Shown: in pieces, positions 1 to 64,000 of the stretch
Position numbering within the stretch: position 1 is the first letter of the stretch
Layout of the letters: every line of letters starts with the position of its first letter
Source: Gordonia effusa NBRC 100432
GTDB taxonomy: Bacteria > Actinomycetota > Actinomycetes > Mycobacteriales > Mycobacteriaceae
DNA length: 64,000 nt
Assembly: GCF_000241305.1 (NCBI RefSeq)
Contig: NZ_BAEH01000075.1
Coordinates: 1-64,000 of the forward strand
Reading direction: 5' to 3'
Program-made: the position numbers and the translations under genes
The notes under the pieces: model-generated
What the model was told of the DNA's origin: nothing
Database searches by the model: none
The model's input: only the letters and a program-made list of their open reading frames with translations

Positions 1-276
1 ACTCCCTTCTCCACCGAGCGCTATGGCATCGGCATGGCTAAAGGCACGACCGACGCGGTCAACGCTGTTAACGAGGCACTACGCGCGATGATGAAGCCCG
101 AAGGACCGAACTCGCCGTGGCAGCAGGCGTTACGCACCAATATCGGCAATGGCACGGTTGACCAGATGATCAGCCGGGTCGGAGATGGATCCACCTATAA
201 GTTCACCCCGACCCCGGGCGATCTGGATTTCGTGAAACCGACCCCGGGCAAGCCGTGCCCGGCTGGATTGAAGTGA
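1..276 (+). CDS. gluB: Glutamate ABC transporter, substrate-binding protein (C-terminal part)
   Basis: Only the last 91 codons are inside the window; the reading frame is open from base 1. The residues YGIGMAKGTTDAVNAVNEAL are typical of the C-terminal lobe of polar amino-acid binding proteins (SBP family 3), which hand substrate to the membrane permease from outside the cell membrane. Two permease genes follow after a 13-base gap, so this is the binding subunit of that transporter. Assignment to glutamate rests on the gluBCD-recX order known in Corynebacterium and Rhodococcus; another amino acid such as glutamine or aspartate is possible. Confidence 0.85.
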   Translation, partial: TPFSTERYGIGMAKGTTDAVNAVNEALRAMMKPEGPNSPWQQALRTNIGNGTVDQMISRVGDGSTYKFTPTPGDLDFVKPTPGKPCPAGLK

Positions 277-289
277 GGGGGCGACAACA

Positions 290-961
290 ATGAGTGAACT
301 CTGGTCCGAAATGGGCCCACAACTGTGGCCCGCTTTCTGGATGACCCTTAAACTCACATTCTTCTCGGCAGTCGGCGCCATAATCTGGGGCACCTTGCTC
401 GCCGGCATGCGGGTGTCACCGGTGCCGGTGATGCGTGGCTTCGCGACGACCTACGTCAATATCGTGCGCAATACGCCGCTCACCCTGATCGTGATCTTCT
501 GTTCATTCGGCCTGTATCAGAATCTCGGTTTGCAGTTCAGCAATCAGGTCTCGAATAACAACTTTTGGATCGCTGTACTCGCCTTCATTCTCTACACAGC
601 GACTTTCGTCTGTGAGACGCTGCGGTCCGGGTTCAACACGGTTCCGCTCGGACAGGCAGAAGCCGCACGTTCACTGGGTCTGTCCTTCACCCAGGTATTC
701 GGGATCATCGTGTTGCCGCAAGCGGCCCGGACCGTGATTGGCCCGATGGGCAGTGTGTTAATCGCGCTGACCAAGAACACCACGATCGCCTCCGTGATCG
801 GTGTCGCCGAGGCGTCGCTGCTCATGAAGGAGGAGATCGAGAATTTCGCCGATCAGGTGATCGCGGTCTTCGTCATCATCGCGATCGGTTTCATGATCAT
901 CACCTTGACCGAGGGACTTATCTTCGGGTACCTGGCTAAACGATTCGCGGTGAAACGATGA
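290..961 (+). CDS. gluC: Glutamate ABC transporter permease GluC
   Basis: This 223-residue protein is an inner-membrane permease of the HisM/GlnP type. It has about five hydrophobic segments, and a cytoplasmic EAA loop (EAARSLG at residues 124-130) that docks the ATPase subunit. The ATG start has a GAGGGG ribosome-binding site about 10 bases upstream. It overlaps the next permease gene by four bases (ATGA), so the two are translationally coupled. The ATPase gene (gluA) should lie before the window, ahead of gluB. The family is certain; the glutamate specificity is inferred from gene order. Confidence 0.9.
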
Positions 962-1848
962 GCGCGCAAGCAACAGTCCTCTACGACGCCCCCGGCCCCA
1001 AGGCTCGGGTACGCAACAACATCATCGCCGTCGTGTTCATCGCGGTGGTGGTGGCGATCGCGGCGTACGTGATCATTGTCCTCGCCGATAACGGACAGCT
1101 CGACTCCGAGAAGTGGAGCCCCTTCGTCAAAGGGACAACCTGGACCACTTATATTCTGCCCGGTCTGTGGGGAACCCTAAAGGCCGCAATCGTATCGATC
1201 ATCCTGGCGATGATCCTCGGGTCAGTTCTCGGCATCGGTCGGCTATCGGACCATCGATGGGTGCGCATGCTCTCTGGCACATTCACCGAGGTCTTCCGCG
1301 CCATCCCGGTGCTGATCCTGATGATCTTCGCCTACTACCTGTTCGCCGATTACGCGATCTTCCCGTCGTCACAACTGGCTTTCGCCGCGGTGGTCACGGG
1401 TCTGACGCTCTACAACGGTTCGGTTATCGCCGAGATCCTGCGCTCGGGTATCCAGTCGCTCCCGCGCGGTCAGTCGGAAGCCGCTGTGTCACTTGGTCTT
1501 CGGAAGTCTCAGACCATGCGGATTATCTTGCTGCCGCAGGCAATCACCGCGATGTTGCCGGCACTCATCTCGCAGATGGTGATCGCACTGAAGGACTCTG
1601 CCCTTGGTTACATCATCGGCTACATCGAGGTGGTCCGGTCGAGTCTGCAGTCGGCGTCGTATTACGGCAACTATCTCCCGGTGCTGATCGTGGTGGCGAT
1701 CGTCATGATTGTGATCAACTTCGGGTTGTCGTCGTTGGCAACGTATATCGAGGGAAGAGTTCGTAGTGGTCGGCGGGGTCGTGGCCAAGCAACCACCGAA
1801 GAACTCGAATTGGGCGCAACCGAAGCACTGCCGGGACTGAATAAGTAG
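958..1848 (+). CDS. gluD: Glutamate ABC transporter permease GluD
   Basis: Second permease of the same transporter, 296 residues. An N-terminal membrane segment (residues about 21-43) is followed by a periplasmic stretch and the HisM/GlnP core, with the EAA loop EAAVSLG at residues 174-180. It carries a hydrophilic, charged C-terminal tail after residue 265 that GluC lacks. The start overlaps the gluC stop (ATGA). It is the last gene of the operon and is followed within 15 bases by a strong hairpin terminator. Confidence 0.9.
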
Positions 1849-1861
1849 CGGAACTCAACTC

Positions 1862-1902
1862 AAAGCGATATGGCGCCGAATTTCTCGGCGCCATATCGCT
1901 TT
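1862..1902. terminator. Bidirectional hairpin between gluD and recX
   Basis: A perfect 18-bp inverted repeat (1862-1879 and 1885-1902) with a 5-base loop sits between the convergent gluD and recX genes. The arm begins AAAGCGATATGGCGCC, so both strands give an A/T-flanked stem. There is no long T-tract, but the stem is stable enough to serve as a shared terminator for both operons. Confidence 0.8.
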
Positions 1903-1934
1903 CTAAAAACGGTCTACGTAATGCGCTGGCTGCT

Positions 1935-2489
1935 TCAGCCGGTACGCAAGGCGTCATTCACCACGTCGATCGACATCGACTGAGAATAGCCACGGCGCAC
2001 CAACATTCCGACGAGCCGCCGGAACGCCTTCTCTCGACCTGCCCGATCGACTTGAGCTTGTTCAATCAGCGACGGTGTCAGCTTTTTGGAAACCAGCGCC
2101 GCCGCGATCTCACGCTCGGCGTCTGGGTCGACATCGGCTAGTGCGTCTTCAACGACAGCTTTATCGATTCCCTTCGCCACGAGCTCGTGACGCAGCGCGA
2201 TACGCCCTTTACCGGAGTTCGCATGGCGTGAGCGCACCCACTCGCTGGCGAACTCCGCGTCATCGAGGAGACCGGCCGAGTCGAGTCGAGTCATTACCGA
2301 CTCGACCTCGGCGGCCTCAAACCCTCTGCGCTCCAACCGCTTCCGCATCTCATCCCGACTGCGGGCACGCACCCCCAAAAGGCGCAACGCCGCGTCCCAC
2401 GCGCTGGCCTTGGACTCCCCCGGAATCTTTCCCGATGGGGGGACTCCGTCTGCCGATGCACGGGTACGCGGCGTCGCTGACTCAGTCAT
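1935..2489 (-). CDS. recX: RecA modulator RecX
   Basis: 184-residue regulatory protein that binds RecA filaments and limits recombinase and co-protease activity. The segment ALRLLGVRARSRDEMRKRL and the following three-helix repeats (EVESVMTRLDSAGLLDDAEF) are characteristic. It lies 24 bases downstream of recA on the same strand, so the two form an operon and share SOS/DNA-damage control. The first 30 residues are poorly conserved and the start could be further in. It ends at the shared hairpin with the glutamate operon. Confidence 0.9.
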   Translation of the reverse strand: MTESATPRTRASADGVPPSGKIPGESKASAWDAALRLLGVRARSRDEMRKRLERRGFEAAEVESVMTRLDSAGLLDDAEFASEWVRSRHANSGKGRIALRHELVAKGIDKAVVEDALADVDPDAEREIAAALVSKKLTPSLIEQAQVDRAGREKAFRRLVGMLVRRGYSQSMSIDVVNDALRTG

Positions 2490-2513
2490 CGCTGCTGCTC
2501 GGATGAATTCGAT

Positions 2514-3557
2514 CTAGAACTCAACGGGAGCCGGGGCGACCTCGTCGGCATCCAGCGTCGCGCCGATTCCCAGCTTCTCTTTGATCTTCTTCTCGATCTC
2601 ATCGCGGATATCGGTGTTCTCCAGCAAGAACTTTCGGGCGTTCTCTTTGCCCTGGCCTAGCTGGTCCCCCTCGTAGGTGAACCATGAGCCCGACTTGCGG
2701 ATGAATCCCTCGGACACACCCAAATCGATGAGCGAACCTTCCTTGGAGATGCCATGACCGTAGAGAATGTCGAACTCAGCCTGCTTGAAGGGCGGAGCAA
2801 CCTTGTTCTTCACGACCTTCACGCGAGTACGGTTGCCGACAGCGTCAGTACCGTCTTTGAGCGTCTCGATACGCCGAACATCAAGGCGCACAGACGAATA
2901 GAACTTCAACGCCTTACCACCGGTGGTGGTCTCCGGTGAACCGAACATGACGCCGATCTTCTCACGCAACTGATTGATGAAGACCGCGGTGGTGTTGGAG
3001 TTACTCAACGCACCGGTCATCTTGCGCAGCGCCTGACTCATCAGCCGGGCCTGCAGGCCGACGTGACTGTCACCCATTTCACCTTCGATTTCGGCCTTGG
3101 GCACAAGGGCCGCCACCGAGTCGATGACGAGGATATCGAGCGCACCGGAACGGATCAGCATATCTGCGATCTCCAGCGCTTGCTCACCGGTATCGGGCTG
3201 GGATACGAGCAGGGCATCGACATCAACACCGAGCTTGGTCGCGTACTCGGGGTCCAGTGCGTGCTCGGCGTCGATGAACGCCGCGATACCACCCTGTGCC
3301 TGCGCGTTCGCGACCGCATGCAGCGCGACGGTCGTCTTACCCGACGATTCCGGGCCGTAGATTTCGACGACGCGGCCGCGGGGCAAACCACCGATGCCCA
3401 GCGCGATATCCAGTGCGATGGCACCGGTCGGAATGACCTCGATGGGCTGGCGAGTCTCCTCGCCGAGGCGCATCACCGAGCCTTTGCCGAAATTCTTGTC
3501 GATCTGGGCGAGAGCCAGATCGAGTGCCTTTTCCCGGTCTTGTGACGCTGGTGCCAT
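2514..3557 (-). CDS. recA: Recombinase RecA
   Basis: 347-residue DNA recombinase and LexA co-protease. Walker A is GPESSGKT at residues 68-75; the L1/L2 DNA-binding region and the acidic C-terminus (ending APAPVEF) are intact. The frame stays open 89 codons upstream, but those codons do not resemble RecA. The ATG at 3557 gives the conserved N-terminus [20 protein letters not shown] and has an AAGGAGAG ribosome-binding site 6-7 bases upstream. The protein is uninterrupted, unlike the intein-bearing RecA of M. tuberculosis. recX follows in the same operon. Confidence 0.97.
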
Positions 3558-3601
3558 GTCGATCTCTCCTTGGTGAGGACTGAGTGGGTTTCTGGTGTGC
3601 C

Positions 3602-3624
3602 ACGCTAGCGAGACCCTCTGACAA
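3602..3624 (-). promoter_or_regulatory. PafBC-type (RecA-NDp) promoter of recA
   Basis: Reading the minus strand, TTGTCAGAG, eight bases, then TAGCGT matches the LexA-independent RecA-NDp motif (TTGTCRGTG-N8-TANNNT) recognised by the mycobacterial WYL activator PafBC. It lies 45-67 bases before the recA ATG. Two bases in the -35-like half deviate from the consensus. The motif is seen directly; its function is inferred from mycobacteria. Confidence 0.7.
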
Positions 3625-3705
3625 CTTCGGTTTCGCCACTGTCGCGCCGCCGATATCTTGGACGTTCTCGGGGGTGGATTTGGTTCCGTCGAGTTCCAAC
3701 AGTAG

Positions 3706-3719
3706 CGAACGGATGTTCG
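3706..3719 (-). promoter_or_regulatory. LexA/SOS box upstream of recA
   Basis: CGAACGGATGTTCG is a perfect palindromic actinobacterial SOS box (CGAAC-N4-GTTCG), about 150 bases before the recA start and outside the flanking coding regions. LexA bound here would repress recA-recX until DNA damage. Together with the PafBC-type element it reproduces the dual-promoter layout of mycobacterial recA. Confidence 0.85.
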
Positions 3720-3756
3720 ATTGCAAGTGCGACGCGCCGAGATTTCCGGAGTCAGA

Positions 3757-3951
3757 TCACCAACGGTTACGGGGCACATCGAAGTCGCGGCAGAGCGCGA
3801 CCCACACCTCACGCGGATCAACACCGGCTTCGATCGCCTGCGCCGCCGTCATGCCACCCAAGTCGGATAACACGTGGTCAATAAGCATGGAACCCGCGCT
3901 TACCTCGCCGAATTCGGTGTTGATCAGTTCGGTGAATTCGGTCAGACGCAC
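3757..3951 (-). CDS. DUF3046 small protein
   Basis: 64-residue protein beginning [17 protein letters not shown] and ending DVPRNRW, matching the DUF3046 family (M. tuberculosis Rv2738c), which sits beside recA in many actinobacteria. The conserved [20 protein letters not shown] segment and the [11 protein letters not shown] tail are present. No function is established for the family; it is predicted soluble and helical. It follows the glycosyltransferase gene by 9 bases on the same strand and is probably cotranscribed with it. Confidence 0.85.
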
Positions 3952-3960
3952 GCCAGCATC

Positions 3961-5193
3961 CTACGTGTCTCCCCGGCGCGGTGCCGACCACGCCCGCATC
4001 GCGGCTCGTTCGATCACCGGGACCGGATCTACGACCTGGCTAGCCGATGCCGCGACACGAGCGGCCGCGGCAGTGAAGCCAACGCCGGCGAGTACCTCGC
4101 GAACCGCCTCGGCAAGCGAGGGCGCATCCAGCGGCCGCACCAGAACGCCCGCACCGAGCCGCTGAACCCGATTGGCCAACTCCCACTGATCTCCGCCGCC
4201 CGGCACCGTCACCACCGGCACACCCGCGCCCAGCGCCTTCGCGAGCATCCCGTGCCCGCCGCCGCAGATGACCAGATCCGCTGCGGCGACCAATTCGTCC
4301 TGGCGCCCAAAGCCCGCGGTCACGTTCACACCACCTGAGGCACGAATCTCTTCGTCTGACGGAGTCGTCATACCTGAAATCACCACTCGCACAGGAGTAT
4401 TCAAATGCTCGGGGGACAATGCCGCAAGCGCTGTCGAGGCCATATCGGCTGCGCCGATCACCGCTGTCGACGGCGCGACCATGACCAACGGGCCGTCACC
4501 GGAAGGCAGCGGCAACGATGCGTCGGTCGGCTCCCAGAGGAGCGGACCGATCAGGTGCGCGTCGGCAGGCCAGTCCGGCCGATACACCTCGAGGCCGGGC
4601 AACGTCGCGACCAAACGCGCTATCTCCCCCGGATCGGCTGGCAGTCCGATCGACATGCGGGCCGCACCGCGCTGACGGCGGCCGAGCCGCAGCGCACGTG
4701 CGCTCGACGCGCGCAACACCGTATCGCGCAGATGTCCGAGCGTTCCCTCACCGCGCGCCATGCCCGCACCGATCGGCGGCAGGCCACGGGACTGCGCGTA
4801 CAACGGATGCGGCGAGCATTCGACCCAGCCGATACCGGCCAACTGAGCGGCCCAGCCACCTGCGACGGTGATGACATCGGTGACCACCACATCAACGCGA
4901 TGGGCGACGAGAACCGGTGCCAGCGCCACCGCCATCCGCGCGGCCCGCACGGAAAGTTTCGCTCCGGCGTCGGCGTCGTCGTCAGAGAGGTCGACATCAA
5001 GTCCGGGAAGTTCGACAACCCGGATTCCGCGTCTGGCCGCGGCGTCGAACCAACGCAATCCGGTGAAGACGACCGGCGAATGCCCAACGGCGGCAAGTTT
5101 TTCCGCGAGAGCGAACGCAGGGAACGCATGGCCGGCGTCGGGTCCGGCAACCAGCCCGACGACCAGCGGTCGGCGCGGCGAGTCGATTGTCAG
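3961..5193 (-). CDS. Glycosyltransferase, UDP-glucuronosyltransferase/MGT-like (Rv2739c-type)
   Basis: GT-B fold glycosyltransferase related to the MGT/UGT family. The C-terminal donor-site motif appears as [19 protein letters not shown] followed by [17 protein letters not shown]. The N-terminal acceptor-domain loop [18 protein letters not shown] is encoded at about 5157-5100, upstream of the first ATG/GTG/TTG codon in this frame (TTG 5058). No ATG, GTG or TTG lies between the upstream in-frame stop and that conserved loop. The only sensible starts are CTG codons, best the CTG at 5193 that overlaps the pspA stop (CTGA). That gives 410 residues. The acceptor is unknown. Family certain, start uncertain. 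Confidence 0.8.
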
Positions 5194-6023
5194 CCTTGGG
5201 CCTGGGGGTCAGCCTGCGGGTTCTCCTGCGATTCAGCCGGTTTGGTGAGATTCGCGTTTCCGGATACCTGCGGGGTGGCCTGCTCGCTACCTGCCAACGG
5301 CGCTCCACTCATGCTGGCGCGGATCTGTTCGAGTCGAGCGTGACCTGCCATCTGCACACTCGCCTGCTGTACCTCGGCCATTCGTCCCTGCACGGTGTTG
5401 CGCGCGAGTTCGGCCGACCCCAGCGCGTTGGCATACCGACGTTCGATCTTGTCCCGGACCTGATCCAGGTTCGGAGTGTTTCCCGGCACGGCCAGCTCGC
5501 TCATCTGCTGCAGCGATGCCGAGACCTTCTCCTGCATCTTGGCCTGCTCCAGCTGACTGAGCAGTTTGGAACGCTCAGCGAGCTTCTGCTGCAACATCAT
5601 CGCGTTGCGTTCGACCGCCTGCTTGGCCTGCTGGGCGGCCTGCAGCGACTGATCATGCAGTGTCTTGAGGTCTTCGACGCTTTGTTCGGTCGACACCAAC
5701 TGTGCGGCGAATGCTTCGGCGGCGTTGGTGTACTCCTGCGCCTTAGCAGTGTCACCGGCCCCGGTGGCCTGATCGGCGAGGGTCAATGCCTGACGCGTGT
5801 TGGCCTGCAAACGTTCAACTTCTTCGAGCTGACGGTTGAGCTTCATCTCCAGCTGACGCTGGTTACCGATCACCGACGCCGCTTGCTGCGACAACTCTTG
5901 GTGCTGGCGCTGCGCGTCTTCGATGGCCTGTTGGATCTGGATTCGCGGGTCGGCATTCTCGTCGATCTTGGCGTTGCCGAGCGCCATCAAATAGTTCCAC
6001 AACTTCACAAACGGGTTTGCCAT
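5190..6023 (-). CDS. pspA: PspA/IM30 family envelope-stress protein (35-kDa antigen homologue)
   Basis: 277-residue peripheral membrane protein of the PspA/Vipp1 family, which oligomerises on damaged membranes and maintains the proton-motive force. The N-terminal [20 protein letters not shown] is the amphipathic membrane-binding helix; residues about 30-225 are heptad-rich coiled coil with many Q, E and A residues; the tail is low-complexity and Q/P-rich. It follows clgR, as in M. tuberculosis (Rv2745c-Rv2744c), where ClgR and SigE control it. The M. tuberculosis partner genes Rv2743c and Rv2742c are absent; the glycosyltransferase starts directly at the pspA stop. Confidence 0.95.
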
Positions 6024-6084
6024 GTCAGAAAGTCAACTCCATCGAAAGGACTGTCGTCGGGATACCTGCATCAAAACTAGCGCG

Positions 6085-6116
6085 GCGAATAGCCAGGGGT
6101 GTGACCAGGCTATCGC
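6085..6116 (-). other. Hairpin in the clgR-pspA intergenic region
   Basis: An imperfect inverted repeat (GCGAATAGCC at 6085-6094 against GGCTATCGC at 6108-6116) lies in the 129-base gap between clgR and pspA. It could reduce read-through, act as an RNA-processing site, or serve as an operator. No T-tract follows. Seen in sequence; role unknown. Confidence 0.4.
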
Positions 6117-6152
6117 GATCACGCCCGTCGACGCACCCGGCTGCGGCCATCC

Positions 6153-6470
6153 TCAGGCCGCGGCCAGAGCCGTCGAGCGCTCGCCCGACGACGGTGCCGG
6201 GATAACGACCTTCGTAGTCGCCATGACGTCGGCAGGCGCTGGTCGGAGCGCTTCACCGGCAGCGAGCAACAGATCAGCGAGTTCAACGTCAAGCGCATCG
6301 CAGATCGATGCCAACAATTCACTCGACGCTTCTTTTTGTCCCCGCTCAACCTCTGAGAGGTATCCGAGACTTACTCGCGCGTTGGTCGACACCTCACGCA
6401 GCGTGCGCCCCTGGTCAGTCCGCGCCTGACGCAAGGTATCCCCAAGCGCCTCTCGCAACAGCTGTGCCAT
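6153..6470 (-). CDS. clgR: XRE-family transcriptional activator ClgR
   Basis: 105-residue activator of Clp protease and envelope-stress genes. A helix-turn-helix spans residues about 20-45 ([22 protein letters not shown]), almost identical in form to M. tuberculosis ClgR (Rv2745c). The C-terminus reads STALAAA and resembles an ssrA-type degron (LAA), fitting the known ClpP-dependent turnover of ClgR in actinobacteria. An AGGAGAG ribosome-binding site precedes the ATG, and a SigE-type promoter lies just upstream. pspA follows 129 bases downstream. Confidence 0.93.
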
Positions 6471-6498
6471 CGTGCTCTCCTGTCTCGTCCTTGAAGTC

Positions 6499-6526
6499 CA
6501 ACGCGTACGCGGTCCCCCTGGTTCCC
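6499..6526 (-). promoter_or_regulatory. SigE-type ECF promoter of clgR-pspA
   Basis: On the minus strand, GGGAACC, 16 bases, then CGTTG matches the SigE/ECF consensus (GGAAC-N15/16-GTT), ending about 28 bases before the clgR ATG. M. tuberculosis clgR has a SigE promoter in the same place. This supports stress induction of clgR and pspA. The motif is visible; sigma-factor identity is inferred. Confidence 0.7.
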
Positions 6527-6699
6527 GAACCGGTCATACCGACTTAGCGCTCAACTTTAGTGTGTCGTCTCGTGGCGCTATCGCCGACCATGCGAGTTCG
6601 TGTCTGCCGAGGTTAGTCGAAAGTGCCCACTGTCGCCGCGAACCACACGCCGCGTCGACAAAACGACCACGGCCTTGCCCCGTCGGCGCCCGCCGCCAG

Positions 6700-6770
6700 C
6701 GAAAATCGTCCGATAATCTGCCAACCTGGGGCAATATGCCCTTCGCACCGTGATATTCGGACGATTTTCG
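6700..6770. repeat. Palindromic intergenic repeat, family 1, copy A
   Basis: A perfect 14-bp outer inverted repeat (6700-6713 and 6757-6770, arm CGAAAATCGTCCGA) encloses 43 bases with an inner hairpin GGGCAATATGCCC (6729-6741). It lies 6 bases after the pgsA stop. The same design (GTCC outer stem, ATAT-centred inner stem, about 43 bases between) recurs at four other sites in this window. Confidence 0.85.
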
Positions 6771-6776
6771 CGGGAG

Positions 6777-7409
6777 TCAGTTCGTCGAGTTTCGGCGTAG
6801 CGCCACCGCTTGCCAGACGTATTCGACGCCGGTGATCACGGTCGCCGCGACTGCCGCCACCATGAAACCCCACGCCACCCATTCCCACGGCTGCGGCAGC
6901 GGTAGGAGGAACAGACCGATCGCGAGCACTTGCAGCAAAGTCTTGAGCTTGCCACCACGGCTTGCCGGGATCACGCCGTGCCGCAGGACCCAGAACCGCA
7001 GCGCGGTCACCCCAAGCTCGCGACCAAGGATCACCACGGTGACCCACCAGGGCAAATCATCAAGGATGGACAGGCCGATCAACGCCGCGCCGATCAACGC
7101 CTTGTCAGCGATCGGGTCTGCGAGCTTCCCGAAATCGGTGACCAGCCCCCGCTCGCGTGCGAGGCGACCGTCATAGCGGTCGGTCAGTGCCGCAAGCGCG
7201 AAAATCCCCGTGGTGATCAACCGCCACGCGGTGTCGTGTCCACCGTCGAGGAACAGGGTGACAACGAAAACCGGCACGAGCACGATCCGGAATACGGTCA
7301 GCGCGTTGGCGATGTTGACCACCGGCACCACGTCCACCGGATCCGCGATGTGATCGGGTTTAGCCTCCGGTACCGGTAACCGCTCGCTGACGCGCTTGTG
7401 CTCGGTCAT
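6777..7409 (-). CDS. pgsA: CDP-alcohol phosphatidyltransferase (PgsA type)
   Basis: Membrane enzyme that moves a phosphatidyl group from CDP-diacylglycerol to an alcohol, most likely glycerol 3-phosphate (phosphatidylglycerophosphate synthesis, first step to PG and cardiolipin). The catalytic CDP-OH-P motif is complete: D80 G81 A84 R85 G94 D98 D102, numbered from the ATG at 7409. Four to five membrane segments follow. The frame could start upstream at 7463, but the ATG at 7409 gives a length (210 residues) closer to the family; neither has a strong ribosome-binding site. It corresponds to Rv2746c and precedes clgR. Confidence 0.88.
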   Translation of the reverse strand: MTEHKRVSERLPVPEAKPDHIADPVDVVPVVNIANALTVFRIVLVPVFVVTLFLDGGHDTAWRLITTGIFALAALTDRYDGRLARERGLVTDFGKLADPIADKALIGAALIGLSILDDLPWWVTVVILGRELGVTALRFWVLRHGVIPASRGGKLKTLLQVLAIGLFLLPLPQPWEWVAWGFMVAAVAATVITGVEYVWQAVALRRNSTN

Positions 7410-7556
7410 CCGATTAGCCGACACGTCAATGACACCCTCGGGCCAACGTACACAGTCGTGCATCTCACGTGGATAGCGTAACTACTCGGCCGACACGGCA
7501 TCGCGGCGCGTGGGTTGCCGCGCTATCTATTCGACGAGAACATTAGGATTTCGGGC

Positions 7557-8108
7557 ATGAGTCCAGCAGATCTGCCACCGGAAAGTGCCGCTACGTCGAA
7601 CGATATCGTCGTTCGACGCGCGCGCACCTCTGATGTGCCGCGGATCAAGGCCCTCGTCGATCAATACGCCGGCCGCATTCTGCTGGAAAAGAACCTCGTG
7701 ACGCTATACGAAGCGGTACAGGAATTTTGGGTCGCCACCATCTCCAACGATGGAACCGAACAGGTCGTCGGCTGCGGCGCACTGCACGTACTGTGGGCCG
7801 ACCTCGGCGAGGTTCGTACCGTCGCGGTGGATGCTTCCCTCGGCCGGCGCGGCATCGGGCATCGGGTGGTCAGCCAATTACTCACGGTCGCAAGGGAATT
7901 GGAGTTGTCGCGGGTCTTCGTACTGACTTTCGAGACCGAGTTCTTCGGCCGGCACGGATTCGTCGAGATCGAAGGCACCCCGGTCACCCGCGAGGTGTAC
8001 GAAGAGATGTGCCGCTCCTACGACACCGGTGTCGCCGAGTTCCTGGATCTTTCCTACGTCAAACCCAACACCCTCGGAAACACCCGAATGTTGGTCGCAC
8101 TCAACTGA
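7557..8108 (+). CDS. argA: GNAT-family amino-acid N-acetyltransferase (ArgA, Rv2747-like)
   Basis: 183-residue GNAT acetyltransferase. The acetyl-CoA motif is V(R)TVAVDASLGRRGIGHRVV with the LTFETEFFGRHGF segment typical of short actinobacterial N-acetylglutamate synthases, which start arginine biosynthesis by acetylating glutamate (or glutamine in M. tuberculosis). The ATG at 7557 is preceded by AGGA at good spacing; the open frame upstream lacks homology. It sits between pgsA and ftsK as Rv2747 does. Divergent from pgsA; the YciI gene follows 24 bases later. Confidence 0.88.
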   Translation: MSPADLPPESAATSNDIVVRRARTSDVPRIKALVDQYAGRILLEKNLVTLYEAVQEFWVATISNDGTEQVVGCGALHVLWADLGEVRTVAVDASLGRRGIGHRVVSQLLTVARELELSRVFVLTFETEFFGRHGFVEIEGTPVTREVYEEMCRSYDTGVAEFLDLSYVKPNTLGNTRMLVALN

Positions 8109-8132
8109 TTTCATCAACCCTAGGAGACCATC

Positions 8133-8417
8133 GTGGCCGTCATCGCCGTCGAATACACCTATCTACCCGAGAAACTCGCCCTGCGCGATGAGCATCGTCC
8201 GGCCCACCGCGCATGGCTGAGCGAACAGCTGGAAGCCGGCGCGGTGATTCTCTCCGGGCCGTTCACCAACGGCTCGGGTGCCCTCTTCCTGGTCCGCGCC
8301 GACAGTGAAGACGCGGCGCGGACCTTGCTCGCGGACGATCCGTTCCAGAAGGTCGGCGGCGTGAGTGACGTTCGCGCAATCGAGTGGACGCCAGTCTTCG
8401 GGCCCGTGGAGCCCTAG
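8133..8417 (+). CDS. YciI family protein
   Basis: 94-residue ferredoxin-fold alpha/beta protein of the YciI/YCII family. The signature is visible: RPAHRAWLSEQLEAGAVILSGPF near residues 22-45 with the conserved His, and a DDPFQKVGGVSDVRAIEWTPV end. The GTG start has an AGGAG ribosome-binding site 8 bases upstream. Members act as small enzymes or accessory domains with a conserved His-Asp pair; no substrate can be stated. It is probably cotranscribed with argA. Confidence 0.85.
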   Translation: MAVIAVEYTYLPEKLALRDEHRPAHRAWLSEQLEAGAVILSGPFTNGSGALFLVRADSEDAARTLLADDPFQKVGGVSDVRAIEWTPVFGPVEP

Positions 8418-8434
8418 GCACCGGGCCCGTAGAA

Positions 8435-9427
8435 CTACTCGATCGGCGACGGCTCCGACTTCTTCCGGGATTTCAGGAGGCTCGCCACCGTGGTGATAAC
8501 CAATGTTCCGATGATCACACTCAGTGACAGCGGCGTCGAGATTTCCGGTACCGCCACATGCTCGCCGCCGTTGATGAAGCCCAACGTGTTCTCATGCAAG
8601 GCGTGCAGCACCAGTTTGACGCCGATGAAGCCGAGAATGAACGACAATCCATAGCTCAGGTACACCAGGCGATCGAGAAGACCACCGAGCAGGAAGAACA
8701 GTTGGCGCAGACCCATCAGCGCGAAGGCGTTAGCCGTGAAGACGATATACGGCTCAGCAGTCAGTCCATAGATCGCCGGGATTGAGTCCAGCGCGAACAG
8801 AACGTCGGTGAAAGCGATGACAATGAGCACCATCAGCATCGGCGTAGCCATTCGCTTGCCGTTGATACGGGTAAACAAGCGGTCGCGGTCGTAATTGTCG
8901 GAGGTGCGGAGGACTCGCTTCACGAACCGCTCCAGCCGACTTTCGCGCTCCTCTTCATGCTCGACCGGGTCGTCGGATTCGCGGATCAGTTTGATCGCGG
9001 TATAGAGCAGGAATCCGCCGAACAGGTAGAACACCCAGCTGTAGGTACTGATCGCCGCGGCTCCGACGGCGATGAACGCACCACGTAGCACCAGCGCCAT
9101 CACGATGCCCAGGAGCAGAATTTTCTGCTGATATTCCTTAGGTACCGCGAATTTCGCGAAGATGATGACGAATACGAAAAGGTTGTCGACCGATAGCGCC
9201 TTCTCGGTGACATAGCCGGCGAAATACTCGCCGCCGAATGTCCCACCCCATTTCCACCAGACGAATCCGCCGAATAGCACCGCGATGGCGATGTATACCG
9301 CCGACCAGGTACCCGATTCTTTCAGGGTCGGCGCGTGGGGAACGCGAACGTGGGCGAAGAAATCGAAAACGAATAGGCCGAGAATCACCGCAATGGTGAC
9401 AATCCAGACGATGGCTGATACTTCCAA
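8435..9427 (-). CDS. TerC/Alx family integral membrane protein, probable manganese exporter
   Basis: 330-residue membrane protein with about nine hydrophobic segments. Conserved acidic intramembrane motifs are KALSVDNLFVFVIIF (residues about 76-90) and AFTDVLFALDSIPAIYGL (about 206-223), which identify TerC/Alx proteins. Members export Mn2+ and, in some bacteria, supply Mn to secreted enzymes. A yybP-ykoY manganese riboswitch lies in the leader, strongly supporting an Mn role rather than tellurite resistance. It is monocistronic, convergent with the YciI gene. Confidence 0.92.
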   Translation of the reverse strand: MEVSAIVWIVTIAVILGLFVFDFFAHVRVPHAPTLKESGTWSAVYIAIAVLFGGFVWWKWGGTFGGEYFAGYVTEKALSVDNLFVFVIIFAKFAVPKEYQQKILLLGIVMALVLRGAFIAVGAAAISTYSWVFYLFGGFLLYTAIKLIRESDDPVEHEEERESRLERFVKRVLRTSDNYDRDRLFTRINGKRMATPMLMVLIVIAFTDVLFALDSIPAIYGLTAEPYIVFTANAFALMGLRQLFFLLGGLLDRLVYLSYGLSFILGFIGVKLVLHALHENTLGFINGGEHVAVPEISTPLSLSVIIGTLVITTVASLLKSRKKSEPSPIE

Positions 9428-9483
9428 GGCAAACCTCCAGCGCGCAGCACCGCCGCATAGACAGCGGTGGATCTCATGCGATG

Positions 9484-9607
9484 CCAGAGGTCTCTCCCAC
9501 CCGCTATGCGGGTCGACTTCCCGGGTCTTGAGCTCTCAGCAGCGTGATGGCACGTGCCCGGCCCGGCCGTATTGACGGGTTGCCGTTGGGGGATACTCCC
9601 CTCTCGG
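9484..9607 (-). ncRNA. yybP-ykoY manganese riboswitch
   Basis: In the leader of the TerC gene, the minus strand contains the hallmark GAGGGGAGTA at the 5' side and GGGAGAGACCTCTGG at the 3' side. The two ends pair (CCGAGAGG with CCTCTGG) to form P1, bringing the two conserved loops together as in the Mn2+-binding yybP-ykoY fold. The intervening about 95 bases hold GC-rich stems. The element ends about 57 bases before the TerC ATG, leaving room for translational or terminator control. The class is known to switch on Mn exporters at high Mn2+. Confidence 0.85.
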
Positions 9608-9657
9608 ATCGTCGACCAGCTTACCTGAGAATTCGGACATCCGCACAACGCGACTGC

Positions 9658-9681
9658 GCCGCAGACGAATTAGCCTGCGGC
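9658..9681 (-). terminator. Hairpin after ftsK
   Basis: GCCGCAG (9658-9664) pairs with CTGCGGC (9675-9681), 17 bases beyond the ftsK stop. There is no T-tract, so it is only a candidate terminator. Confidence 0.4.
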
Positions 9682-9698
9682 ACAGTATATTTCACGCA

Positions 9699-12600
9699 CT
9701 ATTCGGTCGAGTCATCCTCGGCACCGCCACCGGTGATCGACGTGATCACGCCGGCGAGATCCTCCGGTTTCACCAAGACCTCGCGGGCTTTGGAACCTTC
9801 ACTCGGCCCGACGACGCCACGAGTCTCCATGAGATCCATGAGGCGTCCGGCTTTGGCGAATCCGACGCGGAGTTTGCGCTGCAACATCGACGTCGACCCG
9901 AACTGCGACGAGACCACCAGTTCGATGGCTTGCAACAGGTCGTCGAGGTCGTTGCCGATGTCGGCGTCGATATCCTTCTTGTCGCTGGCCTTGGCCGCGG
10001 TAACCCCTTCGGTGTACTCGGGTTCGGCCTGTTCGCGGGTGTAGTCGACGACGGCGGAAATCTCTTCGTCCGTGATGAACGCGCCCTGCATACGAATCGG
10101 TTTGTTGGCACCCATCGGCAAGAACAGTCCGTCACCCATACCGATGAGTTTTTCCGCACCGGGCTGATCCAGGATGACGCGCGAGTCGGTCAGCGACGAT
10201 GTTGCGAACGCCAGACGCGAGGGCACGTTGGTCTTGATCAGGCCGGTAACTACGTCTACCGACGGTCGCTGGGTCGCCAGAACCAGGTGAATACCCGCCG
10301 CGCGAGCCTTCTGCGTGATGCGGACAATCGCATCTTCGACGTCGCGCGGTGCGGTCATCATCAGGTCGGCGAGCTCGTCGACGATGGCGAGGATATACGG
10401 ATAGGGCTTGTACACGCGCTCGGAGCCGAGCGGCGTGCTGATCTCACCCGAGGCAACCTTCGCGTTGAAGTCGTCGATATGACGCACCCGGGAGGACTTC
10501 ATGTCCTGGTACCGCTGCTCCATCTCTTCGACCAGCCACGCCAACGCGGCGGCGGCCTTCTTGGGTTGCGTAATAATCGGCGTGATCAGGTGCGGGATGC
10601 CCTCGTACGGCGTAAGTTCCACCATCTTGGGGTCGATGAGAATCATCCGGACTTCGTCGGGCGTCGCTCGCTGCAGCAACGACACCAGCATCGAGTTGAC
10701 GAAGCTCGACTTACCGGAACCAGTCGAACCCGCGACCAACAGGTGCGGCATCTTCGCGAGGTTGGCGGTCACGAAGTCGCCCTCGATATCCTTGCCGAGA
10801 CCGATTACCAGCGGATGCCGGTCCTTCCGATTCTTCGGCGACGCCAAGACGTCGGCCAGGCGAACCATCTCTCGGTCGGCGTTGGGCACCTCGATGCCGA
10901 CCGCCGACTTACCCGGGATCGGCGCGAGCAGCCGTACGTTATCGGTCGCCGCCGCGTAAGCGATATTGCGCTGGAGTGCGGTGATCTTCTCCACCTTCAC
11001 GCCCGGACCGAGTTCAACCTCGTATCGAGTGACGGTCGGCCCGCGGGTGTAGCCGGTAACCGCGGCATCGATCTTGAACTGCTCGAGTACGGTACCGATG
11101 CGCTCGATCATCTCGTCGTTGGCGCTGCTGCCGAGTTTGGGCGGGTCGCCATCGATCAGCAGTGACGGTGGAGGCAGACGGTAGGTTCCTTCCGAATCCG
11201 CCATTGGCCGGGCAAGCGGTTCGTTGTCCGCGTCGTCGTCGCGGTCCTCGATGACCGGTGCGACAACGGGTTTCGGCGCCGAACGAGCCGATTCCTGTGC
11301 GGCACGCTCACGCGCGGCTTCACCCGCGGTCTTACGCTTCGGAGTCGATCGTGAAGTGGGCGCAGGATCGGCGAAGAGGTCGTCGGTGTCATCGCTGATC
11401 GGCTCGGTCACCATATCCGGTGACACCGGAGTCCGCCGAATTCCGCCGATGGGTTCGGTGGTCAGATCCGCGAGAATGTCGGCCGCGCCTGCTGAGGTTG
11501 GAGCGGCCTTACGACTGCGCCGTCGGCGAGCCGGCTGCTCGTCGGGCGGATAGTTGTCATAGGGATCGGCCGAACGCTCGGCAGCGGGGGCCGCGCCGAA
11601 TTCGTGGTCATCCTCGGCTTCGTCGACGTCTGGCGCCTCATCGTCGTAGTCGTCGTATTCGCCGTCGTCGTAGTAATCGTCGTCGTAATACTGATCGTCG
11701 TGGCTGAGTCCGAGATAGCCGGCGATCGCATCGACAACTTCACGCACGGTCCGGCCAGAAAGCAAAAGGCCACCAAATGCCATGCACAGCAAGAAGATTG
11801 GCACCGAGATCCACTCGGTGACCGCATTGGTCAACGGCGTCCCGACTACGAAGCCGAGGTAGCCACCAGCGTCCGACCGAGCGTCGAGTCCGCGCGGCGA
11901 TCCGGCAATCAGGTGAATAAGGCCTAGCAATGGCAGCCCGATAAGCAAACCCGCGCCGATGTAGTGCGGGCGACGTCGCGGGTTCGGCGGCCGGCGCATC
12001 AACATGATTCCCAGAGCTACCAACGCGATCGGCACCACGACTGCCACGACCCCCACGATGGCGCGCACCAACGTGTCGATGAACGCACCTGCCGGGCCGG
12101 CAGCGGCAAACCACACCCCCGCTCCGATCACCGCCGCGACGACGATCAGCGCGAGACCCGCTCCATCGCGACGATGTGAGTGTCCATCGGCACCCGCTGG
12201 CACGCGACGCATGCCGGAGTGGGAATCGCGCGGCGCGGGTTGGTCGAGGAATTCGTTCTCGTCCTCGTCGAAGGGGATCTCGTCGTAGTCATAGCGGTCG
12301 TCGCCACCACGGGTCGAGCCCGCCCCCATGCGGGCGAGGCTGCCGACGCCTCGCGCGAGCAGCGTCCAACCCGCGCCAAGACCGCGCCCAGCCGACGCCG
12401 CGACCGAGGGGCGGCGGTGGTGAATGTCAGCCGACGCGGTGCTGACCCGACCGGCCGACGCCGACCGGGTGGCCGAACCGGAACGAGTCTTCGCAGCGGA
12501 CTTGCGGGGGGCAGTTTTTGTTGAGCTACCCTTCGACGTCGACTTGGCCGGCGCCTTTGATTTAGCAGCGTTCGTCGCGGTCGACTTACGTGCGCCACCG

Positions 12601-12710
12601 CGTTGAGAGCCACCGGCAGATCGGGTGCCAGAGGTACCTCGGGCGCTCGAACCACGGGTTCCTCCGGCAGATGAGCGCGCGCCAGCGCGAGCAGTTGCTT
12701 TCGAAGCCAT
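9699..12710 (-). CDS. ftsK: DNA translocase FtsK
   Basis: 1003-residue septum-anchored DNA motor that clears chromosome ends during division. Order: a basic Ser/Ala/Lys/Arg-rich N-terminal region (residues about 1-110), an acidic stretch, four membrane segments (about 190-330), a long disordered linker with the run [20 protein letters not shown], the RecA-like motor with Walker A GSTGSGKS, and the winged-helix gamma domain ([23 protein letters not shown]). Mycobacterial FtsK is about 830-880 residues; the extra length is in the N-terminal tail and linker. If the histone-like tail is not translated, a later start would be needed, but none looks better. Confidence 0.96.
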
Positions 12711-12890
12711 GCCGACAGACTAGTCTCTCAGGTTCACTTCAGTCACACCCGCAACACCGGCATCGGGTCGGCCGTGTCGCTTTCGTGACATCAAGGGCAT
12801 CGTTAGGCGCAAAGCTGCGACGTCAGCGTCGGCAAGGGAAATATCCCCTCGCAGGCATCGAGGCTGCAGGTTTCAGCTCGGGGCCGTGCG

Positions 12891-13523
12891 CTAAACCCCG
12901 CGAGGCGCGGCCGTCAACGCGGCAACCGCGGCGTCGTCGCCGTGCAGACTCACCTGCACCGGCTCCCGACCGAAGGTGAATAACAGCAGCTCACCGGCTG
13001 TGCCAGTGACAGTCACCTGCTCACCGGAGCCGACGCTGGCTACCGCTGCACCGTCGGGCGTACGCAGAATCACTCGTACCGGCGGCTTCGGCATGGCAAT
13101 CCGCACGGCATTGCGAACCGCGCCAACAAGCGCCTTCTGCAGGCCCGCATCGAGCACGCGTGGTGTCCAGTCCGACGTCGCGTCGACTCCGCCACGCAGC
13201 ACGTCTTCATGGTGGACGAACATCTCCGAGAGATTCAGCCAGCGGTCCAGCGGACGAAATGGTGAAAACCACGGCGGACCATCGGCCACTCGATCGATGA
13301 TCGACGTCCACTCCCCCGCCGCCACCTTCGACTGCACCTTTTCGGTATATCCGGCGAGTGCGGGGACCGCGATACCCGGCGCCGCGTCGAGACGTGACTC
13401 ACGCACGATGATGTGTGCTGCGAGGTCGCGGGCGGTCCAGCCATCGCACATAGTTGGCGCGTCGGGCCCGACGTCGCGCAACGTCGCGGCCAAGGCGCGA
13501 CGTTCGGAGCGAGCGTAAGTCAC
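12891..13523 (-). CDS. TIGR03085/DinB-like mycothiol-dependent maleylpyruvate isomerase-fold protein
   Basis: 210-residue protein of the DinB/MDMPI four-helix-bundle superfamily (TIGR03085 type). The N-terminal CDGWTARDLAAHIIVRES motif carries the metal-binding His, with a second His pair in EMFVHHEDVLRG. The GTG at 13523 is chosen because it follows an AAGGA ribosome-binding site; a longer frame runs back into RNase J coding sequence. It begins 11 bases after the rnj stop and so ends a dapA-rnj operon. Members are thought to be metal-dependent enzymes using mycothiol; the substrate is unknown. Confidence 0.82.
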   Translation of the reverse strand: MTYARSERRALAATLRDVGPDAPTMCDGWTARDLAAHIIVRESRLDAAPGIAVPALAGYTEKVQSKVAAGEWTSIIDRVADGPPWFSPFRPLDRWLNLSEMFVHHEDVLRGGVDATSDWTPRVLDAGLQKALVGAVRNAVRIAMPKPPVRVILRTPDGAAVASVGSGEQVTVTGTAGELLLFTFGREPVQVSLHGDDAAVAALTAAPRGV

Positions 13524-13534
13524 CGGGGCGGTCC

Positions 13535-16461
<2,927 letters not shown>

Positions 16462-16490
16462 TCACCGTGGCTGGCGTCACCCGGGTCTAG

Positions 16491-17249
16491 TCATCCCTCC
16501 AGCACGAACGGCGACGTTGCTACCTCACTGCCATCGGACAATTCGCCGATCTCGAAGTCGCCGAAGACCGTCGGCGCGACGGCGAGCAATTCCCGCAGGC
16601 AAGCGATTGCCAGCTGCCGGATTTCGACGTCGGCGTGCTCGGTGGCGCGCATGCCGACGAAATGCCGCCAAGCGCGGTAATTGCCGGTCACGACGATCTT
16701 TGTCTCGGTGGCATTGGGCAGGACCGACCGCGCCGCCTGACGCGCTTGCTTTCGACGCAGGATCGCGTTCGGCACGTCGGCGAACTTCGCTTCCAACGCC
16801 TCGAGCAGTTCGACGTACGCGTCGCGGCTGGCGTCGGTCGCCTTGGCGAATAACTCCTCCAAATGTGCGTCGCCGCGAATCGCCGGTGGCGGCACGACAT
16901 TCGAATCATGTTCGGGCACAAAACGTTGCGACAGTTGCGAATAGGAGAAGTGTCGATGCCGGATCAACTCGTGGGTACATGAGCGCGAGACGCCAGTGAT
17001 GTAGAACGTCGCATTGGCGTGTTCGAGCAGCGAAAGGTGACCGACCTCCAGGATGTGGCGTAGGTACCCGGCGTTCGTCGCGGTGCGCGGATTGGGCTTG
17101 TCCCAACTCTGATAGCAGGCGCGTCCGGCGAATTCGACCAATGCCTCGCCACCGTCGACGTCTGTCTCCCAGCCGAGGTCGGGCGCGTGAAACGACGTCG
17201 CCGCCACCAGTTCGACCTTCAACGGCACAGACCTCGACACGCTTAACAC
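16491..17249 (-). CDS. thyX: Flavin-dependent thymidylate synthase ThyX
   Basis: 252-residue FAD-dependent enzyme making dTMP from dUMP with methylenetetrahydrofolate and NADPH. The signature RHR-x7-S is R97-H98-R99 to S107 ([13 protein letters not shown]). It is very close to M. tuberculosis ThyX throughout. The GTG at 17249 sits only 2-3 bases after GAGAGGAA; a GTG three codons in (17240) has better spacing and may be the real start. The window also encodes ThyA, so two thymidylate synthases coexist, as in M. tuberculosis. Confidence 0.96.
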
Positions 17250-17364
17250 TTCCTCTCACCGATGATCATCTCGGTAAATCTCAGGACTGACGGGAGAGAA
17301 TGTTAACCCGCTGCTCGGATTCCAATAGTGGCGCACCGTCAGCCGACGTTGTAACAATCACTGG

Positions 17365-18168
17365 GTGAAGTCTCTCTCATTCGGAAAAATCATGGCAGCC
17401 ACCATCGCAGCGACGACACTGATCGGCACCCCCGTGCTCGTCGCCGCTCCAGCTGCTGCGGCACCCAAATCCCTTGTCGCGCCAGAGCGTCTGATCAAAC
17501 TCGACGGCACACAAAACACTCGCACTTTCGACGGATACGCCACCGCCGACCACAAATCGATCAGCTCGGCGATCATTCGCAGTGACAATCTGTCCAAACT
17601 CAGCTCCGCCGACAAAGCAAAACTATCCGCGCGCAAGGTCACCGCGGTGATCGACCTGCGAACCTCCATCGAGCGCGCCGCACAACCCGATCACGCGATC
17701 CCCGGCGCCAAGTCCTACGAGAAGGACATCCTCGGCGGAACCCCAATCACCAACCTCATCGACCTGAACTCCGCCTACCGTTCGTTCATCACCGATCGAC
17801 AGGCACGCGCACAATTCGCCTCGACGTTGCGGATCATCACGCGCACTGTCGCCGCGGGCGATTCGGTGATCTTCCACTGCAGTGCTGGTAAGGATCGCAC
17901 TGGCTGGACCGCGGCAATGGTCCTGACCATTGCCGGCGTCGACCGAGCGACGGTGGAGAGGGATTATCTGGCCAGCAATACCTACCGCCACGCGAGTCCC
18001 AACGATCCGCTCAACGGCGTGAACATCTCGTGGCTGCGCGCCTCATTCAACACGGCGAATAAGGTCTACGGCAGCTTCGACAACTACATCCGCACTGGAC
18101 TCGGGCTGTCTGCCAAAGAGGTGACCGCGCTGCGCGACGCCGTCCGGGTGCCGCAGCGGGTCTACTGA
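17365..18168 (+). CDS. Secreted tyrosine/dual-specificity phosphatase (PtpB-like)
   Basis: 267-residue protein with a Sec signal peptide (residues 1-33, ending APAAAA). The P-loop HCSAGKDRTG places the catalytic cysteine at C172 and has the CxxGKDR form of the PtpB/Y_phosphatase3 family, which removes phosphate from phosphotyrosine, phosphoserine or phosphoinositides. An acidic loop (VIDLRTSIERAAQPD) precedes it, as in the family. It is divergent from thyX and followed by family-1 repeat copy B. Substrate and target are unknown; a role in host interaction should not be assumed for this organism. Confidence 0.88.
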   Translation: MKSLSFGKIMAATIAATTLIGTPVLVAAPAAAAPKSLVAPERLIKLDGTQNTRTFDGYATADHKSISSAIIRSDNLSKLSSADKAKLSARKVTAVIDLRTSIERAAQPDHAIPGAKSYEKDILGGTPITNLIDLNSAYRSFITDRQARAQFASTLRIITRTVAAGDSVIFHCSAGKDRTGWTAAMVLTIAGVDRATVERDYLASNTYRHASPNDPLNGVNISWLRASFNTANKVYGSFDNYIRTGLGLSAKEVTALRDAVRVPQRVY

Positions 18169-18180
18169 AGTCAGTTGCCG

Positions 18181-18243
18181 AAATATGTCCCGAGGATGGC
18201 ACAAACGCCATATGGACGCCCGTCGCATCCTCGGGACATATTT
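18181..18243. repeat. Palindromic intergenic repeat, family 1, copy B
   Basis: A perfect 18-bp inverted repeat (18181-18198 and 18226-18243; arm AAATATGTCCCGAGGATG) encloses 27 bases containing ACGCCATATGGACGCC. It lies between the convergent phosphatase and HAD genes, 12 bases from each stop. It has the longest outer stem of the five copies and is well placed as a shared terminator. Confidence 0.85.
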
Positions 18244-18255
18244 GCGCGGATCTAG

Positions 18256-19020
18256 CTAGTTGTCGACGATGGCGCTGAGCCGCGCGAACGTGTCGTCGAA
18301 TCCGTGGACGTGCACGGAGTCGATGCCGAGTTCAATCACCGGCCGGTCGTTGCCACCCTCGTCGAGACGGTCACCAAAGAATAGGATCTCGTCGGTGCCG
18401 ACACTGAGGATTTCCATCAATCGTGTTGCGCCATAAGCCTTGTCGATACCTTTACGAGTGATATCGACCGACGTCGAGCCGCCACTGCGGACCTCCAGAT
18501 CGGGTAGCCGCTCGGCAGCGTAGGCGCGAAGGGATTCCTTCTTCGCGCCGTCCGGGTCCCACGCGGCCTTAGCATCGACGGGAGCCTGCTGGCCGAGTGC
18601 GCTGAAGGTGATCTGGGAGCCCCGGTCTTCGAGGATCGGCCCCCACGTCCTCGACTCCCACAGACCCAGCTTCTTCGCGCCCTCTTCGACGACGCTCAAT
18701 GCTCGAGACTTCTCGTCGTCGGAAAGATTTTCGGCGTAGACCGTCTCCCACTCGCTACCTGACCAGCGCACGTACTGCGTACCGTTCGTCGGCATCAGGT
18801 GGAGGTTGCCAATGCCGTCGAACTCGCCGATCCGAGCGAGCACCTGCGTCTGGAACTGCGTGTAGTTGCCACCGGAGATGATGCATCCTCGGGTGGTCGC
18901 CAATAGCCGGCGAAGTAGCGCGGCCATGTCGTCGCTGAGCGGACTCTTCGACGCCGCGAGCGTGTCGTCGAGGTCGAACATCACCAGCGAATACGTCTTG
19001 CCGTTGGCCGATACCGCCAT
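18256..19020 (-). CDS. HAD-superfamily hydrolase, subfamily IIB
   Basis: 254-residue phosphatase-fold protein. HAD motif I is DLDDTL (nucleophile Asp near residue 16), motif II is in CIISGGN, and motif IV is FFGDRLDEGGND. The cap has the type IIB layout seen in phosphomannomutase-like and Cof-like enzymes. It probably removes phosphate from a sugar phosphate; the substrate cannot be read from sequence. It is monocistronic and convergent with the secreted phosphatase. Confidence 0.85.
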   Translation of the reverse strand: MAVSANGKTYSLVMFDLDDTLAASKSPLSDDMAALLRRLLATTRGCIISGGNYTQFQTQVLARIGEFDGIGNLHLMPTNGTQYVRWSGSEWETVYAENLSDDEKSRALSVVEEGAKKLGLWESRTWGPILEDRGSQITFSALGQQAPVDAKAAWDPDGAKKESLRAYAAERLPDLEVRSGGSTSVDITRKGIDKAYGATRLMEILSVGTDEILFFGDRLDEGGNDRPVIELGIDSVHVHGFDDTFARLSAIVDN

Positions 19021-19152
19021 ACTTCTCGGTGTTCCTTTACGTGTTATTCCAGCGAGCCGGGCATTTTTGTCGGCTCTACTGTCTCATCCCGCACCGAACA
19101 TCATCGATCCAGGGTGTTGGCGCGATCGGGCTGCGGTGCGCTAGCGCGCCAC

Positions 19153-19710
19153 TCAAAGGGCCTGGTTCGCGGTCGCGGCAACCTTCGAGCGGTACCAGCG
19201 TGTGAAGACGACAGGTAACACGAAACCGGCCGCCTGTACGACGATCTCGACGGTCTGGCCGCCGTCAAGAAAGAAGATGAGCGTCACAGCTGCGCACGTG
19301 ACGGTGAACGCTATCGCCCAAGCGGCGGTGATCACGATATTGATTCGCTTGAATCGCTCGGTGTGCCAATACTTCTCGGGCACTTCGCGCCGCGCGATGC
19401 CCTCGGTGAACGGCTTACCGATCACCAGCGATACCCACGCGGTCAGTGCTAGCCAGCCGAACGACAACGAACTGTCGTATTCGTGAATTGAACTGTCCTC
19501 CGCGAGGAATGCTACGACGGTCAGCACCGCGAAGAAGACAGCGGCGCTGACTTCTAAGATCTGTGCGTCGACCTTCGCGCCAGACCTACGGTCGAGAATA
19601 GTCAGAAACACGCTCACAGCGAGCGCCGTGAACGCTCCCCACCGCCAATCGACGGACGCCGCGACGATGCCGTAGGCGATCCAAGGGATAAAGCCGCGTA
19701 GATAGGTCAT
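19153..19710 (-). CDS. Membrane protein of unknown function, divergent from a PadR regulator
   Basis: 185-residue protein with five or six hydrophobic segments (for example residues 5-35, 60-80, 88-105 and 130-165) and a basic C-terminus. I do not recognise a named family. The ATG at 19710 has an AGGAA ribosome-binding site at 7 bases; an earlier in-frame start would overlap the operator region. It is transcribed divergently from a PadR-family gene across two copies of the palindrome GACATGTC, so it is the likely target of that repressor, a common pattern for stress or export membrane proteins. Confidence 0.75.
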   Translation of the reverse strand: MTYLRGFIPWIAYGIVAASVDWRWGAFTALAVSVFLTILDRRSGAKVDAQILEVSAAVFFAVLTVVAFLAEDSSIHEYDSSLSFGWLALTAWVSLVIGKPFTEGIARREVPEKYWHTERFKRINIVITAAWAIAFTVTCAAVTLIFFLDGGQTVEIVVQAAGFVLPVVFTRWYRSKVAATANQAL

Positions 19711-19756
19711 CGACGGTTCCTGTTCCTGGGCTTGGTATTCCAAGACATTCCAATTC

Positions 19757-19795
19757 TGACATGTCAAAGATAGAAACCTATAGCCAGACATGTCA
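19757..19795. promoter_or_regulatory. Paired operator (two GACATGTC palindromes) for the PadR gene and divergent membrane gene
   Basis: TGACATGTCA (19757-19766) and AGACATGTCA (19786-19795) are spaced 29 bases centre to centre, nearly three helical turns, in the 106-base divergent promoter region. ATGT/ACAT half-sites are typical PadR operators. Binding by the adjacent PadR protein is inferred. Confidence 0.65.
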
Positions 19796-19816
19796 ATAGT
19801 GGAATATGATCGAGCG

Positions 19817-20389
19817 ATGAGCTTGCGATATGCGTTGCTGGGCCTTCTCGACAATCAACCGGCCAGCGGGTACGACCTGATGAAGATCTTCAACTCGTCA
19901 ATGGCCAATGTCTGGCCCGCTACCCAGAGCCAGGTATATACCGAGCTCAACAAGATGGCCGGCACTGGACTCATCACCGTCTCAGCCGAAGGCGCGCGCG
20001 GGCGCAAGGTCTACGAGATCACCCGCGATGGTCGCGAGGCTCTGCGCATCTGGCTGCGTGAACCGCCGACGAGGAAGCCGAGGCGCAGCGATTTGTTGTT
20101 ACGGGTCTTCTTCCTCGACGTCATATCCCCAGCCGAGGCGCGCGAGATATTTCGCGCACATCGTGAGCACGCGGTCGCCCAGAAGGCGCATCTGAACCAG
20201 ATCCTGGAACGGATCGACGGTGACGTTGATTCGATCTCGGTAAATGGACGTATCGCTCTCGAGTTCGGTTTACGCAAAGCCGAGATGGAAATCGGTTGGG
20301 CTGATTGGGCTTTCGCGAGATTAGACGCTGATGGTCCGTCAGCTCTGTCGGATCGCCGCACGCAAGGCCGGAGCCAACTCACCCCGTGA
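19817..20389 (+). CDS. PadR family transcriptional regulator
   Basis: 190-residue repressor. The N-terminal winged helix is classic PadR (MSLRYALLGLLDNQPASGYDLMKIF ... VYTELNKMAGTGLI), and a C-terminal helical dimerisation domain (PadR_C/Vir-like, residues about 85-175) follows. The ATG at 19817 is preferred: the upstream in-frame ATG at 19790 lies inside the operator palindrome. The 3' end overlaps the convergent DNA glycosylase gene by 51 bases. PadR proteins often sense phenolics or drugs; no ligand can be inferred here. Confidence 0.88.
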   Translation: MSLRYALLGLLDNQPASGYDLMKIFNSSMANVWPATQSQVYTELNKMAGTGLITVSAEGARGRKVYEITRDGREALRIWLREPPTRKPRRSDLLLRVFFLDVISPAEAREIFRAHREHAVAQKAHLNQILERIDGDVDSISVNGRIALEFGLRKAEMEIGWADWAFARLDADGPSALSDRRTQGRSQLTP

Positions 20390-21574
20390 GCGCACCTCTA
20401 CGGTATCGAGCCCACGCCAATGAGCCATGGTCGAGAGGTCTCGGGCAAGGCTAGTCGCCACCGTCGTCCTGTCGTGGCCGGGCTCGATATGTGACGAAAG
20501 CACTTGCAGGACACCGGCCTTGCGGTCCGCTTTCAAATCGACGCGAGCCACAATCGAATCGCCCAGTAAATATGGGAGAACGTAGTACCCGTGCACCCGT
20601 TTGTGCTCAGGCACATAGATTTCAATGCGATAGTGAAAGTCGAAGAGCCGCTCGGTACGTGGCCGATAGAAGACTAGCGGATCGAACGGCGACAGGAGCG
20701 CCGAGTGATCTACGGCGCGAGGAACTTTCGCGGATCGATGTAGATAAGCCGGATCTGACCAACCTTCCACTCTGACCTCGGTGACCTCGCCCGCGTCGAT
20801 CAGATCACCGAGTACCGCACGCACGTCGGCGGTTTTCAGTCGGTAGTAGTCGGCGAGGTCTGCCACCGTTGCCAGTCCGTGAGCGTTCGCCGCGCGAGAT
20901 ACCAACTGACGGTGCGCTTCTCGCTCGCTGACTACGACGTCAGCGGTTGGCCCCAGAACGCGTGGGGCGAGGTCGTAGTGGCGAACGAAGTGGTCATTGC
21001 GGACCGCCGACAGCGTGCCGCCAGCGAACATCGCCTCGCAGAGGTGTTTGACCTCGCCGCGGTCCCACCATGAGCCCTTCAACGCTCCCTGCCGCTCGAT
21101 GCCGAGCGCCTCTTCGATCTGCCGGGGTGTGCTGGCACCACTGTCGGTGATGACGGCGAGAACGTCGTCGACCTGAGACTTGTTGCGCCGCAGAACCTCT
21201 CGCGTATAGCGGTATCTGCCCTCACGAAAGTGGTTCATTCGCCAACCGAACAGGGGCCAGTCGTCAATCGGGATGAGCGCCGCCTCGTGTGCCCAGTATT
21301 CGACGAGAAGTCTCGGTGGACGAGGACTCTGGTTCCACGCGGCGCGTTGGAGAACTCCGGTGTCGTAGGCGCCGGCTCGGCTGAACATCGGCATGTAATG
21401 GGCGCGGGCGAGAATGTTCACCGAATCCATCTGGATGAGCTTGGTGCGCCGAAGGACGCGCTTGAGGTCGGTGCGACCAGGCGTCGTCGATAGCCAAGAA
21501 TCAGTGAATCCCTGTGCTGCCAGCGCTATTCTGCGGGCCTGAGCGGCCGACAGCTCTCGGCTACGGGCCACCAT
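20339..21574 (-). CDS. YcaQ/AlkX-like DNA glycosylase (HTH_42 family)
   Basis: 411-residue winged-helix protein of the AlkZ/YcaQ superfamily, DNA glycosylases that remove bulky alkylated bases or unhook interstrand crosslinks. The catalytic QxD signature is Q48-M49-D50 in LIQMDSVNILARAHYMPMFSR, which places it in the YcaQ/AlkX subgroup rather than the QxQ AlkZ group. The ATG overlaps the dfrA stop (TGATG), so it is the third gene of the thyA-dfrA operon. Linking nucleotide supply and DNA repair is plausible but not proven. Confidence 0.85.
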   Translation of the reverse strand: MVARSRELSAAQARRIALAAQGFTDSWLSTTPGRTDLKRVLRRTKLIQMDSVNILARAHYMPMFSRAGAYDTGVLQRAAWNQSPRPPRLLVEYWAHEAALIPIDDWPLFGWRMNHFREGRYRYTREVLRRNKSQVDDVLAVITDSGASTPRQIEEALGIERQGALKGSWWDRGEVKHLCEAMFAGGTLSAVRNDHFVRHYDLAPRVLGPTADVVVSEREAHRQLVSRAANAHGLATVADLADYYRLKTADVRAVLGDLIDAGEVTEVRVEGWSDPAYLHRSAKVPRAVDHSALLSPFDPLVFYRPRTERLFDFHYRIEIYVPEHKRVHGYYVLPYLLGDSIVARVDLKADRKAGVLQVLSSHIEPGHDRTTVATSLARDLSTMAHWRGLDTVEVRSRGELAPALRAAIRQS

Positions 21575-22077
21575 CAGGCGCGTCGCCGAAAGTCGACGAA
21601 ACGGTAACCGACCCCCGACGACGACACTAGCGGCTCACCAGCGTCGGTAATCCAATCATCGCCGATACTCGGAGCGTATGCATCGGCGCCGTCAACCTCG
21701 AGGTCAATTTCGGTAATCCGCAACTCTGTCGCGTATCGCATTGCCACGCGGTATATTTCACCACCACCCATGACCGACACAACGTCGTCTTCGGCGAGCG
21801 CCAACGCCTCCTCGACATTGCCAGCGACGGTTGCGCCGGCCGACGACCACGACTCGTCGCGGGTCACCACAATGTTGCGTCGACCCGGAAGTGGGCGAAA
21901 CTTGGGCGGCAGGGAATCCCACGTCTTGCGGCCCATAATCACTGGGTGGCCGAGGGTCAGTTCTTTGAATCGCACCATGTCTTCGGGCACGCGCCACGGG
22001 ATGGTGTTGTCTTTGCCGATCGCGCCGTTGCGATCTTGCGCCCAGACGAGCCGGATCAGCGACGGTACGTCGCTCAC
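21574..22077 (-). CDS. dfrA: Dihydrofolate reductase
   Basis: 167-residue enzyme reducing dihydrofolate with NADPH, recycling the folate consumed by ThyA. Conserved features: [43 protein letters not shown] and [12 protein letters not shown]. The GTG at 22077 overlaps the thyA stop (GTGA) and gives the family length (M. tuberculosis DfrA has 159 residues); the frame upstream is thyA coding sequence. Operon thyA-dfrA-ycaQ. Confidence 0.96.
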
Positions 22078-22919
22078 ACGGCCACCGGCGCTTTGATCCC
22101 CGGGTGCGACTGGTACCCGACGATCTCGATATCGTCGAACTCGTAGTCGGAGATCGAATCCCGTTTGCGCAGTTGAAGTTTCGGATACTCGAACGGTTCC
22201 CGCGACAACTGGGTCCGCACCTGCTCGACGTGGTTGTCGTAGATATGGCAGTCGCCGCCCGTCCACACGAAGTCACCGACTTCGAGGTTGGCCTGTTGGG
22301 CCATCATATGTGTCAGCAGCGCGTAGGACGCGATGTTGAATGGGACGCCGAGAAATAGATCGGCCGATCGTTGATACAGCTGGCACGACAGTTTGCCGTC
22401 GGCGACGTAGAACTGAAAGAACGCGTGGCATGGCGGGAGCGCCATTTGCGGGATTTCGCCCACGTTCCATGCCGAGACGATATTGCGGCGAGAGTCCGGG
22501 TTGGACTTGAGCATCTCCAGGGCGCCAGCGATTTGGTCGATATGCTCGCCGGAAGGTGTCGGCCAACTTCGCCACTGGACGCCGTACACCGGGCCGAGGT
22601 CGCCTTCCGGGCTAGCCCACTCGTCCCAGATCGACACCCCGCGGTCCTGCAGCCATCGAACGTTGGAATCGCCGCGAAGGAACCACAGCAGTTCGTAGAT
22701 GATCGACTTGAGGTGCACTTTTTTCGTGGTGATCAGCGGAAATCCCTGCGACAGGTCGTAGCGGAGCTGATGCCCGAAGATGCTGCGTGTGCCGGTGCCG
22801 GTGCGGTCGGCCTTCGGGGTGCCGGTATCGAGCACGAGCCGCAGCAGATCCTCATACGGCGTCGGGACAGCGTCGGGCTGGACGCCTCCGGCTGTTTGCG
22901 GCGAAGTTGCAACACTCAC
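22074..22919 (-). CDS. thyA: Thymidylate synthase ThyA
   Basis: 281-residue classical thymidylate synthase. The catalytic cysteine is C164 in [23 protein letters not shown] and [20 protein letters not shown] are also diagnostic. The first 18 residues are an unconserved extension from the GTG start. It heads the thyA-dfrA-ycaQ operon and produces the dihydrofolate that DfrA reduces. ThyX, encoded 5 kb away, makes dTMP by a different chemistry. Confidence 0.97.
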
Positions 22920-23039
22920 GGTTAGCCAGTGTAGTGAAGAGTCCTCGTGTGCAGCCGGTGACCTGCGGGTCGGCGTGGCGCCCGGACAGGCCCAGGGCTC
23001 GGGGCACGTCCGCGCACGAGGGTGATGGCAATCCAGAGT

Positions 23040-23068
23040 CGGTCGGGGCCCGATCGTGACCCCGACCG
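23040..23068. other. Hairpin between thyA and the DUF222 gene
   Basis: CGGTCGGGG (23040-23048) pairs with CCCCGACCG (23060-23068) in the 241-base gap before thyA. With no T-tract it is a candidate terminator for the upstream DUF222 gene or a leader structure of thyA. I see no coding potential in the rest of the gap. Confidence 0.35.
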
Positions 23069-23160
23069 ATCCTGAGCCGGCGGGTTCTCTATGAGGTTTT
23101 CAACGAACAGGTACTCCAGTACGGCAGATGTGGTCTATAGCTGCCGGTTCGGTCAACAAA

Positions 23161-24579
23161 TCAGGCGGCCGCGGTGGAATCGATGGTCAGAGTGCGGCGG
23201 GCCTGGGAGCGCATCCACGACCGCTGGGCGCCGGGACTGATGGGCGGAGACGAGAACCACGGGTGCCCGTCTGATCCCATCCGCATCTCCCATTCGGTGT
23301 GGTGGATGATCGTGTGGTGGCGCTGACAAAGGAGTGCGCCGTTGCCGATGGTGGTTTCACCGCCCTGACTCCAGTAACGCAGGTGATGCGCCTGGCACCA
23401 GGACGGCGGTTTGCCACAGCCGGGGAAACTGCAGCCCTTGTCACGAATAATCAAGGCGCGCCGCAACTCTGGCGGAAATAGGCGCTGTGTCTTCTTGATA
23501 TCCAGCGGCACTCCCTCCGCGTCGAGGATCATCGCGGTGAACTCGCAATCGCATGCGACTATCTCGGCGGTCTGCGGTGAGATTGGCTGACCGAAGTCGA
23601 GACTGGGCACCTGTGCGGAAGTGGACGCGGGCGCCTGAGATTTTTCGCCAGTGGCGACTGAGCTGGTTCCCTCGCGCCCCGAAATTGCTATGTCGGCTTC
23701 ACCATCCGCATCGGTCGAATAGTGTTGCGCGCAGCCACCTTTCGGAATGGTCACCGCCACATGCGGTAACTGACCCCCGCTGTACGGACGATCCTCCCCA
23801 CGCAGATAGGTGTCGAGAATCTGCTCGAAGGCGTCAGCTCGACGTTGCCGGGCTGAACGCGGGTCCGCGCTACCGTCGGGCTGTGGAACAGGCGTCGTCA
23901 ATGGGTCCAACGCGACGCGAAACTTCTCCCCCGCCAGCACATCCAGATCTAGTTCGGCGTGCGTACGCCCGTCGTCGCCGGTCGACAGCGAGAGTTCATT
24001 CAGCTCTCGATCCTCGGCGATCGAGGCCGGCACACTCTCCGGCACCAATTCCAGCGCGGTCTTCCGCGCCCATGTGGTGACGTCATTCGGTGTGCCGCTG
24101 ACGGCCTGCGCGATCAGATTCGACACCAGCGCCGCGCGCTCATCGGAGTCGAGGTCTTTCACTCGGTTGGTTATGTGCGCCAAACCGGTAACTACCGCGG
24201 CCGCGTGCTCTCCGGACAGACGAGCATCGCGAGTAGTCGATGCCAACCCCGGCAATAGCCGCAGTGTCCGCGCGACTTTCATTAGTCTTGACGCCACGAA
24301 AGGTGGAATCCCCAGGGAAACAAGCATATTGGCCGCGGTGTCACGTTTGCGAACAGCGACGCCCGCACTCTCGGCGGCGCCCGCGACTCGCGTGAGTAGA
24401 GCATCGGCGACGTTCCGGAGGCGGCTAGCTGTGACGAGCGTGGCGAGGAGTTCAGCATCGTCGACTACGGGCTCGGGATAGGTCAGCAGGCGCCCCAACT
24501 CGGCGCCGTCACTATGCGCGGTGTCTTCCAGATCGTCGATCAGCGACGAAATGAAGGTATCGATCTCGCTGGCTTTCAT
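23161..24579 (-). CDS. DUF222/HNH endonuclease domain protein (13E12-type)
   Basis: 472-residue protein of the multicopy actinobacterial 13E12/DUF222 family. Residues about 30-330 are the helical DUF222 region; the C-terminal HNH nuclease module reads CSFPGCGKPPSWCQAHHLRYW ... NGALLCQRHHTIIHH, with two CxxC-like zinc positions and the HH catalytic pair. These genes are often paralogous across a genome and may mark recombination sites; the biological role is unknown. It stands alone, with a hairpin downstream and an AT-richer 136-base gap upstream. Confidence 0.88.
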   Translation of the reverse strand: MKASEIDTFISSLIDDLEDTAHSDGAELGRLLTYPEPVVDDAELLATLVTASRLRNVADALLTRVAGAAESAGVAVRKRDTAANMLVSLGIPPFVASRLMKVARTLRLLPGLASTTRDARLSGEHAAAVVTGLAHITNRVKDLDSDERAALVSNLIAQAVSGTPNDVTTWARKTALELVPESVPASIAEDRELNELSLSTGDDGRTHAELDLDVLAGEKFRVALDPLTTPVPQPDGSADPRSARQRRADAFEQILDTYLRGEDRPYSGGQLPHVAVTIPKGGCAQHYSTDADGEADIAISGREGTSSVATGEKSQAPASTSAQVPSLDFGQPISPQTAEIVACDCEFTAMILDAEGVPLDIKKTQRLFPPELRRALIIRDKGCSFPGCGKPPSWCQAHHLRYWSQGGETTIGNGALLCQRHHTIIHHTEWEMRMGSDGHPWFSSPPISPGAQRSWMRSQARRTLTIDSTAAA

Positions 24580-24715
24580 GTCCTAATTTTAGCGAGGGGG
24601 TATGACAAGAAGCCCTGGAACTGGTGTTCTAGTGAAGATAGTTTCTATTGTTACGCAATGTGTTTCTTGCGGCGTTCGCGGCCCGACGTCTCATTTCCAC
24701 GAAGTCCACCACGCC

Positions 24716-25195
24716 TCACCCCTCCATCAGCCCAGCTGCAACCGTCGCGCCCAGCTCCCAACACCGTTCCAGCGCAGCCTTATCCGGCTTATTCGACACC
24801 ACCACATACTCGGCGGCCTTCTCCCACCCGAGCCCAGCGGTAATCCGGTCAACCGCGCTCTCCGCGCCCTCGGTTCCCTCGTTTCCGTGCAAGTACAACC
24901 CAAACGGACGCCCCTGCGTCGAATCAAGAATCTGGTAGTAGCTCTGGTCAAACGCGTGTTTCAACGCCCCGCTGATATATCCCAGATTCGCCGGACTCCC
25001 CAACACGTACCCATCCGCATCGAGGAAGTCGCTGGCCGACACGGACAGCGCCGCCCGCCGCACAACCTCGACGCCCTCAATCTCCGGGTCGGTCGCGCCG
25101 CTCACTACCGCCTCGAACATCGCCTGGCAATGCGGCGACGGCGTATGGTGGACGATCAACAAACGACGGTTCACTGCCGAATTGCGCGACGACAT
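24716..25195 (-). CDS. Flavodoxin-fold (NADPH-dependent FMN reductase-like) protein
   Basis: 159-residue flavodoxin-family protein. LLIVHHTPSPHCQAMFEAVV is the phosphate-binding first strand/loop, and ADGYVLGSPANLGYISGALKHAFDQ is the FMN-ring loop of the NAD(P)H:quinone/FMN reductase type. It overlaps the upstream gene by one base (TAATG), forming a two-gene operon with a DinB/MDMPI protein. A redox role using mycothiol-linked chemistry is possible but speculative. Confidence 0.82.
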   Translation of the reverse strand: MSSRNSAVNRRLLIVHHTPSPHCQAMFEAVVSGATDPEIEGVEVVRRAALSVSASDFLDADGYVLGSPANLGYISGALKHAFDQSYYQILDSTQGRPFGLYLHGNEGTEGAESAVDRITAGLGWEKAAEYVVVSNKPDKAALERCWELGATVAAGLMEG

Positions 25196-25752
25196 TACGA
25201 GCGCCCCGCGAAGGCTAGTAACCGGTCAGTGGACGATGCCGATCGTGGCGTGCACGCAGCACCGAACAAGCCGAGCCCGCGTAATTCCTCGATCACCGCC
25301 GCCGCGTCAGTCAACAAATACTTCGTGACACGCTCTGGAGGCTCCCACGCGACATCTATCCCGCAGCAAAGGTCGTGAGTGTGCAACGTCAAGTCCATTA
25401 CTCGCATCGTCAACAATTCTCTCCCGGTGCGGCGCCCGGCTCGGTGGTCGACCAGAAGATCGAGGTTGGCCGACCGCGCCACGCTGACAAACAAGTTTTC
25501 ATACCGCCAGAACTCCGCAACGGGATCGGTGCCGACATAGTCGCTATTTCTGGTCGCCGCGGTATCTTCCGCGCTCGCACCGGTGAGCAACATCGAATAC
25601 CGATGTCCGCCGCCTGCAACATGATTGATCAGATCACGATTAGTCCAGTCCGCGCAGCCGCTCGAGTCATCAAGCACGTCAGCGCGAACCTGCCCCAGCG
25701 CCCCAGCCCATAGCTGCTCGGCGTCGGCAAGTACCTGCATCCCGTGAGCCAT
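25195..25752 (-). CDS. TIGR03086-type DinB/MDMPI family metal-binding protein
   Basis: 185-residue protein of the mycothiol-dependent maleylpyruvate isomerase N-terminal fold. The motif CADWTNRDLINHVAGG holds the first metal-binding His, and LTLHTHDLCCGI the C-terminal His pair. The ATG at 25752 is used; another in-frame ATG four codons further in is possible, and ribosome-binding signals are weak at both. It is the first gene of a pair with the flavodoxin protein. Function unknown. Confidence 0.8.
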   Translation of the reverse strand: MAHGMQVLADAEQLWAGALGQVRADVLDDSSGCADWTNRDLINHVAGGGHRYSMLLTGASAEDTAATRNSDYVGTDPVAEFWRYENLFVSVARSANLDLLVDHRAGRRTGRELLTMRVMDLTLHTHDLCCGIDVAWEPPERVTKYLLTDAAAVIEELRGLGLFGAACTPRSASSTDRLLAFAGRS

Positions 25753-25769
25753 GCGCAATTCGCTCGCTT

Positions 25770-26285
25770 CTACTCCGCCGCCCGGAACTGCTTAACGGCG
25801 CGAGTCATCATCTCCCGGGCCCGCTTTCGATCACCCGCGTAGTCATAGGCCCGCGCGATTCGGTATGTGCTGCGCCAGTCCGCCGGGTCAGCTTCCCACT
25901 CCTGCTTGACCTGTGCAAACAATTCGTCAGCGGCGTCGCGTTCGATGCGGCCGGACGCTCGCCTGGGCAACTGAGATACATCGAGTTCGCGCCCTTCGGC
26001 CTTCATAATCCGAGCCAACTTTTGGTGTTCGATGCCAGCATGCAGCGTGGTGTAGAGCATCCACGCGCCGAGAAGGGGCAGAATCAGCACGCCGAAACCC
26101 AACCCGATCCCGACGACTGATCCTTCGGCAATCAGGTCGATGCCTTGTTTACCGAGTAACACCAGGTAGACCACGAGCGCGACACAGATGAACCCGACCA
26201 TCCACACGATCGGGCGGGCATCTTTGCGCGTGAGGTCGGGCCCCTGCTTGGGGCCCGACGTCGGGTCTGCCGATTCGTCCGACAT
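25770..26285 (-). CDS. Two-pass membrane protein with helical cytoplasmic tail (Rv2772c-like)
   Basis: 171 residues: a charged N-terminus, two membrane segments (about residues 27-46 and 57-80), then a soluble helical tail rich in A, R and E with a TPR-like end (WRSTYRIARAYDYAGDRKRAREMM). It lies 4 bases after dapB on the same strand, the place of Rv2772c next to dapB (Rv2773c) in M. tuberculosis. No function is known for that family. Confidence 0.78.
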   Translation of the reverse strand: MSDESADPTSGPKQGPDLTRKDARPIVWMVGFICVALVVYLVLLGKQGIDLIAEGSVVGIGLGFGVLILPLLGAWMLYTTLHAGIEHQKLARIMKAEGRELDVSQLPRRASGRIERDAADELFAQVKQEWEADPADWRSTYRIARAYDYAGDRKRAREMMTRAVKQFRAAE

Positions 26286-26289
26286 CGGC

Positions 26290-27117
<828 letters not shown>

Positions 27118-27278
27118 TCAGCGTCTGATAAGGCTCCAGACGCGCGTCCTTGCCGTCGCCAGACTTTCTAGACGTTTACGCGCCGACGCACCGTCGACGA
27201 TTCACAAGAACGTCGATAAAGTTCGCGGCGGCCACTCACCTGGTGACAATCGCTGGTTCGCAGCGTTCGGTGACACTT

Positions 27279-27298
27279 ATCTGATCAATCGATCAGAT
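27279..27298. promoter_or_regulatory. Palindrome upstream of the ceramidase gene
   Basis: ATCTGATC-AATC-GATCAGAT is a perfect 8-bp inverted repeat, 54 bases before the ceramidase GTG and inside the 309-base gap from dapB. Its form suits a dimeric repressor operator (GntR or TetR type). No regulator gene is adjacent, so the binder is unknown. The rest of the gap shows no coding potential. Confidence 0.55.
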
Positions 27299-27351
27299 TT
27301 CCGCTAGAGTCCTCAGGAAACAAGCGCCTGCTTGGTGGAAAGTGAGCCTTC

Positions 27352-29412
27352 GTGACCGACGACCAGACTGGGTTCGACCGTCGTACCTTCTTGCGCACCG
27401 GCGCGACGATCGGTGCCGGCGCGGCAATCGCGTCGACGCTCACGACCGCGATCGGCGGACCGGCAACCGCCACACCGACGTCGGGTTATCTCGTCGGCGC
27501 GGGCAAGGGCGATATGACCGGCGCCATCGCCGGGCAAGGCATGATGGGCTACTCCGACATGGACCAGGTGGCCGACGGATTGCTGCAACGGACCTGGGCA
27601 CGCGCGTACATCATCGCCGATGCCGCGAGCGGTAAACGTGTTCTTTTCATCACCGCCGACATCGCGTGCGTCTTCACCTCGCACCACCAAACGTTGCTCG
27701 CCGAACTTGCCAAGCGCTATGGCAATACCTACAACGTGCACAACGTGAACGTCAACGCCACTCACAATCACAATTCGTGCGGTGGTACGTCGTGGGACTA
27801 CGCCTACGTCCTGGCCGCAAAAGGTCACCGGCATAACTCTTTCCGCGCCGAAGTAGACGGGCTCCTAGAAGCGGTCGACGCCGCGCACCGCAGCCTCGGG
27901 CCCGGCACCGTCGAACTCGGCCACACCGAACTGCACAACGCATCGGCGAACCGCTCGCTGACGGCGTTCACCCTCAACCCGGCCGACGAGCAGCGCCATT
28001 TCCCCAATCATATCGACCCGCAGGTCACCGCACTTCGACTGCGCCGCAACGGTTCCGCTATCGGCGAGATCACGTGGTTCGCCACCCACGGAACGTCGCT
28101 GACCGACGCCAACTTTCAGATCGCGCCCGACAACAAGGGATACGCCGCATATCTCGGTGAGCAGCGCGATCCGAATATCGTCAGCGCGCACGCACAAACC
28201 AATTCCGGCGACATGACGCCAAACATGTGGCTACGCAAGATGCATCCGGGCGGACCGACCGCCGACAATCGAACCAACCGGGTCATCATCGGCCAACGTC
28301 AAGACCGGGCCGGTCAGAATGCCTTGGCCGGCGCACGGCCTATGTCGAGGGCGGGCATCGATGCGACTACTCGCTACGTCGACATGGCGAATGTGTCGAT
28401 CAGCGGTCACTACACACCACACGGCAAGACGGCGCGCACGACGCCGGCAATGATGGGCGCGGCGGCGGCCGCCACCAGCCAGGAAGACAACACGCGCAGT
28501 CAGTTGTCGTTTCTTAACGAAGGTGTACGCAATGAACTCGCGATGGCGCTCGGCGCTGGCGCGAATCCGACTCCCCCACAATGGATCATCGACGCCCAGG
28601 CGCCCAAGGCGATTCTCTTTCCACTCGGGCTATTGCCACCTCGTCCTTGGATCGAGCAGACACTTCCGCTCCAATTGATCCGGATCGGCGATCTCGTCTT
28701 GGCTGCCATCCCGACCGAATCCACCATCGTCGCAGGACTGCGGATCAGACGTATTGTCGCCGACGCCCTAAAGGTGCCGCTGGAAAATGTTCTGCTACAA
28801 GGTTATTCGAACGGTTACAGCCAATACGTGACCACGCCCGAAGAGTACGTCGCACAGCAGTACGAGGGTGGCGAAACCCTATTCGGCCGCTGGACGCTAT
28901 GCGCGTATATGCAGGAGCTGGACAAGATGGCGAGAGCGATGGCACGCGGCGCGAAGCTCAGCACCGGTCCGCGACCGGCCAACCATGCTGGCCTCCAACC
29001 AGATCTGCTCGGATCGCAACCCGCCGATACTCCACATCCCGGATGTCGGTTCGGCGATGTCGTGAAATCGGCGCCGTCGTCGGCACGCGCGGGCCAGACG
29101 GTGCGCGTCGGATTTTGTGGTGCCTTCCCCAGCAATAGGATTCACCGGGGCGCCAACACCCGCGGTTACTTCGCCATCGAGCGTTTCACCGGTAGCGGCT
29201 GGGAAACCGCCTTCGACGATGACCACGCCTCCACCGAATTGACGTGGTCTCGTCCGGCCGGCAGCGTCTCGGCATCGACGATAACGATCACTTGGCGCAT
29301 TCCGCGCGGAACGTCGGGACGTTATCGCGTGCGGTATTTCGGCGACGCGAAGGCGGCGTCGGGAAAGATTACGAGTTTCACGGGGACCAGCGGCCGGATC
29401 GAGGTCCGATAA
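27352..29412 (+). CDS. Secreted neutral ceramidase
   Basis: 686-residue neutral/alkaline ceramidase, which cleaves ceramide to sphingosine and fatty acid outside the cell. The N-terminus carries a twin-arginine-type signal (DRRTFLRTG then a hydrophobic, Ala-rich stretch to about residue 42). The zinc/active-site region is recognisable: GQGMMGYSDMDQ, NATHNHNSCGG, HIDPQVTAL and WFATHGTSL; the catalytic serine lies in TNSGDMTPNM. The Ig-like C-terminal domain is present. M. tuberculosis Rv0669c is a homologue. Monocistronic, GTG start with GGAAAG upstream. Confidence 0.93.
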   Translation: MTDDQTGFDRRTFLRTGATIGAGAAIASTLTTAIGGPATATPTSGYLVGAGKGDMTGAIAGQGMMGYSDMDQVADGLLQRTWARAYIIADAASGKRVLFITADIACVFTSHHQTLLAELAKRYGNTYNVHNVNVNATHNHNSCGGTSWDYAYVLAAKGHRHNSFRAEVDGLLEAVDAAHRSLGPGTVELGHTELHNASANRSLTAFTLNPADEQRHFPNHIDPQVTALRLRRNGSAIGEITWFATHGTSLTDANFQIAPDNKGYAAYLGEQRDPNIVSAHAQTNSGDMTPNMWLRKMHPGGPTADNRTNRVIIGQRQDRAGQNALAGARPMSRAGIDATTRYVDMANVSISGHYTPHGKTARTTPAMMGAAAAATSQEDNTRSQLSFLNEGVRNELAMALGAGANPTPPQWIIDAQAPKAILFPLGLLPPRPWIEQTLPLQLIRIGDLVLAAIPTESTIVAGLRIRRIVADALKVPLENVLLQGYSNGYSQYVTTPEEYVAQQYEGGETLFGRWTLCAYMQELDKMARAMARGAKLSTGPRPANHAGLQPDLLGSQPADTPHPGCRFGDVVKSAPSSARAGQTVRVGFCGAFPSNRIHRGANTRGYFAIERFTGSGWETAFDDDHASTELTWSRPAGSVSASTITITWRIPRGTSGRYRVRYFGDAKAASGKITSFTGTSGRIEVR

Positions 29413-29447
29413 GGCAGCCACACCCGGCATGTGCTCGCGGGGCAATT

Positions 29448-29484
29448 CGGGCGTGCGACAACTCGATTTTACCGTGCACGCCCG
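29448..29484 (+). terminator. Hairpin after the ceramidase gene
   Basis: CGGGCGTGC (29448-29456) pairs with GCACGCCCG (29476-29484), 36 bases after the ceramidase stop and directly against repeat copy C. It is followed by CAAAATC rather than a T-tract, so terminator function is only likely. Confidence 0.5.
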
Positions 29485-29485
29485 C

Positions 29486-29552
29486 AAAATCGTCCCCGTG
29501 GGTTGGCTGGAAGGGCAATATGCCCTCCGATGGCGCTCAGGGGGACGAAAAA
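29486..29552. repeat. Palindromic intergenic repeat, family 1, copy C
   Basis: An 8-bp outer stem TCGTCCCC (29490-29497) / GGGGACGA (29541-29548) encloses 43 bases with an inner hairpin GGGCAATATGCCC. Its inner core is identical to copy A. It lies between convergent ceramidase and pnp genes. The outer stem is the shortest of the five copies. Confidence 0.75.
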
Positions 29553-29662
29553 GTCAGCGAGGCCGATAGTGGCCTACCACCAAACCAAGGTCAGGGTCTA
29601 GCTCGATATGAACGAAAAGCGGCCCGCGACAACATGTGTCGCGGACCGCTCAACGAAACAGA

Positions 29663-31939
29663 TCAGGCGTCGGCGTTGGTCTCGGCCGCTTCCGCGACGG
29701 TCTCGGCCGGCGCGGCCTTGGCCTCGTCGTCGACCAGGATCAGGCTGATCTTGCCGCGCTCATCGATGTCGGCGATCTCCACCTGCAACTTGGATCCGAC
29801 GCTCACGACGTCTTCTACCTTGTTGATCCGCTTGCCACGGCCCAGCTTGGAGATGTGGACCAGTCCGTCGCGGCCCGGCAGCAGCGAAACGAACGCACCG
29901 AAGGCGGTGGTCTTGACGACCGTGCCCAAGAACCGCTCGCCGACCTTGGGCAGCTGCGGGTTGGCGATGGCGTTGACCTTGTCGATCGCGGCCTGAGCCG
30001 ACGGGCCGTCAGCCGCGCCGACGAACACGGTGCCGTCATCTTCGATGGAGATGTTGGCGCCGGTTTCCTCGGTGATGCCGTTGATCGTCTTGCCCTTGGG
30101 GCCGATCAGCTCACCGATCTTGTCCATCGGAATCTTGATGGTGGTGATCCGCGGCGCGAACGGGCTCATCTCGTCGGGCTCGTCGATGGCCTCGGCCATG
30201 ACGTCGAGGATGGTCAGGCGCGCATCGCGAGCCTGGCTCAACGCACCCGCAAGCACCTTCGACGGGATGCCGTCGAGCTTGGTATCGAGCTGCAGCGCGG
30301 TGACGAAGTCCTTTGTACCGGCGACCTTGAAGTCCATGTCGCCGAAGGCGTCTTCGGCACCGAGGATGTCGGTCAACGCCACGTAGCGGGTTTCGCCGTC
30401 GACCTGGTCGGAGACCAGACCCATCGCGATACCGGCGACCGGAGCCTTAAGCGGCACACCGGCGTTGAGCATCGAGATGGTCGACGCGCAGACCGAACCC
30501 ATCGACGTCGAACCGTTGGATCCGAGAGCTTCGGACACCTGGCGAATCGCGTACGGGAACTCTTCGACACTCGGCAGCACCGGCACCAGCGCACGCTCGG
30601 CGAGTGCACCGTGGCCGATCTCGCGACGCTTGGGCGAACCGACGCGGCCGGTTTCACCGGTCGAGTACGGCGGGAAGTTGTAGTGATGCATGTAGCGCTT
30701 GGACGTCTCCGGTCCGAGCGAGTCGATCTGCTGAGCCATCTTGACCATGTCCAGCGTGGTGACACCCATGATTTGGGTTTCGCCGCGCTCGAACAGAGCG
30801 CTGCCGTGTGCGCGCGGGATCACGGCGACCTCGGCCGACAGCGACCGGATGTCGGTGATACCGCGACCGTCGATGCGGAAGTGGTCGGTCAGGATGCGCT
30901 GACGGACGAGCTTCTTGGTCAGCGAGCGGTAGGCCGCACCAATTTCCTTCTCGCGACCCTCGAACTGGCCGGCGAGCTGATCGAGCAGTTCGCCCTTGAG
31001 GTTGTCGGTGGCAGCGTCGCGCTCTTGTTTGGTGGCGATGGTGAGTGCCTGCGCCAGCTTCTCCGATGCGGCGGCTTCGACTGCGGCGTAAGCATCGTCG
31101 GCATACGGCGGGAACAGCGGGAACTCGCCGGTCTCTTTGGCAGCCTGCTCAGCCAGACTCTTCTGCGCCTCACACAGTGTGGCGATGAACGGCTTGGCGG
31201 CCTCGAGTCCCTCGGCCACGATGGCCTCGGTCGGTGCCTGTGCACCTTCGGCGATGCGCGCCAACACGTTCTCGGTGGCCTCGGCTTCGACCATCATGAT
31301 AGCGACGTCGCCGCTGTCGACGATGCGGCCAGCGACCACCATGTCGAAGACGGCGCCCTCGAGCTGCTCGACGGTCGGGAACGCGACCCACTGTCCGGCC
31401 TTGTTCTCCTCGGTCGGGATCAGCGCGACACGCACACCGCCCACTGGGCCGGAGAACGGGAGGCCAGCGATCTGAGTTGACGCCGATGCGGCGTTAATCG
31501 CCACGACGTCGTACAGGTCGTTGGGGTTGAGCGACAGAATCGTCTCGACGACCTGGATCTCGTTACGCAGACCGTCGACGAAGGACGGACGCAGCGGCCG
31601 GTCGATCAGACGGCAGGTCAAGATCGCATCGGTCGACGGGCGGCCTTCACGGCGGAAGAACGAGCCGGGGATGCGGCCCGCGGCGTACATACGCTCTTCG
31701 ACGTCGACGGTCAGCGGGAAGAAGTCGAAGTGATCCTTCGGCGCCTTCGACGCGGTGGTGGTCGACAGGATCATGGTCTCTTCGTCGAGGTAGGCCACGA
31801 CGGAGCCGGCGGCCTGCAAAGCAAGGCGACCGGTTTCGAAACGGATAGTACGGGTGCCGAAGCTGCCATTGTCGATAACGGCGGTGGCTTCGGTGACGTC
31901 GTCGTCGTATTCGACGTCGGTGTTGACTTCAGTAGTCAT
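29663..31939 (-). CDS. pnp: Polyribonucleotide nucleotidyltransferase (PNPase)
   Basis: 758-residue phosphorolytic 3'-5' exoribonuclease of mRNA decay. Two RNase PH domains, then KH ([24 protein letters not shown]) and S1 ([33 protein letters not shown]) RNA-binding domains are visible. The ATG at 31939 gives the family N-terminus and has AAAGGG upstream; the upstream frame (R-rich) is not conserved. M. tuberculosis GPSI has 752 residues. rpsO, usually nearby upstream, is separated here by a 3-kb accessory block. Confidence 0.97.
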
Positions 31940-32308
31940 ATGTTCGGGGTTATCCCTTTCACTGCGGCGGGCCGCTCGTCGGCGCCGCCGGATGTTTACA
32001 CGTTTACGACCCCTGAGCACCAGCATTGCGGGTACGACAAGGTGTCGCGAGACATAGCGAGAATGCGAGAGGTCGCACAGAGAGTCGGCGTTGCACAGGC
32101 CCTTCCAACAGGGCGCTGTGATTGCAGACGGCCTTCGATCGAAGCTGTCGGAACCCTTAGGCTCCGGCAGCCACTACCGAGGACCGTTCTGACTCGAACC
32201 CACCAAACTTCATCTGTTGACATCTGCAACTGGCGATGTTCCGTGCTGAGTTTATCACTTGACAAGCTGGCGCCTGCCATTCCACGGGATGGCCGGCCGC
32301 AATTGTTC
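31940..32308 (-). other. pnp leader/promoter region, no gene seen
   Basis: This 369-base stretch precedes pnp. It contains a small hairpin (GCCCTGTTGGAAGGGC, around 32101-32116) but no convincing ORF: the longest frames have no ribosome-binding site and no recognisable protein. It probably holds the pnp promoter and a long leader, which for PNPase genes is often a site of autoregulatory processing (inference). Confidence 0.4.
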
Positions 32309-32377
32309 CTGGAACTGTCCCCCTGAGCCGAGCAGACGCTATATCGCGGTCCTTGCCCGCCACGGGGACAGTTCCAG
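32309..32377. repeat. Palindromic intergenic repeat, family 1, copy D
   Basis: A perfect 14-bp outer stem CTGGAACTGTCCCC (32309-32322) / 32364-32377 encloses 41 bases centred on GACGCTATATCGCGGTC. It ends 5 bases from the stop of the GlxA-type regulator, so it lies at that gene's 3' end. Here the arm has GAAC in place of AAAT, with complementary changes on the other arm. Confidence 0.82.
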
Positions 32378-32382
32378 CGCTG

Positions 32383-33348
32383 CTACCCCGCTTCCGCGTC
32401 CCCGGACACTCCGAAACGGGCGCGGTATGCCGACGGCGTGGTGGTATAGCGACGAACGAAATTCTGCCGAAACGTCACCGCGCTGCCGAATCCGCACGCA
32501 TGCGCTATCCGGTCCATCCCCCACCGGGTGTTCTCCAGAAGGACGCGCGATTCGTCGAGGCGCTGGTCGGTAACCCATTGAGCAGGTGGCGTTCCGGTCG
32601 CCGCACGGAAGTTCCGTACGAAACTCCGTCGGCTCATATTCGCCTGCGCCGCAAGGACATCGACCGACAGGTCGCCGTCGAGATTGGCCAACGCCCATTC
32701 GCAGACCTCTCCTATCGGATCACCGTCCGGCTGCGGAGCCACGGGGCGCTCGATGTACTGAGCCTGACCGCCGTCGCGATGTGGAGCGACGACGAGATAC
32801 CTAGCGACCTGATTAGCCGCCGACGCGCCGAGATAGCGGCGCACAATATGCAGACACGCGTCGATCGACGCAGCCGTGCCGGCCGACGTTATGACGTCGC
32901 CGTGGTCGATATACAGCACGGAAGTATCGAGCACGACATTCGGATTTCGTTGTGTCAGTTGAGGTATCCAACCCCAATGCGTCACGGCCGCACGACCGTC
33001 GAGCAGGCCGGCGTCGATTATGGCAGTCGCACCCAAACACAGCCCGACGATTACCGCACCTCGCTCATGGGCCGCGCGAAGAGCCGCGCACAGGCCAGCG
33101 TCGGCGGCGGGCAGATCCATTGGCCAGGTAGGGATTACGAAGATATCCGCGTCATCGATGACTTCCGGGCCCGCTACGCCGGACAGTGTGTTGCCCTCGG
33201 CGGTGCGGACCGCTTGGCCGCCGAATGACCACAGCACGGTCGACCATTCGATGTCGCGCACCACTCGACCGACTTCCCCGAATACGGCCAGCGGTGCCGC
33301 GATATGGAACAACGACGCGCCCTCGAAGACATAGATCGCGATTCTCAT
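32383..33348 (-). CDS. GlxA-type regulator: DJ-1/PfpI domain plus AraC helix-turn-helix
   Basis: 321 residues. The N-terminal DJ-1/PfpI-like amidotransferase domain (residues 1-190) has a cysteine elbow VGLCLGATAI; the C-terminal AraC domain has two helix-turn-helix motifs (DVLAAQANMSRRSFVRNFRAATG and RIAHACGFGSAVTFRQNF). It is divergent from the cysteine hydrolase gene and probably regulates it. Ligand unknown. Monocistronic, with repeat copy D at the 3' end. Confidence 0.9.
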   Translation of the reverse strand: MRIAIYVFEGASLFHIAAPLAVFGEVGRVVRDIEWSTVLWSFGGQAVRTAEGNTLSGVAGPEVIDDADIFVIPTWPMDLPAADAGLCAALRAAHERGAVIVGLCLGATAIIDAGLLDGRAAVTHWGWIPQLTQRNPNVVLDTSVLYIDHGDVITSAGTAASIDACLHIVRRYLGASAANQVARYLVVAPHRDGGQAQYIERPVAPQPDGDPIGEVCEWALANLDGDLSVDVLAAQANMSRRSFVRNFRAATGTPPAQWVTDQRLDESRVLLENTRWGMDRIAHACGFGSAVTFRQNFVRRYTTTPSAYRARFGVSGDAEAG

Positions 33349-33469
33349 GACAACCTTTTCGCTGATGGCCTAATTCCATCGATAGTGTGCATAACGGCCA
33401 CTCCCATTGCAAGCACGCACCGCGCAGACTCATCGATGTACACAGCACACCTCCCGATTGGAGACCCGA

Positions 33470-34102
33470 ATGACCGCACCACGCAGAGCACTCATCGTCG
33501 TCGACGTCCAGCAGGAATACGAGAACGGCCCGCTGCAGATCCAGTACCCGCCACGCGAAGAATCCGTGGCCAACACAATTGCCGCGATCAATGCTGCACA
33601 GGCAGCCGGAATGCCGATTGTCATTGTGTCGCATACCTTTCCGGAGCAAGCGCCGGTTTTCGCCGCCGGCTCGGAAGGCTGGCAACTACAGCCCGCTATC
33701 GCCGCGGCCGCTCCCGACGACGCCAAGTACGTCGAGAAGAACTTTGCGTCGACATTCGCCGGCACCGACGTCGCTCAGTGGCTTGCGGAGCGGAATGTCG
33801 ACACCATCACGATCGTCGGTTTCATGACCAACAACTGCGATCTGGCGACCGCGATCGAAGCCGAAGGTCTGGGCTTGCAGGCAGAAATTCTCTCCGACGC
33901 CTCTGGCGCGATACATCTCGCGAATGAAGCAGGCTCGGTTACCGCCGAACAGTTGCATACAACGCTGATGGTGATGTTGCAGTCGAATTTCGCGGCTGTC
34001 GCGACGACCGCCGATTGGCTCGTCGCGCTTAAAGACGGAACTCCCCTGGTGAAGAACAACCTGGTTACCTCCGCATTGGCGGGTCGCGGCGCGGCGGTAT
34101 AG
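33470..34102 (+). CDS. Isochorismatase-family cysteine hydrolase
   Basis: 210-residue hydrolase of the isochorismatase/nicotinamidase fold. The catalytic triad is readable: Asp12 in LIVVDVQQ, Lys90 in KYVEKNFAS, and Cys123 in GFMTNNCDLAT. The ATG at 33470 has GGAG 8 bases upstream; 21 in-frame upstream codons have no homology. Members hydrolyse amides such as nicotinamide, biuret or N-carbamoyl compounds. The divergent GlxA-type regulator suggests inducible catabolism of a small nitrogen compound (inference). Confidence 0.87.
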   Translation: MTAPRRALIVVDVQQEYENGPLQIQYPPREESVANTIAAINAAQAAGMPIVIVSHTFPEQAPVFAAGSEGWQLQPAIAAAAPDDAKYVEKNFASTFAGTDVAQWLAERNVDTITIVGFMTNNCDLATAIEAEGLGLQAEILSDASGAIHLANEAGSVTAEQLHTTLMVMLQSNFAAVATTADWLVALKDGTPLVKNNLVTSALAGRGAAV

Positions 34103-34582
34103 CTACACCACATTTCCAAATTCGGCCAACTGCCGTTTCCACCACTGCGCGAACCGCAGCGAGAATACGTCGAGCGGAAAGCTATGCCGCACAGCGTTTT
34201 CCGGTGGAATTCGATCCCAGCCGTAATGTTCGACGGTTACCCGGGTTTGGACCGGGTTACCGTCGATCTGATCGAACCGGACATGTAGCTCGGTATCGGC
34301 ATCGGGCGGAAAGCCTTCCTGACGCCATCCGACCACTAACCGCGACGGCGGCTCCCACACCCTGACGTCGCCGATCTGGAAAACCGTGCCATCGTCGTAG
34401 CGTTCGATCAGGCAACCCCGCGGCCCCGGCCAAAATTCCAGTGTGCCAACCGAATTCGGCACAAACTGAAAGAGCGGATTGGGTCGCCACCAGCGGCCGA
34501 TTTGTTCGGTGAAGGTCGTGAACGCTCGCTCGGCCGTCACATTGACCCGCAGTGCGACTAGCACTCGCGATCCGTCAGGCAT
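34103..34582 (-). CDS. SRPBCC/AHSA1 family protein
   Basis: 159-residue START-like protein of the AHSA1/YndB-type SRPBCC superfamily (segments RAFTTFTEQIGRWWRPNPLF, GRVWEP-like DVRVWEPPSRLVVGWRQEG, TRVTVEHYGW). The ATG at 34582 lies inside the last codons of the ArsR gene with a GGAGGGTG ribosome-binding site. Third gene of the VOC-ArsR-SRPBCC operon; ArsR and AHSA1-like genes are a frequent pair in actinobacteria. Ligand unknown. Confidence 0.85.
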   Translation of the reverse strand: MPDGSRVLVALRVNVTAERAFTTFTEQIGRWWRPNPLFQFVPNSVGTLEFWPGPRGCLIERYDDGTVFQIGDVRVWEPPSRLVVGWRQEGFPPDADTELHVRFDQIDGNPVQTRVTVEHYGWDRIPPENAVRHSFPLDVFSLRFAQWWKRQLAEFGNVV

Positions 34583-34901
34583 CCTCACCCTCCACGAATT
34601 CGGCGAACGACGACAGTTGCTCGGACCAGCCGCGCTCAGCAGCTTCCAGCCACGTGCGCAATTCGATCATCGGCGCCGACCGCAGCGTGTAAATCCGGAC
34701 ACGGGCATCGAACTCCGGGTGAAACTCCTCGACGACGCCACGCTGCCGCAGCACACGTAGATGTTTGCTCAGTGCCGACGGAGTGGCTCCGACCGCTTCG
34801 GCTAGCTCACCCGATCGCATCGATCGCTTCGCCAGCAATTCGACGACCTGGCGGCGCACCGGATCTGCAAGTGCGGTGATCGTCGAATCGAGGTCGCTCA
34901 T
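34575..34901 (-). CDS. ArsR-family transcriptional regulator
   Basis: 108-residue winged-helix repressor: ALADPVRRQVVELLAKRSMRSGELAEAVGATPSALSKHLRVLRQRGVVEE. It lacks the CxC metal site of true ArsR/SmtB sensors, so it belongs to the ArsR/SRPBCC-partnered group. The start overlaps the VOC stop (ATGA) and the 3' end overlaps the SRPBCC gene. The palindrome at the operon start (35358-35387) is its likely autoregulatory operator. Confidence 0.88.
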   Translation of the reverse strand: MSDLDSTITALADPVRRQVVELLAKRSMRSGELAEAVGATPSALSKHLRVLRQRGVVEEFHPEFDARVRIYTLRSAPMIELRTWLEAAERGWSEQLSSFAEFVEGEDA

Positions 34902-35362
34902 TCCCAGCTCGACGAGACAATCGGCTGGCCAATGGCCGCTTCCGCCTCTGCCCGCGTCACGTCACGAATATGCTGCGCGAACGTCCAGCAATGGCCTTCG
35001 GGGTCGACCACGCGGTAGGTCCGGTCACCGTAAAACTGATCGGACGGTTCTGCCTGCACCACACCACCGGCGGCTTGCGCCCGGCGAAAGTGCGCATCGA
35101 TGTCATCAGTCAGTTGCACGTGGACCGTTTGAGTATTCGCACCATCGATCGAGGCCGGGCTGCGTGTCCACTCGGCCCACTGGGCGCCGATCATTATCCG
35201 ACCGCCCGACGGGGCGGCCATCTCGTAATGGGACATCTCCGGCGCATCGGGCGGGCCGTCGATGGCCATCGTCGTCTCAAACCCGAACGCGTCACTCAGC
35301 CAAGTGAGCGCCGCCTTTGGGTCCCGGTAGAACACAGCCGAGGTAAATACATTGTCGTCCAT
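34898..35362 (-). CDS. VOC/glyoxalase-like protein (PhnB type)
   Basis: 154-residue vicinal-oxygen-chelate fold protein with two beta-alpha-beta modules (FYRDPKAALTWLSDAFGFE; VQLTDDIDAHFRRAQAAGG; YRVVDPEGHCWTFAQ). PhnB-like members with the DPEGHxW ending often bind antibiotics or small electrophiles. First gene of the VOC-ArsR-SRPBCC operon; its ATG lies inside the operator palindrome. Confidence 0.87.
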   Translation of the reverse strand: MDDNVFTSAVFYRDPKAALTWLSDAFGFETTMAIDGPPDAPEMSHYEMAAPSGGRIMIGAQWAEWTRSPASIDGANTQTVHVQLTDDIDAHFRRAQAAGGVVQAEPSDQFYGDRTYRVVDPEGHCWTFAQHIRDVTRAEAEAAIGQPIVSSSWE

Positions 35363-35387
35363 ATGGGCAATTATTTCCCCATATGGA
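35358..35387. promoter_or_regulatory. Operator palindrome at the VOC-ArsR-SRPBCC operon start
   Basis: TCCATATGGG (35358-35367) and CCCATATGGA (35378-35387) form a perfect 10-bp inverted repeat with a 10-base AT-rich spacer. Each arm contains CCATATGG, itself palindromic. The VOC start codon is inside the proximal arm. It is a probable ArsR binding site. Confidence 0.7.
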
Positions 35388-35402
35388 AACTAAATCAAGG
35401 GC

Positions 35403-35439
35403 AAAAACTGGCCGCGCCACCGAGTGGTGACGCGGCCAG
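35403..35439 (-). terminator. Rho-independent terminator of rpsO
   Basis: On the minus strand, CTGGCCGCG and CGCGGCCAG (35408-35416 and 35431-35439) close a stem that is followed by TTTTTG, 15 bases after the rpsO stop. This is a textbook intrinsic terminator. Confidence 0.9.
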
Positions 35440-35453
35440 CTGAAATCTGTGCG

Positions 35454-35723
35454 TTAGCGGCGCAGGCCGAGGCGCTCGATCAGCGAGCGGTAACGCTCGA
35501 TGTCGACGCTGGCGACGTACTTGAGCAGACGACGGCGACGGCCGACGAGGAGCAGCAGGCCACGACGACTGTGGTGGTCGTGCTTATGCTGCTTCAGGTG
35601 CTCGGTGAGGTCGGTGATGCGCTTGGTCAGCAGGGCGACCTGCGCTTCGGGCGAACCGGTGTCGGTCTCGTGGAGGCCGTACTCGGTGAGGACTTCCTTC
35701 TTCTGCGCGGCAGTCAATGCCAT
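35454..35723 (-). CDS. rpsO: 30S ribosomal protein S15
   Basis: 89 residues. [19 protein letters not shown] and [25 protein letters not shown] are the S15 signatures; the protein binds the 16S central domain. The ATG has an AAGGAGA-type site upstream. It lies downstream of ribF on the same strand and ends at its own terminator, so pnp is not cotranscribed from it. Confidence 0.98.
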
Positions 35724-35838
35724 GGCAGTCTCCTTATTTCAGTTCCGCGTCCATTCACCTGGTGCGCCACCGCGGACTGCAGCAACACCGAGGAGCCAGA
35801 GTACCAGCGGGCAACCGGCGCGCCCAAATCGCGAGCAG

Positions 35839-36798
35839 CTACTCCCCTAGCACTCGTCGCGTCTTTTCGACGTCTTTCGCCATCTCGGCAAGCAGATCAT
35901 CGATGCTGTCGAAAGCAACCATCGGCCGGATATGTGCGACAAAATCGACTGCCACATGCTGGCCATAGAGGTCCGCGCTGGTGTCGAGGACGAATGCTTC
36001 GACGGTGCGGGTGCGACCCGAGAATGTTGGGTTGGTACCAACCGATACCGCGGCTTGATATCGCGCCCCCGGTTCCACTTGTCCCACAACGGGTCCCGCA
36101 CCCAATACGGTGAACCACGCGGCGTACACACCGTCGGCGGGAATCGCCGAATGCATCGGCGGCGCGACATTGGCCGTCGGGTACCCGAGTTGACGACCGC
36201 GTCCGTCACCACGAACGACCACGCCCTCGACTCGGTGCGGACGGCCAAGCGCTTCGGCAGCTGACTCGACGTCGCCGGCAGCGACGCACGACCTGATGTA
36301 GGTGGACGAAAATGTCACCGCATGTTCACCGAATAGCGAAATCGCTTGTACCTCAAAGCCGAACCGGGCGCCGGATTCACGGAGTTTGTCGACAGTGCCG
36401 GCGGCCTTCTTGCCATAGGTGAAGTTATCGCCGACGACGACCTCGGACGCGTGTAGCCGCTCCACGAGTACTTCGTGCACGAAATCCTTCGGCGACTGTG
36501 CGGCCAGCACCGGGGTGAATGGCATAACGCAGAAGACGTCGATACCCATCGCTTCGGCGAGTTCGGCGCGCCGGGTCAAGGTGGTCAGCTGCGGCGGGTG
36601 ACTCCCCGGACGCACGACCTCGGCCGGGTGCGGATCGAATGTCATCAACACAGATGGCACACCGCGCTGCTGCGCCGCCGCGGTCGCGGCATGTACCAAT
36701 TGTGCGTGTCCCCGGTGGACCCCATCGAAAACTCCGATGGTGACCACGCATCTACCCCAGTCTGCTGGAATGTCGTCGAGCCCTCGCCAACGCAACAC
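35839..36798 (-). CDS. ribF: Bifunctional riboflavin kinase/FMN adenylyltransferase RibF
   Basis: 319-residue enzyme converting riboflavin to FMN and FAD. The N-terminal nucleotidyltransferase has TIGVFDGVHRGHAQLV and VVGDNFTYGKKAAG; the C-terminal flavokinase has GRGRQLGYPTANV and VSVGTNPTF. GTG start. It is followed by rpsO and transcribed divergently from the mntR-like gene. Confidence 0.96.
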   Translation of the reverse strand: MLRWRGLDDIPADWGRCVVTIGVFDGVHRGHAQLVHAATAAAQQRGVPSVLMTFDPHPAEVVRPGSHPPQLTTLTRRAELAEAMGIDVFCVMPFTPVLAAQSPKDFVHEVLVERLHASEVVVGDNFTYGKKAAGTVDKLRESGARFGFEVQAISLFGEHAVTFSSTYIRSCVAAGDVESAAEALGRPHRVEGVVVRGDGRGRQLGYPTANVAPPMHSAIPADGVYAAWFTVLGAGPVVGQVEPGARYQAAVSVGTNPTFSGRTRTVEAFVLDTSADLYGQHVAVDFVAHIRPMVAFDSIDDLLAEMAKDVEKTRRVLGE

Positions 36799-36900
36799 GA
36801 GTCACAGCCTACAGGCACCCTGATCGCCACTGCGCGGCAAGGACGTCATCACCGACACGCACGCCAACGACACCAGGCGACATCGTCAACCCTGCACGCC

Positions 36901-36906
36901 TAGACT
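36901..36906 (+). promoter_or_regulatory. -10 box suggesting a leaderless mntR transcript
   Basis: TAGACT ends 7 bases before the regulator's ATG at 36914, and no ribosome-binding site is visible between. This spacing would place the transcription start at or next to the A of ATG, as in many actinobacterial leaderless mRNAs. Confidence 0.5.
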
Positions 36907-36913
36907 GTTACCC

Positions 36914-37666
36914 ATGCCTAACCGCTCCGGCCCCGCGTCACAACGCGTCCCCGACGAGAACGCCGATAGCGCCACGGCACCCCCGACGACATCGGTCGAA
37001 GATCTGACGTCGGTCACCCAGGACTATCTCAAAGTGATCTGGACCGCGCAGGAGTGGGCAGAAGTCAAAGTCACTACCAAGATGCTCGCCGAGAAGCTTG
37101 GTGTCTCGCCGTCAACGGCGTCCGAATCGATCCGCAAACTCGCCGACCAAGGCCTTGTCTCCCATGAGAAGTACGGCGCGGTCAGCCTTACCGAGTCCGG
37201 TCAGATCGCCGCGATCAGCATGGTGCGCAGACACCGGTTGTTAGAAACATTTCTCGTGTCCGAGCTCGGCTACGGCTGGGATGAAGTGCACGATGAGGCC
37301 GAGATCCTCGAGCACGCGGTATCTGACCGATTGATGGCGCGGATTGACTCGAAACTCGGCCACCCAGAACGTGATCCGCACGGCGACCCCATTCCGGCGC
37401 TCGACGGGTCGATGGCCTTGCCGTCCGCGACCAGGCTGGCTGACCTGTCGGTCGGCGACTCCGGAACCGTCGCACGTATCTCCGACACCGACCCCGACAT
37501 GCTCCGCTACTTCCACGAGGTTGGCGTCGCCCTGGACTGCGTGCTGACCGTCGTCGAGAAGCGTCCGTTCGCCGGAACCACCAGCATCGAGGTCAATGGC
37601 GGCACAACGCTGGATCTTGGCGATATCGCAACGCACGCAATCTATTTGGACCCGCACGCGAGTTAG
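36914..37666 (+). CDS. mntR: DtxR-family Mn/Fe-dependent repressor (MntR/SirR-like)
   Basis: 250 residues. Winged helix TKMLAEKLGVSPSTASESIRKLADQGLV (about residues 52-80), the dimerisation/metal domain with MVRRHRLLETFLVSELGYGWDEVHDEAEILEHAVSD, and a C-terminal SH3-like FeoA domain. It corresponds to SirR (Rv2788), between ribF and truB. Members repress Mn2+ uptake when Mn is replete. It may work with the riboswitch-controlled TerC exporter also encoded here. MntR versus another DtxR subtype is inferred from synteny. Confidence 0.85.
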   Translation: MPNRSGPASQRVPDENADSATAPPTTSVEDLTSVTQDYLKVIWTAQEWAEVKVTTKMLAEKLGVSPSTASESIRKLADQGLVSHEKYGAVSLTESGQIAAISMVRRHRLLETFLVSELGYGWDEVHDEAEILEHAVSDRLMARIDSKLGHPERDPHGDPIPALDGSMALPSATRLADLSVGDSGTVARISDTDPDMLRYFHEVGVALDCVLTVVEKRPFAGTTSIEVNGGTTLDLGDIATHAIYLDPHAS

Positions 37667-37676
37667 CGCGGCGCTA

Positions 37677-38600
37677 CTAGCGCAGAGTTGCCGGTCGTAC
37701 CACCATCACCGACGAGGCCCGTCGGCCCTTCTCGCGAATCAGAGCGATCGGCTGGCCGGCCGGGTCGATCACGACATAGATTTCTTTACGTCCCACCGGT
37801 TCTAACCAACGGCCCTGGCTTATGCCCTCCGCCTCTTCGAAACTGATCTGCCGGTGCGGGAACGCCAGTTTTGCTGCCTCGTCGATATGCAGACTGAGCG
37901 GCGGCGTCCCCCCAGTCTCCGGATCGCGCACCAGTTCATCAAGCGTGCGCGAGTGTTCCAGCCCGAACGGGCCGACTTTGGTGCGGCGCAACGCGGTCAG
38001 ATGGCCGCCAACCGCGAGCGCGCCGCCCAGATCGCGTGCCAGCGCACGAATATAGGTTCCCGAGGAACAGTCGACCTCGACGTCGAGGTCGACGAATTGC
38101 CCTTCGCGTCGGGTGGCGACGACCGCGAAGCGTTGTACGTTTACTGGCCGCGCGGCGAGTTCGAACTCCTCACCGGTACGCATGAGGGCGTGCGCACGCC
38201 GGCCATCGACTTTGATGGCTGACACCTTGGCCGGCACCTGCATGATGTCGCCGGTCAATTCCGCTACGCCAGAGGCAATTTCGCCGTCGGTCAATTCGGA
38301 CGCGTCGGCGGTCGACACAACTGCGCCCTCGGCGTCGTCGGAGTCGGTAGCTTGACCGAGACGAATCGTCGCTTCATACGACTTGGTCGTCAGTGACAAC
38401 AGCCCGAGCAATTTGGTCGCTCGCTCGATACCGACCACCAAAACGCCGGTCGCCATCGGATCGAGCGTCCCGGCGTGCCCGACCCGACGTGTATTGAACC
38501 CCTTGCGGCACTTGGCTACAACGTCGTGACTGGTCATTCCGGCCGGCTTGTCGACGACAACTAGTCCGGCATTGTCGAGATGTGCGTGGTCCTCCGCCAT
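37677..38600 (-). CDS. truB: tRNA pseudouridine(55) synthase TruB
   Basis: 307-residue enzyme making pseudouridine 55 in the tRNA T-loop. The active-site segment is GHAGTLDPMATGVL with the catalytic Asp; KSYEATIRLG, the R/KxSAIKVDGRRAHALMR motif and CSSGTYIRALARDLG are conserved. The ATG at 38600 overlaps the pptT stop (TGATG); upstream codons in frame are pptT antisense-phase sequence with no homology. Same order as M. tuberculosis (Rv2793c-Rv2794c). Confidence 0.96.
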   Translation of the reverse strand: MAEDHAHLDNAGLVVVDKPAGMTSHDVVAKCRKGFNTRRVGHAGTLDPMATGVLVVGIERATKLLGLLSLTTKSYEATIRLGQATDSDDAEGAVVSTADASELTDGEIASGVAELTGDIMQVPAKVSAIKVDGRRAHALMRTGEEFELAARPVNVQRFAVVATRREGQFVDLDVEVDCSSGTYIRALARDLGGALAVGGHLTALRRTKVGPFGLEHSRTLDELVRDPETGGTPPLSLHIDEAAKLAFPHRQISFEEAEGISQGRWLEPVGRKEIYVVIDPAGQPIALIREKGRRASSVMVVRPATLR

Positions 38601-39271
38601 CAGATCAGCGTGATCGTCGTCGTGATGAAACCCTGGTCGATCAGCCAGCGACCGGGCAAGTGCAGCAATGGTTCTCCCCCGTCGTCGGTCTTTCCGTCGA
38701 TGAGAATCGTGGACGTGAAGGTGCCCGATGCCGCGCCGCCATCGGAACCCGAAGTCTGCTCGAACACGATGTGTGCGTCCTCGAAACCCAACCAGCGATG
38801 GGTCAGCGGAAACCACGCCTTGTATGTTGTCTCCTTGGCGCAGAACAGAAGTCGATCCCAATGCAGCCCCGCCGGACGTGTTGCGAGCACATCGCGCTCC
38901 GCGGCGATACTGGTGTGGTCGAGCACGCCCTCGGGCAGTGCGTCATGCGGCTCGGAATCGATTCCGAGCGATCGAATCGCCATCGCATAACCGACGATTG
39001 CCGCGCGGTAGCCGTCGGTGTGCGTAATGGATCCGACGACGTTGCGCGGCCAGAGCGGTTCACCGGTCTCGCCGCGCATGATCGGTCCGGCGTCGGCACC
39101 CAACTGCGACAACGCTTCTCGTGCGCAATGTCGGGCAGTGATGAATTCGCGGCGCCGTTTTTCCACTGCCCGGCCGATGATCGGTTCCTCGGCGGGCAAT
39201 GCGGTTAATCCCGCGGGATCGTCAAATGCCTCCACACCGATGACACCGGACGGCAGAATCTGTTCAATCAA
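38600..39271 (-). CDS. pptT: 4'-phosphopantetheinyl transferase PptT
   Basis: 223-residue Sfp/EntD-type enzyme that loads acyl- and peptidyl-carrier proteins with the pantetheine arm (mycolate-related PKS, siderophore synthetases). Motifs: GSITHTDGYRAAIVG, SLGIDSEPHD (Mg2+ site) and LLFCAKETTYKAWFPLTHRWLGFEDA. The only workable start is TTG at 39271: a stop codon lies four codons upstream and AGG lies 9 bases before it. Coupled to truB by TGATG. Close to M. tuberculosis PptT across its length. Confidence 0.95.
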   Translation of the reverse strand: MIEQILPSGVIGVEAFDDPAGLTALPAEEPIIGRAVEKRRREFITARHCAREALSQLGADAGPIMRGETGEPLWPRNVVGSITHTDGYRAAIVGYAMAIRSLGIDSEPHDALPEGVLDHTSIAAERDVLATRPAGLHWDRLLFCAKETTYKAWFPLTHRWLGFEDAHIVFEQTSGSDGGAASGTFTSTILIDGKTDDGGEPLLHLPGRWLIDQGFITTTITLI

Positions 39272-39322
39272 CTGTGCTGCCTAACTTCTCATGTGACGTT
39301 GCCAACGCAATCGCTGCCAACG

Positions 39323-40288
39323 TCATTTCGACTCCGACCTGCGCCGCGCTTGGCGTTCTTCGAGTTTCCGACGAAACTCGGCGGCTCGTTCTTGATAGTC
39401 GGCTGGTAGCTCGAATCGCGCACCATGTTCGGGAAGGTCACTCGGCCTCATTCCGGGATCTGGCCAGATCTGCCGCAACAACGGCTCGGGCAGTCCGCGG
39501 CGCTTCCATTCGCGCGGATAGCCAACCGAGACCTCCTCGAAGCGGACGTCGTCGTACCAGGTGGTTCGCGGAATATGCAGGTGGCCGTATACGGCGCAGG
39601 CGGCTCGGTAGCGGGTATGCCAGTCGTGAGTGAGTTCGCTGCCGCACCATAGGGCGAACTCCGGGTACATCAACGCGTCGGTCGGCTCTCGTCGCAGGGG
39701 CCAGTGGTTGATCAGGATTGTCCGCTCGGCAGGGTCGATCGTGTCGAGGCGCTTTCGCGTCGCTTCGATCCGGGCGCGGCCCCAGGCATCCCGGGTCGGG
39801 TACGGCTCCGGAGAGATAAGGAATTCGTCGGTCGCTACGACATTGCGCTCGCGGGCAAGTGCCAGCGCCGCCAGCGCGGTAGTGGTGCCCTCGGGACGAA
39901 ATGTGTAGTCGTACAACAGAAACATCGGCACAATCCGCACCGGCTCGGAACCGCTGACACCAGCGTCGAAGATCGGGAAGATGTCGTCGGGCGTCACCAC
40001 GTCGATGTCCCGGCATGCCTGTACGAGGTAGTCGTACCGTGCTACGCCATGAATCTGAAGTGGGTCCTTGGCTGTGGTGTAGAGCTCATGGTTGCCGGGC
40101 ACCCAGATGACGGTGGCGAAACGTGCGCGCAGACGTCGAAGAGTGTCGATGATGTCGTCGGTGCGTTCGGCGACGTCGCCGGCGACGATCAGCCAATCGT
40201 CGGCGTCGGTGGGACGAATCTGATCGACGATGTGCTCGTTGCCGCGGTGCGCTACGTGCAGATCGCTGATCGCCCAGAGAGTTGCCAC
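39323..40288 (-). CDS. Calcineurin-like metallophosphoesterase (Rv2795c-like)
   Basis: 321-residue binuclear metal phosphoesterase. Motifs in order: ISDLHV, IVAGDVAE, VPGNHELY, INHWPL, VYGHLHIP. It sits directly upstream of pptT on the same strand, as Rv2795c does. A recent genetic link in mycobacteria is that a neighbouring hydrolase counteracts PptT by removing phosphopantetheine from carrier proteins (PptH, Rv2795c); the synteny supports the same antagonistic role here (inference). Confidence 0.9.
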   Translation of the reverse strand: MATLWAISDLHVAHRGNEHIVDQIRPTDADDWLIVAGDVAERTDDIIDTLRRLRARFATVIWVPGNHELYTTAKDPLQIHGVARYDYLVQACRDIDVVTPDDIFPIFDAGVSGSEPVRIVPMFLLYDYTFRPEGTTTALAALALARERNVVATDEFLISPEPYPTRDAWGRARIEATRKRLDTIDPAERTILINHWPLRREPTDALMYPEFALWCGSELTHDWHTRYRAACAVYGHLHIPRTTWYDDVRFEEVSVGYPREWKRRGLPEPLLRQIWPDPGMRPSDLPEHGARFELPADYQERAAEFRRKLEERQARRRSESK

Positions 40289-40340
40289 GGTTTTCCATCC
40301 TTCCAGATCGCCCGGCCGCGACCCAAAAACGGGCGCAACG

Positions 40341-40371
40341 AAAAGGCCGCCGGTGGTCGTTCCGGCGGCCT
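40341..40371 (-). terminator. Rho-independent terminator of the lipase gene
   Basis: AGGCCGCCGG / CCGGCGGCCT (40344-40353 and 40362-40371) form a 10-bp stem, followed on the minus strand by TTTTCGTT, 17 bases after the lipase stop. Confidence 0.88.
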
Positions 40372-40387
40372 ATCTCGTTGTCAGTTG

Positions 40388-41143
40388 TCAGGGGCGGTAG
40401 CCCGGCGCGCCAGGCCGCAAAGACTTCTTGTAGTTCAGCGTGCCATCTCGATCGGTGACGAAACGACCGGCGCAATTGCCTTTCAACGACGCGACGGTGA
40501 CGTCCCATACTCGCGAGTCGAAGGATTCGAAAGTGTGCTCAAGACCCAGTCGCGGCAGAGATTCGTTGGCCGGCACCGGGGTCACCCGGCATTGACCGCC
40601 GTCGAGGTCGCCGGTTGCGTACTCGCGTGCGCTGCGCACGCCGAAGTACTTGGTCGGACCGGGAGTGTCGTCACCCTTGTTGATCGCGGTCAGGAATTTG
40701 TTCCCGGGGCATACTTCACGGCCAACGTTCTGCGAGCAAGCGGCCGAAGAACCGTACTGGGGGCTGCCAATTGCGACGTAAGTGGCGACCTTCTTGGTTC
40801 CACCCAATTCTTTGAGGTACCAACGCGCCGACATTCCGCCCATGCTGTGTCCGACGAGCGCGACCTTGGCGCCCGGATGCGCGCGGCGTTCACGGTCGAC
40901 GGCCTTGCCGATCGCCCTGGCATCGGCCCTGACGTCGAATCCCTTGAGGTCGAGGAGAGTCGTCGGGTACCCGCGTGAGGTGAGGTTGTCCGCCATCAGG
41001 GTGTACGGCGTAGTGCCGAACGACTGACCAGGAATGAGCAGCACGCGAGTCTGCTGCGGCGCGGCCTGGGCCGGTACTGCGACCGCGAAGGCGCCCACTG
41101 TGATGACACTGACTATTGCGAAGAGAATTCGACGAACCGACAT
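40388..41143 (-). CDS. Secreted alpha/beta-hydrolase lipase (class 2/EstA-LipA type)
   Basis: 251-residue exported lipase/esterase. Signal peptide at residues 1-28 (cleavage after AQA). The oxyanion strand is VLLIPGQSFG and the nucleophile elbow GHSMGG; Asp and His complete the triad near TKYFGV... and the RLGLEHTFESF segment. Paired cysteines (SAACSQNVGREVC; GQC...GNC) suggest disulfides. An IdeR/DtxR-like box lies just before the start codon. Monocistronic with its own terminator. Confidence 0.88.
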   Translation of the reverse strand: MSVRRILFAIVSVITVGAFAVAVPAQAAPQQTRVLLIPGQSFGTTPYTLMADNLTSRGYPTTLLDLKGFDVRADARAIGKAVDRERRAHPGAKVALVGHSMGGMSARWYLKELGGTKKVATYVAIGSPQYGSSAACSQNVGREVCPGNKFLTAINKGDDTPGPTKYFGVRSAREYATGDLDGGQCRVTPVPANESLPRLGLEHTFESFDSRVWDVTVASLKGNCAGRFVTDRDGTLNYKKSLRPGAPGYRP

Positions 41144-41148
41144 TCTTA

Positions 41149-41167
41149 GAAGGTTAGCCTAAGTTGA
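41149..41167. promoter_or_regulatory. IdeR/DtxR-like iron box before the lipase gene
   Basis: GAAGGTTAGCCTAAGTTGA matches 14 of 19 positions of the IdeR/DtxR consensus TTAGGTTAGCCTAACCTAA, including the whole central GGTTAGCCTAA. It is 6 bases upstream of the lipase ATG, where bound IdeR would block expression under high iron. Visible motif; regulation inferred. Confidence 0.6.
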
Positions 41168-41246
41168 TCTGGTTGGTAAGTTGGGTATACGACTCGCGTA
41201 TTGGTGTCGGCTGGCGCGGATGGATGGTTCACAGCTCGCGGGTCAG

Positions 41247-41540
41247 TTTAGGCGGTCGAGTGCGCGGCGGGTCCCGATGGTCTAGTGCGCTCGGCGAGCG
41301 CCAGCGAGACGCGCGCGTATCGAGACCGAGTGATATCTATCTCGGAATCGATTGCGCCGCAGCGAGTTTGGCGGTCACCTCACCGGGTCTCGATACACCT
41401 CGTCGCTAGCGCTCCTCGGAACTCGACCATCTGGGGTGGAACTCGACCATCGAGAGGTTGGGTTTAACTCTCTCCTCGGAACTCGACCATCGGGGGGAGA
41501 GAACTGGCTCCCCTCGGCGCTCGACCATCCCGGGGGCCAA
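41247..41540. repeat. Repeat cluster, family 2 (GTCTCGATACACC / CTCGACCATC), copy 1
   Basis: A non-coding block between the lipase and a frameshifted membrane gene. GTATCGAGACCG (41317-41328) is inverted relative to CGGGTCTCGATACAC (41384-41398). The decamer ACTCGACCAT occurs at 41421, 41441 and 41481, plus TCGACCATC at 41521; the 20-mer CTCCTCGGAACTCGACCATC occurs twice (41412 and 41472). The same GTCTCGATACACC and CTCGACCA words recur at 61022-61132. I see no gene in 41168-41599. Confidence 0.8.
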
Positions 41541-41599
41541 GTATTCGCGTGAATGACAGCCATGCCAACCATCGCGACTTTAGCGGCGAGAATTGCCGA

Positions 41600-42404
41600 G
41601 TGACAACCCCACCGCCACCCACGCCGACTTTGCCAACGCCTCCTCGCGAACGCTCCCCGCTCGTCGACATCGCGATCAGCACGGTGATCGGGCTGGTTGT
41701 GCTCGTACCAGGCCACATCGTCGGCATATACGACAACCCGGAATATCCCACCGAGAGTTTCGAGACTTCCGGCTGGTGGCCCACTTGGATGTTCGACACC
41801 GCTCCGGTGATCTTGTTCGTGATTCTGCTGCTCATCGGGCCGCACACCGGTACGACGCATCAGCGCCGGTGCCGTGGCGGTTGTACTGCTGGGCGCAATA
41901 CGCATATACGCGATTCCCCCATTTTCTGATCTTCTTCCGCATTCAATTTCGATCTTCGGGCGACAGACGCAAACAAGCACGGCGCTGGGAGCAATCTGGG
42001 TTATCGGGTTTGTCGTCTCATGGAGCATCGCGCGTCGTCGCACCGACTTCGCGTGGCTCGGCGTAGTGCCGGCAATGATCATTGCCACAGCATGGGTGGC
42101 AATAAAGTTCTTTTGGCCATCTCTTCCTTACGACGTCGCGGACTACACACACCCTTTAGCCGTCGGACTGATCACAGACCTTGTCATCCTGCTCGGCATC
42201 CTCGCCATCTGGGCGTGCGACGCCATCGGCATGGCGATGCGCAGGCCACCGCGCCAATTCCAGCCGCAAGGCTATGTGCCGCAACAGTTTCCGCCGCCGA
42301 ACTATGCTCCTCAAACTCCACCGCCGAGTTACCCAGCTCCGGAAATCCCGCCGCAATCTACCTACCAACCCAAGCACTCCCGACCGGCGCCGCCGACTCT
42401 GTGA
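41600..42404 (+). pseudogene. Frameshifted membrane protein gene, tandem paralogue of the next gene
   Basis: The first part (GTG at 41600 to about 41839; PPRERSPLVDIAISTVIGLVVLVPGHIVGI) and the second part (about 41841 to 42404; GAIWVIGFVVSWSIARRRTDFAWLGVVPAM and a Q/P-rich QGYVPQQFPPPNY tail) lie in different frames but align in order with the intact 266-residue neighbour. One extra G in the GGG at 41837-41839 would explain the break: removing it restores IGRTPVRRI, aligned to the neighbour's WGRSTARRV. It may be a true pseudogene or a sequencing error. Confidence 0.8.
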
Positions 42405-42502
42405 CCGACGCGTCCACTGAGTGGCCTAACTGACGATCACGACGGCAATCGGTACTCGGTCTGAATGACACGGACCCGCATTCCGTCTGCGAAAATTGCC
42501 TC

Positions 42503-43303
42503 GTGACATTCCCACCGGCGAACTACCCACCGACGCCTCGCCAACGTTCCCCCCTCGTAGACATCGTTATCAGCGCGGTAATCGGGTTCGTGGTGATTGT
42601 GCCGGTTGACGTCGTCGGCATTGTGCTCAACAGTTCCGATCTCAACCTCACCGACCTCACCGACTTGACCATCTCGTGGATCTTCTGGGGATTGTTCTCG
42701 ATTCCCACGGTGCTCATCACTATCGCGGTACTGGCGTGGGGCCGCTCGACTGCGCGGCGAGTCGCCGCGGCGGCTACCGCGGTGATCGTGCTCGGCGTGC
42801 AGCGGCTGTTAACGATGCCCCCGGTATTCGCGCAATTGACTGCGGAGTCGGGGGTTCACGCCAGCATTCGCTGGATGACGATCACCCTGTGGATCGTCGG
42901 GATGGTGCTGTCGTGGGGTATCGCTCGGCGGCGTACGCCATTCGCATGGGTCGGCCTGGTCCCGACAGTCCTTCTGATCGCGCTCGCCATCTGGATAAGC
43001 GACATCGATTGGGCACTCGAACCTTGGCTAATCAACATATTAACCACCGCCGCAATCGATCTCGCCATAGTGATCAGCATCCTTGCCATGCGGGCTTGCG
43101 ACCGCATCGGAATGTCAATGCGTCAGCCCGCGCGAGCGATCACACCACAAGGCTATGTGCCACAACAGTTCCCGGGTACCCCACTTCCCAATCAACCGGC
43201 CGCAGCACCCCTACCGAGCCCAGGCACCGCTCCGGTAGCGCAACCATACGGCCATCAGCCGCAGCACCATGAAGACGATCAGCCCGGTCCAGATCCCCGC
43301 TAG
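42503..43303 (+). CDS. Membrane protein with P/Q-rich tail, tandem duplicate
   Basis: 266 residues. A short proline-rich N-terminus (PPANYPPTPRQRSPLVDIVIS) leads to about six membrane segments (residues 20-205) and a hydrophilic P/Q/H-rich tail (QGYVPQQFPGTPLPNQP...). No known family recognised. It shares layout, N-terminal sequence, SWxIARRR motif and tail with the frameshifted gene before it; even the bases around the two GTG starts are similar (AATTGCC then GTGACA). The 3' end overlaps the convergent dinF gene by 93 bases, which is unusual and suggests the tail was extended late. Confidence 0.72.
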   Translation: MTFPPANYPPTPRQRSPLVDIVISAVIGFVVIVPVDVVGIVLNSSDLNLTDLTDLTISWIFWGLFSIPTVLITIAVLAWGRSTARRVAAAATAVIVLGVQRLLTMPPVFAQLTAESGVHASIRWMTITLWIVGMVLSWGIARRRTPFAWVGLVPTVLLIALAIWISDIDWALEPWLINILTTAAIDLAIVISILAMRACDRIGMSMRQPARAITPQGYVPQQFPGTPLPNQPAAAPLPSPGTAPVAQPYGHQPQHHEDDQPGPDPR

Positions 43304-44554
43304 GCCCCAGTCGAAAATCAGGGACAGCCAGATCAGCGGGAGGAATCCGCCGAGCGCGGAAGCCAATGTCGCGGTACGCAAGAACGCCGCGTCGCCCGCG
43401 CCCAACAGCACGCCGTCGAGCGCGAACACCACTCCCGCTATCGGCAACATCGCGATCAAGAACCACCACGGCGTCGCGATGGCATCGAGCACGGCCTGGT
43501 CGGAATTGAATACGCGTGGCAGTACCGACGCACCAGCCGCGAGTAACGCGGCGACCACAATCGACACGGCCACCGACGCTGAAGTCACGCGTCGCGCAAC
43601 GACTTTCGCTTTGCCGACTGCCATCGCGCCCAGCGCGGCACCGACGAGACTCTGCGCGGCAATGGCCAGCGAATCGAGCAGCAGCGTAAGAAACTCCCAC
43701 ACCTGTAGTACAACCTGGTGCGCCGCAACGGCTTCCACCGAGAAACGAGCGGCGACAGCGGCAGCCGAGACGAAGCAGATCTGAAATGAAAGACTGCGCG
43801 CGATCAAGTCTCGCGCCATGATGAGTTGTGCGCGGATCACCGTCAGATCGGGACGCCACGACACCGTCGACCCGACCACACGACGCAACAGCGCAGCCGC
43901 GAACAACAGGCCGGTGAGTCCCTGTCCGACCAGATTCGCCCATGCGCTGCCGGGTAATCCGAGCCGTGGCAGTCCGCCGACTCCGTGAACGAGGCCGACG
44001 CAGAGTAACGCTGAAACCCCGAGCCCTACAATCACATTCACCACCGGGGCGCGCGTCTCCTGAATACCGCGCATCCAGCCGTTGCCTGCCATCGCGACGA
44101 GGATCAACGGGACGCCGAAGATCGCGATACGCAACCAACCGGCAGCATCGGCGGCGACGGTGTCGTCGGGAACCAGTGCACGCATAACCCACGGCGCCGC
44201 GGCGAATCCCACGCCGACGATAAGTACCCCGACGGCCAGAGCGATCCACGTCGCCTGCACGCCTTCGGCGATCGCACCGTCGCGGTCACCGGAGCCGAAG
44301 CGCCGCGCCGAGCGCGCCGTGGTGCCATAGGCGAGAAAGGTCAACTGAGTGCTGAGGATCGACAGGACCAGGGTTCCAACGCCGAGCGCCGCTAACTCAT
44401 GCGCGCCCAGGCGCCCGACAACAGCAAGATCCAGGAGTAGATAGAGCGGCGGTGCGATGAGTACCGCCAACGCCGACGTCGCCAATACGGCAATGCGACG
44501 CCCGCCCGAGTCGAGCGCGGAGGTGGCCGCATCGTCGCCAGGTACTTCAGTCAG
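43211..44554 (-). CDS. dinF: MATE-family efflux transporter DinF
   Basis: 447-residue, twelve-segment MATE exporter (DinF group), homologous to Rv2836c. The family N-terminus (GGRRIAVLATSALAVLIAPPLYLLLDLAVVGRLG) begins before the first TTG in frame (44485), and there is no ATG, GTG or TTG between there and the nrnA stop. The frame therefore appears to start at the CTG at 44554, which overlaps the nrnA stop as CTGA. Substrate is unknown (drugs or oxidative-stress compounds in other bacteria). Last gene of the infB-rbfA-nrnA-dinF series. Confidence 0.85.
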   Translation of the reverse strand: MTEVPGDDAATSALDSGGRRIAVLATSALAVLIAPPLYLLLDLAVVGRLGAHELAALGVGTLVLSILSTQLTFLAYGTTARSARRFGSGDRDGAIAEGVQATWIALAVGVLIVGVGFAAAPWVMRALVPDDTVAADAAGWLRIAIFGVPLILVAMAGNGWMRGIQETRAPVVNVIVGLGVSALLCVGLVHGVGGLPRLGLPGSAWANLVGQGLTGLLFAAALLRRVVGSTVSWRPDLTVIRAQLIMARDLIARSLSFQICFVSAAAVAARFSVEAVAAHQVVLQVWEFLTLLLDSLAIAAQSLVGAALGAMAVGKAKVVARRVTSASVAVSIVVAALLAAGASVLPRVFNSDQAVLDAIATPWWFLIAMLPIAGVVFALDGVLLGAGDAAFLRTATLASALGGFLPLIWLSLIFDWGLAGIWTGLIVFMVLRLMAVWLRYRSGAWAR

Positions 44555-45519
44555 AGCGCGTCAACCAAGCGTGCGACAACATCATCCGCGAAGCCGGTAT
44601 CGCTATACCCAGCGGCGCGATGATGGCCACCGCCGCCATGCGATTGCGCAATGGGAACCAGGTCGACCGACGACTTGGACCGGAGCGACACCGTCCACTC
44701 TCCCGGCTTGCCTTCTTTGAAGACCGCCGCCACCTCGGCTTCGGAGACCGTCCGCACGACGTCGATCACGCTCTCCGACTCGGCCCAGTCCAGACCTTCG
44801 GAGGCAGCGTGGTCAATCACGGCGTACACCAGACCACGCCCCTGCAAAGCGTCTTCGCGGAGCGTCGCCGTCGCAAGGACTTTCTCGACCATTTGCAGCC
44901 ACGCGAACGGGTGGCTATCGAGCAGCGTCCTGCTCCATCGAGCACCGTCTACCCCGGCCTCCAGCAGACGGGCGGCAATGGTCAGCGAGGCCGGACGCGC
45001 CCACTTGAACGAACCGGTATCGGTGATGAGGCCCGCGTACAGGCACGTCGCAATATCGGCGTCGACGTCGACGCCCAGTCGATCGACAACGTTGAGCACC
45101 AGCACCGCCGTGCAGTCAGCACCGGGATCGACATAGTCGATCGACCCGAAGCCGGTGTTGGACACGTGGTGATCGATCACGATACTGCGCGTCGCCTCAC
45201 TGAAATACGATGCGAGACAAGCTAATCGACCGAGAGTTGCGGCGTCGACAGCGACGACGGTGTCATATCCGACCACATCGTCGGAGGCGACCAACAACTC
45301 GACACCGGGCAACTCACTGAGCCCGTCGGGCAACGGCGTGTCGCCGGGGAACGACACCTCGACGTCGAGGCCTAGGCGGCGCAGCGCCAGCCCCAAGCCC
45401 AAACCACTGCCGATGGTGTCCGCATCGGGTCGGACGTGACACAGAATCGTCACCGCGTCGGCATCACGCAGAGCATCGGCAATGACATTTGGCGTGTCAG
45501 TAGCGAGCATTCCGGTCAC
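44551..45519 (-). CDS. nrnA: DHH-DHHA1 nanoRNase / pAp phosphatase / cyclic dinucleotide phosphodiesterase
   Basis: 322-residue phosphoesterase. Metal motifs: [16 protein letters not shown] (DxD), [16 protein letters not shown] (DHH) and the DHHA1 [10 protein letters not shown]. Homologue of M. tuberculosis Rv2837c, which degrades oligoribonucleotides, pAp and c-di-AMP/pApA. The GTG overlaps the rbfA stop (GTGA), and its own stop overlaps dinF. Confidence 0.94.
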
Positions 45520-45977
45520 TGCGCTCCGTCGGAGTCGTCGGTGGTGTCCTCGGCCGATTTGTATGGATCCGCATCGCCCGCGGGCTTGGCGCCCTCGGCC
45601 TGCCGAGCGACCAACTCGTCATTCGCGTGGGCACGTGCCAGCAGTTCGTCCATTTGCCGGGCGGCATCGGGGACGGTGTCGAGAATGAACGTCAACGTCG
45701 GGGTGAATCGAACGCCGGTACCCGCCCCAACCTTCGAGCGAAGCACACCGGTTGCCTTGGCCAATGCGGCCGCCGCGCCGGCATAGTCGGGTTCGTCATC
45801 GATCGACTCCCCCATCACCGTGTAGAAAACAGTCGCGTCATGCAGATCCCCGGACACCTTCGAGTCGGTCACGGTGACATGCGCCAACCGCGGATCTTTG
45901 ATCTCCGAACCGATCGCGGAAGCCACGATCGATGAAATGCGCTTGGCCAGTCGCTGCGCGCGCGCCGGATCTGCCAC
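45516..45977 (-). CDS. rbfA: Ribosome-binding factor RbfA
   Basis: 153-residue 30S maturation factor with a KH-like fold. Diagnostic: [27 protein letters not shown] at the start and [18 protein letters not shown] with a flexible, acidic tail. The GTG has AAAGGAATT upstream. It lies after the infB terminator and is coupled to nrnA. Confidence 0.95.
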
Positions 45978-46030
45978 GTCGAATTCCTTTCCCCTGCCAC
46001 TACCTACAACTAGGTGGGCTGCACCTAACG

Positions 46031-46088
46031 AAAAACTACTCCTCCTGCTGCGCGGCGGGAGTGAACTCTCATCACGCAGCAGGAGGAG
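46031..46088 (-). terminator. Rho-independent terminator between infB and rbfA
   Basis: CTCCTCCTGCTGCG (46039-46052) and its exact complement (46075-46088) form a 14-bp stem with a 22-base loop; on the minus strand it is followed by TAGTTTTTCG. It is 14 bases after the infB stop, so rbfA expression depends on read-through or its own promoter. Confidence 0.9.
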
Positions 46089-46102
46089 CTAGGACTCAGG
46101 AG

Positions 46103-48946
46103 CTAATCCCGTGCCTTTTCTTGCAGTTCGTACGACTCGATGATGTCGCCGACCTTGATATCGCTATACGTCAGCGTCAAACCGCATTCGAAGCCTTCGC
46201 GGACCTCGGTCACGTCATCCTTCTCACGCCGCAGCGACGAGATGGTGAGGTTCTCGTTGACCACGACGTTGTCGCGGAGCAAGCGCGCCTTGGCGTTGCG
46301 CTTGACGACACCCGAGCTGATCATGCAGCCCGCGATATTGCCGACCTTGGACGACTTGAAGATCGCGCGGATCTCGGCGCGGCCCAACTCGACCTCTTCG
46401 TATACCGGCTTGAGCATGCCCTTGAGCGCGCTCTCGATCTCGTCGATCGCCTGGTAGATGATCGAGTAGTACCGGATGTCGACGCCCTCGCGGTTGGCGA
46501 GCTCGGTGGCTTTGCCCTCCGCGCGGACGTTGAAGCCGATGATGATCGCATCCGATGCCGCTGCCAAGTTGACGTTGGTCTCGGTGACGCCACCGACACC
46601 GCGGTCGATGACGCGCAACTGCACCTCGTCGTCGATCTCGATGCCGAGCAATGCCTCTTCGAGGGCCTCGACGGTACCCGAGTTGTCGCCCTTGAGGATC
46701 AGGTTCAGCTGGCTGGTTTCCTTCAGCGCCGAATCCAGATCTTCCAGACTGATCCGCTTGCGACTACGCGCGGCCAGTGCGTTGCGCTTACGCGCGTTGC
46801 GTCGGTCGGCGATCTGTCGTGCGATGCGGTCTTCCTCGACGACGAGCAGGTTGTCACCCGCACCCGGCACCGACGTGAAGCCGATGACCTGGACCGGCCG
46901 CGACGGCAGTGCCGCCTCGACGTCGTCGCCGTGTTCGTCGACCATGCGACGCACACGACCGTAAGCGTCGCCAGCGACAACCGAGTCGCCGACTTTGAGC
47001 GTTCCGCGCTGCACGAGCACGGTTGCCACCGGGCCACGGCCACGGTCGAGGTGCGCCTCAATGGCAACACCCTGAGCGTCCATGTCGGGGTTGGCCCGCA
47101 GGTCGAGCGAGGCATCGGCGGTTAGTACGACAGCTTCGAGAAGAGCCTCGATGTTGTCGCCCTGCTTGGCCGAAATGTCGACGAACATTGTCTCGCCGCC
47201 GTATTCCTCGGGAATGAGGCCGTACTCGGTGAGCTGGCCACGGATCTTCGTCGGATCCGCGCCTTCCTTATCAATCTTGTTGACTGCCACCACGATTGGT
47301 ACATCAGCCGCCTGGGCGTGGTTGACCGCTTCAACCGTCTGCGGCATTACGCCGTCGTCGGCCGCGACCACGAGGATCGCGATGTCGGTCGCCTTGGCAC
47401 CACGAGCACGCATGGCGGTGAACGCCTCGTGACCCGGGGTATCGATGAAGGTGATCAAGCGATCTTCACCATTGAGGTGAGTATTCACCTGGTACGCACC
47501 GATGTGCTGGGTGATGCCACCGGCCTCGCCCTCACGCACGTTTTCCTTACGGATCGTGTCAAGGAGTCGAGTCTTACCGTGGTCGACGTGACCCATGACG
47601 GTGACCACCGGCGGACGCTGCTCGAGGTCTTCCTCGCCGCCTTCGTCTTCGCCGTAGGTCAGATCGAAGCTGTCGAGCAGCTCGCGGTCCTCATCTTCGG
47701 GACTGACCACCTGAACGGTGTAGTTCATTTCCGAACCGAGCAGCTCCAGCGTCTCGTCATTCACCGACTCGGTGGCCGTGACCATCTCGCCGAGGTTGAA
47801 CAGAGCCTGGACCAGCGACGCCGGGTTGGCACCGATCTTGTCGGCGAAATCCGACAGTGACGCACCGCGGGCAAGGCGAATCGTTTCGCCCTGGCCGTGC
47901 GGCAACCGCACACCGCCGACCGCTGGGGCCTGCATGTTCTCGTATTCAGCGCGTTTTGCCCGCTTGGACTTGCGTCCCCTGCGTGGCGCTCCGCCCGGAC
48001 GACCGAACGCACCCGCGGCACCACCGCGACCACGGTTACCACCGCCGCCACCGGGACGACCGCGGAATCCACCTGCTGCAGGAGGTCCGCCGGCGTTACC
48101 GCCCCCGCCTGGGCCGCCACGGTAGCCACCGCCACCGCCGCCGCGATTACCGCCACCGGGGCCGCCACGACCGCCGGGACGACCCGCTTCGGGTCGAGCC
48201 GAACGGCTTGGCATCGCACCTGGGCTGGGACGAGGAGGCATACTGCCCGGGTTAGGCCGGGGACCACCCTGACCAGGACCGGGACGTGCGCCGCCGGGGC
48301 CAGGACGTCCACTCGCCGCGGGTCGGCCCGCTGCACCTGGACGACCGCCACCTGGACGCGGTCCACCCTGACCTGGGCCGGGGCGAGGACCGCCCTGACT
48401 CGGGCCAGGACGCGAGGCCGGCGGCCGGGGAGCCGGCGCGGGGGCCGACGAATAGGGATTGTTGCCGACGCGGGGTGCGCGCGGTCCGGGCTTGGGACCT
48501 GGGCGGGCACTGGGTCCCGGCGCTGGGGTGCTCGGCTTTGCCGACGCCGCGGGCTTAGCGGCCTCGGGCTCTGGAGTCGGCGTAGGGCTCGGGGCGGGCG
48601 CCGACGGCGTCGGAGCCGCGGGAGCCTCGGCGGCTGCTGGCTTAGGCGCTCCGGGCTTGGGGCCACCTGGCTTACGGGCACCGGGCTTGGGTCCCGGCGT
48701 CGTTGTCGAAGCGTCCGCGGATGCGGCCGCCTTGGGAGTTGCCTTCTTGGGGGCAGCCTTCGGGGCTGCTTCTGCTGCTCCATCGGAGCTGGGGAATGAT
48801 TCCCGCAGTCGACGCGCCACCGGGGCTTCAACTGTCGACGATGCGGATTTTACGAACTCGCCTTGCTCTTTCAGACGTTCGAGCACAATCTTGCTCGTCA
48901 CGCCCAGCTCTTTGGCCAGTTCGTGCACGCGGGCCTTGCCTGCCAC
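46103..48946 (-). CDS. infB: Translation initiation factor IF-2
   Basis: 947-residue GTPase that delivers fMet-tRNA to the 30S subunit. N-terminal IF2_N domain ([19 protein letters not shown]), then about 270 residues of low-complexity Pro/Ala/Gly/Arg sequence ([15 protein letters not shown] and RGGGGGG-like runs), a second IF2_N, and the G domain ([20 protein letters not shown]). The GTG at 48946 has an AGGAGAG site and starts at the conserved [10 protein letters not shown]; a start 4 codons earlier is less likely. Operon rimP-nusA-ylxR-infB. Confidence 0.97.
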
Positions 48947-49023
48947 TGCTCTCCTCACTTGGAGGTCGAGCGGGACCCGCTGCGACCTCGGTTTACGTTA
49001 GAAACGTGCTCATCGTGGGAACT

Positions 49024-49377
49024 TCACGGTGTGCTCATGTCTTCTGCTACCTGTTCCGGCCCACTTCCGTGAGCCTCGTTCTGCGTCGATCTCAGTACAG
49101 CTGCGCTGAGATCGTCCGGGTCAACGGTGACCCCGTTGACTCGCAATGCCGCTGGCACCGCCTTACGCCGCACCGCCGCCGACACACAGTCGGTCCGCGC
49201 GTGCAGCCAGGCTCCGCGTCCCGGCATGGACTTGCGGTGATCAATCACGATCACCAGCCCGGCGTCACTCTCACGAGCCACGATCCGGACAAGGTCTGCG
49301 GCCGCTCCACGTGCCACCGAGCGCTGTCTACATCCAAGGCACATCCGGATCACCGGACGTGTCGCCACATCGACCAT
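49024..49377 (-). CDS. YlxR family RNA-binding protein (DUF448)
   Basis: About 117 residues. RMCLGCRQRSVARGAAADLVRIV and GRGAWLHARTDCVSAAVRRKAV are the YlxR signature (GRGAY-like motif). It sits between nusA and infB, as usual. The protein is linked to RNA polymerase/RNase P control in some bacteria. The start is uncertain: the ATG at 49377 is used; a TAGACT -10-like box lies 5 bases before it. Confidence 0.88.
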   Translation of the reverse strand: MVDVATRPVIRMCLGCRQRSVARGAAADLVRIVARESDAGLVIVIDHRKSMPGRGAWLHARTDCVSAAVRRKAVPAALRVNGVTVDPDDLSAAVLRSTQNEAHGSGPEQVAEDMSTP

Positions 49378-49422
49378 TGAACAGTCTACCGTCGTAGGCA
49401 AATCGGAATCGAGCCGGCCGCG

Positions 49423-50448
49423 TCAGGCGGGCGCGCCGGTCTCGTCCGACGCTGTCGGCTCCGGGTCGGCATCGGATCGGATGTCGATTCGCCAACCGGT
49501 TAGCCGGGCCGCCAATCGGGCGTTTTGCCCCTCTTTGCCGATTGCCAGCGAGAGCTGATAGTCGGGCACCACAACTCGAGCGGCCTTGCTCTCCTCATCG
49601 ATTACCGTCACCGACAGCACCTTCGCCGGCGACAACGCGTTGGCGACGAAGACCGCGGGGTCGGCGTCGAAGTCGATGATGTCGATCTTTTCGCCCGCCA
49701 GTTCGCTCATCACGTTGCGCACGCGCTGGCCCATCGGTCCGATGCACGCGCCTTTCGCGTTGAGCCCGGGCACGGCGGTATGCACGGCGATCTTCGAGCG
49801 GTGGCCCGCCTCGCGCGCAACGGCGACGATCTCGACCTGACCGTTCTCGATTTCTGGGACTTCAAGCGAAAACAACTTGCGCACGAGATTCGGGTGGGTG
49901 CGCGACAGGGTGATCTGCGGTCCGCGTTGGCCGCGAGTCACGCCGACGACGTAGCACTTCAGCCGATCGCCATGCTCGTACTTCTCTCCCGGCACCTGCT
50001 CGGCCTGCGGAATCACACCTTCGGTTCCGTGCGCGTCGCTGCCGATCTGCACAATGATCATGTTGCGGGCGTTCGCCCGTACATCGCGCTGCACGACGCC
50101 GCCGACGATCTCGCCCTCGTGGGTCGCGAAATCGCCGAAATTCTTTTCGTTCTCGGCATCTTGAATACGCTGCAGGATCACCTGGCGGGCCGTCGTCGCC
50201 GCGATTCGACCGAAGTCTGCCGGGGTGTCATCCCATTCGTGGACGATCTCGCCGGTTTCGTCGACCTCTTGCGCCATCACACGCACCACGCCAGACTTCC
50301 GGTCGACATCGACCCGCGCGTGCTGCGCGTATCCGTCGGTATGTCGGTAGGCGGTCAGCAGCGCCGATTCGATCGCGGTGATGACCGTGTCGATCGAGAC
50401 ACCCTTCTCGACCTCGATCATCCGCAGTGCATTGATGTCGATATTCAT
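49423..50448 (-). CDS. nusA: Transcription termination/antitermination factor NusA
   Basis: 341 residues: N-terminal RNA polymerase-binding domain ([35 protein letters not shown]), S1 domain, and two KH domains ([40 protein letters not shown]). There is no C-terminal acidic repeat, as in other actinobacteria. Within rimP-nusA-ylxR-infB. Confidence 0.97.
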
Positions 50449-50517
50449 GTTGGCCTGTGCTCCTATTTACTTGTGGGTCGCTAGTCGATGCTGTGGTCAA
50501 AAGTTGGTGCGGATATG

Positions 50518-51066
50518 TCAGTTCTTGCGCGTCAGGCGTGCGATTGCCGCGTCGTCCAGGCCACACAATTCCAGTTCGGTGGCGTTCGGGGCACTGAAAT
50601 CGACCTGTACGACCGCCTTGGTTACCGACTTGAGATCAATCGTCGTCGTGGTGAACCGCCCGCGCTCGTTGCGGATCAAATCAACAACGCCATCGGCTGA
50701 CCTGCCGATACGGCCCGAGATGCGCTCGGTTTTACCGCCCTCGGACACATCCACGTCGACCTTTCGTCCCTGCGCTCGTCGCCAATGTCGCGGTTCGGTC
50801 AGAGGTCGGTTGATGCCGGGGGTCGTGAGTTCCAGGGTGTAATCGGCGTCGGGTACCGCTGAATCGATCATTTCGACGAGGTCGCGCGTCAGTTTTGCCA
50901 GCGCGTCGAGTTCGGCTCCGCCGTCCCGGTCGACGACGATGGTTATGGCGATGCCACCGTCGGGTGACGGCTTCGTAGCGAGGTCTTCGACGTCATATCC
51001 GTCGGCAGCGATCCGCGGGGCGACGAGTTCGTGTATCTGCTGCGGCGGCATCGGTGCTGTGCTCAC
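50518..51066 (-). CDS. rimP: Ribosome maturation factor RimP
   Basis: 182 residues with the YhbC/RimP layout: VVDRDGGAELDALAKLTRDLVEMID, YTLELTTPGINRPLTEPRHWRRAQGRKV, and a C-terminal SH3-like domain. It assists 30S assembly. GTG start with GAGGAG upstream. It heads the rimP-nusA-ylxR-infB operon and is divergent from the DUF4439 pair. Confidence 0.95.
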   Translation of the reverse strand: MSTAPMPPQQIHELVAPRIAADGYDVEDLATKPSPDGGIAITIVVDRDGGAELDALAKLTRDLVEMIDSAVPDADYTLELTTPGINRPLTEPRHWRRAQGRKVDVDVSEGGKTERISGRIGRSADGVVDLIRNERGRFTTTTIDLKSVTKAVVQVDFSAPNATELELCGLDDAAIARLTRKN

Positions 51067-51204
51067 GCCGGGGGCTCCTCGTCTTCAGTTGTGCGGTGCG
51101 TCGGCGATCTAGTCTAGTCCACTTCGGCCCGTCCGCTTACTTAGGCTCGCTCGTTGCCCGACGGTCCGGCAATCATCGGCGCGCCAATGGCATCATGGTC
51201 GATT

Positions 51205-51696
51205 GTGACCCGCGAGCTGAACCGACGAACCGTCCTGGCCGGTAGCCTACTGGGCCTTAGCGGGCTCGCCGTGGCACCCGCGTTGAGCGCATGTGATCGC
51301 GGCCCAACCGCCGATCAACTGTTGGCACAACAGTTGACGCCGGTGGCGACCGCCGCCACGGCCGATGCCGACGCGGCACGCACATTGGTGGCGACCAACC
51401 CGAATTATGCTGCGGCACTTGGTGTCGTGCGTGCCGAGCGGGAAGCTCACGCCACGGCACTGCGCGAAGAACTCACTCGACTGGATCCCGAAGCGGCGCA
51501 ATCACTTCCGGCTACCCCGCCGACGTCGGGCACGCCGTCGACGTCGGCGATCACCCTGGACTCCTTTCGTACCCAGTTGGATCGCTCCGCGCGTCAGGCC
51601 GCCGACGTCGGGGTATCGATGGACGGCTACCGCGCCGGACTGCTCGCGTCGGTGAGCGCGTCGACGACAACTCTGCGAAAGGTTCAATTGGCATGA
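51205..51696 (+). CDS. Lipoprotein upstream of DUF4439 (Rv2843-position gene)
   Basis: 163 residues from the GTG at 51205. The N-terminus combines a twin-arginine-like NRRTVLAG with a hydrophobic stretch and a lipobox LSAC, so it is an exported lipoprotein. The mature part is helical and Ala-rich. Earlier starts (ATG 51187 or 51154) are possible; none has a ribosome-binding site. It overlaps the ferritin-like gene (ATGA), and the pair occupies the Rv2843-Rv2844 position. Function unknown. Confidence 0.72.
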   Translation: MTRELNRRTVLAGSLLGLSGLAVAPALSACDRGPTADQLLAQQLTPVATAATADADAARTLVATNPNYAAALGVVRAEREAHATALREELTRLDPEAAQSLPATPPTSGTPSTSAITLDSFRTQLDRSARQAADVGVSMDGYRAGLLASVSASTTTLRKVQLA

Positions 51697-52124
51697 GCGA
51701 CACCACAGATGCGCTCGGCGCTGCCGTCGATGCGGAACACGCGGCCGTATACACCTACGGAGTGCTGACCGCGTTCACGACGGGTGAGCGTCGGGCGGCG
51801 GTTGCCACCTATATCGCCGAACACCGCGCTCGGCGCGATGAACTCAACGATGCCCTTGTGTCGGCCGGTGGACAGGCCCGCGCGACAGCACCCGGATATG
51901 TTCTGTCCGTTGAAGTAACGAATTCCGCGACCGCGGCGAAGGCCGCCCTCGCATCGGAAGATGACGCGGCACAGGCATATCGGTCACTCGCCGAGCGCGC
52001 CGATACTCAGCCGATCCGGCGGTTGGCCGTGAGCGGGCTAACCGATTGCGCACTGCGTGCCGCGTACTGGCGCGCGGCGTCGGGGATTAAGCCCGCGACG
52101 GTCGCATTGCCCGGAGCGAAGTAA
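51693..52124 (+). CDS. DUF4439 ferritin-like domain protein
   Basis: 143 residues. A ferritin-like four-helix bundle: AVDAEHAAVYTYGVLTAFTTGERRAAVATYIAEHRARRDEL carries the E-x2-H-type positions; DDAAQAYRSLAERAD continues the bundle. Homologous to Rv2844. Metal binding is possible but unproven. Cotranscribed with the lipoprotein and followed by repeat copy E. Confidence 0.85.
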   Translation: MSDTTDALGAAVDAEHAAVYTYGVLTAFTTGERRAAVATYIAEHRARRDELNDALVSAGGQARATAPGYVLSVEVTNSATAAKAALASEDDAAQAYRSLAERADTQPIRRLAVSGLTDCALRAAYWRAASGIKPATVALPGAK

Positions 52125-52128
52125 CTCT

Positions 52129-52194
52129 GAAAATGTCCCCCGTCACGAGAGCAAGCGGCGATATAGCGCCCGCACCCGTCACGGGGACATTTCC
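52129..52194. repeat. Palindromic intergenic repeat, family 1, copy E
   Basis: AAAATGTCCCC (52130-52140) pairs with GGGGACATTT (52183-52192); the 42 bases between are centred on GGCGATATAGCGCC (52157-52170). It lies between the convergent DUF4439 and proS genes, 4 bases past the former's stop and 11 bases from the latter's. Confidence 0.82.
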
Positions 52195-52205
52195 AGCAGC
52201 AGAAC

Positions 52206-53948
52206 CTACGCCCGCACCGACGTCAGCACAGCTTCGACGGCACCGTCGACCGGGACGGTCGCGGTCTCACCACTGAAGCGGTCGCGAATTTCGACGGTAC
52301 CGTCGGCGAACCCACGCCCGACGACGACAATCGTTGGGACACCGATCAATTCGGAATCCTTGAACTTCACCCCCGGCGACGCCTTACGGTCGTCGATGAG
52401 CACTTCCACACCCGCGGCGTCGAGATCGGCAGCCAATTGCTCCGCGCCGGCGACCGCAGCCTCGTCTTTGTTTGCGATCACCAGATGCACACCGAACGGC
52501 GACACCTCTTTCGGCCAGCGCAGCCCCTTGTCGTCGTGCCATTGCTCGGCGAGTACCGCGATGAGCCGCGACACCCCGACGCCGTAGGACCCCTGGGTGA
52601 GCCGCACCGGTTTACCGTTCTCGCCAAGGACGTCGATTTCGAAGGCATCGGTGTATTTGCGGCCAAGTTGGAAGATATGTCCGATCTCAATTCCCTTGGC
52701 CGACACCAGTTTTCCCTGGCCGTCGGGTGACGGGTCGCCGTCGCGAACCTCAGCGGCCTCAATAGTGCCGTCCGCCGTGAAATCACGGTCGGCGACCAGA
52801 TCGACATAGTGTTTGCCGGATACGTCGGCACCGGTGATCCACGCGGTTCCCGAAACCACCCGAGGATCGACGAGGAAGCGAATACCGTTGGCCAGCAACG
52901 CCTTCGGCCCGATATATCCCTTAACCAAGAATGGGTTGGCAGCGAAGTCCGCCTCGTCGAGCAACGCGACTTCGGTTGGCTCAAGCGATGCTTCGAGACG
53001 CTTGAAGTCCACCTCGCGGTCGCCGGGAATGCCCACACCGAGCAGTTCCCACTCGCCACCGGGCTCACGCACTTTCACCATGACATTCTTCAAGGTGTCC
53101 GCCGCGGTCACCTCGCGGTCGAGCGCCCCGTTCGCCCACTCGACGAGGGAATCGATGGTCGGCGTGTTCTCGGTGTCGTGGACAACGGCCTCGGGTAGTC
53201 CGTCGAGCGGAATCGGTTCGGGTGCCGGCGTAATTACAGCTTCGACGTTGGCGGCGTAACCGGACTCGACACATCGAACGTAGGTGTCCTCGCCCACCTC
53301 TGCCTCGGCGAGGAATTCTTCCGACGCACTTCCGCCCATCGCCCCCGACGTCGCCGAGACGATCACATAGCTCACCCGCAGACGCTCGAAGATCCGCTGA
53401 TAGGCCTCGCGATGCGCGGCGTACGCTTCTTTCAATCCGTCGTCGGACAGATCGAAGGAATACGAGTCCTTCATCACAAACTCCCGGCCACGCAGGATGC
53501 CGGCCCGGGGACGCTCTTCGTCGCGGTATTTCGTCTGGACCTGATACAGGATGACCGGCAGATCTTTATACGACGAGTACTCGCTCTTGACCAGATTCGC
53601 GAAGATCTCCTCATGCGTCGGGCCGAGGAGCATATCCGCACCCTTGCGGTCCTGGATCCGGAAGAGCGAATCGCCATACTCGGTCCAGCGCCCGGAGGTT
53701 TCGTAAGGATCGCGCGGCAGCAACGCCGGCAACAGAATCTCTTGTCCGCCAATGCGATTCATTTCCTCGCGCACTACATTCTCCACGGCGCGCAGCACCT
53801 TGAGGCCCAGCGGTAGCCAGGAGTACACGCCCGGCGCAGCACGGCGCACATAGCCGGCACGGACCAGCAGTTTGTGGCTGGGCACCTCGGCGTCGGCCGG
53901 ATCGTCGCGGAGGGTTCGCAGGAACAGGGAGGACATGCGCGTAATCAC
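52206..53948 (-). CDS. proS: Prolyl-tRNA synthetase (bacterial type)
   Basis: 580-residue class II synthetase charging tRNA-Pro. Motif 2 [27 protein letters not shown], the INS editing insertion (residues about 230-390) and the C-terminal anticodon-binding domain ([23 protein letters not shown]) are present. The GTG at 53948 gives [21 protein letters not shown], matching M. tuberculosis ProS from its first residue. Divergent from yaaA. Confidence 0.97.
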
Positions 53949-53969
53949 ACCGGACAGCTTAGTAACGTG

Positions 53970-54716
53970 ATGAAAGTGTTGGTAATCCTGCCTCCTTCCG
54001 AGACCAAGTCCGACGGTGGTTCGGGCGCGCCGCTCGACCTCGACGCACTGTCGTTTCCTGCGCTCAATGAGAACCGGAAGCTCATCGGCGACGCCATCGT
54101 GACACTTGCCGCCGACCTCGACGCGAGCCGAAAAGCGCTTGGCCTGGGACAGTCGCAGCTGGCCGAAGTCGACCGCAACGCCGATCTGTGGTTGTCGCCG
54201 ACGCGCACCGCGATCACGCGCTACACCGGCGTCCTCTACGACGCACTGGACTACTCCGGCCTAACCCGCGCGAGTAAAACCAAGGCCGGTGACCGCCTCG
54301 CCATCGGGTCGGCTCTGTTCGGAGTCGTCCGGGCGCGCGATCTGATTCCGGCATACCGGCTCTCCGGCGGGTCCAAACTGCCCGGCATGGGCACACTCGG
54401 CGCGGTCTGGAAGCCGGTGCTGTCGTCAGAATTGGACGCGGTCGACGATTTTCTCGTCGATCTGCGGTCGGGCAGCTACCAGCAACTCGGCCCCGTCAAG
54501 CGCGCGGTGACCGCGACCGTCGTGTCCGAGGCGCCCGACGGCTCGCGGAAAGTGGTGAGCCACTTCAACAAACACTACAAAGGCCTGATCGCGCGCGATC
54601 TGGTAAACACCCGGCGCAATGTCAAAGACATCAATGCGTTGGCGGCGGTCCTATCCGACGCCGGGCAGCATGTCGAGATCGATGGGCCGACGTCGATCAC
54701 AGTAGTAACCGGCTAG
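53970..54716 (+). CDS. yaaA: Peroxide stress protein YaaA (DUF328)
   Basis: 248 residues starting [13 protein letters not shown], with [38 protein letters not shown] and [15 protein letters not shown], all conserved in YaaA. E. coli YaaA lowers free iron during H2O2 stress and binds DNA. The ATG at 53970 follows immediately on a GTG that could also serve. Divergent from proS. Confidence 0.88.
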
Positions 54717-54786
54717 ACAGACTCCAGTCTGCGACGTCACCACCACCCGAGGGCCACCTTCCCCCGCTGCGCTGTACTTGCAGACT

Positions 54787-56277
54787 TCAGCCCGCGTTAG
54801 CGGCCTCTTGTGCCGCCTGCCCTTCGGCGACTTCCGCGGGTGTGAAACGCATGAACAGCACCACGATGCCGGCGAGGATCGCGATACCCGCACACGATGC
54901 GAATGCCAGCCCGTAACCGTTAGCCAGGGCGTCGAGCTCGGCGTCGTTCATGGTCTCGACCGGGGCCGTAGTCCCGCCGAGAGAGAGCGATCGCGACGTC
55001 ACCATCGCCCCGACAGCAACCAGTCCGACGGCGCCGCCGATCTGTTGGGCCACCTGAGCGAGCGCGGTCAGCGGGCCGATCTCGTTGGCGCCGACACCGG
55101 CGACCACCGACAGGGTCAGTGGGATGACCGCCATGCCGACGCCGAAGCCGATCACGACGACCGGTATCCCAATACTCGGGAAATACGACGGGTCGCCAGT
55201 GGCGATGGTCGCCGCGTATATGCAACCGGCGAAGATCACCACGCCACCGATCAGCACCAGCCAGCGGGGCTGAATTCGCAGAGACAGTTTCGAAGCGATC
55301 GCGGCGGCGATGCCCAGCCCGAAAGCGAACGGAACGACGGCCATGCCGCTCTGCAGCGGTGAGTACTTCAGGATTCCCTGCAGGTAGAGCGAGATAAATA
55401 CCGCCATACACATCATGATCGCGCTGGCGAACAGAATCGCGGCCAGCGCGGCCACTCGGCTGGTGTTATCGAATAGGGAGAACGGCAACAGCGGATTGGT
55501 TGCGGTCCGCTCGACCACGACGAATGCGATCAGAGCCACCACACCGCCGATCAACGAACCGATCACCACCGGACTCGACCATCCGTTTGGCCCCTCGTTG
55601 ATGCCGAGAACGACGAGGGTGCAACCGAGCGTCGCGAGTATCGCCCCCGGCACATCGAGCGCGAGGCGTTCACCTTGCGACTCACGTAGGCACCACACCG
55701 CGCCGACGGCCACCAGCAGTCCGATCGGCACGTTGATCAAGAAGACCAGACGCCAACTGATCTCGGTCAGCACACCACCGACAATAAGCCCGGCCACCGA
55801 ACCGATACCGGTCATCGCGGCGTAGATCGCGAATGCGGTGCTGCGGTCCTTGCCTGGCGCGAAAGTCGTTGCGACAAGGGCCATTGCGGTTGGCGCGGCG
55901 ATTGCCGCCGATACCCCCTGCAGTGCGCGTCCGGCAACGAGCATCCATTCGTTCTGCGCGACGCCGCATAGTAGCGACGTCAACGTAAACGCGACGACGC
56001 CGACGATGAACATACGTTTACGCCCGAACGCATCACCCAGGCGCCCGCCGAGAAGCATGAGTCCACCGAATGCCAACACATATGCCGTGATGATCCAGTT
56101 GCCGCTGGCCTCGGAGAGATGCAGTTGCTCACGGATTCTGGGCAACGCCAGAGCGGCGACCGTACCGTCGAGCACCAACAGCAGTTGCATCCCGCTGATC
56201 ACCAGGATCTGCGGGCCGAAAACCTTGCTGAATGCACCGTCGGCAGGTGCGGCAGCGTTCGCCGTTGAATGAGACAT
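54787..56277 (-). CDS. efpA: MFS drug transporter, DHA2 family (EfpA-like)
   Basis: 496 residues, 14 membrane segments. DHA2 motif A GGRLGDAFGRKRMFIVG and motif C GIGSVAGLIVGGVLTEISWRLVFLINVPIG are clear. It sits at the Rv2846c (efpA) position between proS and cysG. EfpA exports drugs/lipids in mycobacteria. The ATG at 56277 is used; no strong ribosome-binding site is visible. Confidence 0.9.
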   Translation of the reverse strand: MSHSTANAAAPADGAFSKVFGPQILVISGMQLLLVLDGTVAALALPRIREQLHLSEASGNWIITAYVLAFGGLMLLGGRLGDAFGRKRMFIVGVVAFTLTSLLCGVAQNEWMLVAGRALQGVSAAIAAPTAMALVATTFAPGKDRSTAFAIYAAMTGIGSVAGLIVGGVLTEISWRLVFLINVPIGLLVAVGAVWCLRESQGERLALDVPGAILATLGCTLVVLGINEGPNGWSSPVVIGSLIGGVVALIAFVVVERTATNPLLPFSLFDNTSRVAALAAILFASAIMMCMAVFISLYLQGILKYSPLQSGMAVVPFAFGLGIAAAIASKLSLRIQPRWLVLIGGVVIFAGCIYAATIATGDPSYFPSIGIPVVVIGFGVGMAVIPLTLSVVAGVGANEIGPLTALAQVAQQIGGAVGLVAVGAMVTSRSLSLGGTTAPVETMNDAELDALANGYGLAFASCAGIAILAGIVVLFMRFTPAEVAEGQAAQEAANAG

Positions 56278-56338
56278 GAACTGCGACGCTACCGCGAGAT
56301 GGCGTCTAGGTGCCAATCACCGTTGGCATATTCGCGGG

Positions 56339-57590
56339 TTACGATGCCGCGTCAGTGAACCCCGCGACATCACCGATCACCACGATCGCCGGCGGTTTGA
56401 GTTGCTGTTCGGTGGCCGTCTGAGCGGCTTCCGCGAGGGTTGTTCGCAGTACCCGTTGCGAGGGCAGCGACGCGTTTTCGATCAGGGCGACGGGTGTGCT
56501 CCCGGCGCGACCGCCGTCGAGAAGTGCGGTCGCGAAGGCGTCGACCCGTTCGACCGCCATCATCAGCACGATCGTGCCGCGCAGCCGGGCAAGAGCGGCC
56601 CAGTCGGTTAGCGAGTCCGGATGCCCGGGCGGCACGTGGCCCGACGCGATAACCACCTCGTGAGTAACACCGCGATGAGTGACCGGGATACCGGCCAACG
56701 CGGGCGCTGAGATGGAACTGCTGATTCCGGGCACGACGGTAACCGGCACGATCTGCCTCCACGCACGCCTGCAACTCTTCGAAGCCGCGACCGTAGACAT
56801 ATGGATCGCCACCCTTGAGCCGCACCACGAATTTGCCGGATTGAGCGCGATCGACGAGGACGGCATTGATCGCCTCTTGTTTCATCGCGCGCCCGTAGGG
56901 AACCTTGGCGGCGTCGATTACCTCGACGTCGGGTCCTAGCCCAGCCAATAGCTCGGCGGGCGCGAGGCGGTCGGCGACCACGACGTCGGCTTGAGCCAGC
57001 AAGGCCCGGCCGCGCACGGTTATCAGATCAGGGTCACCCGGACCGCCGCCTACCAGCGCGACGCCGGCCGGATGCTTCTCGTCGTCGATCGGCGCGATCG
57101 TCGTCGAGCCGTCGAAGACGGCAGCTACCAGGTCCCGGGCCCGTGCCGAGCGTCGATGATCACCCGCGGCGAGCACCCCGAACGTCAGCGCACCGTGGCT
57201 ACCGCTGGCCGGCGTGACGGCGGAACCGCCGCGCGCGTCATCGGCGCGGACGCAGAAGATACGTGAGCGGTCTGCTTCCGCGACCACGGCCGCGTTAACC
57301 GCCGGATCGTCGGTACACGCGATGGCGTACCAGGCGCCGTCAAGGTCACCGTCGGCATAGGCCCGACGATGGACGTGGACGGCGGGATTCGATTCGACCG
57401 CCGGCGTCGGGTCGATGGCCACTACATGCACCTGTGCACCCGATGCGATCAGATTCGGCACCCGACGTTGCGCAACCGAACCCCCGCCCACTACAACCAC
57501 TTTCCGGCCCGACAGATTCAGCCCCGCCAGATAGTGCGGTACGCCGTTCGACGTGTCGTCGGAATCATTGTGGGACGGGGGTTGTGGCAT
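56339..57590 (-). pseudogene. cysG: Siroheme synthase CysG-type (dehydrogenase + SUMT), frameshifted
   Basis: The N-terminal half is an NAD-binding precorrin-2 dehydrogenase (KVVVVGGGSVAQRRVPNLI); the C-terminal half is uroporphyrinogen-III C-methyltransferase (VALVGGGPGDPDLITVRG; VRLKGGDPYVYGRGFEEL). After GFEELQACVEA the frame is lost at about 56753-56756; the next motif, VPVTVVPGISSSISAPALAG, continues in another frame to the stop at 56339. Restoring two bases (or removing one) would give a protein of about 416 residues, like Rv2847c. True loss versus sequencing error cannot be told. Confidence 0.85.
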
Positions 57591-57621
57591 GGGAGAAAAT
57601 GTTACCGACGACGGCGGCGTC

Positions 57622-58251
57622 TCACCGAGGCAGGCGTAGGGCGTTCACCCATAAATCGGTGCAGGTTTGCACCATCGCGTCGAAGTCGACTTCCTCTTCG
57701 AAGCAGAATGTGTGAAACGCGACGCGAGACACCATGGCCGACAATGCTTTTGCCGAAAGGTCGGGATCGAGATCGGGATCGGCCAGGCCGTCGGCCTGTA
57801 ATGCGGCGATGGCGCGGGCGTTGCGTTCCACGAACGCGTTGCTCCGCGCCCTGCGCACACCGCGAAACTCCGAGTCGATCGCCGCCACCTGATCGAGCAG
57901 CTTCATCATCTTGGCGTTGCGCCGATATCCGTCCAGGTAGGCACGATTTGCCATTTCGATCTGACCGCGCAGCGAACCATCGCCATGCGTCGGGACCTGG
58001 GGATGGAGCATATCGTCCTGAATCTTCTCCAGCACCGCCTGGAGAATCTCGGCCTTGTCGGTGAAGTACGTGTAAAACGTGCCCGTCGAACAACGAGCCG
58101 ACGTGGTGATGTCACTGAGTTTGGTGTCGACATAACCCTTGCGCTCGAATACCCGCCGGGCGGCCGCGATCAGGTTCGCGCGGGTGCGTTCTCCGCGGGC
58201 GGTGATCGGTTCGCGTTGTGCCGTCGTGTCGGCGAGGACGGGGATCTCCAT
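57622..58251 (-). CDS. TetR-family transcriptional regulator
   Basis: 209 residues. The helix-turn-helix is [42 protein letters not shown] (residues about 25-66), followed by a helical ligand domain with DQVAAIDSEFR. A GTG nine bases upstream of the ATG is an alternative start. It is divergent from the phosphotriesterase gene; a strong palindrome in the gap (58362-58389) is its likely operator. It therefore probably represses the phosphotriesterase/acyl-CoA ligase operon and perhaps itself. Confidence 0.9.
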   Translation of the reverse strand: MEIPVLADTTAQREPITARGERTRANLIAAARRVFERKGYVDTKLSDITTSARCSTGTFYTYFTDKAEILQAVLEKIQDDMLHPQVPTHGDGSLRGQIEMANRAYLDGYRRNAKMMKLLDQVAAIDSEFRGVRRARSNAFVERNARAIAALQADGLADPDLDPDLSAKALSAMVSRVAFHTFCFEEEVDFDAMVQTCTDLWVNALRLPR

Positions 58252-58361
58252 CAGGCACACCTAACCATCGACAACCACTTCGAGCCACGCACGATGTGGC
58301 GAATGTTGATCATCACGCTCTCCCAACGTGCCAATCGGTCCAGTTCAACGGTCAGTTCTGA

Positions 58362-58389
58362 CACTTGAACCTGAAACTAGGTTCAAGTG
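58362..58389. promoter_or_regulatory. TetR operator palindrome
   Basis: CACTTGAACCT (58362-58372) and AGGTTCAAGTG (58379-58389) form a perfect 11-bp inverted repeat with a 6-base spacer, 74 bases before the phosphotriesterase start and in the TetR divergent gap. TTGAACC arms are common in TetR regulators of lipid and acyl-CoA genes. Confidence 0.78.
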
Positions 58390-58462
58390 GCTTCAGAATG
58401 CCATATGGTGACTGACACCACAGATAGTTCCGCGGTAGTGCGGCGTCACAGCAGGAGGATTC

Positions 58463-59443
58463 GTGACAACAGTCGAGACAGTCAAAGGTCAGGTCGACGT
58501 CGAAGATCTGGGCACCGTGCTCATGCACGAGCACGTCTTCACCATCAGCACCGAGATCCGGGAAAACTACCCGAACTATCCGGACCCGTGGGACGAGGAA
58601 CATCGAGTCGCCGACGCCGTCGCGAAACTTACCGAGGCGACCACTCGCGGGGTGAGGACCATCGTCGACCCCACCGTCATCGGGCTCGGCCGATACATTC
58701 CCCGCATCCAGCGCATCAATGCTCAGGTCGACATCAACATCGTCGTCGCCACCGGCATTTACACGTATCACGAAGAGCCCGTGCAGTTTCACTTCACCGG
58801 TCCGGGCCGCATCTTCGACGTGAAGGTGGATCCGATGACCGAACTATTCGTCGGGGATATTCGCGAGGGTATCGCTGATACGGGCGTCAAGGCCGGTCTG
58901 CTGAAGTGTGCGATCGACGAGTACAGCCTCACCACCGGCGTAGAGCGGGTGATGCGAGCGGTGGCTCAGGCGCATGTCGAGACCGGGACACCGATCACCG
59001 TCCACACCCATGCCGCCGACAAGACCGGGCTGATCGCGGCCAAGGTGTTCGGCGAGGAGGGTGTGGATATGTCGAAGGTCGTCATCGGCCACAGCGGCGA
59101 TTCGACCGATCTCGACTATCTCAAGGAGCTCGCGGCCACCGGCGCGATCTTAGGTATGGACCGATTCGGCATTGATGTCTTCTCTCCCTTCGAGGATCGC
59201 GTCAATACGGTCGCCGGGATGGTCGAGGCCGGATACACCTCGCAGATGGTGCTGGCGCATGACGCCTCCTGTTACAGCGACTTCTATCCCGAAGCGGCCG
59301 TCACCGCGGCTCTACCGAATTGGAAGTACACCCATATCTTCGACGATGTCCTCCCCGCCCTGCGCGAACGCGGCGTCACCGACGAACAGATCACCACCAT
59401 GCTGGTCGACAACCCGCGCGCCTACTTCTCCGGGGCCAAGTAG
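58463..59443 (+). CDS. Phosphotriesterase-family hydrolase (PTE/PLL lactonase type)
   Basis: 326 residues, TIM-barrel amidohydrolase fold. Metal ligands: HEHVF (both His, residues about 22-24), the carboxylated lysine in AGLLKCAIDEY, His in ITVHTHA and VVIGHSGD, and Asp in MVLAHDASC. Related to M. tuberculosis Php (Rv0230c) and to lactonases. GTG start with AGGAGGA upstream. It is followed without a gap by an acyl-CoA ligase gene, so the natural substrate may be a lactone or ester whose acid is then activated by that ligase (inference). Confidence 0.9.
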   Translation: MTTVETVKGQVDVEDLGTVLMHEHVFTISTEIRENYPNYPDPWDEEHRVADAVAKLTEATTRGVRTIVDPTVIGLGRYIPRIQRINAQVDINIVVATGIYTYHEEPVQFHFTGPGRIFDVKVDPMTELFVGDIREGIADTGVKAGLLKCAIDEYSLTTGVERVMRAVAQAHVETGTPITVHTHAADKTGLIAAKVFGEEGVDMSKVVIGHSGDSTDLDYLKELAATGAILGMDRFGIDVFSPFEDRVNTVAGMVEAGYTSQMVLAHDASCYSDFYPEAAVTAALPNWKYTHIFDDVLPALRERGVTDEQITTMLVDNPRAYFSGAK

Positions 59444-60985
59444 ATGGCGGACCGCACCGTCATCCCGATCAGTCGCGACCACAATCCTTTTGCACAGGAA
59501 GGTGTTTCGGTCGACGACTTCGGCGTCCCCCATTTCGACGAACTACCGGCTTCACTGGTCGCCATGCTGCGCAGGCAAGTCGAACGACGCCCAGACACGG
59601 AGGCGCTGGTAGAGCTGGGCGGCGAGCGACTCACCTATCGGGAGTTGTGGGATCGCGCCGCCCGGGTAGCCGGCGGCCTTCGCGCACAAGGCCTTTCGCC
59701 TGGGGACCGCGTAGCAGTGCGGTATCGGGCCGGCAACACCTGGGTCATCGCGTTCTGGGGTGTCATCTTCGCCGGCGGCGTCGTCGTGGCCGTCAATACT
59801 CGTTCGACGCCAACGGAAACCGAGTTCGTCCTCACTGATTCGGGTACGACTATCGATCTCGCCGACGGCACTCCCCTTCCCGACGGCGACCCCTATCTGC
59901 AAGAGGGACTTGGTCTTTCGGATACCGCGGCGTTCTTCTACACCTCGGGAACCACCGGCAGCCCCAAGGGCGTGCCCACCAGTCACGAAGCCTTCCTGAC
60001 CAATACTGAGAACGTGGCGCGATGTTTCGCCATCCCCGCCGACATCGGCGAAGGATTGCGGACGCTGATCAGCGTGCCCCTCTTTCATGTGACCGGCTGC
60101 AATTCCCAACTGCTCGTCGCTGCCTTCTACGGTGGTACCGCGGTGATCATGCCCGCACTCGATCAGCAGTTGCTGATCGAGTCCCTGATCGCCGAGAAGA
60201 TCACCTTCATGGTCACCGTTCCCGCGATTTACGCTCTGCTGCTGCGGAATCCGGCGTTGACCGCCATCGACACATCGAAGATAGGATGGGTCGCCTACGG
60301 TGGTGCGCCCATCGCGCCGACCTTGGTGCGCGAGTTGCAATCAACGTTTCCCAACGCGCGGGTATCGAACGGCTACGGCATGACCGAGACAGCGTCGTTG
60401 ATGACGGTGCTCCCGCATGAAGATGCCGTGGCGCACGCGGATTCGGTCGGCTACGCGGTGCCGTCGGTGACATTAGGACTCGCACCGCTCGATGATGCCA
60501 ATCCGTCATTGGGCGAGCTTGTCGTTCGCGGCGGCAATGTGACACGCGAGTATTGGCGTCGCCCTCAGGCCACCGCGGACACCGTTCGCGACGGTTGGCT
60601 CTACACCGGCGACATCGTTCGCGTCGACGATGCCGGACGTATCTACATCGTCGACCGCAGTAAAGACATCATCAACCGCGGTGGTGAGAACGTCTCCAGT
60701 ATCGAAGTCGAAGCGGCACTACTAGCGGCGCCGGGAGTACTGGAGGCGGCGGTACTCGCGGTCCCCGACGACATACTCGGCGAGAAGGTCGGCGCCGTAC
60801 TCTATGGCGGCGATGCCGAAGTGAATGTCGAGGCGGTGATCGCGAATGTCGCCGAGGCGATCGCAGATTTCAAAGTGCCGCAATACGTTTCGGTCATCGA
60901 CGAGCCATTGCCAAGAAACCCGGGCGGCAAAATCGTCAAGGGCCGTATCCGAGAGTCGATACGGTGGGGCGATCCGTTGAGGTAA
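59444..60985 (+). CDS. AMP-dependent acyl-CoA synthetase/ligase (class I adenylate-forming)
   Basis: 513 residues. P-loop YTSGTTGSPKGVP, A5 motif NGYGMTETAS, A7/A8 LYTGDIVRVDDAGRIYIVDRSKDIINRGGENVSS and the catalytic C-terminal lysine in NPGGKIVKG are intact. It activates a carboxylic acid to acyl-CoA; chain length cannot be read. The ATG begins immediately after the phosphotriesterase stop. Second gene of the TetR-controlled operon. Confidence 0.9.
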   Translation: MADRTVIPISRDHNPFAQEGVSVDDFGVPHFDELPASLVAMLRRQVERRPDTEALVELGGERLTYRELWDRAARVAGGLRAQGLSPGDRVAVRYRAGNTWVIAFWGVIFAGGVVVAVNTRSTPTETEFVLTDSGTTIDLADGTPLPDGDPYLQEGLGLSDTAAFFYTSGTTGSPKGVPTSHEAFLTNTENVARCFAIPADIGEGLRTLISVPLFHVTGCNSQLLVAAFYGGTAVIMPALDQQLLIESLIAEKITFMVTVPAIYALLLRNPALTAIDTSKIGWVAYGGAPIAPTLVRELQSTFPNARVSNGYGMTETASLMTVLPHEDAVAHADSVGYAVPSVTLGLAPLDDANPSLGELVVRGGNVTREYWRRPQATADTVRDGWLYTGDIVRVDDAGRIYIVDRSKDIINRGGENVSSIEVEAALLAAPGVLEAAVLAVPDDILGEKVGAVLYGGDAEVNVEAVIANVAEAIADFKVPQYVSVIDEPLPRNPGGKIVKGRIRESIRWGDPLR

Positions 60986-61021
60986 GGGCTTGTGCGACAA
61001 CGCTTCCCGAGGCATCTCGCC

Positions 61022-61132
61022 GTCTCGATACACCGCCGGGCTCGCAAGCTCGCACGACGGCACTCGACCATCGACAAGGTACCGCTGGTCGAGTGCCCAA
61101 CGAGGCGCCAGCCGAGTCGGGTGTATCGAGAC
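61022..61132. repeat. Nested inverted repeat, family 2, copy 2
   Basis: Outer stem GTCTCGATACACC (61022-61034) with GGTGTATCGAGAC (61120-61132), and inner stem GGCACTCGACCA (61059-61070) with TGGTCGAGTGCC (61086-61097). It fills the gap between the convergent acyl-CoA ligase and SfnB-like genes. The same words build the 41.2-41.5 kb cluster. Comparable TCTCGATAC...CTCGACCA repeats are frequent between genes in Gordonia-like genomes. Confidence 0.8.
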
Positions 61133-61150
61133 CACCTGCCACCGCACCGC

Positions 61151-62389
61151 TCAGATCAGCGACCCGCTCGGCGCGACGTCGTTCACCAGCTCATTTCCGA
61201 CGTGGATATATTTCCACCGAGTGGGGTCATGCAACGTGTGGGTACGCGCGTCGCGCCAATAGCGATCCAGTCCGTGCTTGCGGTCGGTCGCCCCGGTGCC
61301 GGCTATCTCGAACAGTTCGTTCGCCGTGGTCACCGCGGTCTCGGCGGCGACCGCTCGCGCAGACGCCACCGCAAGTGACGCCTCGGTCGACTGAGCGCGT
61401 GTCGGCGTCAGGCCGGCCACGTCGATGGCATCAGCCGCCTCATGCAGCAACGCCCGTGCAGCCCGCACGCCGACGGCGAGTTTCCCCGTTTCATAGAGCA
61501 GATGCGAATCCTGGGAAGCCTCCGCCGCCGGACTGTCGCGGTAGACCCGAGTGCGTGTGCGTACGAATTCCGCCAGTCGCGCTAACGCGCCCTGCGCAAT
61601 TCCGACATCGAGCGCCGCGTGGATGATCTGCCCGTAGGCACCGTCCACTCGCGGCGGTTCGGCGTCGGCCACTACCGGCACCACCTGCCACGGCTGCACC
61701 ACCACTTCGTCGAGAGTTGTTGTCCCGCTGTGTGTTCCACGCTGACCGAACCCATTCCAATCGTCGGTAACATGCACACCGGGAGCATCCCGCGGCACGT
61801 AGACGATGACCGACGTTCCCGACAACCCAGTCGCGTTCACCGGAATCCATTGCGCCGTATAGGCTCCGGTGCTGTAGTACTTCGTGCCGGTGAGCCTCAC
61901 CAGCCCGTCAACCTCGGACAACGCGGTCGTCCACTCCGCCATGCCGTTCGACTTTGATCCCGCGTTACGCTCCGCCTGCGCGTTGCCAAGCCGGTTTCCG
62001 TCAATCACCAAGCGACCGAAGAAGTCCCGCTGCTCGGGCGTGCCATGAACCAGAGCGTGCCGCAGAAAGTAGAAGTGGTTCTGTAACACCTGCGCGATCG
62101 ATCCATCCGCTGCCGCGAGCGTCGCCACCACATCAACAAGTGTTTTGGTCGACACCGCGGCCCCGCGCAGTTCAGTCGGAACAGTGATGCCAAGCAACCC
62201 GGATAGCCGGATCCGCTCGAGTTCGGCCGTTGGCGTGGAGCCGTCACGGTCGCGCTCGGCCGCGCCTATTTCGAATTCGGCGGCCAGTTCGGCGGCGACC
62301 TTAAGCGCCTCCTCTTCCGATCCGATGACCGACGCGCTCGGTAGCGAATCGTTCCAAGTTGACACATCGGACGGCGGCGTGGCTGGCAC
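61151..62389 (-). CDS. Acyl-CoA dehydrogenase-fold flavin monooxygenase (SfnB/DszC-like)
   Basis: 412 residues. It has acyl-CoA dehydrogenase N-, middle and C-terminal domains; LGNAQAERNAGSKSNG and the C-terminal RDARTHTLHDPTRWKYIHVGN are typical of the SfnB/DszC group (FMNH2-dependent sulfur acquisition). Such enzymes oxidise sulfones or thiophenes with reduced flavin from a partner reductase. No reductase is adjacent. GTG start. The substrate is not certain; desulfurisation or another monooxygenation is possible. Confidence 0.85.
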   Translation of the reverse strand: MPATPPSDVSTWNDSLPSASVIGSEEEALKVAAELAAEFEIGAAERDRDGSTPTAELERIRLSGLLGITVPTELRGAAVSTKTLVDVVATLAAADGSIAQVLQNHFYFLRHALVHGTPEQRDFFGRLVIDGNRLGNAQAERNAGSKSNGMAEWTTALSEVDGLVRLTGTKYYSTGAYTAQWIPVNATGLSGTSVIVYVPRDAPGVHVTDDWNGFGQRGTHSGTTTLDEVVVQPWQVVPVVADAEPPRVDGAYGQIIHAALDVGIAQGALARLAEFVRTRTRVYRDSPAAEASQDSHLLYETGKLAVGVRAARALLHEAADAIDVAGLTPTRAQSTEASLAVASARAVAAETAVTTANELFEIAGTGATDRKHGLDRYWRDARTHTLHDPTRWKYIHVGNELVNDVAPSGSLI

Positions 62390-62511
62390 TTAGGCTCCAA
62401 TCGACAAGTGGATACTTCCGTACCGTATCGCCACAACACGGGATTACAACCGTTGAAATCGCGCCGATCCCAATCACCTGAAATTGGCGAGCGCCACCCG
62501 ACCACAGTCGC

Positions 62512-62769
62512 TCAGAAGTCAATTCGGCCCGCTCGCCTCAGGTGATCCCATACGTCGGCGACCGGGATACCTTCTCGATGCGCGAGTGTCTTGATCAACT
62601 CGGCCAGGACCTGCGAACTCACGTAGGCGGCGTGCGGATCGCTCGTTCGAATCGAATTCCACCACGTCATATTCGAACAATCGGCGGCCTCGGCCATCGC
62701 GATCACCGTGCCGAATCCGTCAGTCTCGTCAGCGCATTGGCGTCCCTGATCGGCGATCACAGTCATCAC
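62512..62769 (-). CDS. Small protein coupled to the desaturase gene, unknown function
   Basis: 85 residues, soluble, mixed helix (AMAEAADCSNMTWWNSIRTSDPHAAYVSSQVLAELIKTLAHREGIPVADVWDHLRRAGRIDF). I do not recognise the family. The start overlaps the desaturase stop (GTGATGA), so expression is coupled to it. It may be an accessory of the desaturase, but only the operon link supports this. Confidence 0.6.
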   Translation of the reverse strand: MMTVIADQGRQCADETDGFGTVIAMAEAADCSNMTWWNSIRTSDPHAAYVSSQVLAELIKTLAHREGIPVADVWDHLRRAGRIDF

Positions 62770-63761
62770 GCGCTCCGCTTCGCGCTACGCGCCAGTGCCC
62801 GCGCACGCGACTCCTCGAACCGCACGACCTTACTCTCCAGATCGTTCAAGAAATCCGCGAGTTGATCCCGGTAATACTCCCCCGACGGCCCTAAATCATT
62901 GCGGGAGAATATCTTCCATTTCCGTAGCACCGGCCGCAATACTTCATTGAGGTGCTGGGGCAGATCGTAGATCGCCCCTTTCGCGATCAGTACCGCGTTC
63001 CGGCGGAAGCCGGGCATCGACGATCCCGGCATCGCGAAATTCGACACGATCGTATAGATCGCCGCCATCGCTTCGTCGGGCACCACATCGAGGGCGGCGG
63101 CCATCACGTTGCGGTAGAACAACATATGAAGGTTCTCGTCGGCCGCGACTCGTCCGAGCATCGCGTCAGCGATCGGATCCCCGCACGCTTTACCTGTGTT
63201 CCGGTGTGACACCCGCGTCGCCAATTCCTGGAAGCTCACGTAAGCCACCGCCAACAGCATTCCGATGCCGCCGCCACCGGAACCATCGATCCGCTCCGCC
63301 ATTTCGGTGGGAAACGGGTTGAATCCACCCGTCATATGAACCATCCGAGTCTGTTCCAGCTCGACCGGGTCGACGCCGCGGGTAACCACCAAATAGTCCC
63401 GCATGACGATGGAGTGACGCGCCTCCTCGGCGGTCCACCGACCGACCCAGAATCCCCACGCGTCGTCGAGCGTGAAGTTCTCCGCGATCACCCGGTGATA
63501 GGACGGCAAATTGTCCTCGGTCAGCAGATTGGTGACCATCGCGGCCTTCGCCGTCTCCGAGAGGCTGGACTGCTCGGGATCCCAATCCAGCCCGCCGAGT
63601 GCGGCGAAGTTGCGGCCGTCATCCCACGGCACGTAGTCATGCGGATGCCACTCCACCGTCATCGACATATGCCGGTCCACTTCGCGCTCAACCGCCGGCA
63701 GAAGTTCTGCCAGTAGATCGTGACCGGATATCGACAGCAACGGGACCTGTTGATTCGCCAT
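62766..63761 (-). CDS. Acyl-[ACP] desaturase (DesA type)
   Basis: 331-residue soluble diiron desaturase. Metal ligands fall in two E-x2-H-type sets: TEDNLPSYH and AEEARH (residues about 82-116), then QELATRVSH and ADENLH (about 179-212). This is the plant-type stearoyl-ACP desaturase fold found as DesA1/DesA2 in mycobacteria, which introduce a double bond during mycolic-acid synthesis. It is divergent from a DosR-like regulator, with GGGACT boxes in the shared region. Confidence 0.88.
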   Translation of the reverse strand: MANQQVPLLSISGHDLLAELLPAVEREVDRHMSMTVEWHPHDYVPWDDGRNFAALGGLDWDPEQSSLSETAKAAMVTNLLTEDNLPSYHRVIAENFTLDDAWGFWVGRWTAEEARHSIVMRDYLVVTRGVDPVELEQTRMVHMTGGFNPFPTEMAERIDGSGGGGIGMLLAVAYVSFQELATRVSHRNTGKACGDPIADAMLGRVAADENLHMLFYRNVMAAALDVVPDEAMAAIYTIVSNFAMPGSSMPGFRRNAVLIAKGAIYDLPQHLNEVLRPVLRKWKIFSRNDLGPSGEYYRDQLADFLNDLESKVVRFEESRARALARSAKRSA

Positions 63762-63794
63762 ATTTCCAGCATCACCGATCTACTACGCGATGTC

Positions 63795-63877
63795 GTGGGC
63801 AGAAAGTCCCGAACCACCGGGACCACTCGTACGGGACTGTGGACGTCACACCGAAACGTTCCGCGTATCGTCGGGAC
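63795..63877. promoter_or_regulatory. Cluster of DosR-box-like sites between desA and the DosR-like gene
   Basis: The minus strand at 63795-63813 reads TTCGGGACTTTCTGCCCAC, which matches the first half of the DosR box (TTSGGGACTWWAGTCCCSAA). The cores GGGAC recur on the plus strand at 63819, 63833 and 63873. Four cores in 83 bases of a divergent promoter suggest response-regulator binding. Confidence 0.6.
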
Positions 63878-64000
63878 GTGTCTGGTGATCCTGCGACCCA
63901 CCCAACGATTCGTGCATTTCTGGTCGATGACCACGAGCTAGTGCGGCGTGGCCTGCGCGACCTCTTGGGTACCGCCACCGACATCGAGATCGTGGGCGAG
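63878..64000 (+). CDS. DosR/DevR-like response regulator (N-terminal part)
   Basis: Only 41 codons are inside the window. From the GTG at 63878 the receiver start reads RAFLVDDHELVRRGLRDLLG ... IEIVGE, nearly the same as M. tuberculosis DosR (VFLVDDHEVVRRGLVDLLG), with the acidic DD pair for phosphorylation. The NarL-type output domain lies beyond the window. DosR controls the hypoxia/nitric-oxide dormancy response. Confidence 0.8.
   Translation, partial: MSGDPATHPTIRAFLVDDHELVRRGLRDLLGTATDIEIVGE

Follow-up and report, generated by a model that had tools for sequence, protein, structure and literature searches.

Dispersed gene-end palindromes in Gordonia effusa as probable REP-like parts of a two-part selfish system with a non-HUH nuclease

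Palindromes dispersed at the ends of genes are well known, as are MITEs, short non-autonomous inverted-repeat elements present in many copies. The closest described counterpart of the elements reported here is the REP/BIME repeat with its TnpA-REP transposase (RAYT), the "REPtron", in which a gene bordered by palindromes is accompanied by many solo cognate copies, with several classes per genome; the same organisation is found here by analogy, the gene not being a RAYT. In passages of PMC3733652, an HUH-type RAYT is proposed to have given rise to one large group of gene-end palindromes and another group is described without a dedicated enzyme; CGTC-tagged REPs appear there as gene-end palindromes apparently lacking a dedicated transposase. 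Passages of the same paper and of PMC8266576 place REP copies mostly in convergent and co-directional gaps, many of them less than 20 bp from both stops, with element ends that sometimes provide the stop codon. The words Actinobacteria, Gordonia, Mycobacteri and Streptomyces are absent from the main text of PMC3733652.

The window analysed here, a 64-kb stretch of the Gordonia effusa genome, holds six palindromic elements, none with an assigned strand. Five had been described in an earlier note on this DNA, and all five are present, three of them between convergent genes according to independent gene calls. They lie 2-71 bp from a called stop, in agreement with the distance of up to about 75 bases claimed before. 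The class I palindrome at 6701..6770 (ends GAAAATCGTCCGA, centre GGGGCAATATGCCC) is 6 bp from the stop of the minus-strand gene at 6777-7463, while a class IV palindrome at 18180..18245 (AAATATGTCCCGAGG) occupies a convergent gap with both stops 10 bp away. At 29484..29555, a class II palindrome containing CGTCCCC, with centre GGGCAATATGCCC, lies between 27352-29412 on the plus strand and pnp at 29663-32026 on the minus strand. Two copies belong to class III: 32309..32378 (CTGGAACTGTCCCC, centre GACGCTATATCGC), located 5 bp past the stop of the minus-strand gene 32383-33348 and upstream of the Actino-pnp leader, and 52127..52197 (AAATGTCCCC, centre GGCGATATAGCGCC), placed between convergent stops at distances of 2 and 9 bp. 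The sixth copy, at 12809..12876, is a class VII element (GCAAAGCTGCGACGTC, centre AAGGGAAATATCCCCTC) with a weak fold (z -1.55); the other five are all much more stably folded than their dinucleotide-shuffled versions (z -4.1 to -7.1), none of 200 shuffles matching the original. The GTCC-to-GGAC lengths of the five copies described first are 55, 51, 55, 53 and 54 bp in window order, which leaves 43-47 bases between the two words and corrects the earlier figure of 41-43. T runs in the window copies are short and inside the stem, and on the plus strand 29484-29555 has A rather than T at its end. A search of the window against Rfam 15 at gathering score matched Actino-pnp and ASdes, with no match at any palindrome.

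Across the genome, at least 124 copies were found in 0.8 Mb searched of 4.7 Mb, compared to 1 with reversed-pattern controls; GTCCCCN{30,50}GGGGAC gave 60 matches vs 1 with the pattern reversed, and RGGGCANNNTGCCCY gave 105 vs 1. The palindromes sort into eight classes that differ in their ends. An element of ~65-75 bp consists of an A/T-rich tip, a GC-rich inverted end, a variable middle and a conserved centre, and its inverted ends are paired at both sides. Once the copies were sorted in this manner, the idea of a single family with compensatory changes in its arms was dropped, as the arm changes are mostly differences between classes and the ends hardly vary inside a class. Classes I-III have near-invariant ends and centres with little covariation and retained mismatches, left and right end variants within a class assort almost independently, and positions 6 and 8 of class II are paired in 40% and 35% vs 36% and 45% expected. 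What stands of the compensatory change is a modest excess of pairing at a few positions in class I (up to 0.76 vs 0.60) and class III (0.73 vs 0.51 and 0.70 vs 0.49). Of the reading in the earlier note, the structured, genome-wide set with its strong bias to gene 3' ends is borne out, and the single family is not. One copy (L072) was filed in class IV for its 51 bp length in the covariation and gene-position tallies; its ends are those of class III, so it counts as class III among the at least 124. The class of L443 is uncertain, and in the class VII search the window copy 12809..12876 was itself one of the 2 search words.

The expansion of the palindromes is species-specific, with 105 core sites in this genome and at most 28 in any of 58 other genomes of the genus. 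The exact class III pattern had 0 matches in other named genomes, which carries little weight because the ends differ between species. Carriage by phages was rejected, with 1 weak record among 50,697.

Seven paralogous nuclease loci are found in the genome, outside the window, with a different palindrome class at each and with palindromes on both sides at six of them and on one side at the remaining one. The nuclease is ~290 aa long and joins an AbiEi-like N-terminal half, presumably DNA-binding, to a C-terminal nuclease half whose predicted Vsr-like fold and conserved acidic residues place it in the Vsr/EDxHD superfamily. The window palindromes can be matched to these loci: 29484..29555 is of one class (II) with the pair flanking nuclease C24:49239, and 32309..32378 of one class (III) with the pair flanking C94:12541; the end words of 18180..18245 resemble both copies flanking C74:43873, and 12809..12876 has CTGCGACGTC in common with the copy adjoining C86:3357. 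The assembly yielded no nuclease of class I; the nuclease G007:C58:86679 has a copy of that class next to it. Across actinobacteria, a matching repeat was present on both sides of 57 of 109 nuclease genes, compared to 1 of 109 in control DNA taken 375-725 bp out. For this test, 76 loci of the genus were used from more than 150 matches listed (L335 and L338 being dropped as duplicates), the order was represented without L421-L423 (contig ends) and L433 (the second piece of L420's gene), and 19 loci came from beyond the order. The nuclease apart, 150 other genes tested yielded 1 borderline case of paired flanks. We also found broken or missing nucleases with their palindromes remaining. This nuclease link lies outside the window and was beyond the view of the earlier note.

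Like REPtrons, the elements prefer gene 3' ends and convergent gaps and lie close to stops; unlike them, they go with an AbiEi-Vsr nuclease. A search for the Y1 HUH transposase (PF01797) gave 0 matches at E<=0.001 in this genome, the control search being positive in 5 of 14 known genomes, and RAYT-driven REPs were ruled out on this result. REPs are 20-40 bp long with an unpaired GTAG or CGTC tag, whereas the elements here are longer, with conservation at the centre and at both inverted ends. CGTC-tagged REPs, also palindromes at gene ends, are set apart by their description as mainly alpha-proteobacterial with a tag unpaired at one end. In contrast to EDxHD / Vsr-like homing endonucleases such as I-Bth0305I, the loci seen here occupy no intron and interrupt no gene, and the nuclease has an AbiEi-like half and adjoins palindromes that are also present as many solo copies. 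The AbiEi-like half is shared with AbiE type IV toxin-antitoxin systems, but here it is fused to a nuclease, and no AbiEii nucleotidyltransferase partner is present among the annotated neighbours of three Tsukamurella plasmid genes.

We consider it probable that these are REP-like dispersed palindromes of a two-part selfish system, similar to REP/RAYT but with a non-HUH nuclease. The autonomous unit would be palindrome, nuclease gene, palindrome, and the solo palindromes would be its dispersed derivatives of the same class. The AbiEi-like half would bind the inverted ends cognate to it, and the C-terminal half would nick or cut there, acting on duplex DNA or on an extruded hairpin; the palindrome, or the whole unit, would then be copied into new sites by strand transfer or repair. 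Solo copies lie mostly at the 3' ends of genes, where they would be largely harmless and may also serve as bidirectional terminators. Non-autonomous mobile elements and protein-binding sites, two of the options raised before, both fit this proposal, in which mobility and binding are presumed. We lean slightly towards the wider claim that the Vsr/EDxHD-fold nuclease with its AbiEi-like half is the mobilising enzyme of a bacterial mobile-element class that occurs in several Actinomycetes families, one that recognises paired palindromic ends, moves the palindrome-nuclease-palindrome unit and spreads solo copies that become host gene-end hairpins. Recognition would switch fast in such an element, and therefore each nuclease lineage would have its own palindrome ends.

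The gene context of 86 copies is 44 convergent, 34 tandem, 4 divergent, 1 inside and 3 at an edge. Of 35 class III copies (33 without two odd-length ones added by hand), 32 overlap the relevant called stop or lie within 23 bp of it, and elements of this class are often within 10 bp of both stops of a convergent pair. Strong hairpins located mainly past stop codons and in convergent gaps could be bidirectional intrinsic terminators or 3'-end stabilisers under selection on RNA structure, with an incidental link to the nuclease. The elements show no strand bias, as expected of a two-way terminator, and at orthologous junctions G007 has another hairpin in place of the element (L097 by scan, L084 by eye). 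We nevertheless find this explanation unlikely, since terminators have no need to share 16-20 bp of almost the same sequence across dozens of unlinked sites, the classes covary little and keep their mismatches, pnp already has a separate ordinary hairpin after it, beside the class II copy, and the matching pairs flanking one gene family are left unexplained.

The palindromes could instead be operator or regulatory sites of the AbiEi-like half of the protein, for autoregulation and a wider regulon, without any mobility; AbiEi-type antitoxins bind inverted repeats and autoregulate, according to PMC7319586. This is very improbable given that solo copies are at 3' ends, with divergent, promoter-bearing gaps making up only 4 of 86, that pairs are also downstream of the nuclease gene and not just upstream, and that the presence of the element at one junction varies between species (the L090 junction is not clean). 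No family is enriched among the genes neighbouring palindromes.

It is likewise hard to believe that the elements are MITE-like derivatives of an unrelated transposon, with the nuclease a passenger between two of them or a homing endonuclease sitting at them. Inverted-repeat ends, many copies and a species-specific expansion are consistent with this, as is the resemblance of the catalytic half to a homing endonuclease, yet many different paired repeats flank the same nuclease family across many genera, which argues against a passenger of one transposon, and paired flanks are nearly absent from the 150 other genes tested. Unlike MITEs, the ends here go with nuclease paralogs, and 78 copies of classes I-III show no clear excess of 2-5 bp direct repeats as target-site duplications, apart from isolated small excesses such as class I 4-mers (2 observed vs 0.5 expected); a target-site-duplicating MITE was ruled out on this basis. 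Also ruled out were an oriented RNA element, the asymmetric centres having no fixed orientation (12 same and 14 opposite among tandem copies with a readable centre), and insertion into pre-existing terminator stems, an idea drawn from the five variable arms that does not hold, since within each class the outer arms are conserved.

We found no report linking a Vsr/DUF559/AbiEi nuclease to dispersed palindromes in the open-access literature, subscription papers and bioRxiv being largely outside the scope of that search, and the two-part system seems to represent a kind of self-spreading actinobacterial repeat not described before. An unrelated nuclease with REPtron-like organisation offers dozens of natural enzyme and palindrome pairs of differing sequences. 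If true, our proposal would give REP-like repeats a second, independent origin and provide a directly testable model of how repeats spread and arrive at gene 3' ends. It would also suggest a function for a group of actinobacterial genes whose present names say no more than antitoxin-domain or hypothetical protein; two of three Tsukamurella homologues are named by NCBI 'type IV toxin-antitoxin system AbiEi family antitoxin domain-containing protein'.

The five palindromes described in the earlier note (window positions 6700-6770, 18181-18243, 29486-29552, 32309-32377 and 52129-52194) are all present in the window, which belongs to contig C59 in a draft genome of 4.70 Mb. Each folds much better than its shuffled versions (z -4.1 to -7.1), and the GTCC and GGAC words are separated by 43-47 bases rather than the 41-43 first given. 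Across the genome the pattern GTCCCCN{30,50}GGGGAC gave 60 matches compared to 1 for its reversed control, and the 15-base core RGGGCANNNTGCCCY gave 105 compared to 1. Searching with a covariance model built from the five copies, as the earlier note had suggested, returned 147 matches over both strands at about 100 places, with 150 of 833 candidates scored.

The copies are not the single family they were taken for. Classed by their ends, using copies from 80 genome stretches and the window, they fall into several families: class I has ends GAAAATCGTCCGAATA and centre GGGCANNNTGCCC, class II has GAAATTTCGTCCCC-like ends and the same centre, class III has ends CTGGAAATGTCCCC and centre GGCGATATAGCGCC, and class IV has ends AAATATGTCCCGAGG; classes V to VIII were recognised later. 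Strict two-ended copies number 32, 32, 38, 5, 7, 6, 2 and 2 for classes I to VIII, 124 in total; the genome holds at least that many, the examined stretches having been picked around class I-IV copies. Of the 105 core sites 50 were listed, and 17 further ones among these belong to elements whose ends are of class I, II, V or VI, apart from one whose class is uncertain. The window also holds a sixth element, of class VII (12809-12876), with a minus-strand gene on either side (9699-12329 and 12891-13523); its fold is weak, and it has an end word in common with the copy adjoining the nuclease at C86:3357.

In classes I-III (25, 20 and 33 rows) the ends and centre are at or near 2 bits per base, and about 10 bases either side of the centre are variable. 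Pairing at these variable positions is close to the independent-column expectation; some positions in classes I and III exceed it modestly. The arms are indeed complementary, but since there is little excess pairing within classes, the complementary changes read earlier as compensatory are mainly differences between classes, and the conserved feature is the sequence of both half-sites rather than pairing alone.

The proposed bias toward gene 3' ends holds. By our own gene calls, 44 of 86 copies lie in convergent gaps, 34 in co-directional and 4 in divergent ones, while 1 falls inside a gene call and 3 are at an edge. The background in the same DNA, taken as all gaps 90 to 1200 bp long including those that hold copies, comprises 51 convergent, 162 tandem and 88 divergent gaps. 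In 32/35 class III copies the relevant stop overlaps the element or is at most 23 bp away. The copies show neither a clear target duplication nor a bias in orientation.

A gene between class III copies (locus L110) and one between two class II copies (L061) are related, with 49% identity, and this nuclease family, of about 290 residues with an AbiEi-like and a Vsr-like half, occupies seven loci in the genome (8 matches, one locus being two broken pieces). Palindromes of class II, III and IV lie on both sides of the nucleases on contigs C24, C94 and C74, respectively. The C38 nuclease has two class V copies on one side and one on the other, the frame-broken C84 nuclease has class VI on both sides, C86 has class VII to its left and, to its right, two relatives that are poorly palindromic, and C102 has class VIII on one side. 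No class I nuclease was found in this genome; in the related genome G007 a class I copy adjoins a nuclease near a contig end.

With an alignment of six of these proteins the family was found in 57/59 genus genomes (E<=1e-10) and in 19/397 genomes sampled in the order (7/85 genera), and with a 65-row alignment in 10/396 phylum genomes (5/236 genera), own-genus genomes being counted within the order and phylum figures. Comparing 350 bp at the left and right ends of 109 loci (76 genus, 14 order, 19 beyond) for an ungapped repeat scoring 14 or more, we found a shared repeat at 57/109, compared to 1/109 for DNA 375-725 bp off (p 2e-20) and, with swapped partners, 6/76, 0/14 and 0/19. Of 150 other genes of this genome two passed, one of them the C24 nuclease. 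Palindrome counting is a weaker measure because ordinary hairpins count as well: 56/76 genus loci had a palindrome on at least one side and 11/76 on both, compared to 56/187 and 2/187 control genes. End sequences are similar only between closely related nucleases (56 palindrome-bearing loci; Mantel r 0.39, 0/2000 permutations). Three Tsukamurella tyrosinosolvens plasmids carry the nuclease gene, annotated in one only as a short fragment, and in two of these plasmids palindromes flank it on both sides.

The elements differ between genomes. The core count is 105 here and at most 28 in any of 58 other genus genomes. Nine element-bearing junctions were called syntenic in a 1.19 Mb tile of G007, the L090 junction not being clean, and only one (L070) has an element there too, of class II, with outer arms that are different but paired again. 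The core is absent from the remaining eight G007 intervals; that of L097 has another palindrome, and two further ones have weak ones only. The gene between the two class III copies of L110 is missing from G007. The genes 32383-33348 and 33470-34102 (region 32263-34136 of the window) separate the pnp leader from the next syntenic gene and have a class III element at their edge; both are absent from the corresponding place in G007. The C24 nuclease (L061:6647-8106) has the same adjoining gene in the genomes G005 and G014 (loci L241 and L243), where the cassette is reversed relative to that gene, as if flipped between its palindromes.

A REPtron (PMC3733652, PMC8266576) is one enzyme gene bordered by its own palindromes, with numerous solo copies at the ends of genes, and the nuclease gene and its palindromes have this organisation. 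A PF01797 (RAYT) profile search of this genome gave no match, while control genomes do give matches, so the enzyme is not a RAYT; the system differs from REP/RAYT in both the defining enzyme test and the tag test. As AbiEi-type antitoxins bind inverted repeats (PMC7319586), the AbiEi-like half probably binds the inverted ends of the palindromes. The Vsr-like half would cut or nick DNA, and repair would then copy palindromes to new places, where copies at gene 3' ends would be tolerated, or useful as two-way terminators. Palindromes that have outlived their nuclease, where it is broken (C84) or missing (class I), fit this model of nuclease-driven copying. To our knowledge no named mobile element has this enzyme, and our literature search, mostly of open-access papers, found no earlier description of a nuclease-palindrome system. 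The arrangement of enzyme gene and repeat has a known analogue in REP/RAYT.

Other structures were also seen. A strong ordinary hairpin (29616-29658) lies directly downstream of the pnp stop and is not part of the class II element, which is about 60 bp away, and AAAGCGATATGGCGCCG..CGGCGCCATATCGCTTT (1862-1902), with perfect 17-bp arms right after the stop of 958-1848, is probably a plain terminator. Rfam matches in the window are Actino-pnp and ASdes; the latter family is best known from mycobacteria, and an ASdes-like RNA (RF01781, 63358-63425, 50.8 bits) occurs here in Gordonia. Together with these Rfam matches, the nearest named relatives of the PNPase, which come from Gordonia as well as Prescottella and Williamsia, point to Gordonia as the most probable genus. 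A second dispersed repeat, with words such as GGTCTCGATACACC and ACACCGAAGCTCG, forms inverted pairs between genes (window 41317-41396, L330:729-862 and several G007 intergenic stretches). Two Amycolatopsis species have long, almost perfect palindromes that contain GTCC..GGAC words (L208:4823-4870 and L209:4728-4775); these copies are related yet differ, and either arm can itself form a small hairpin.
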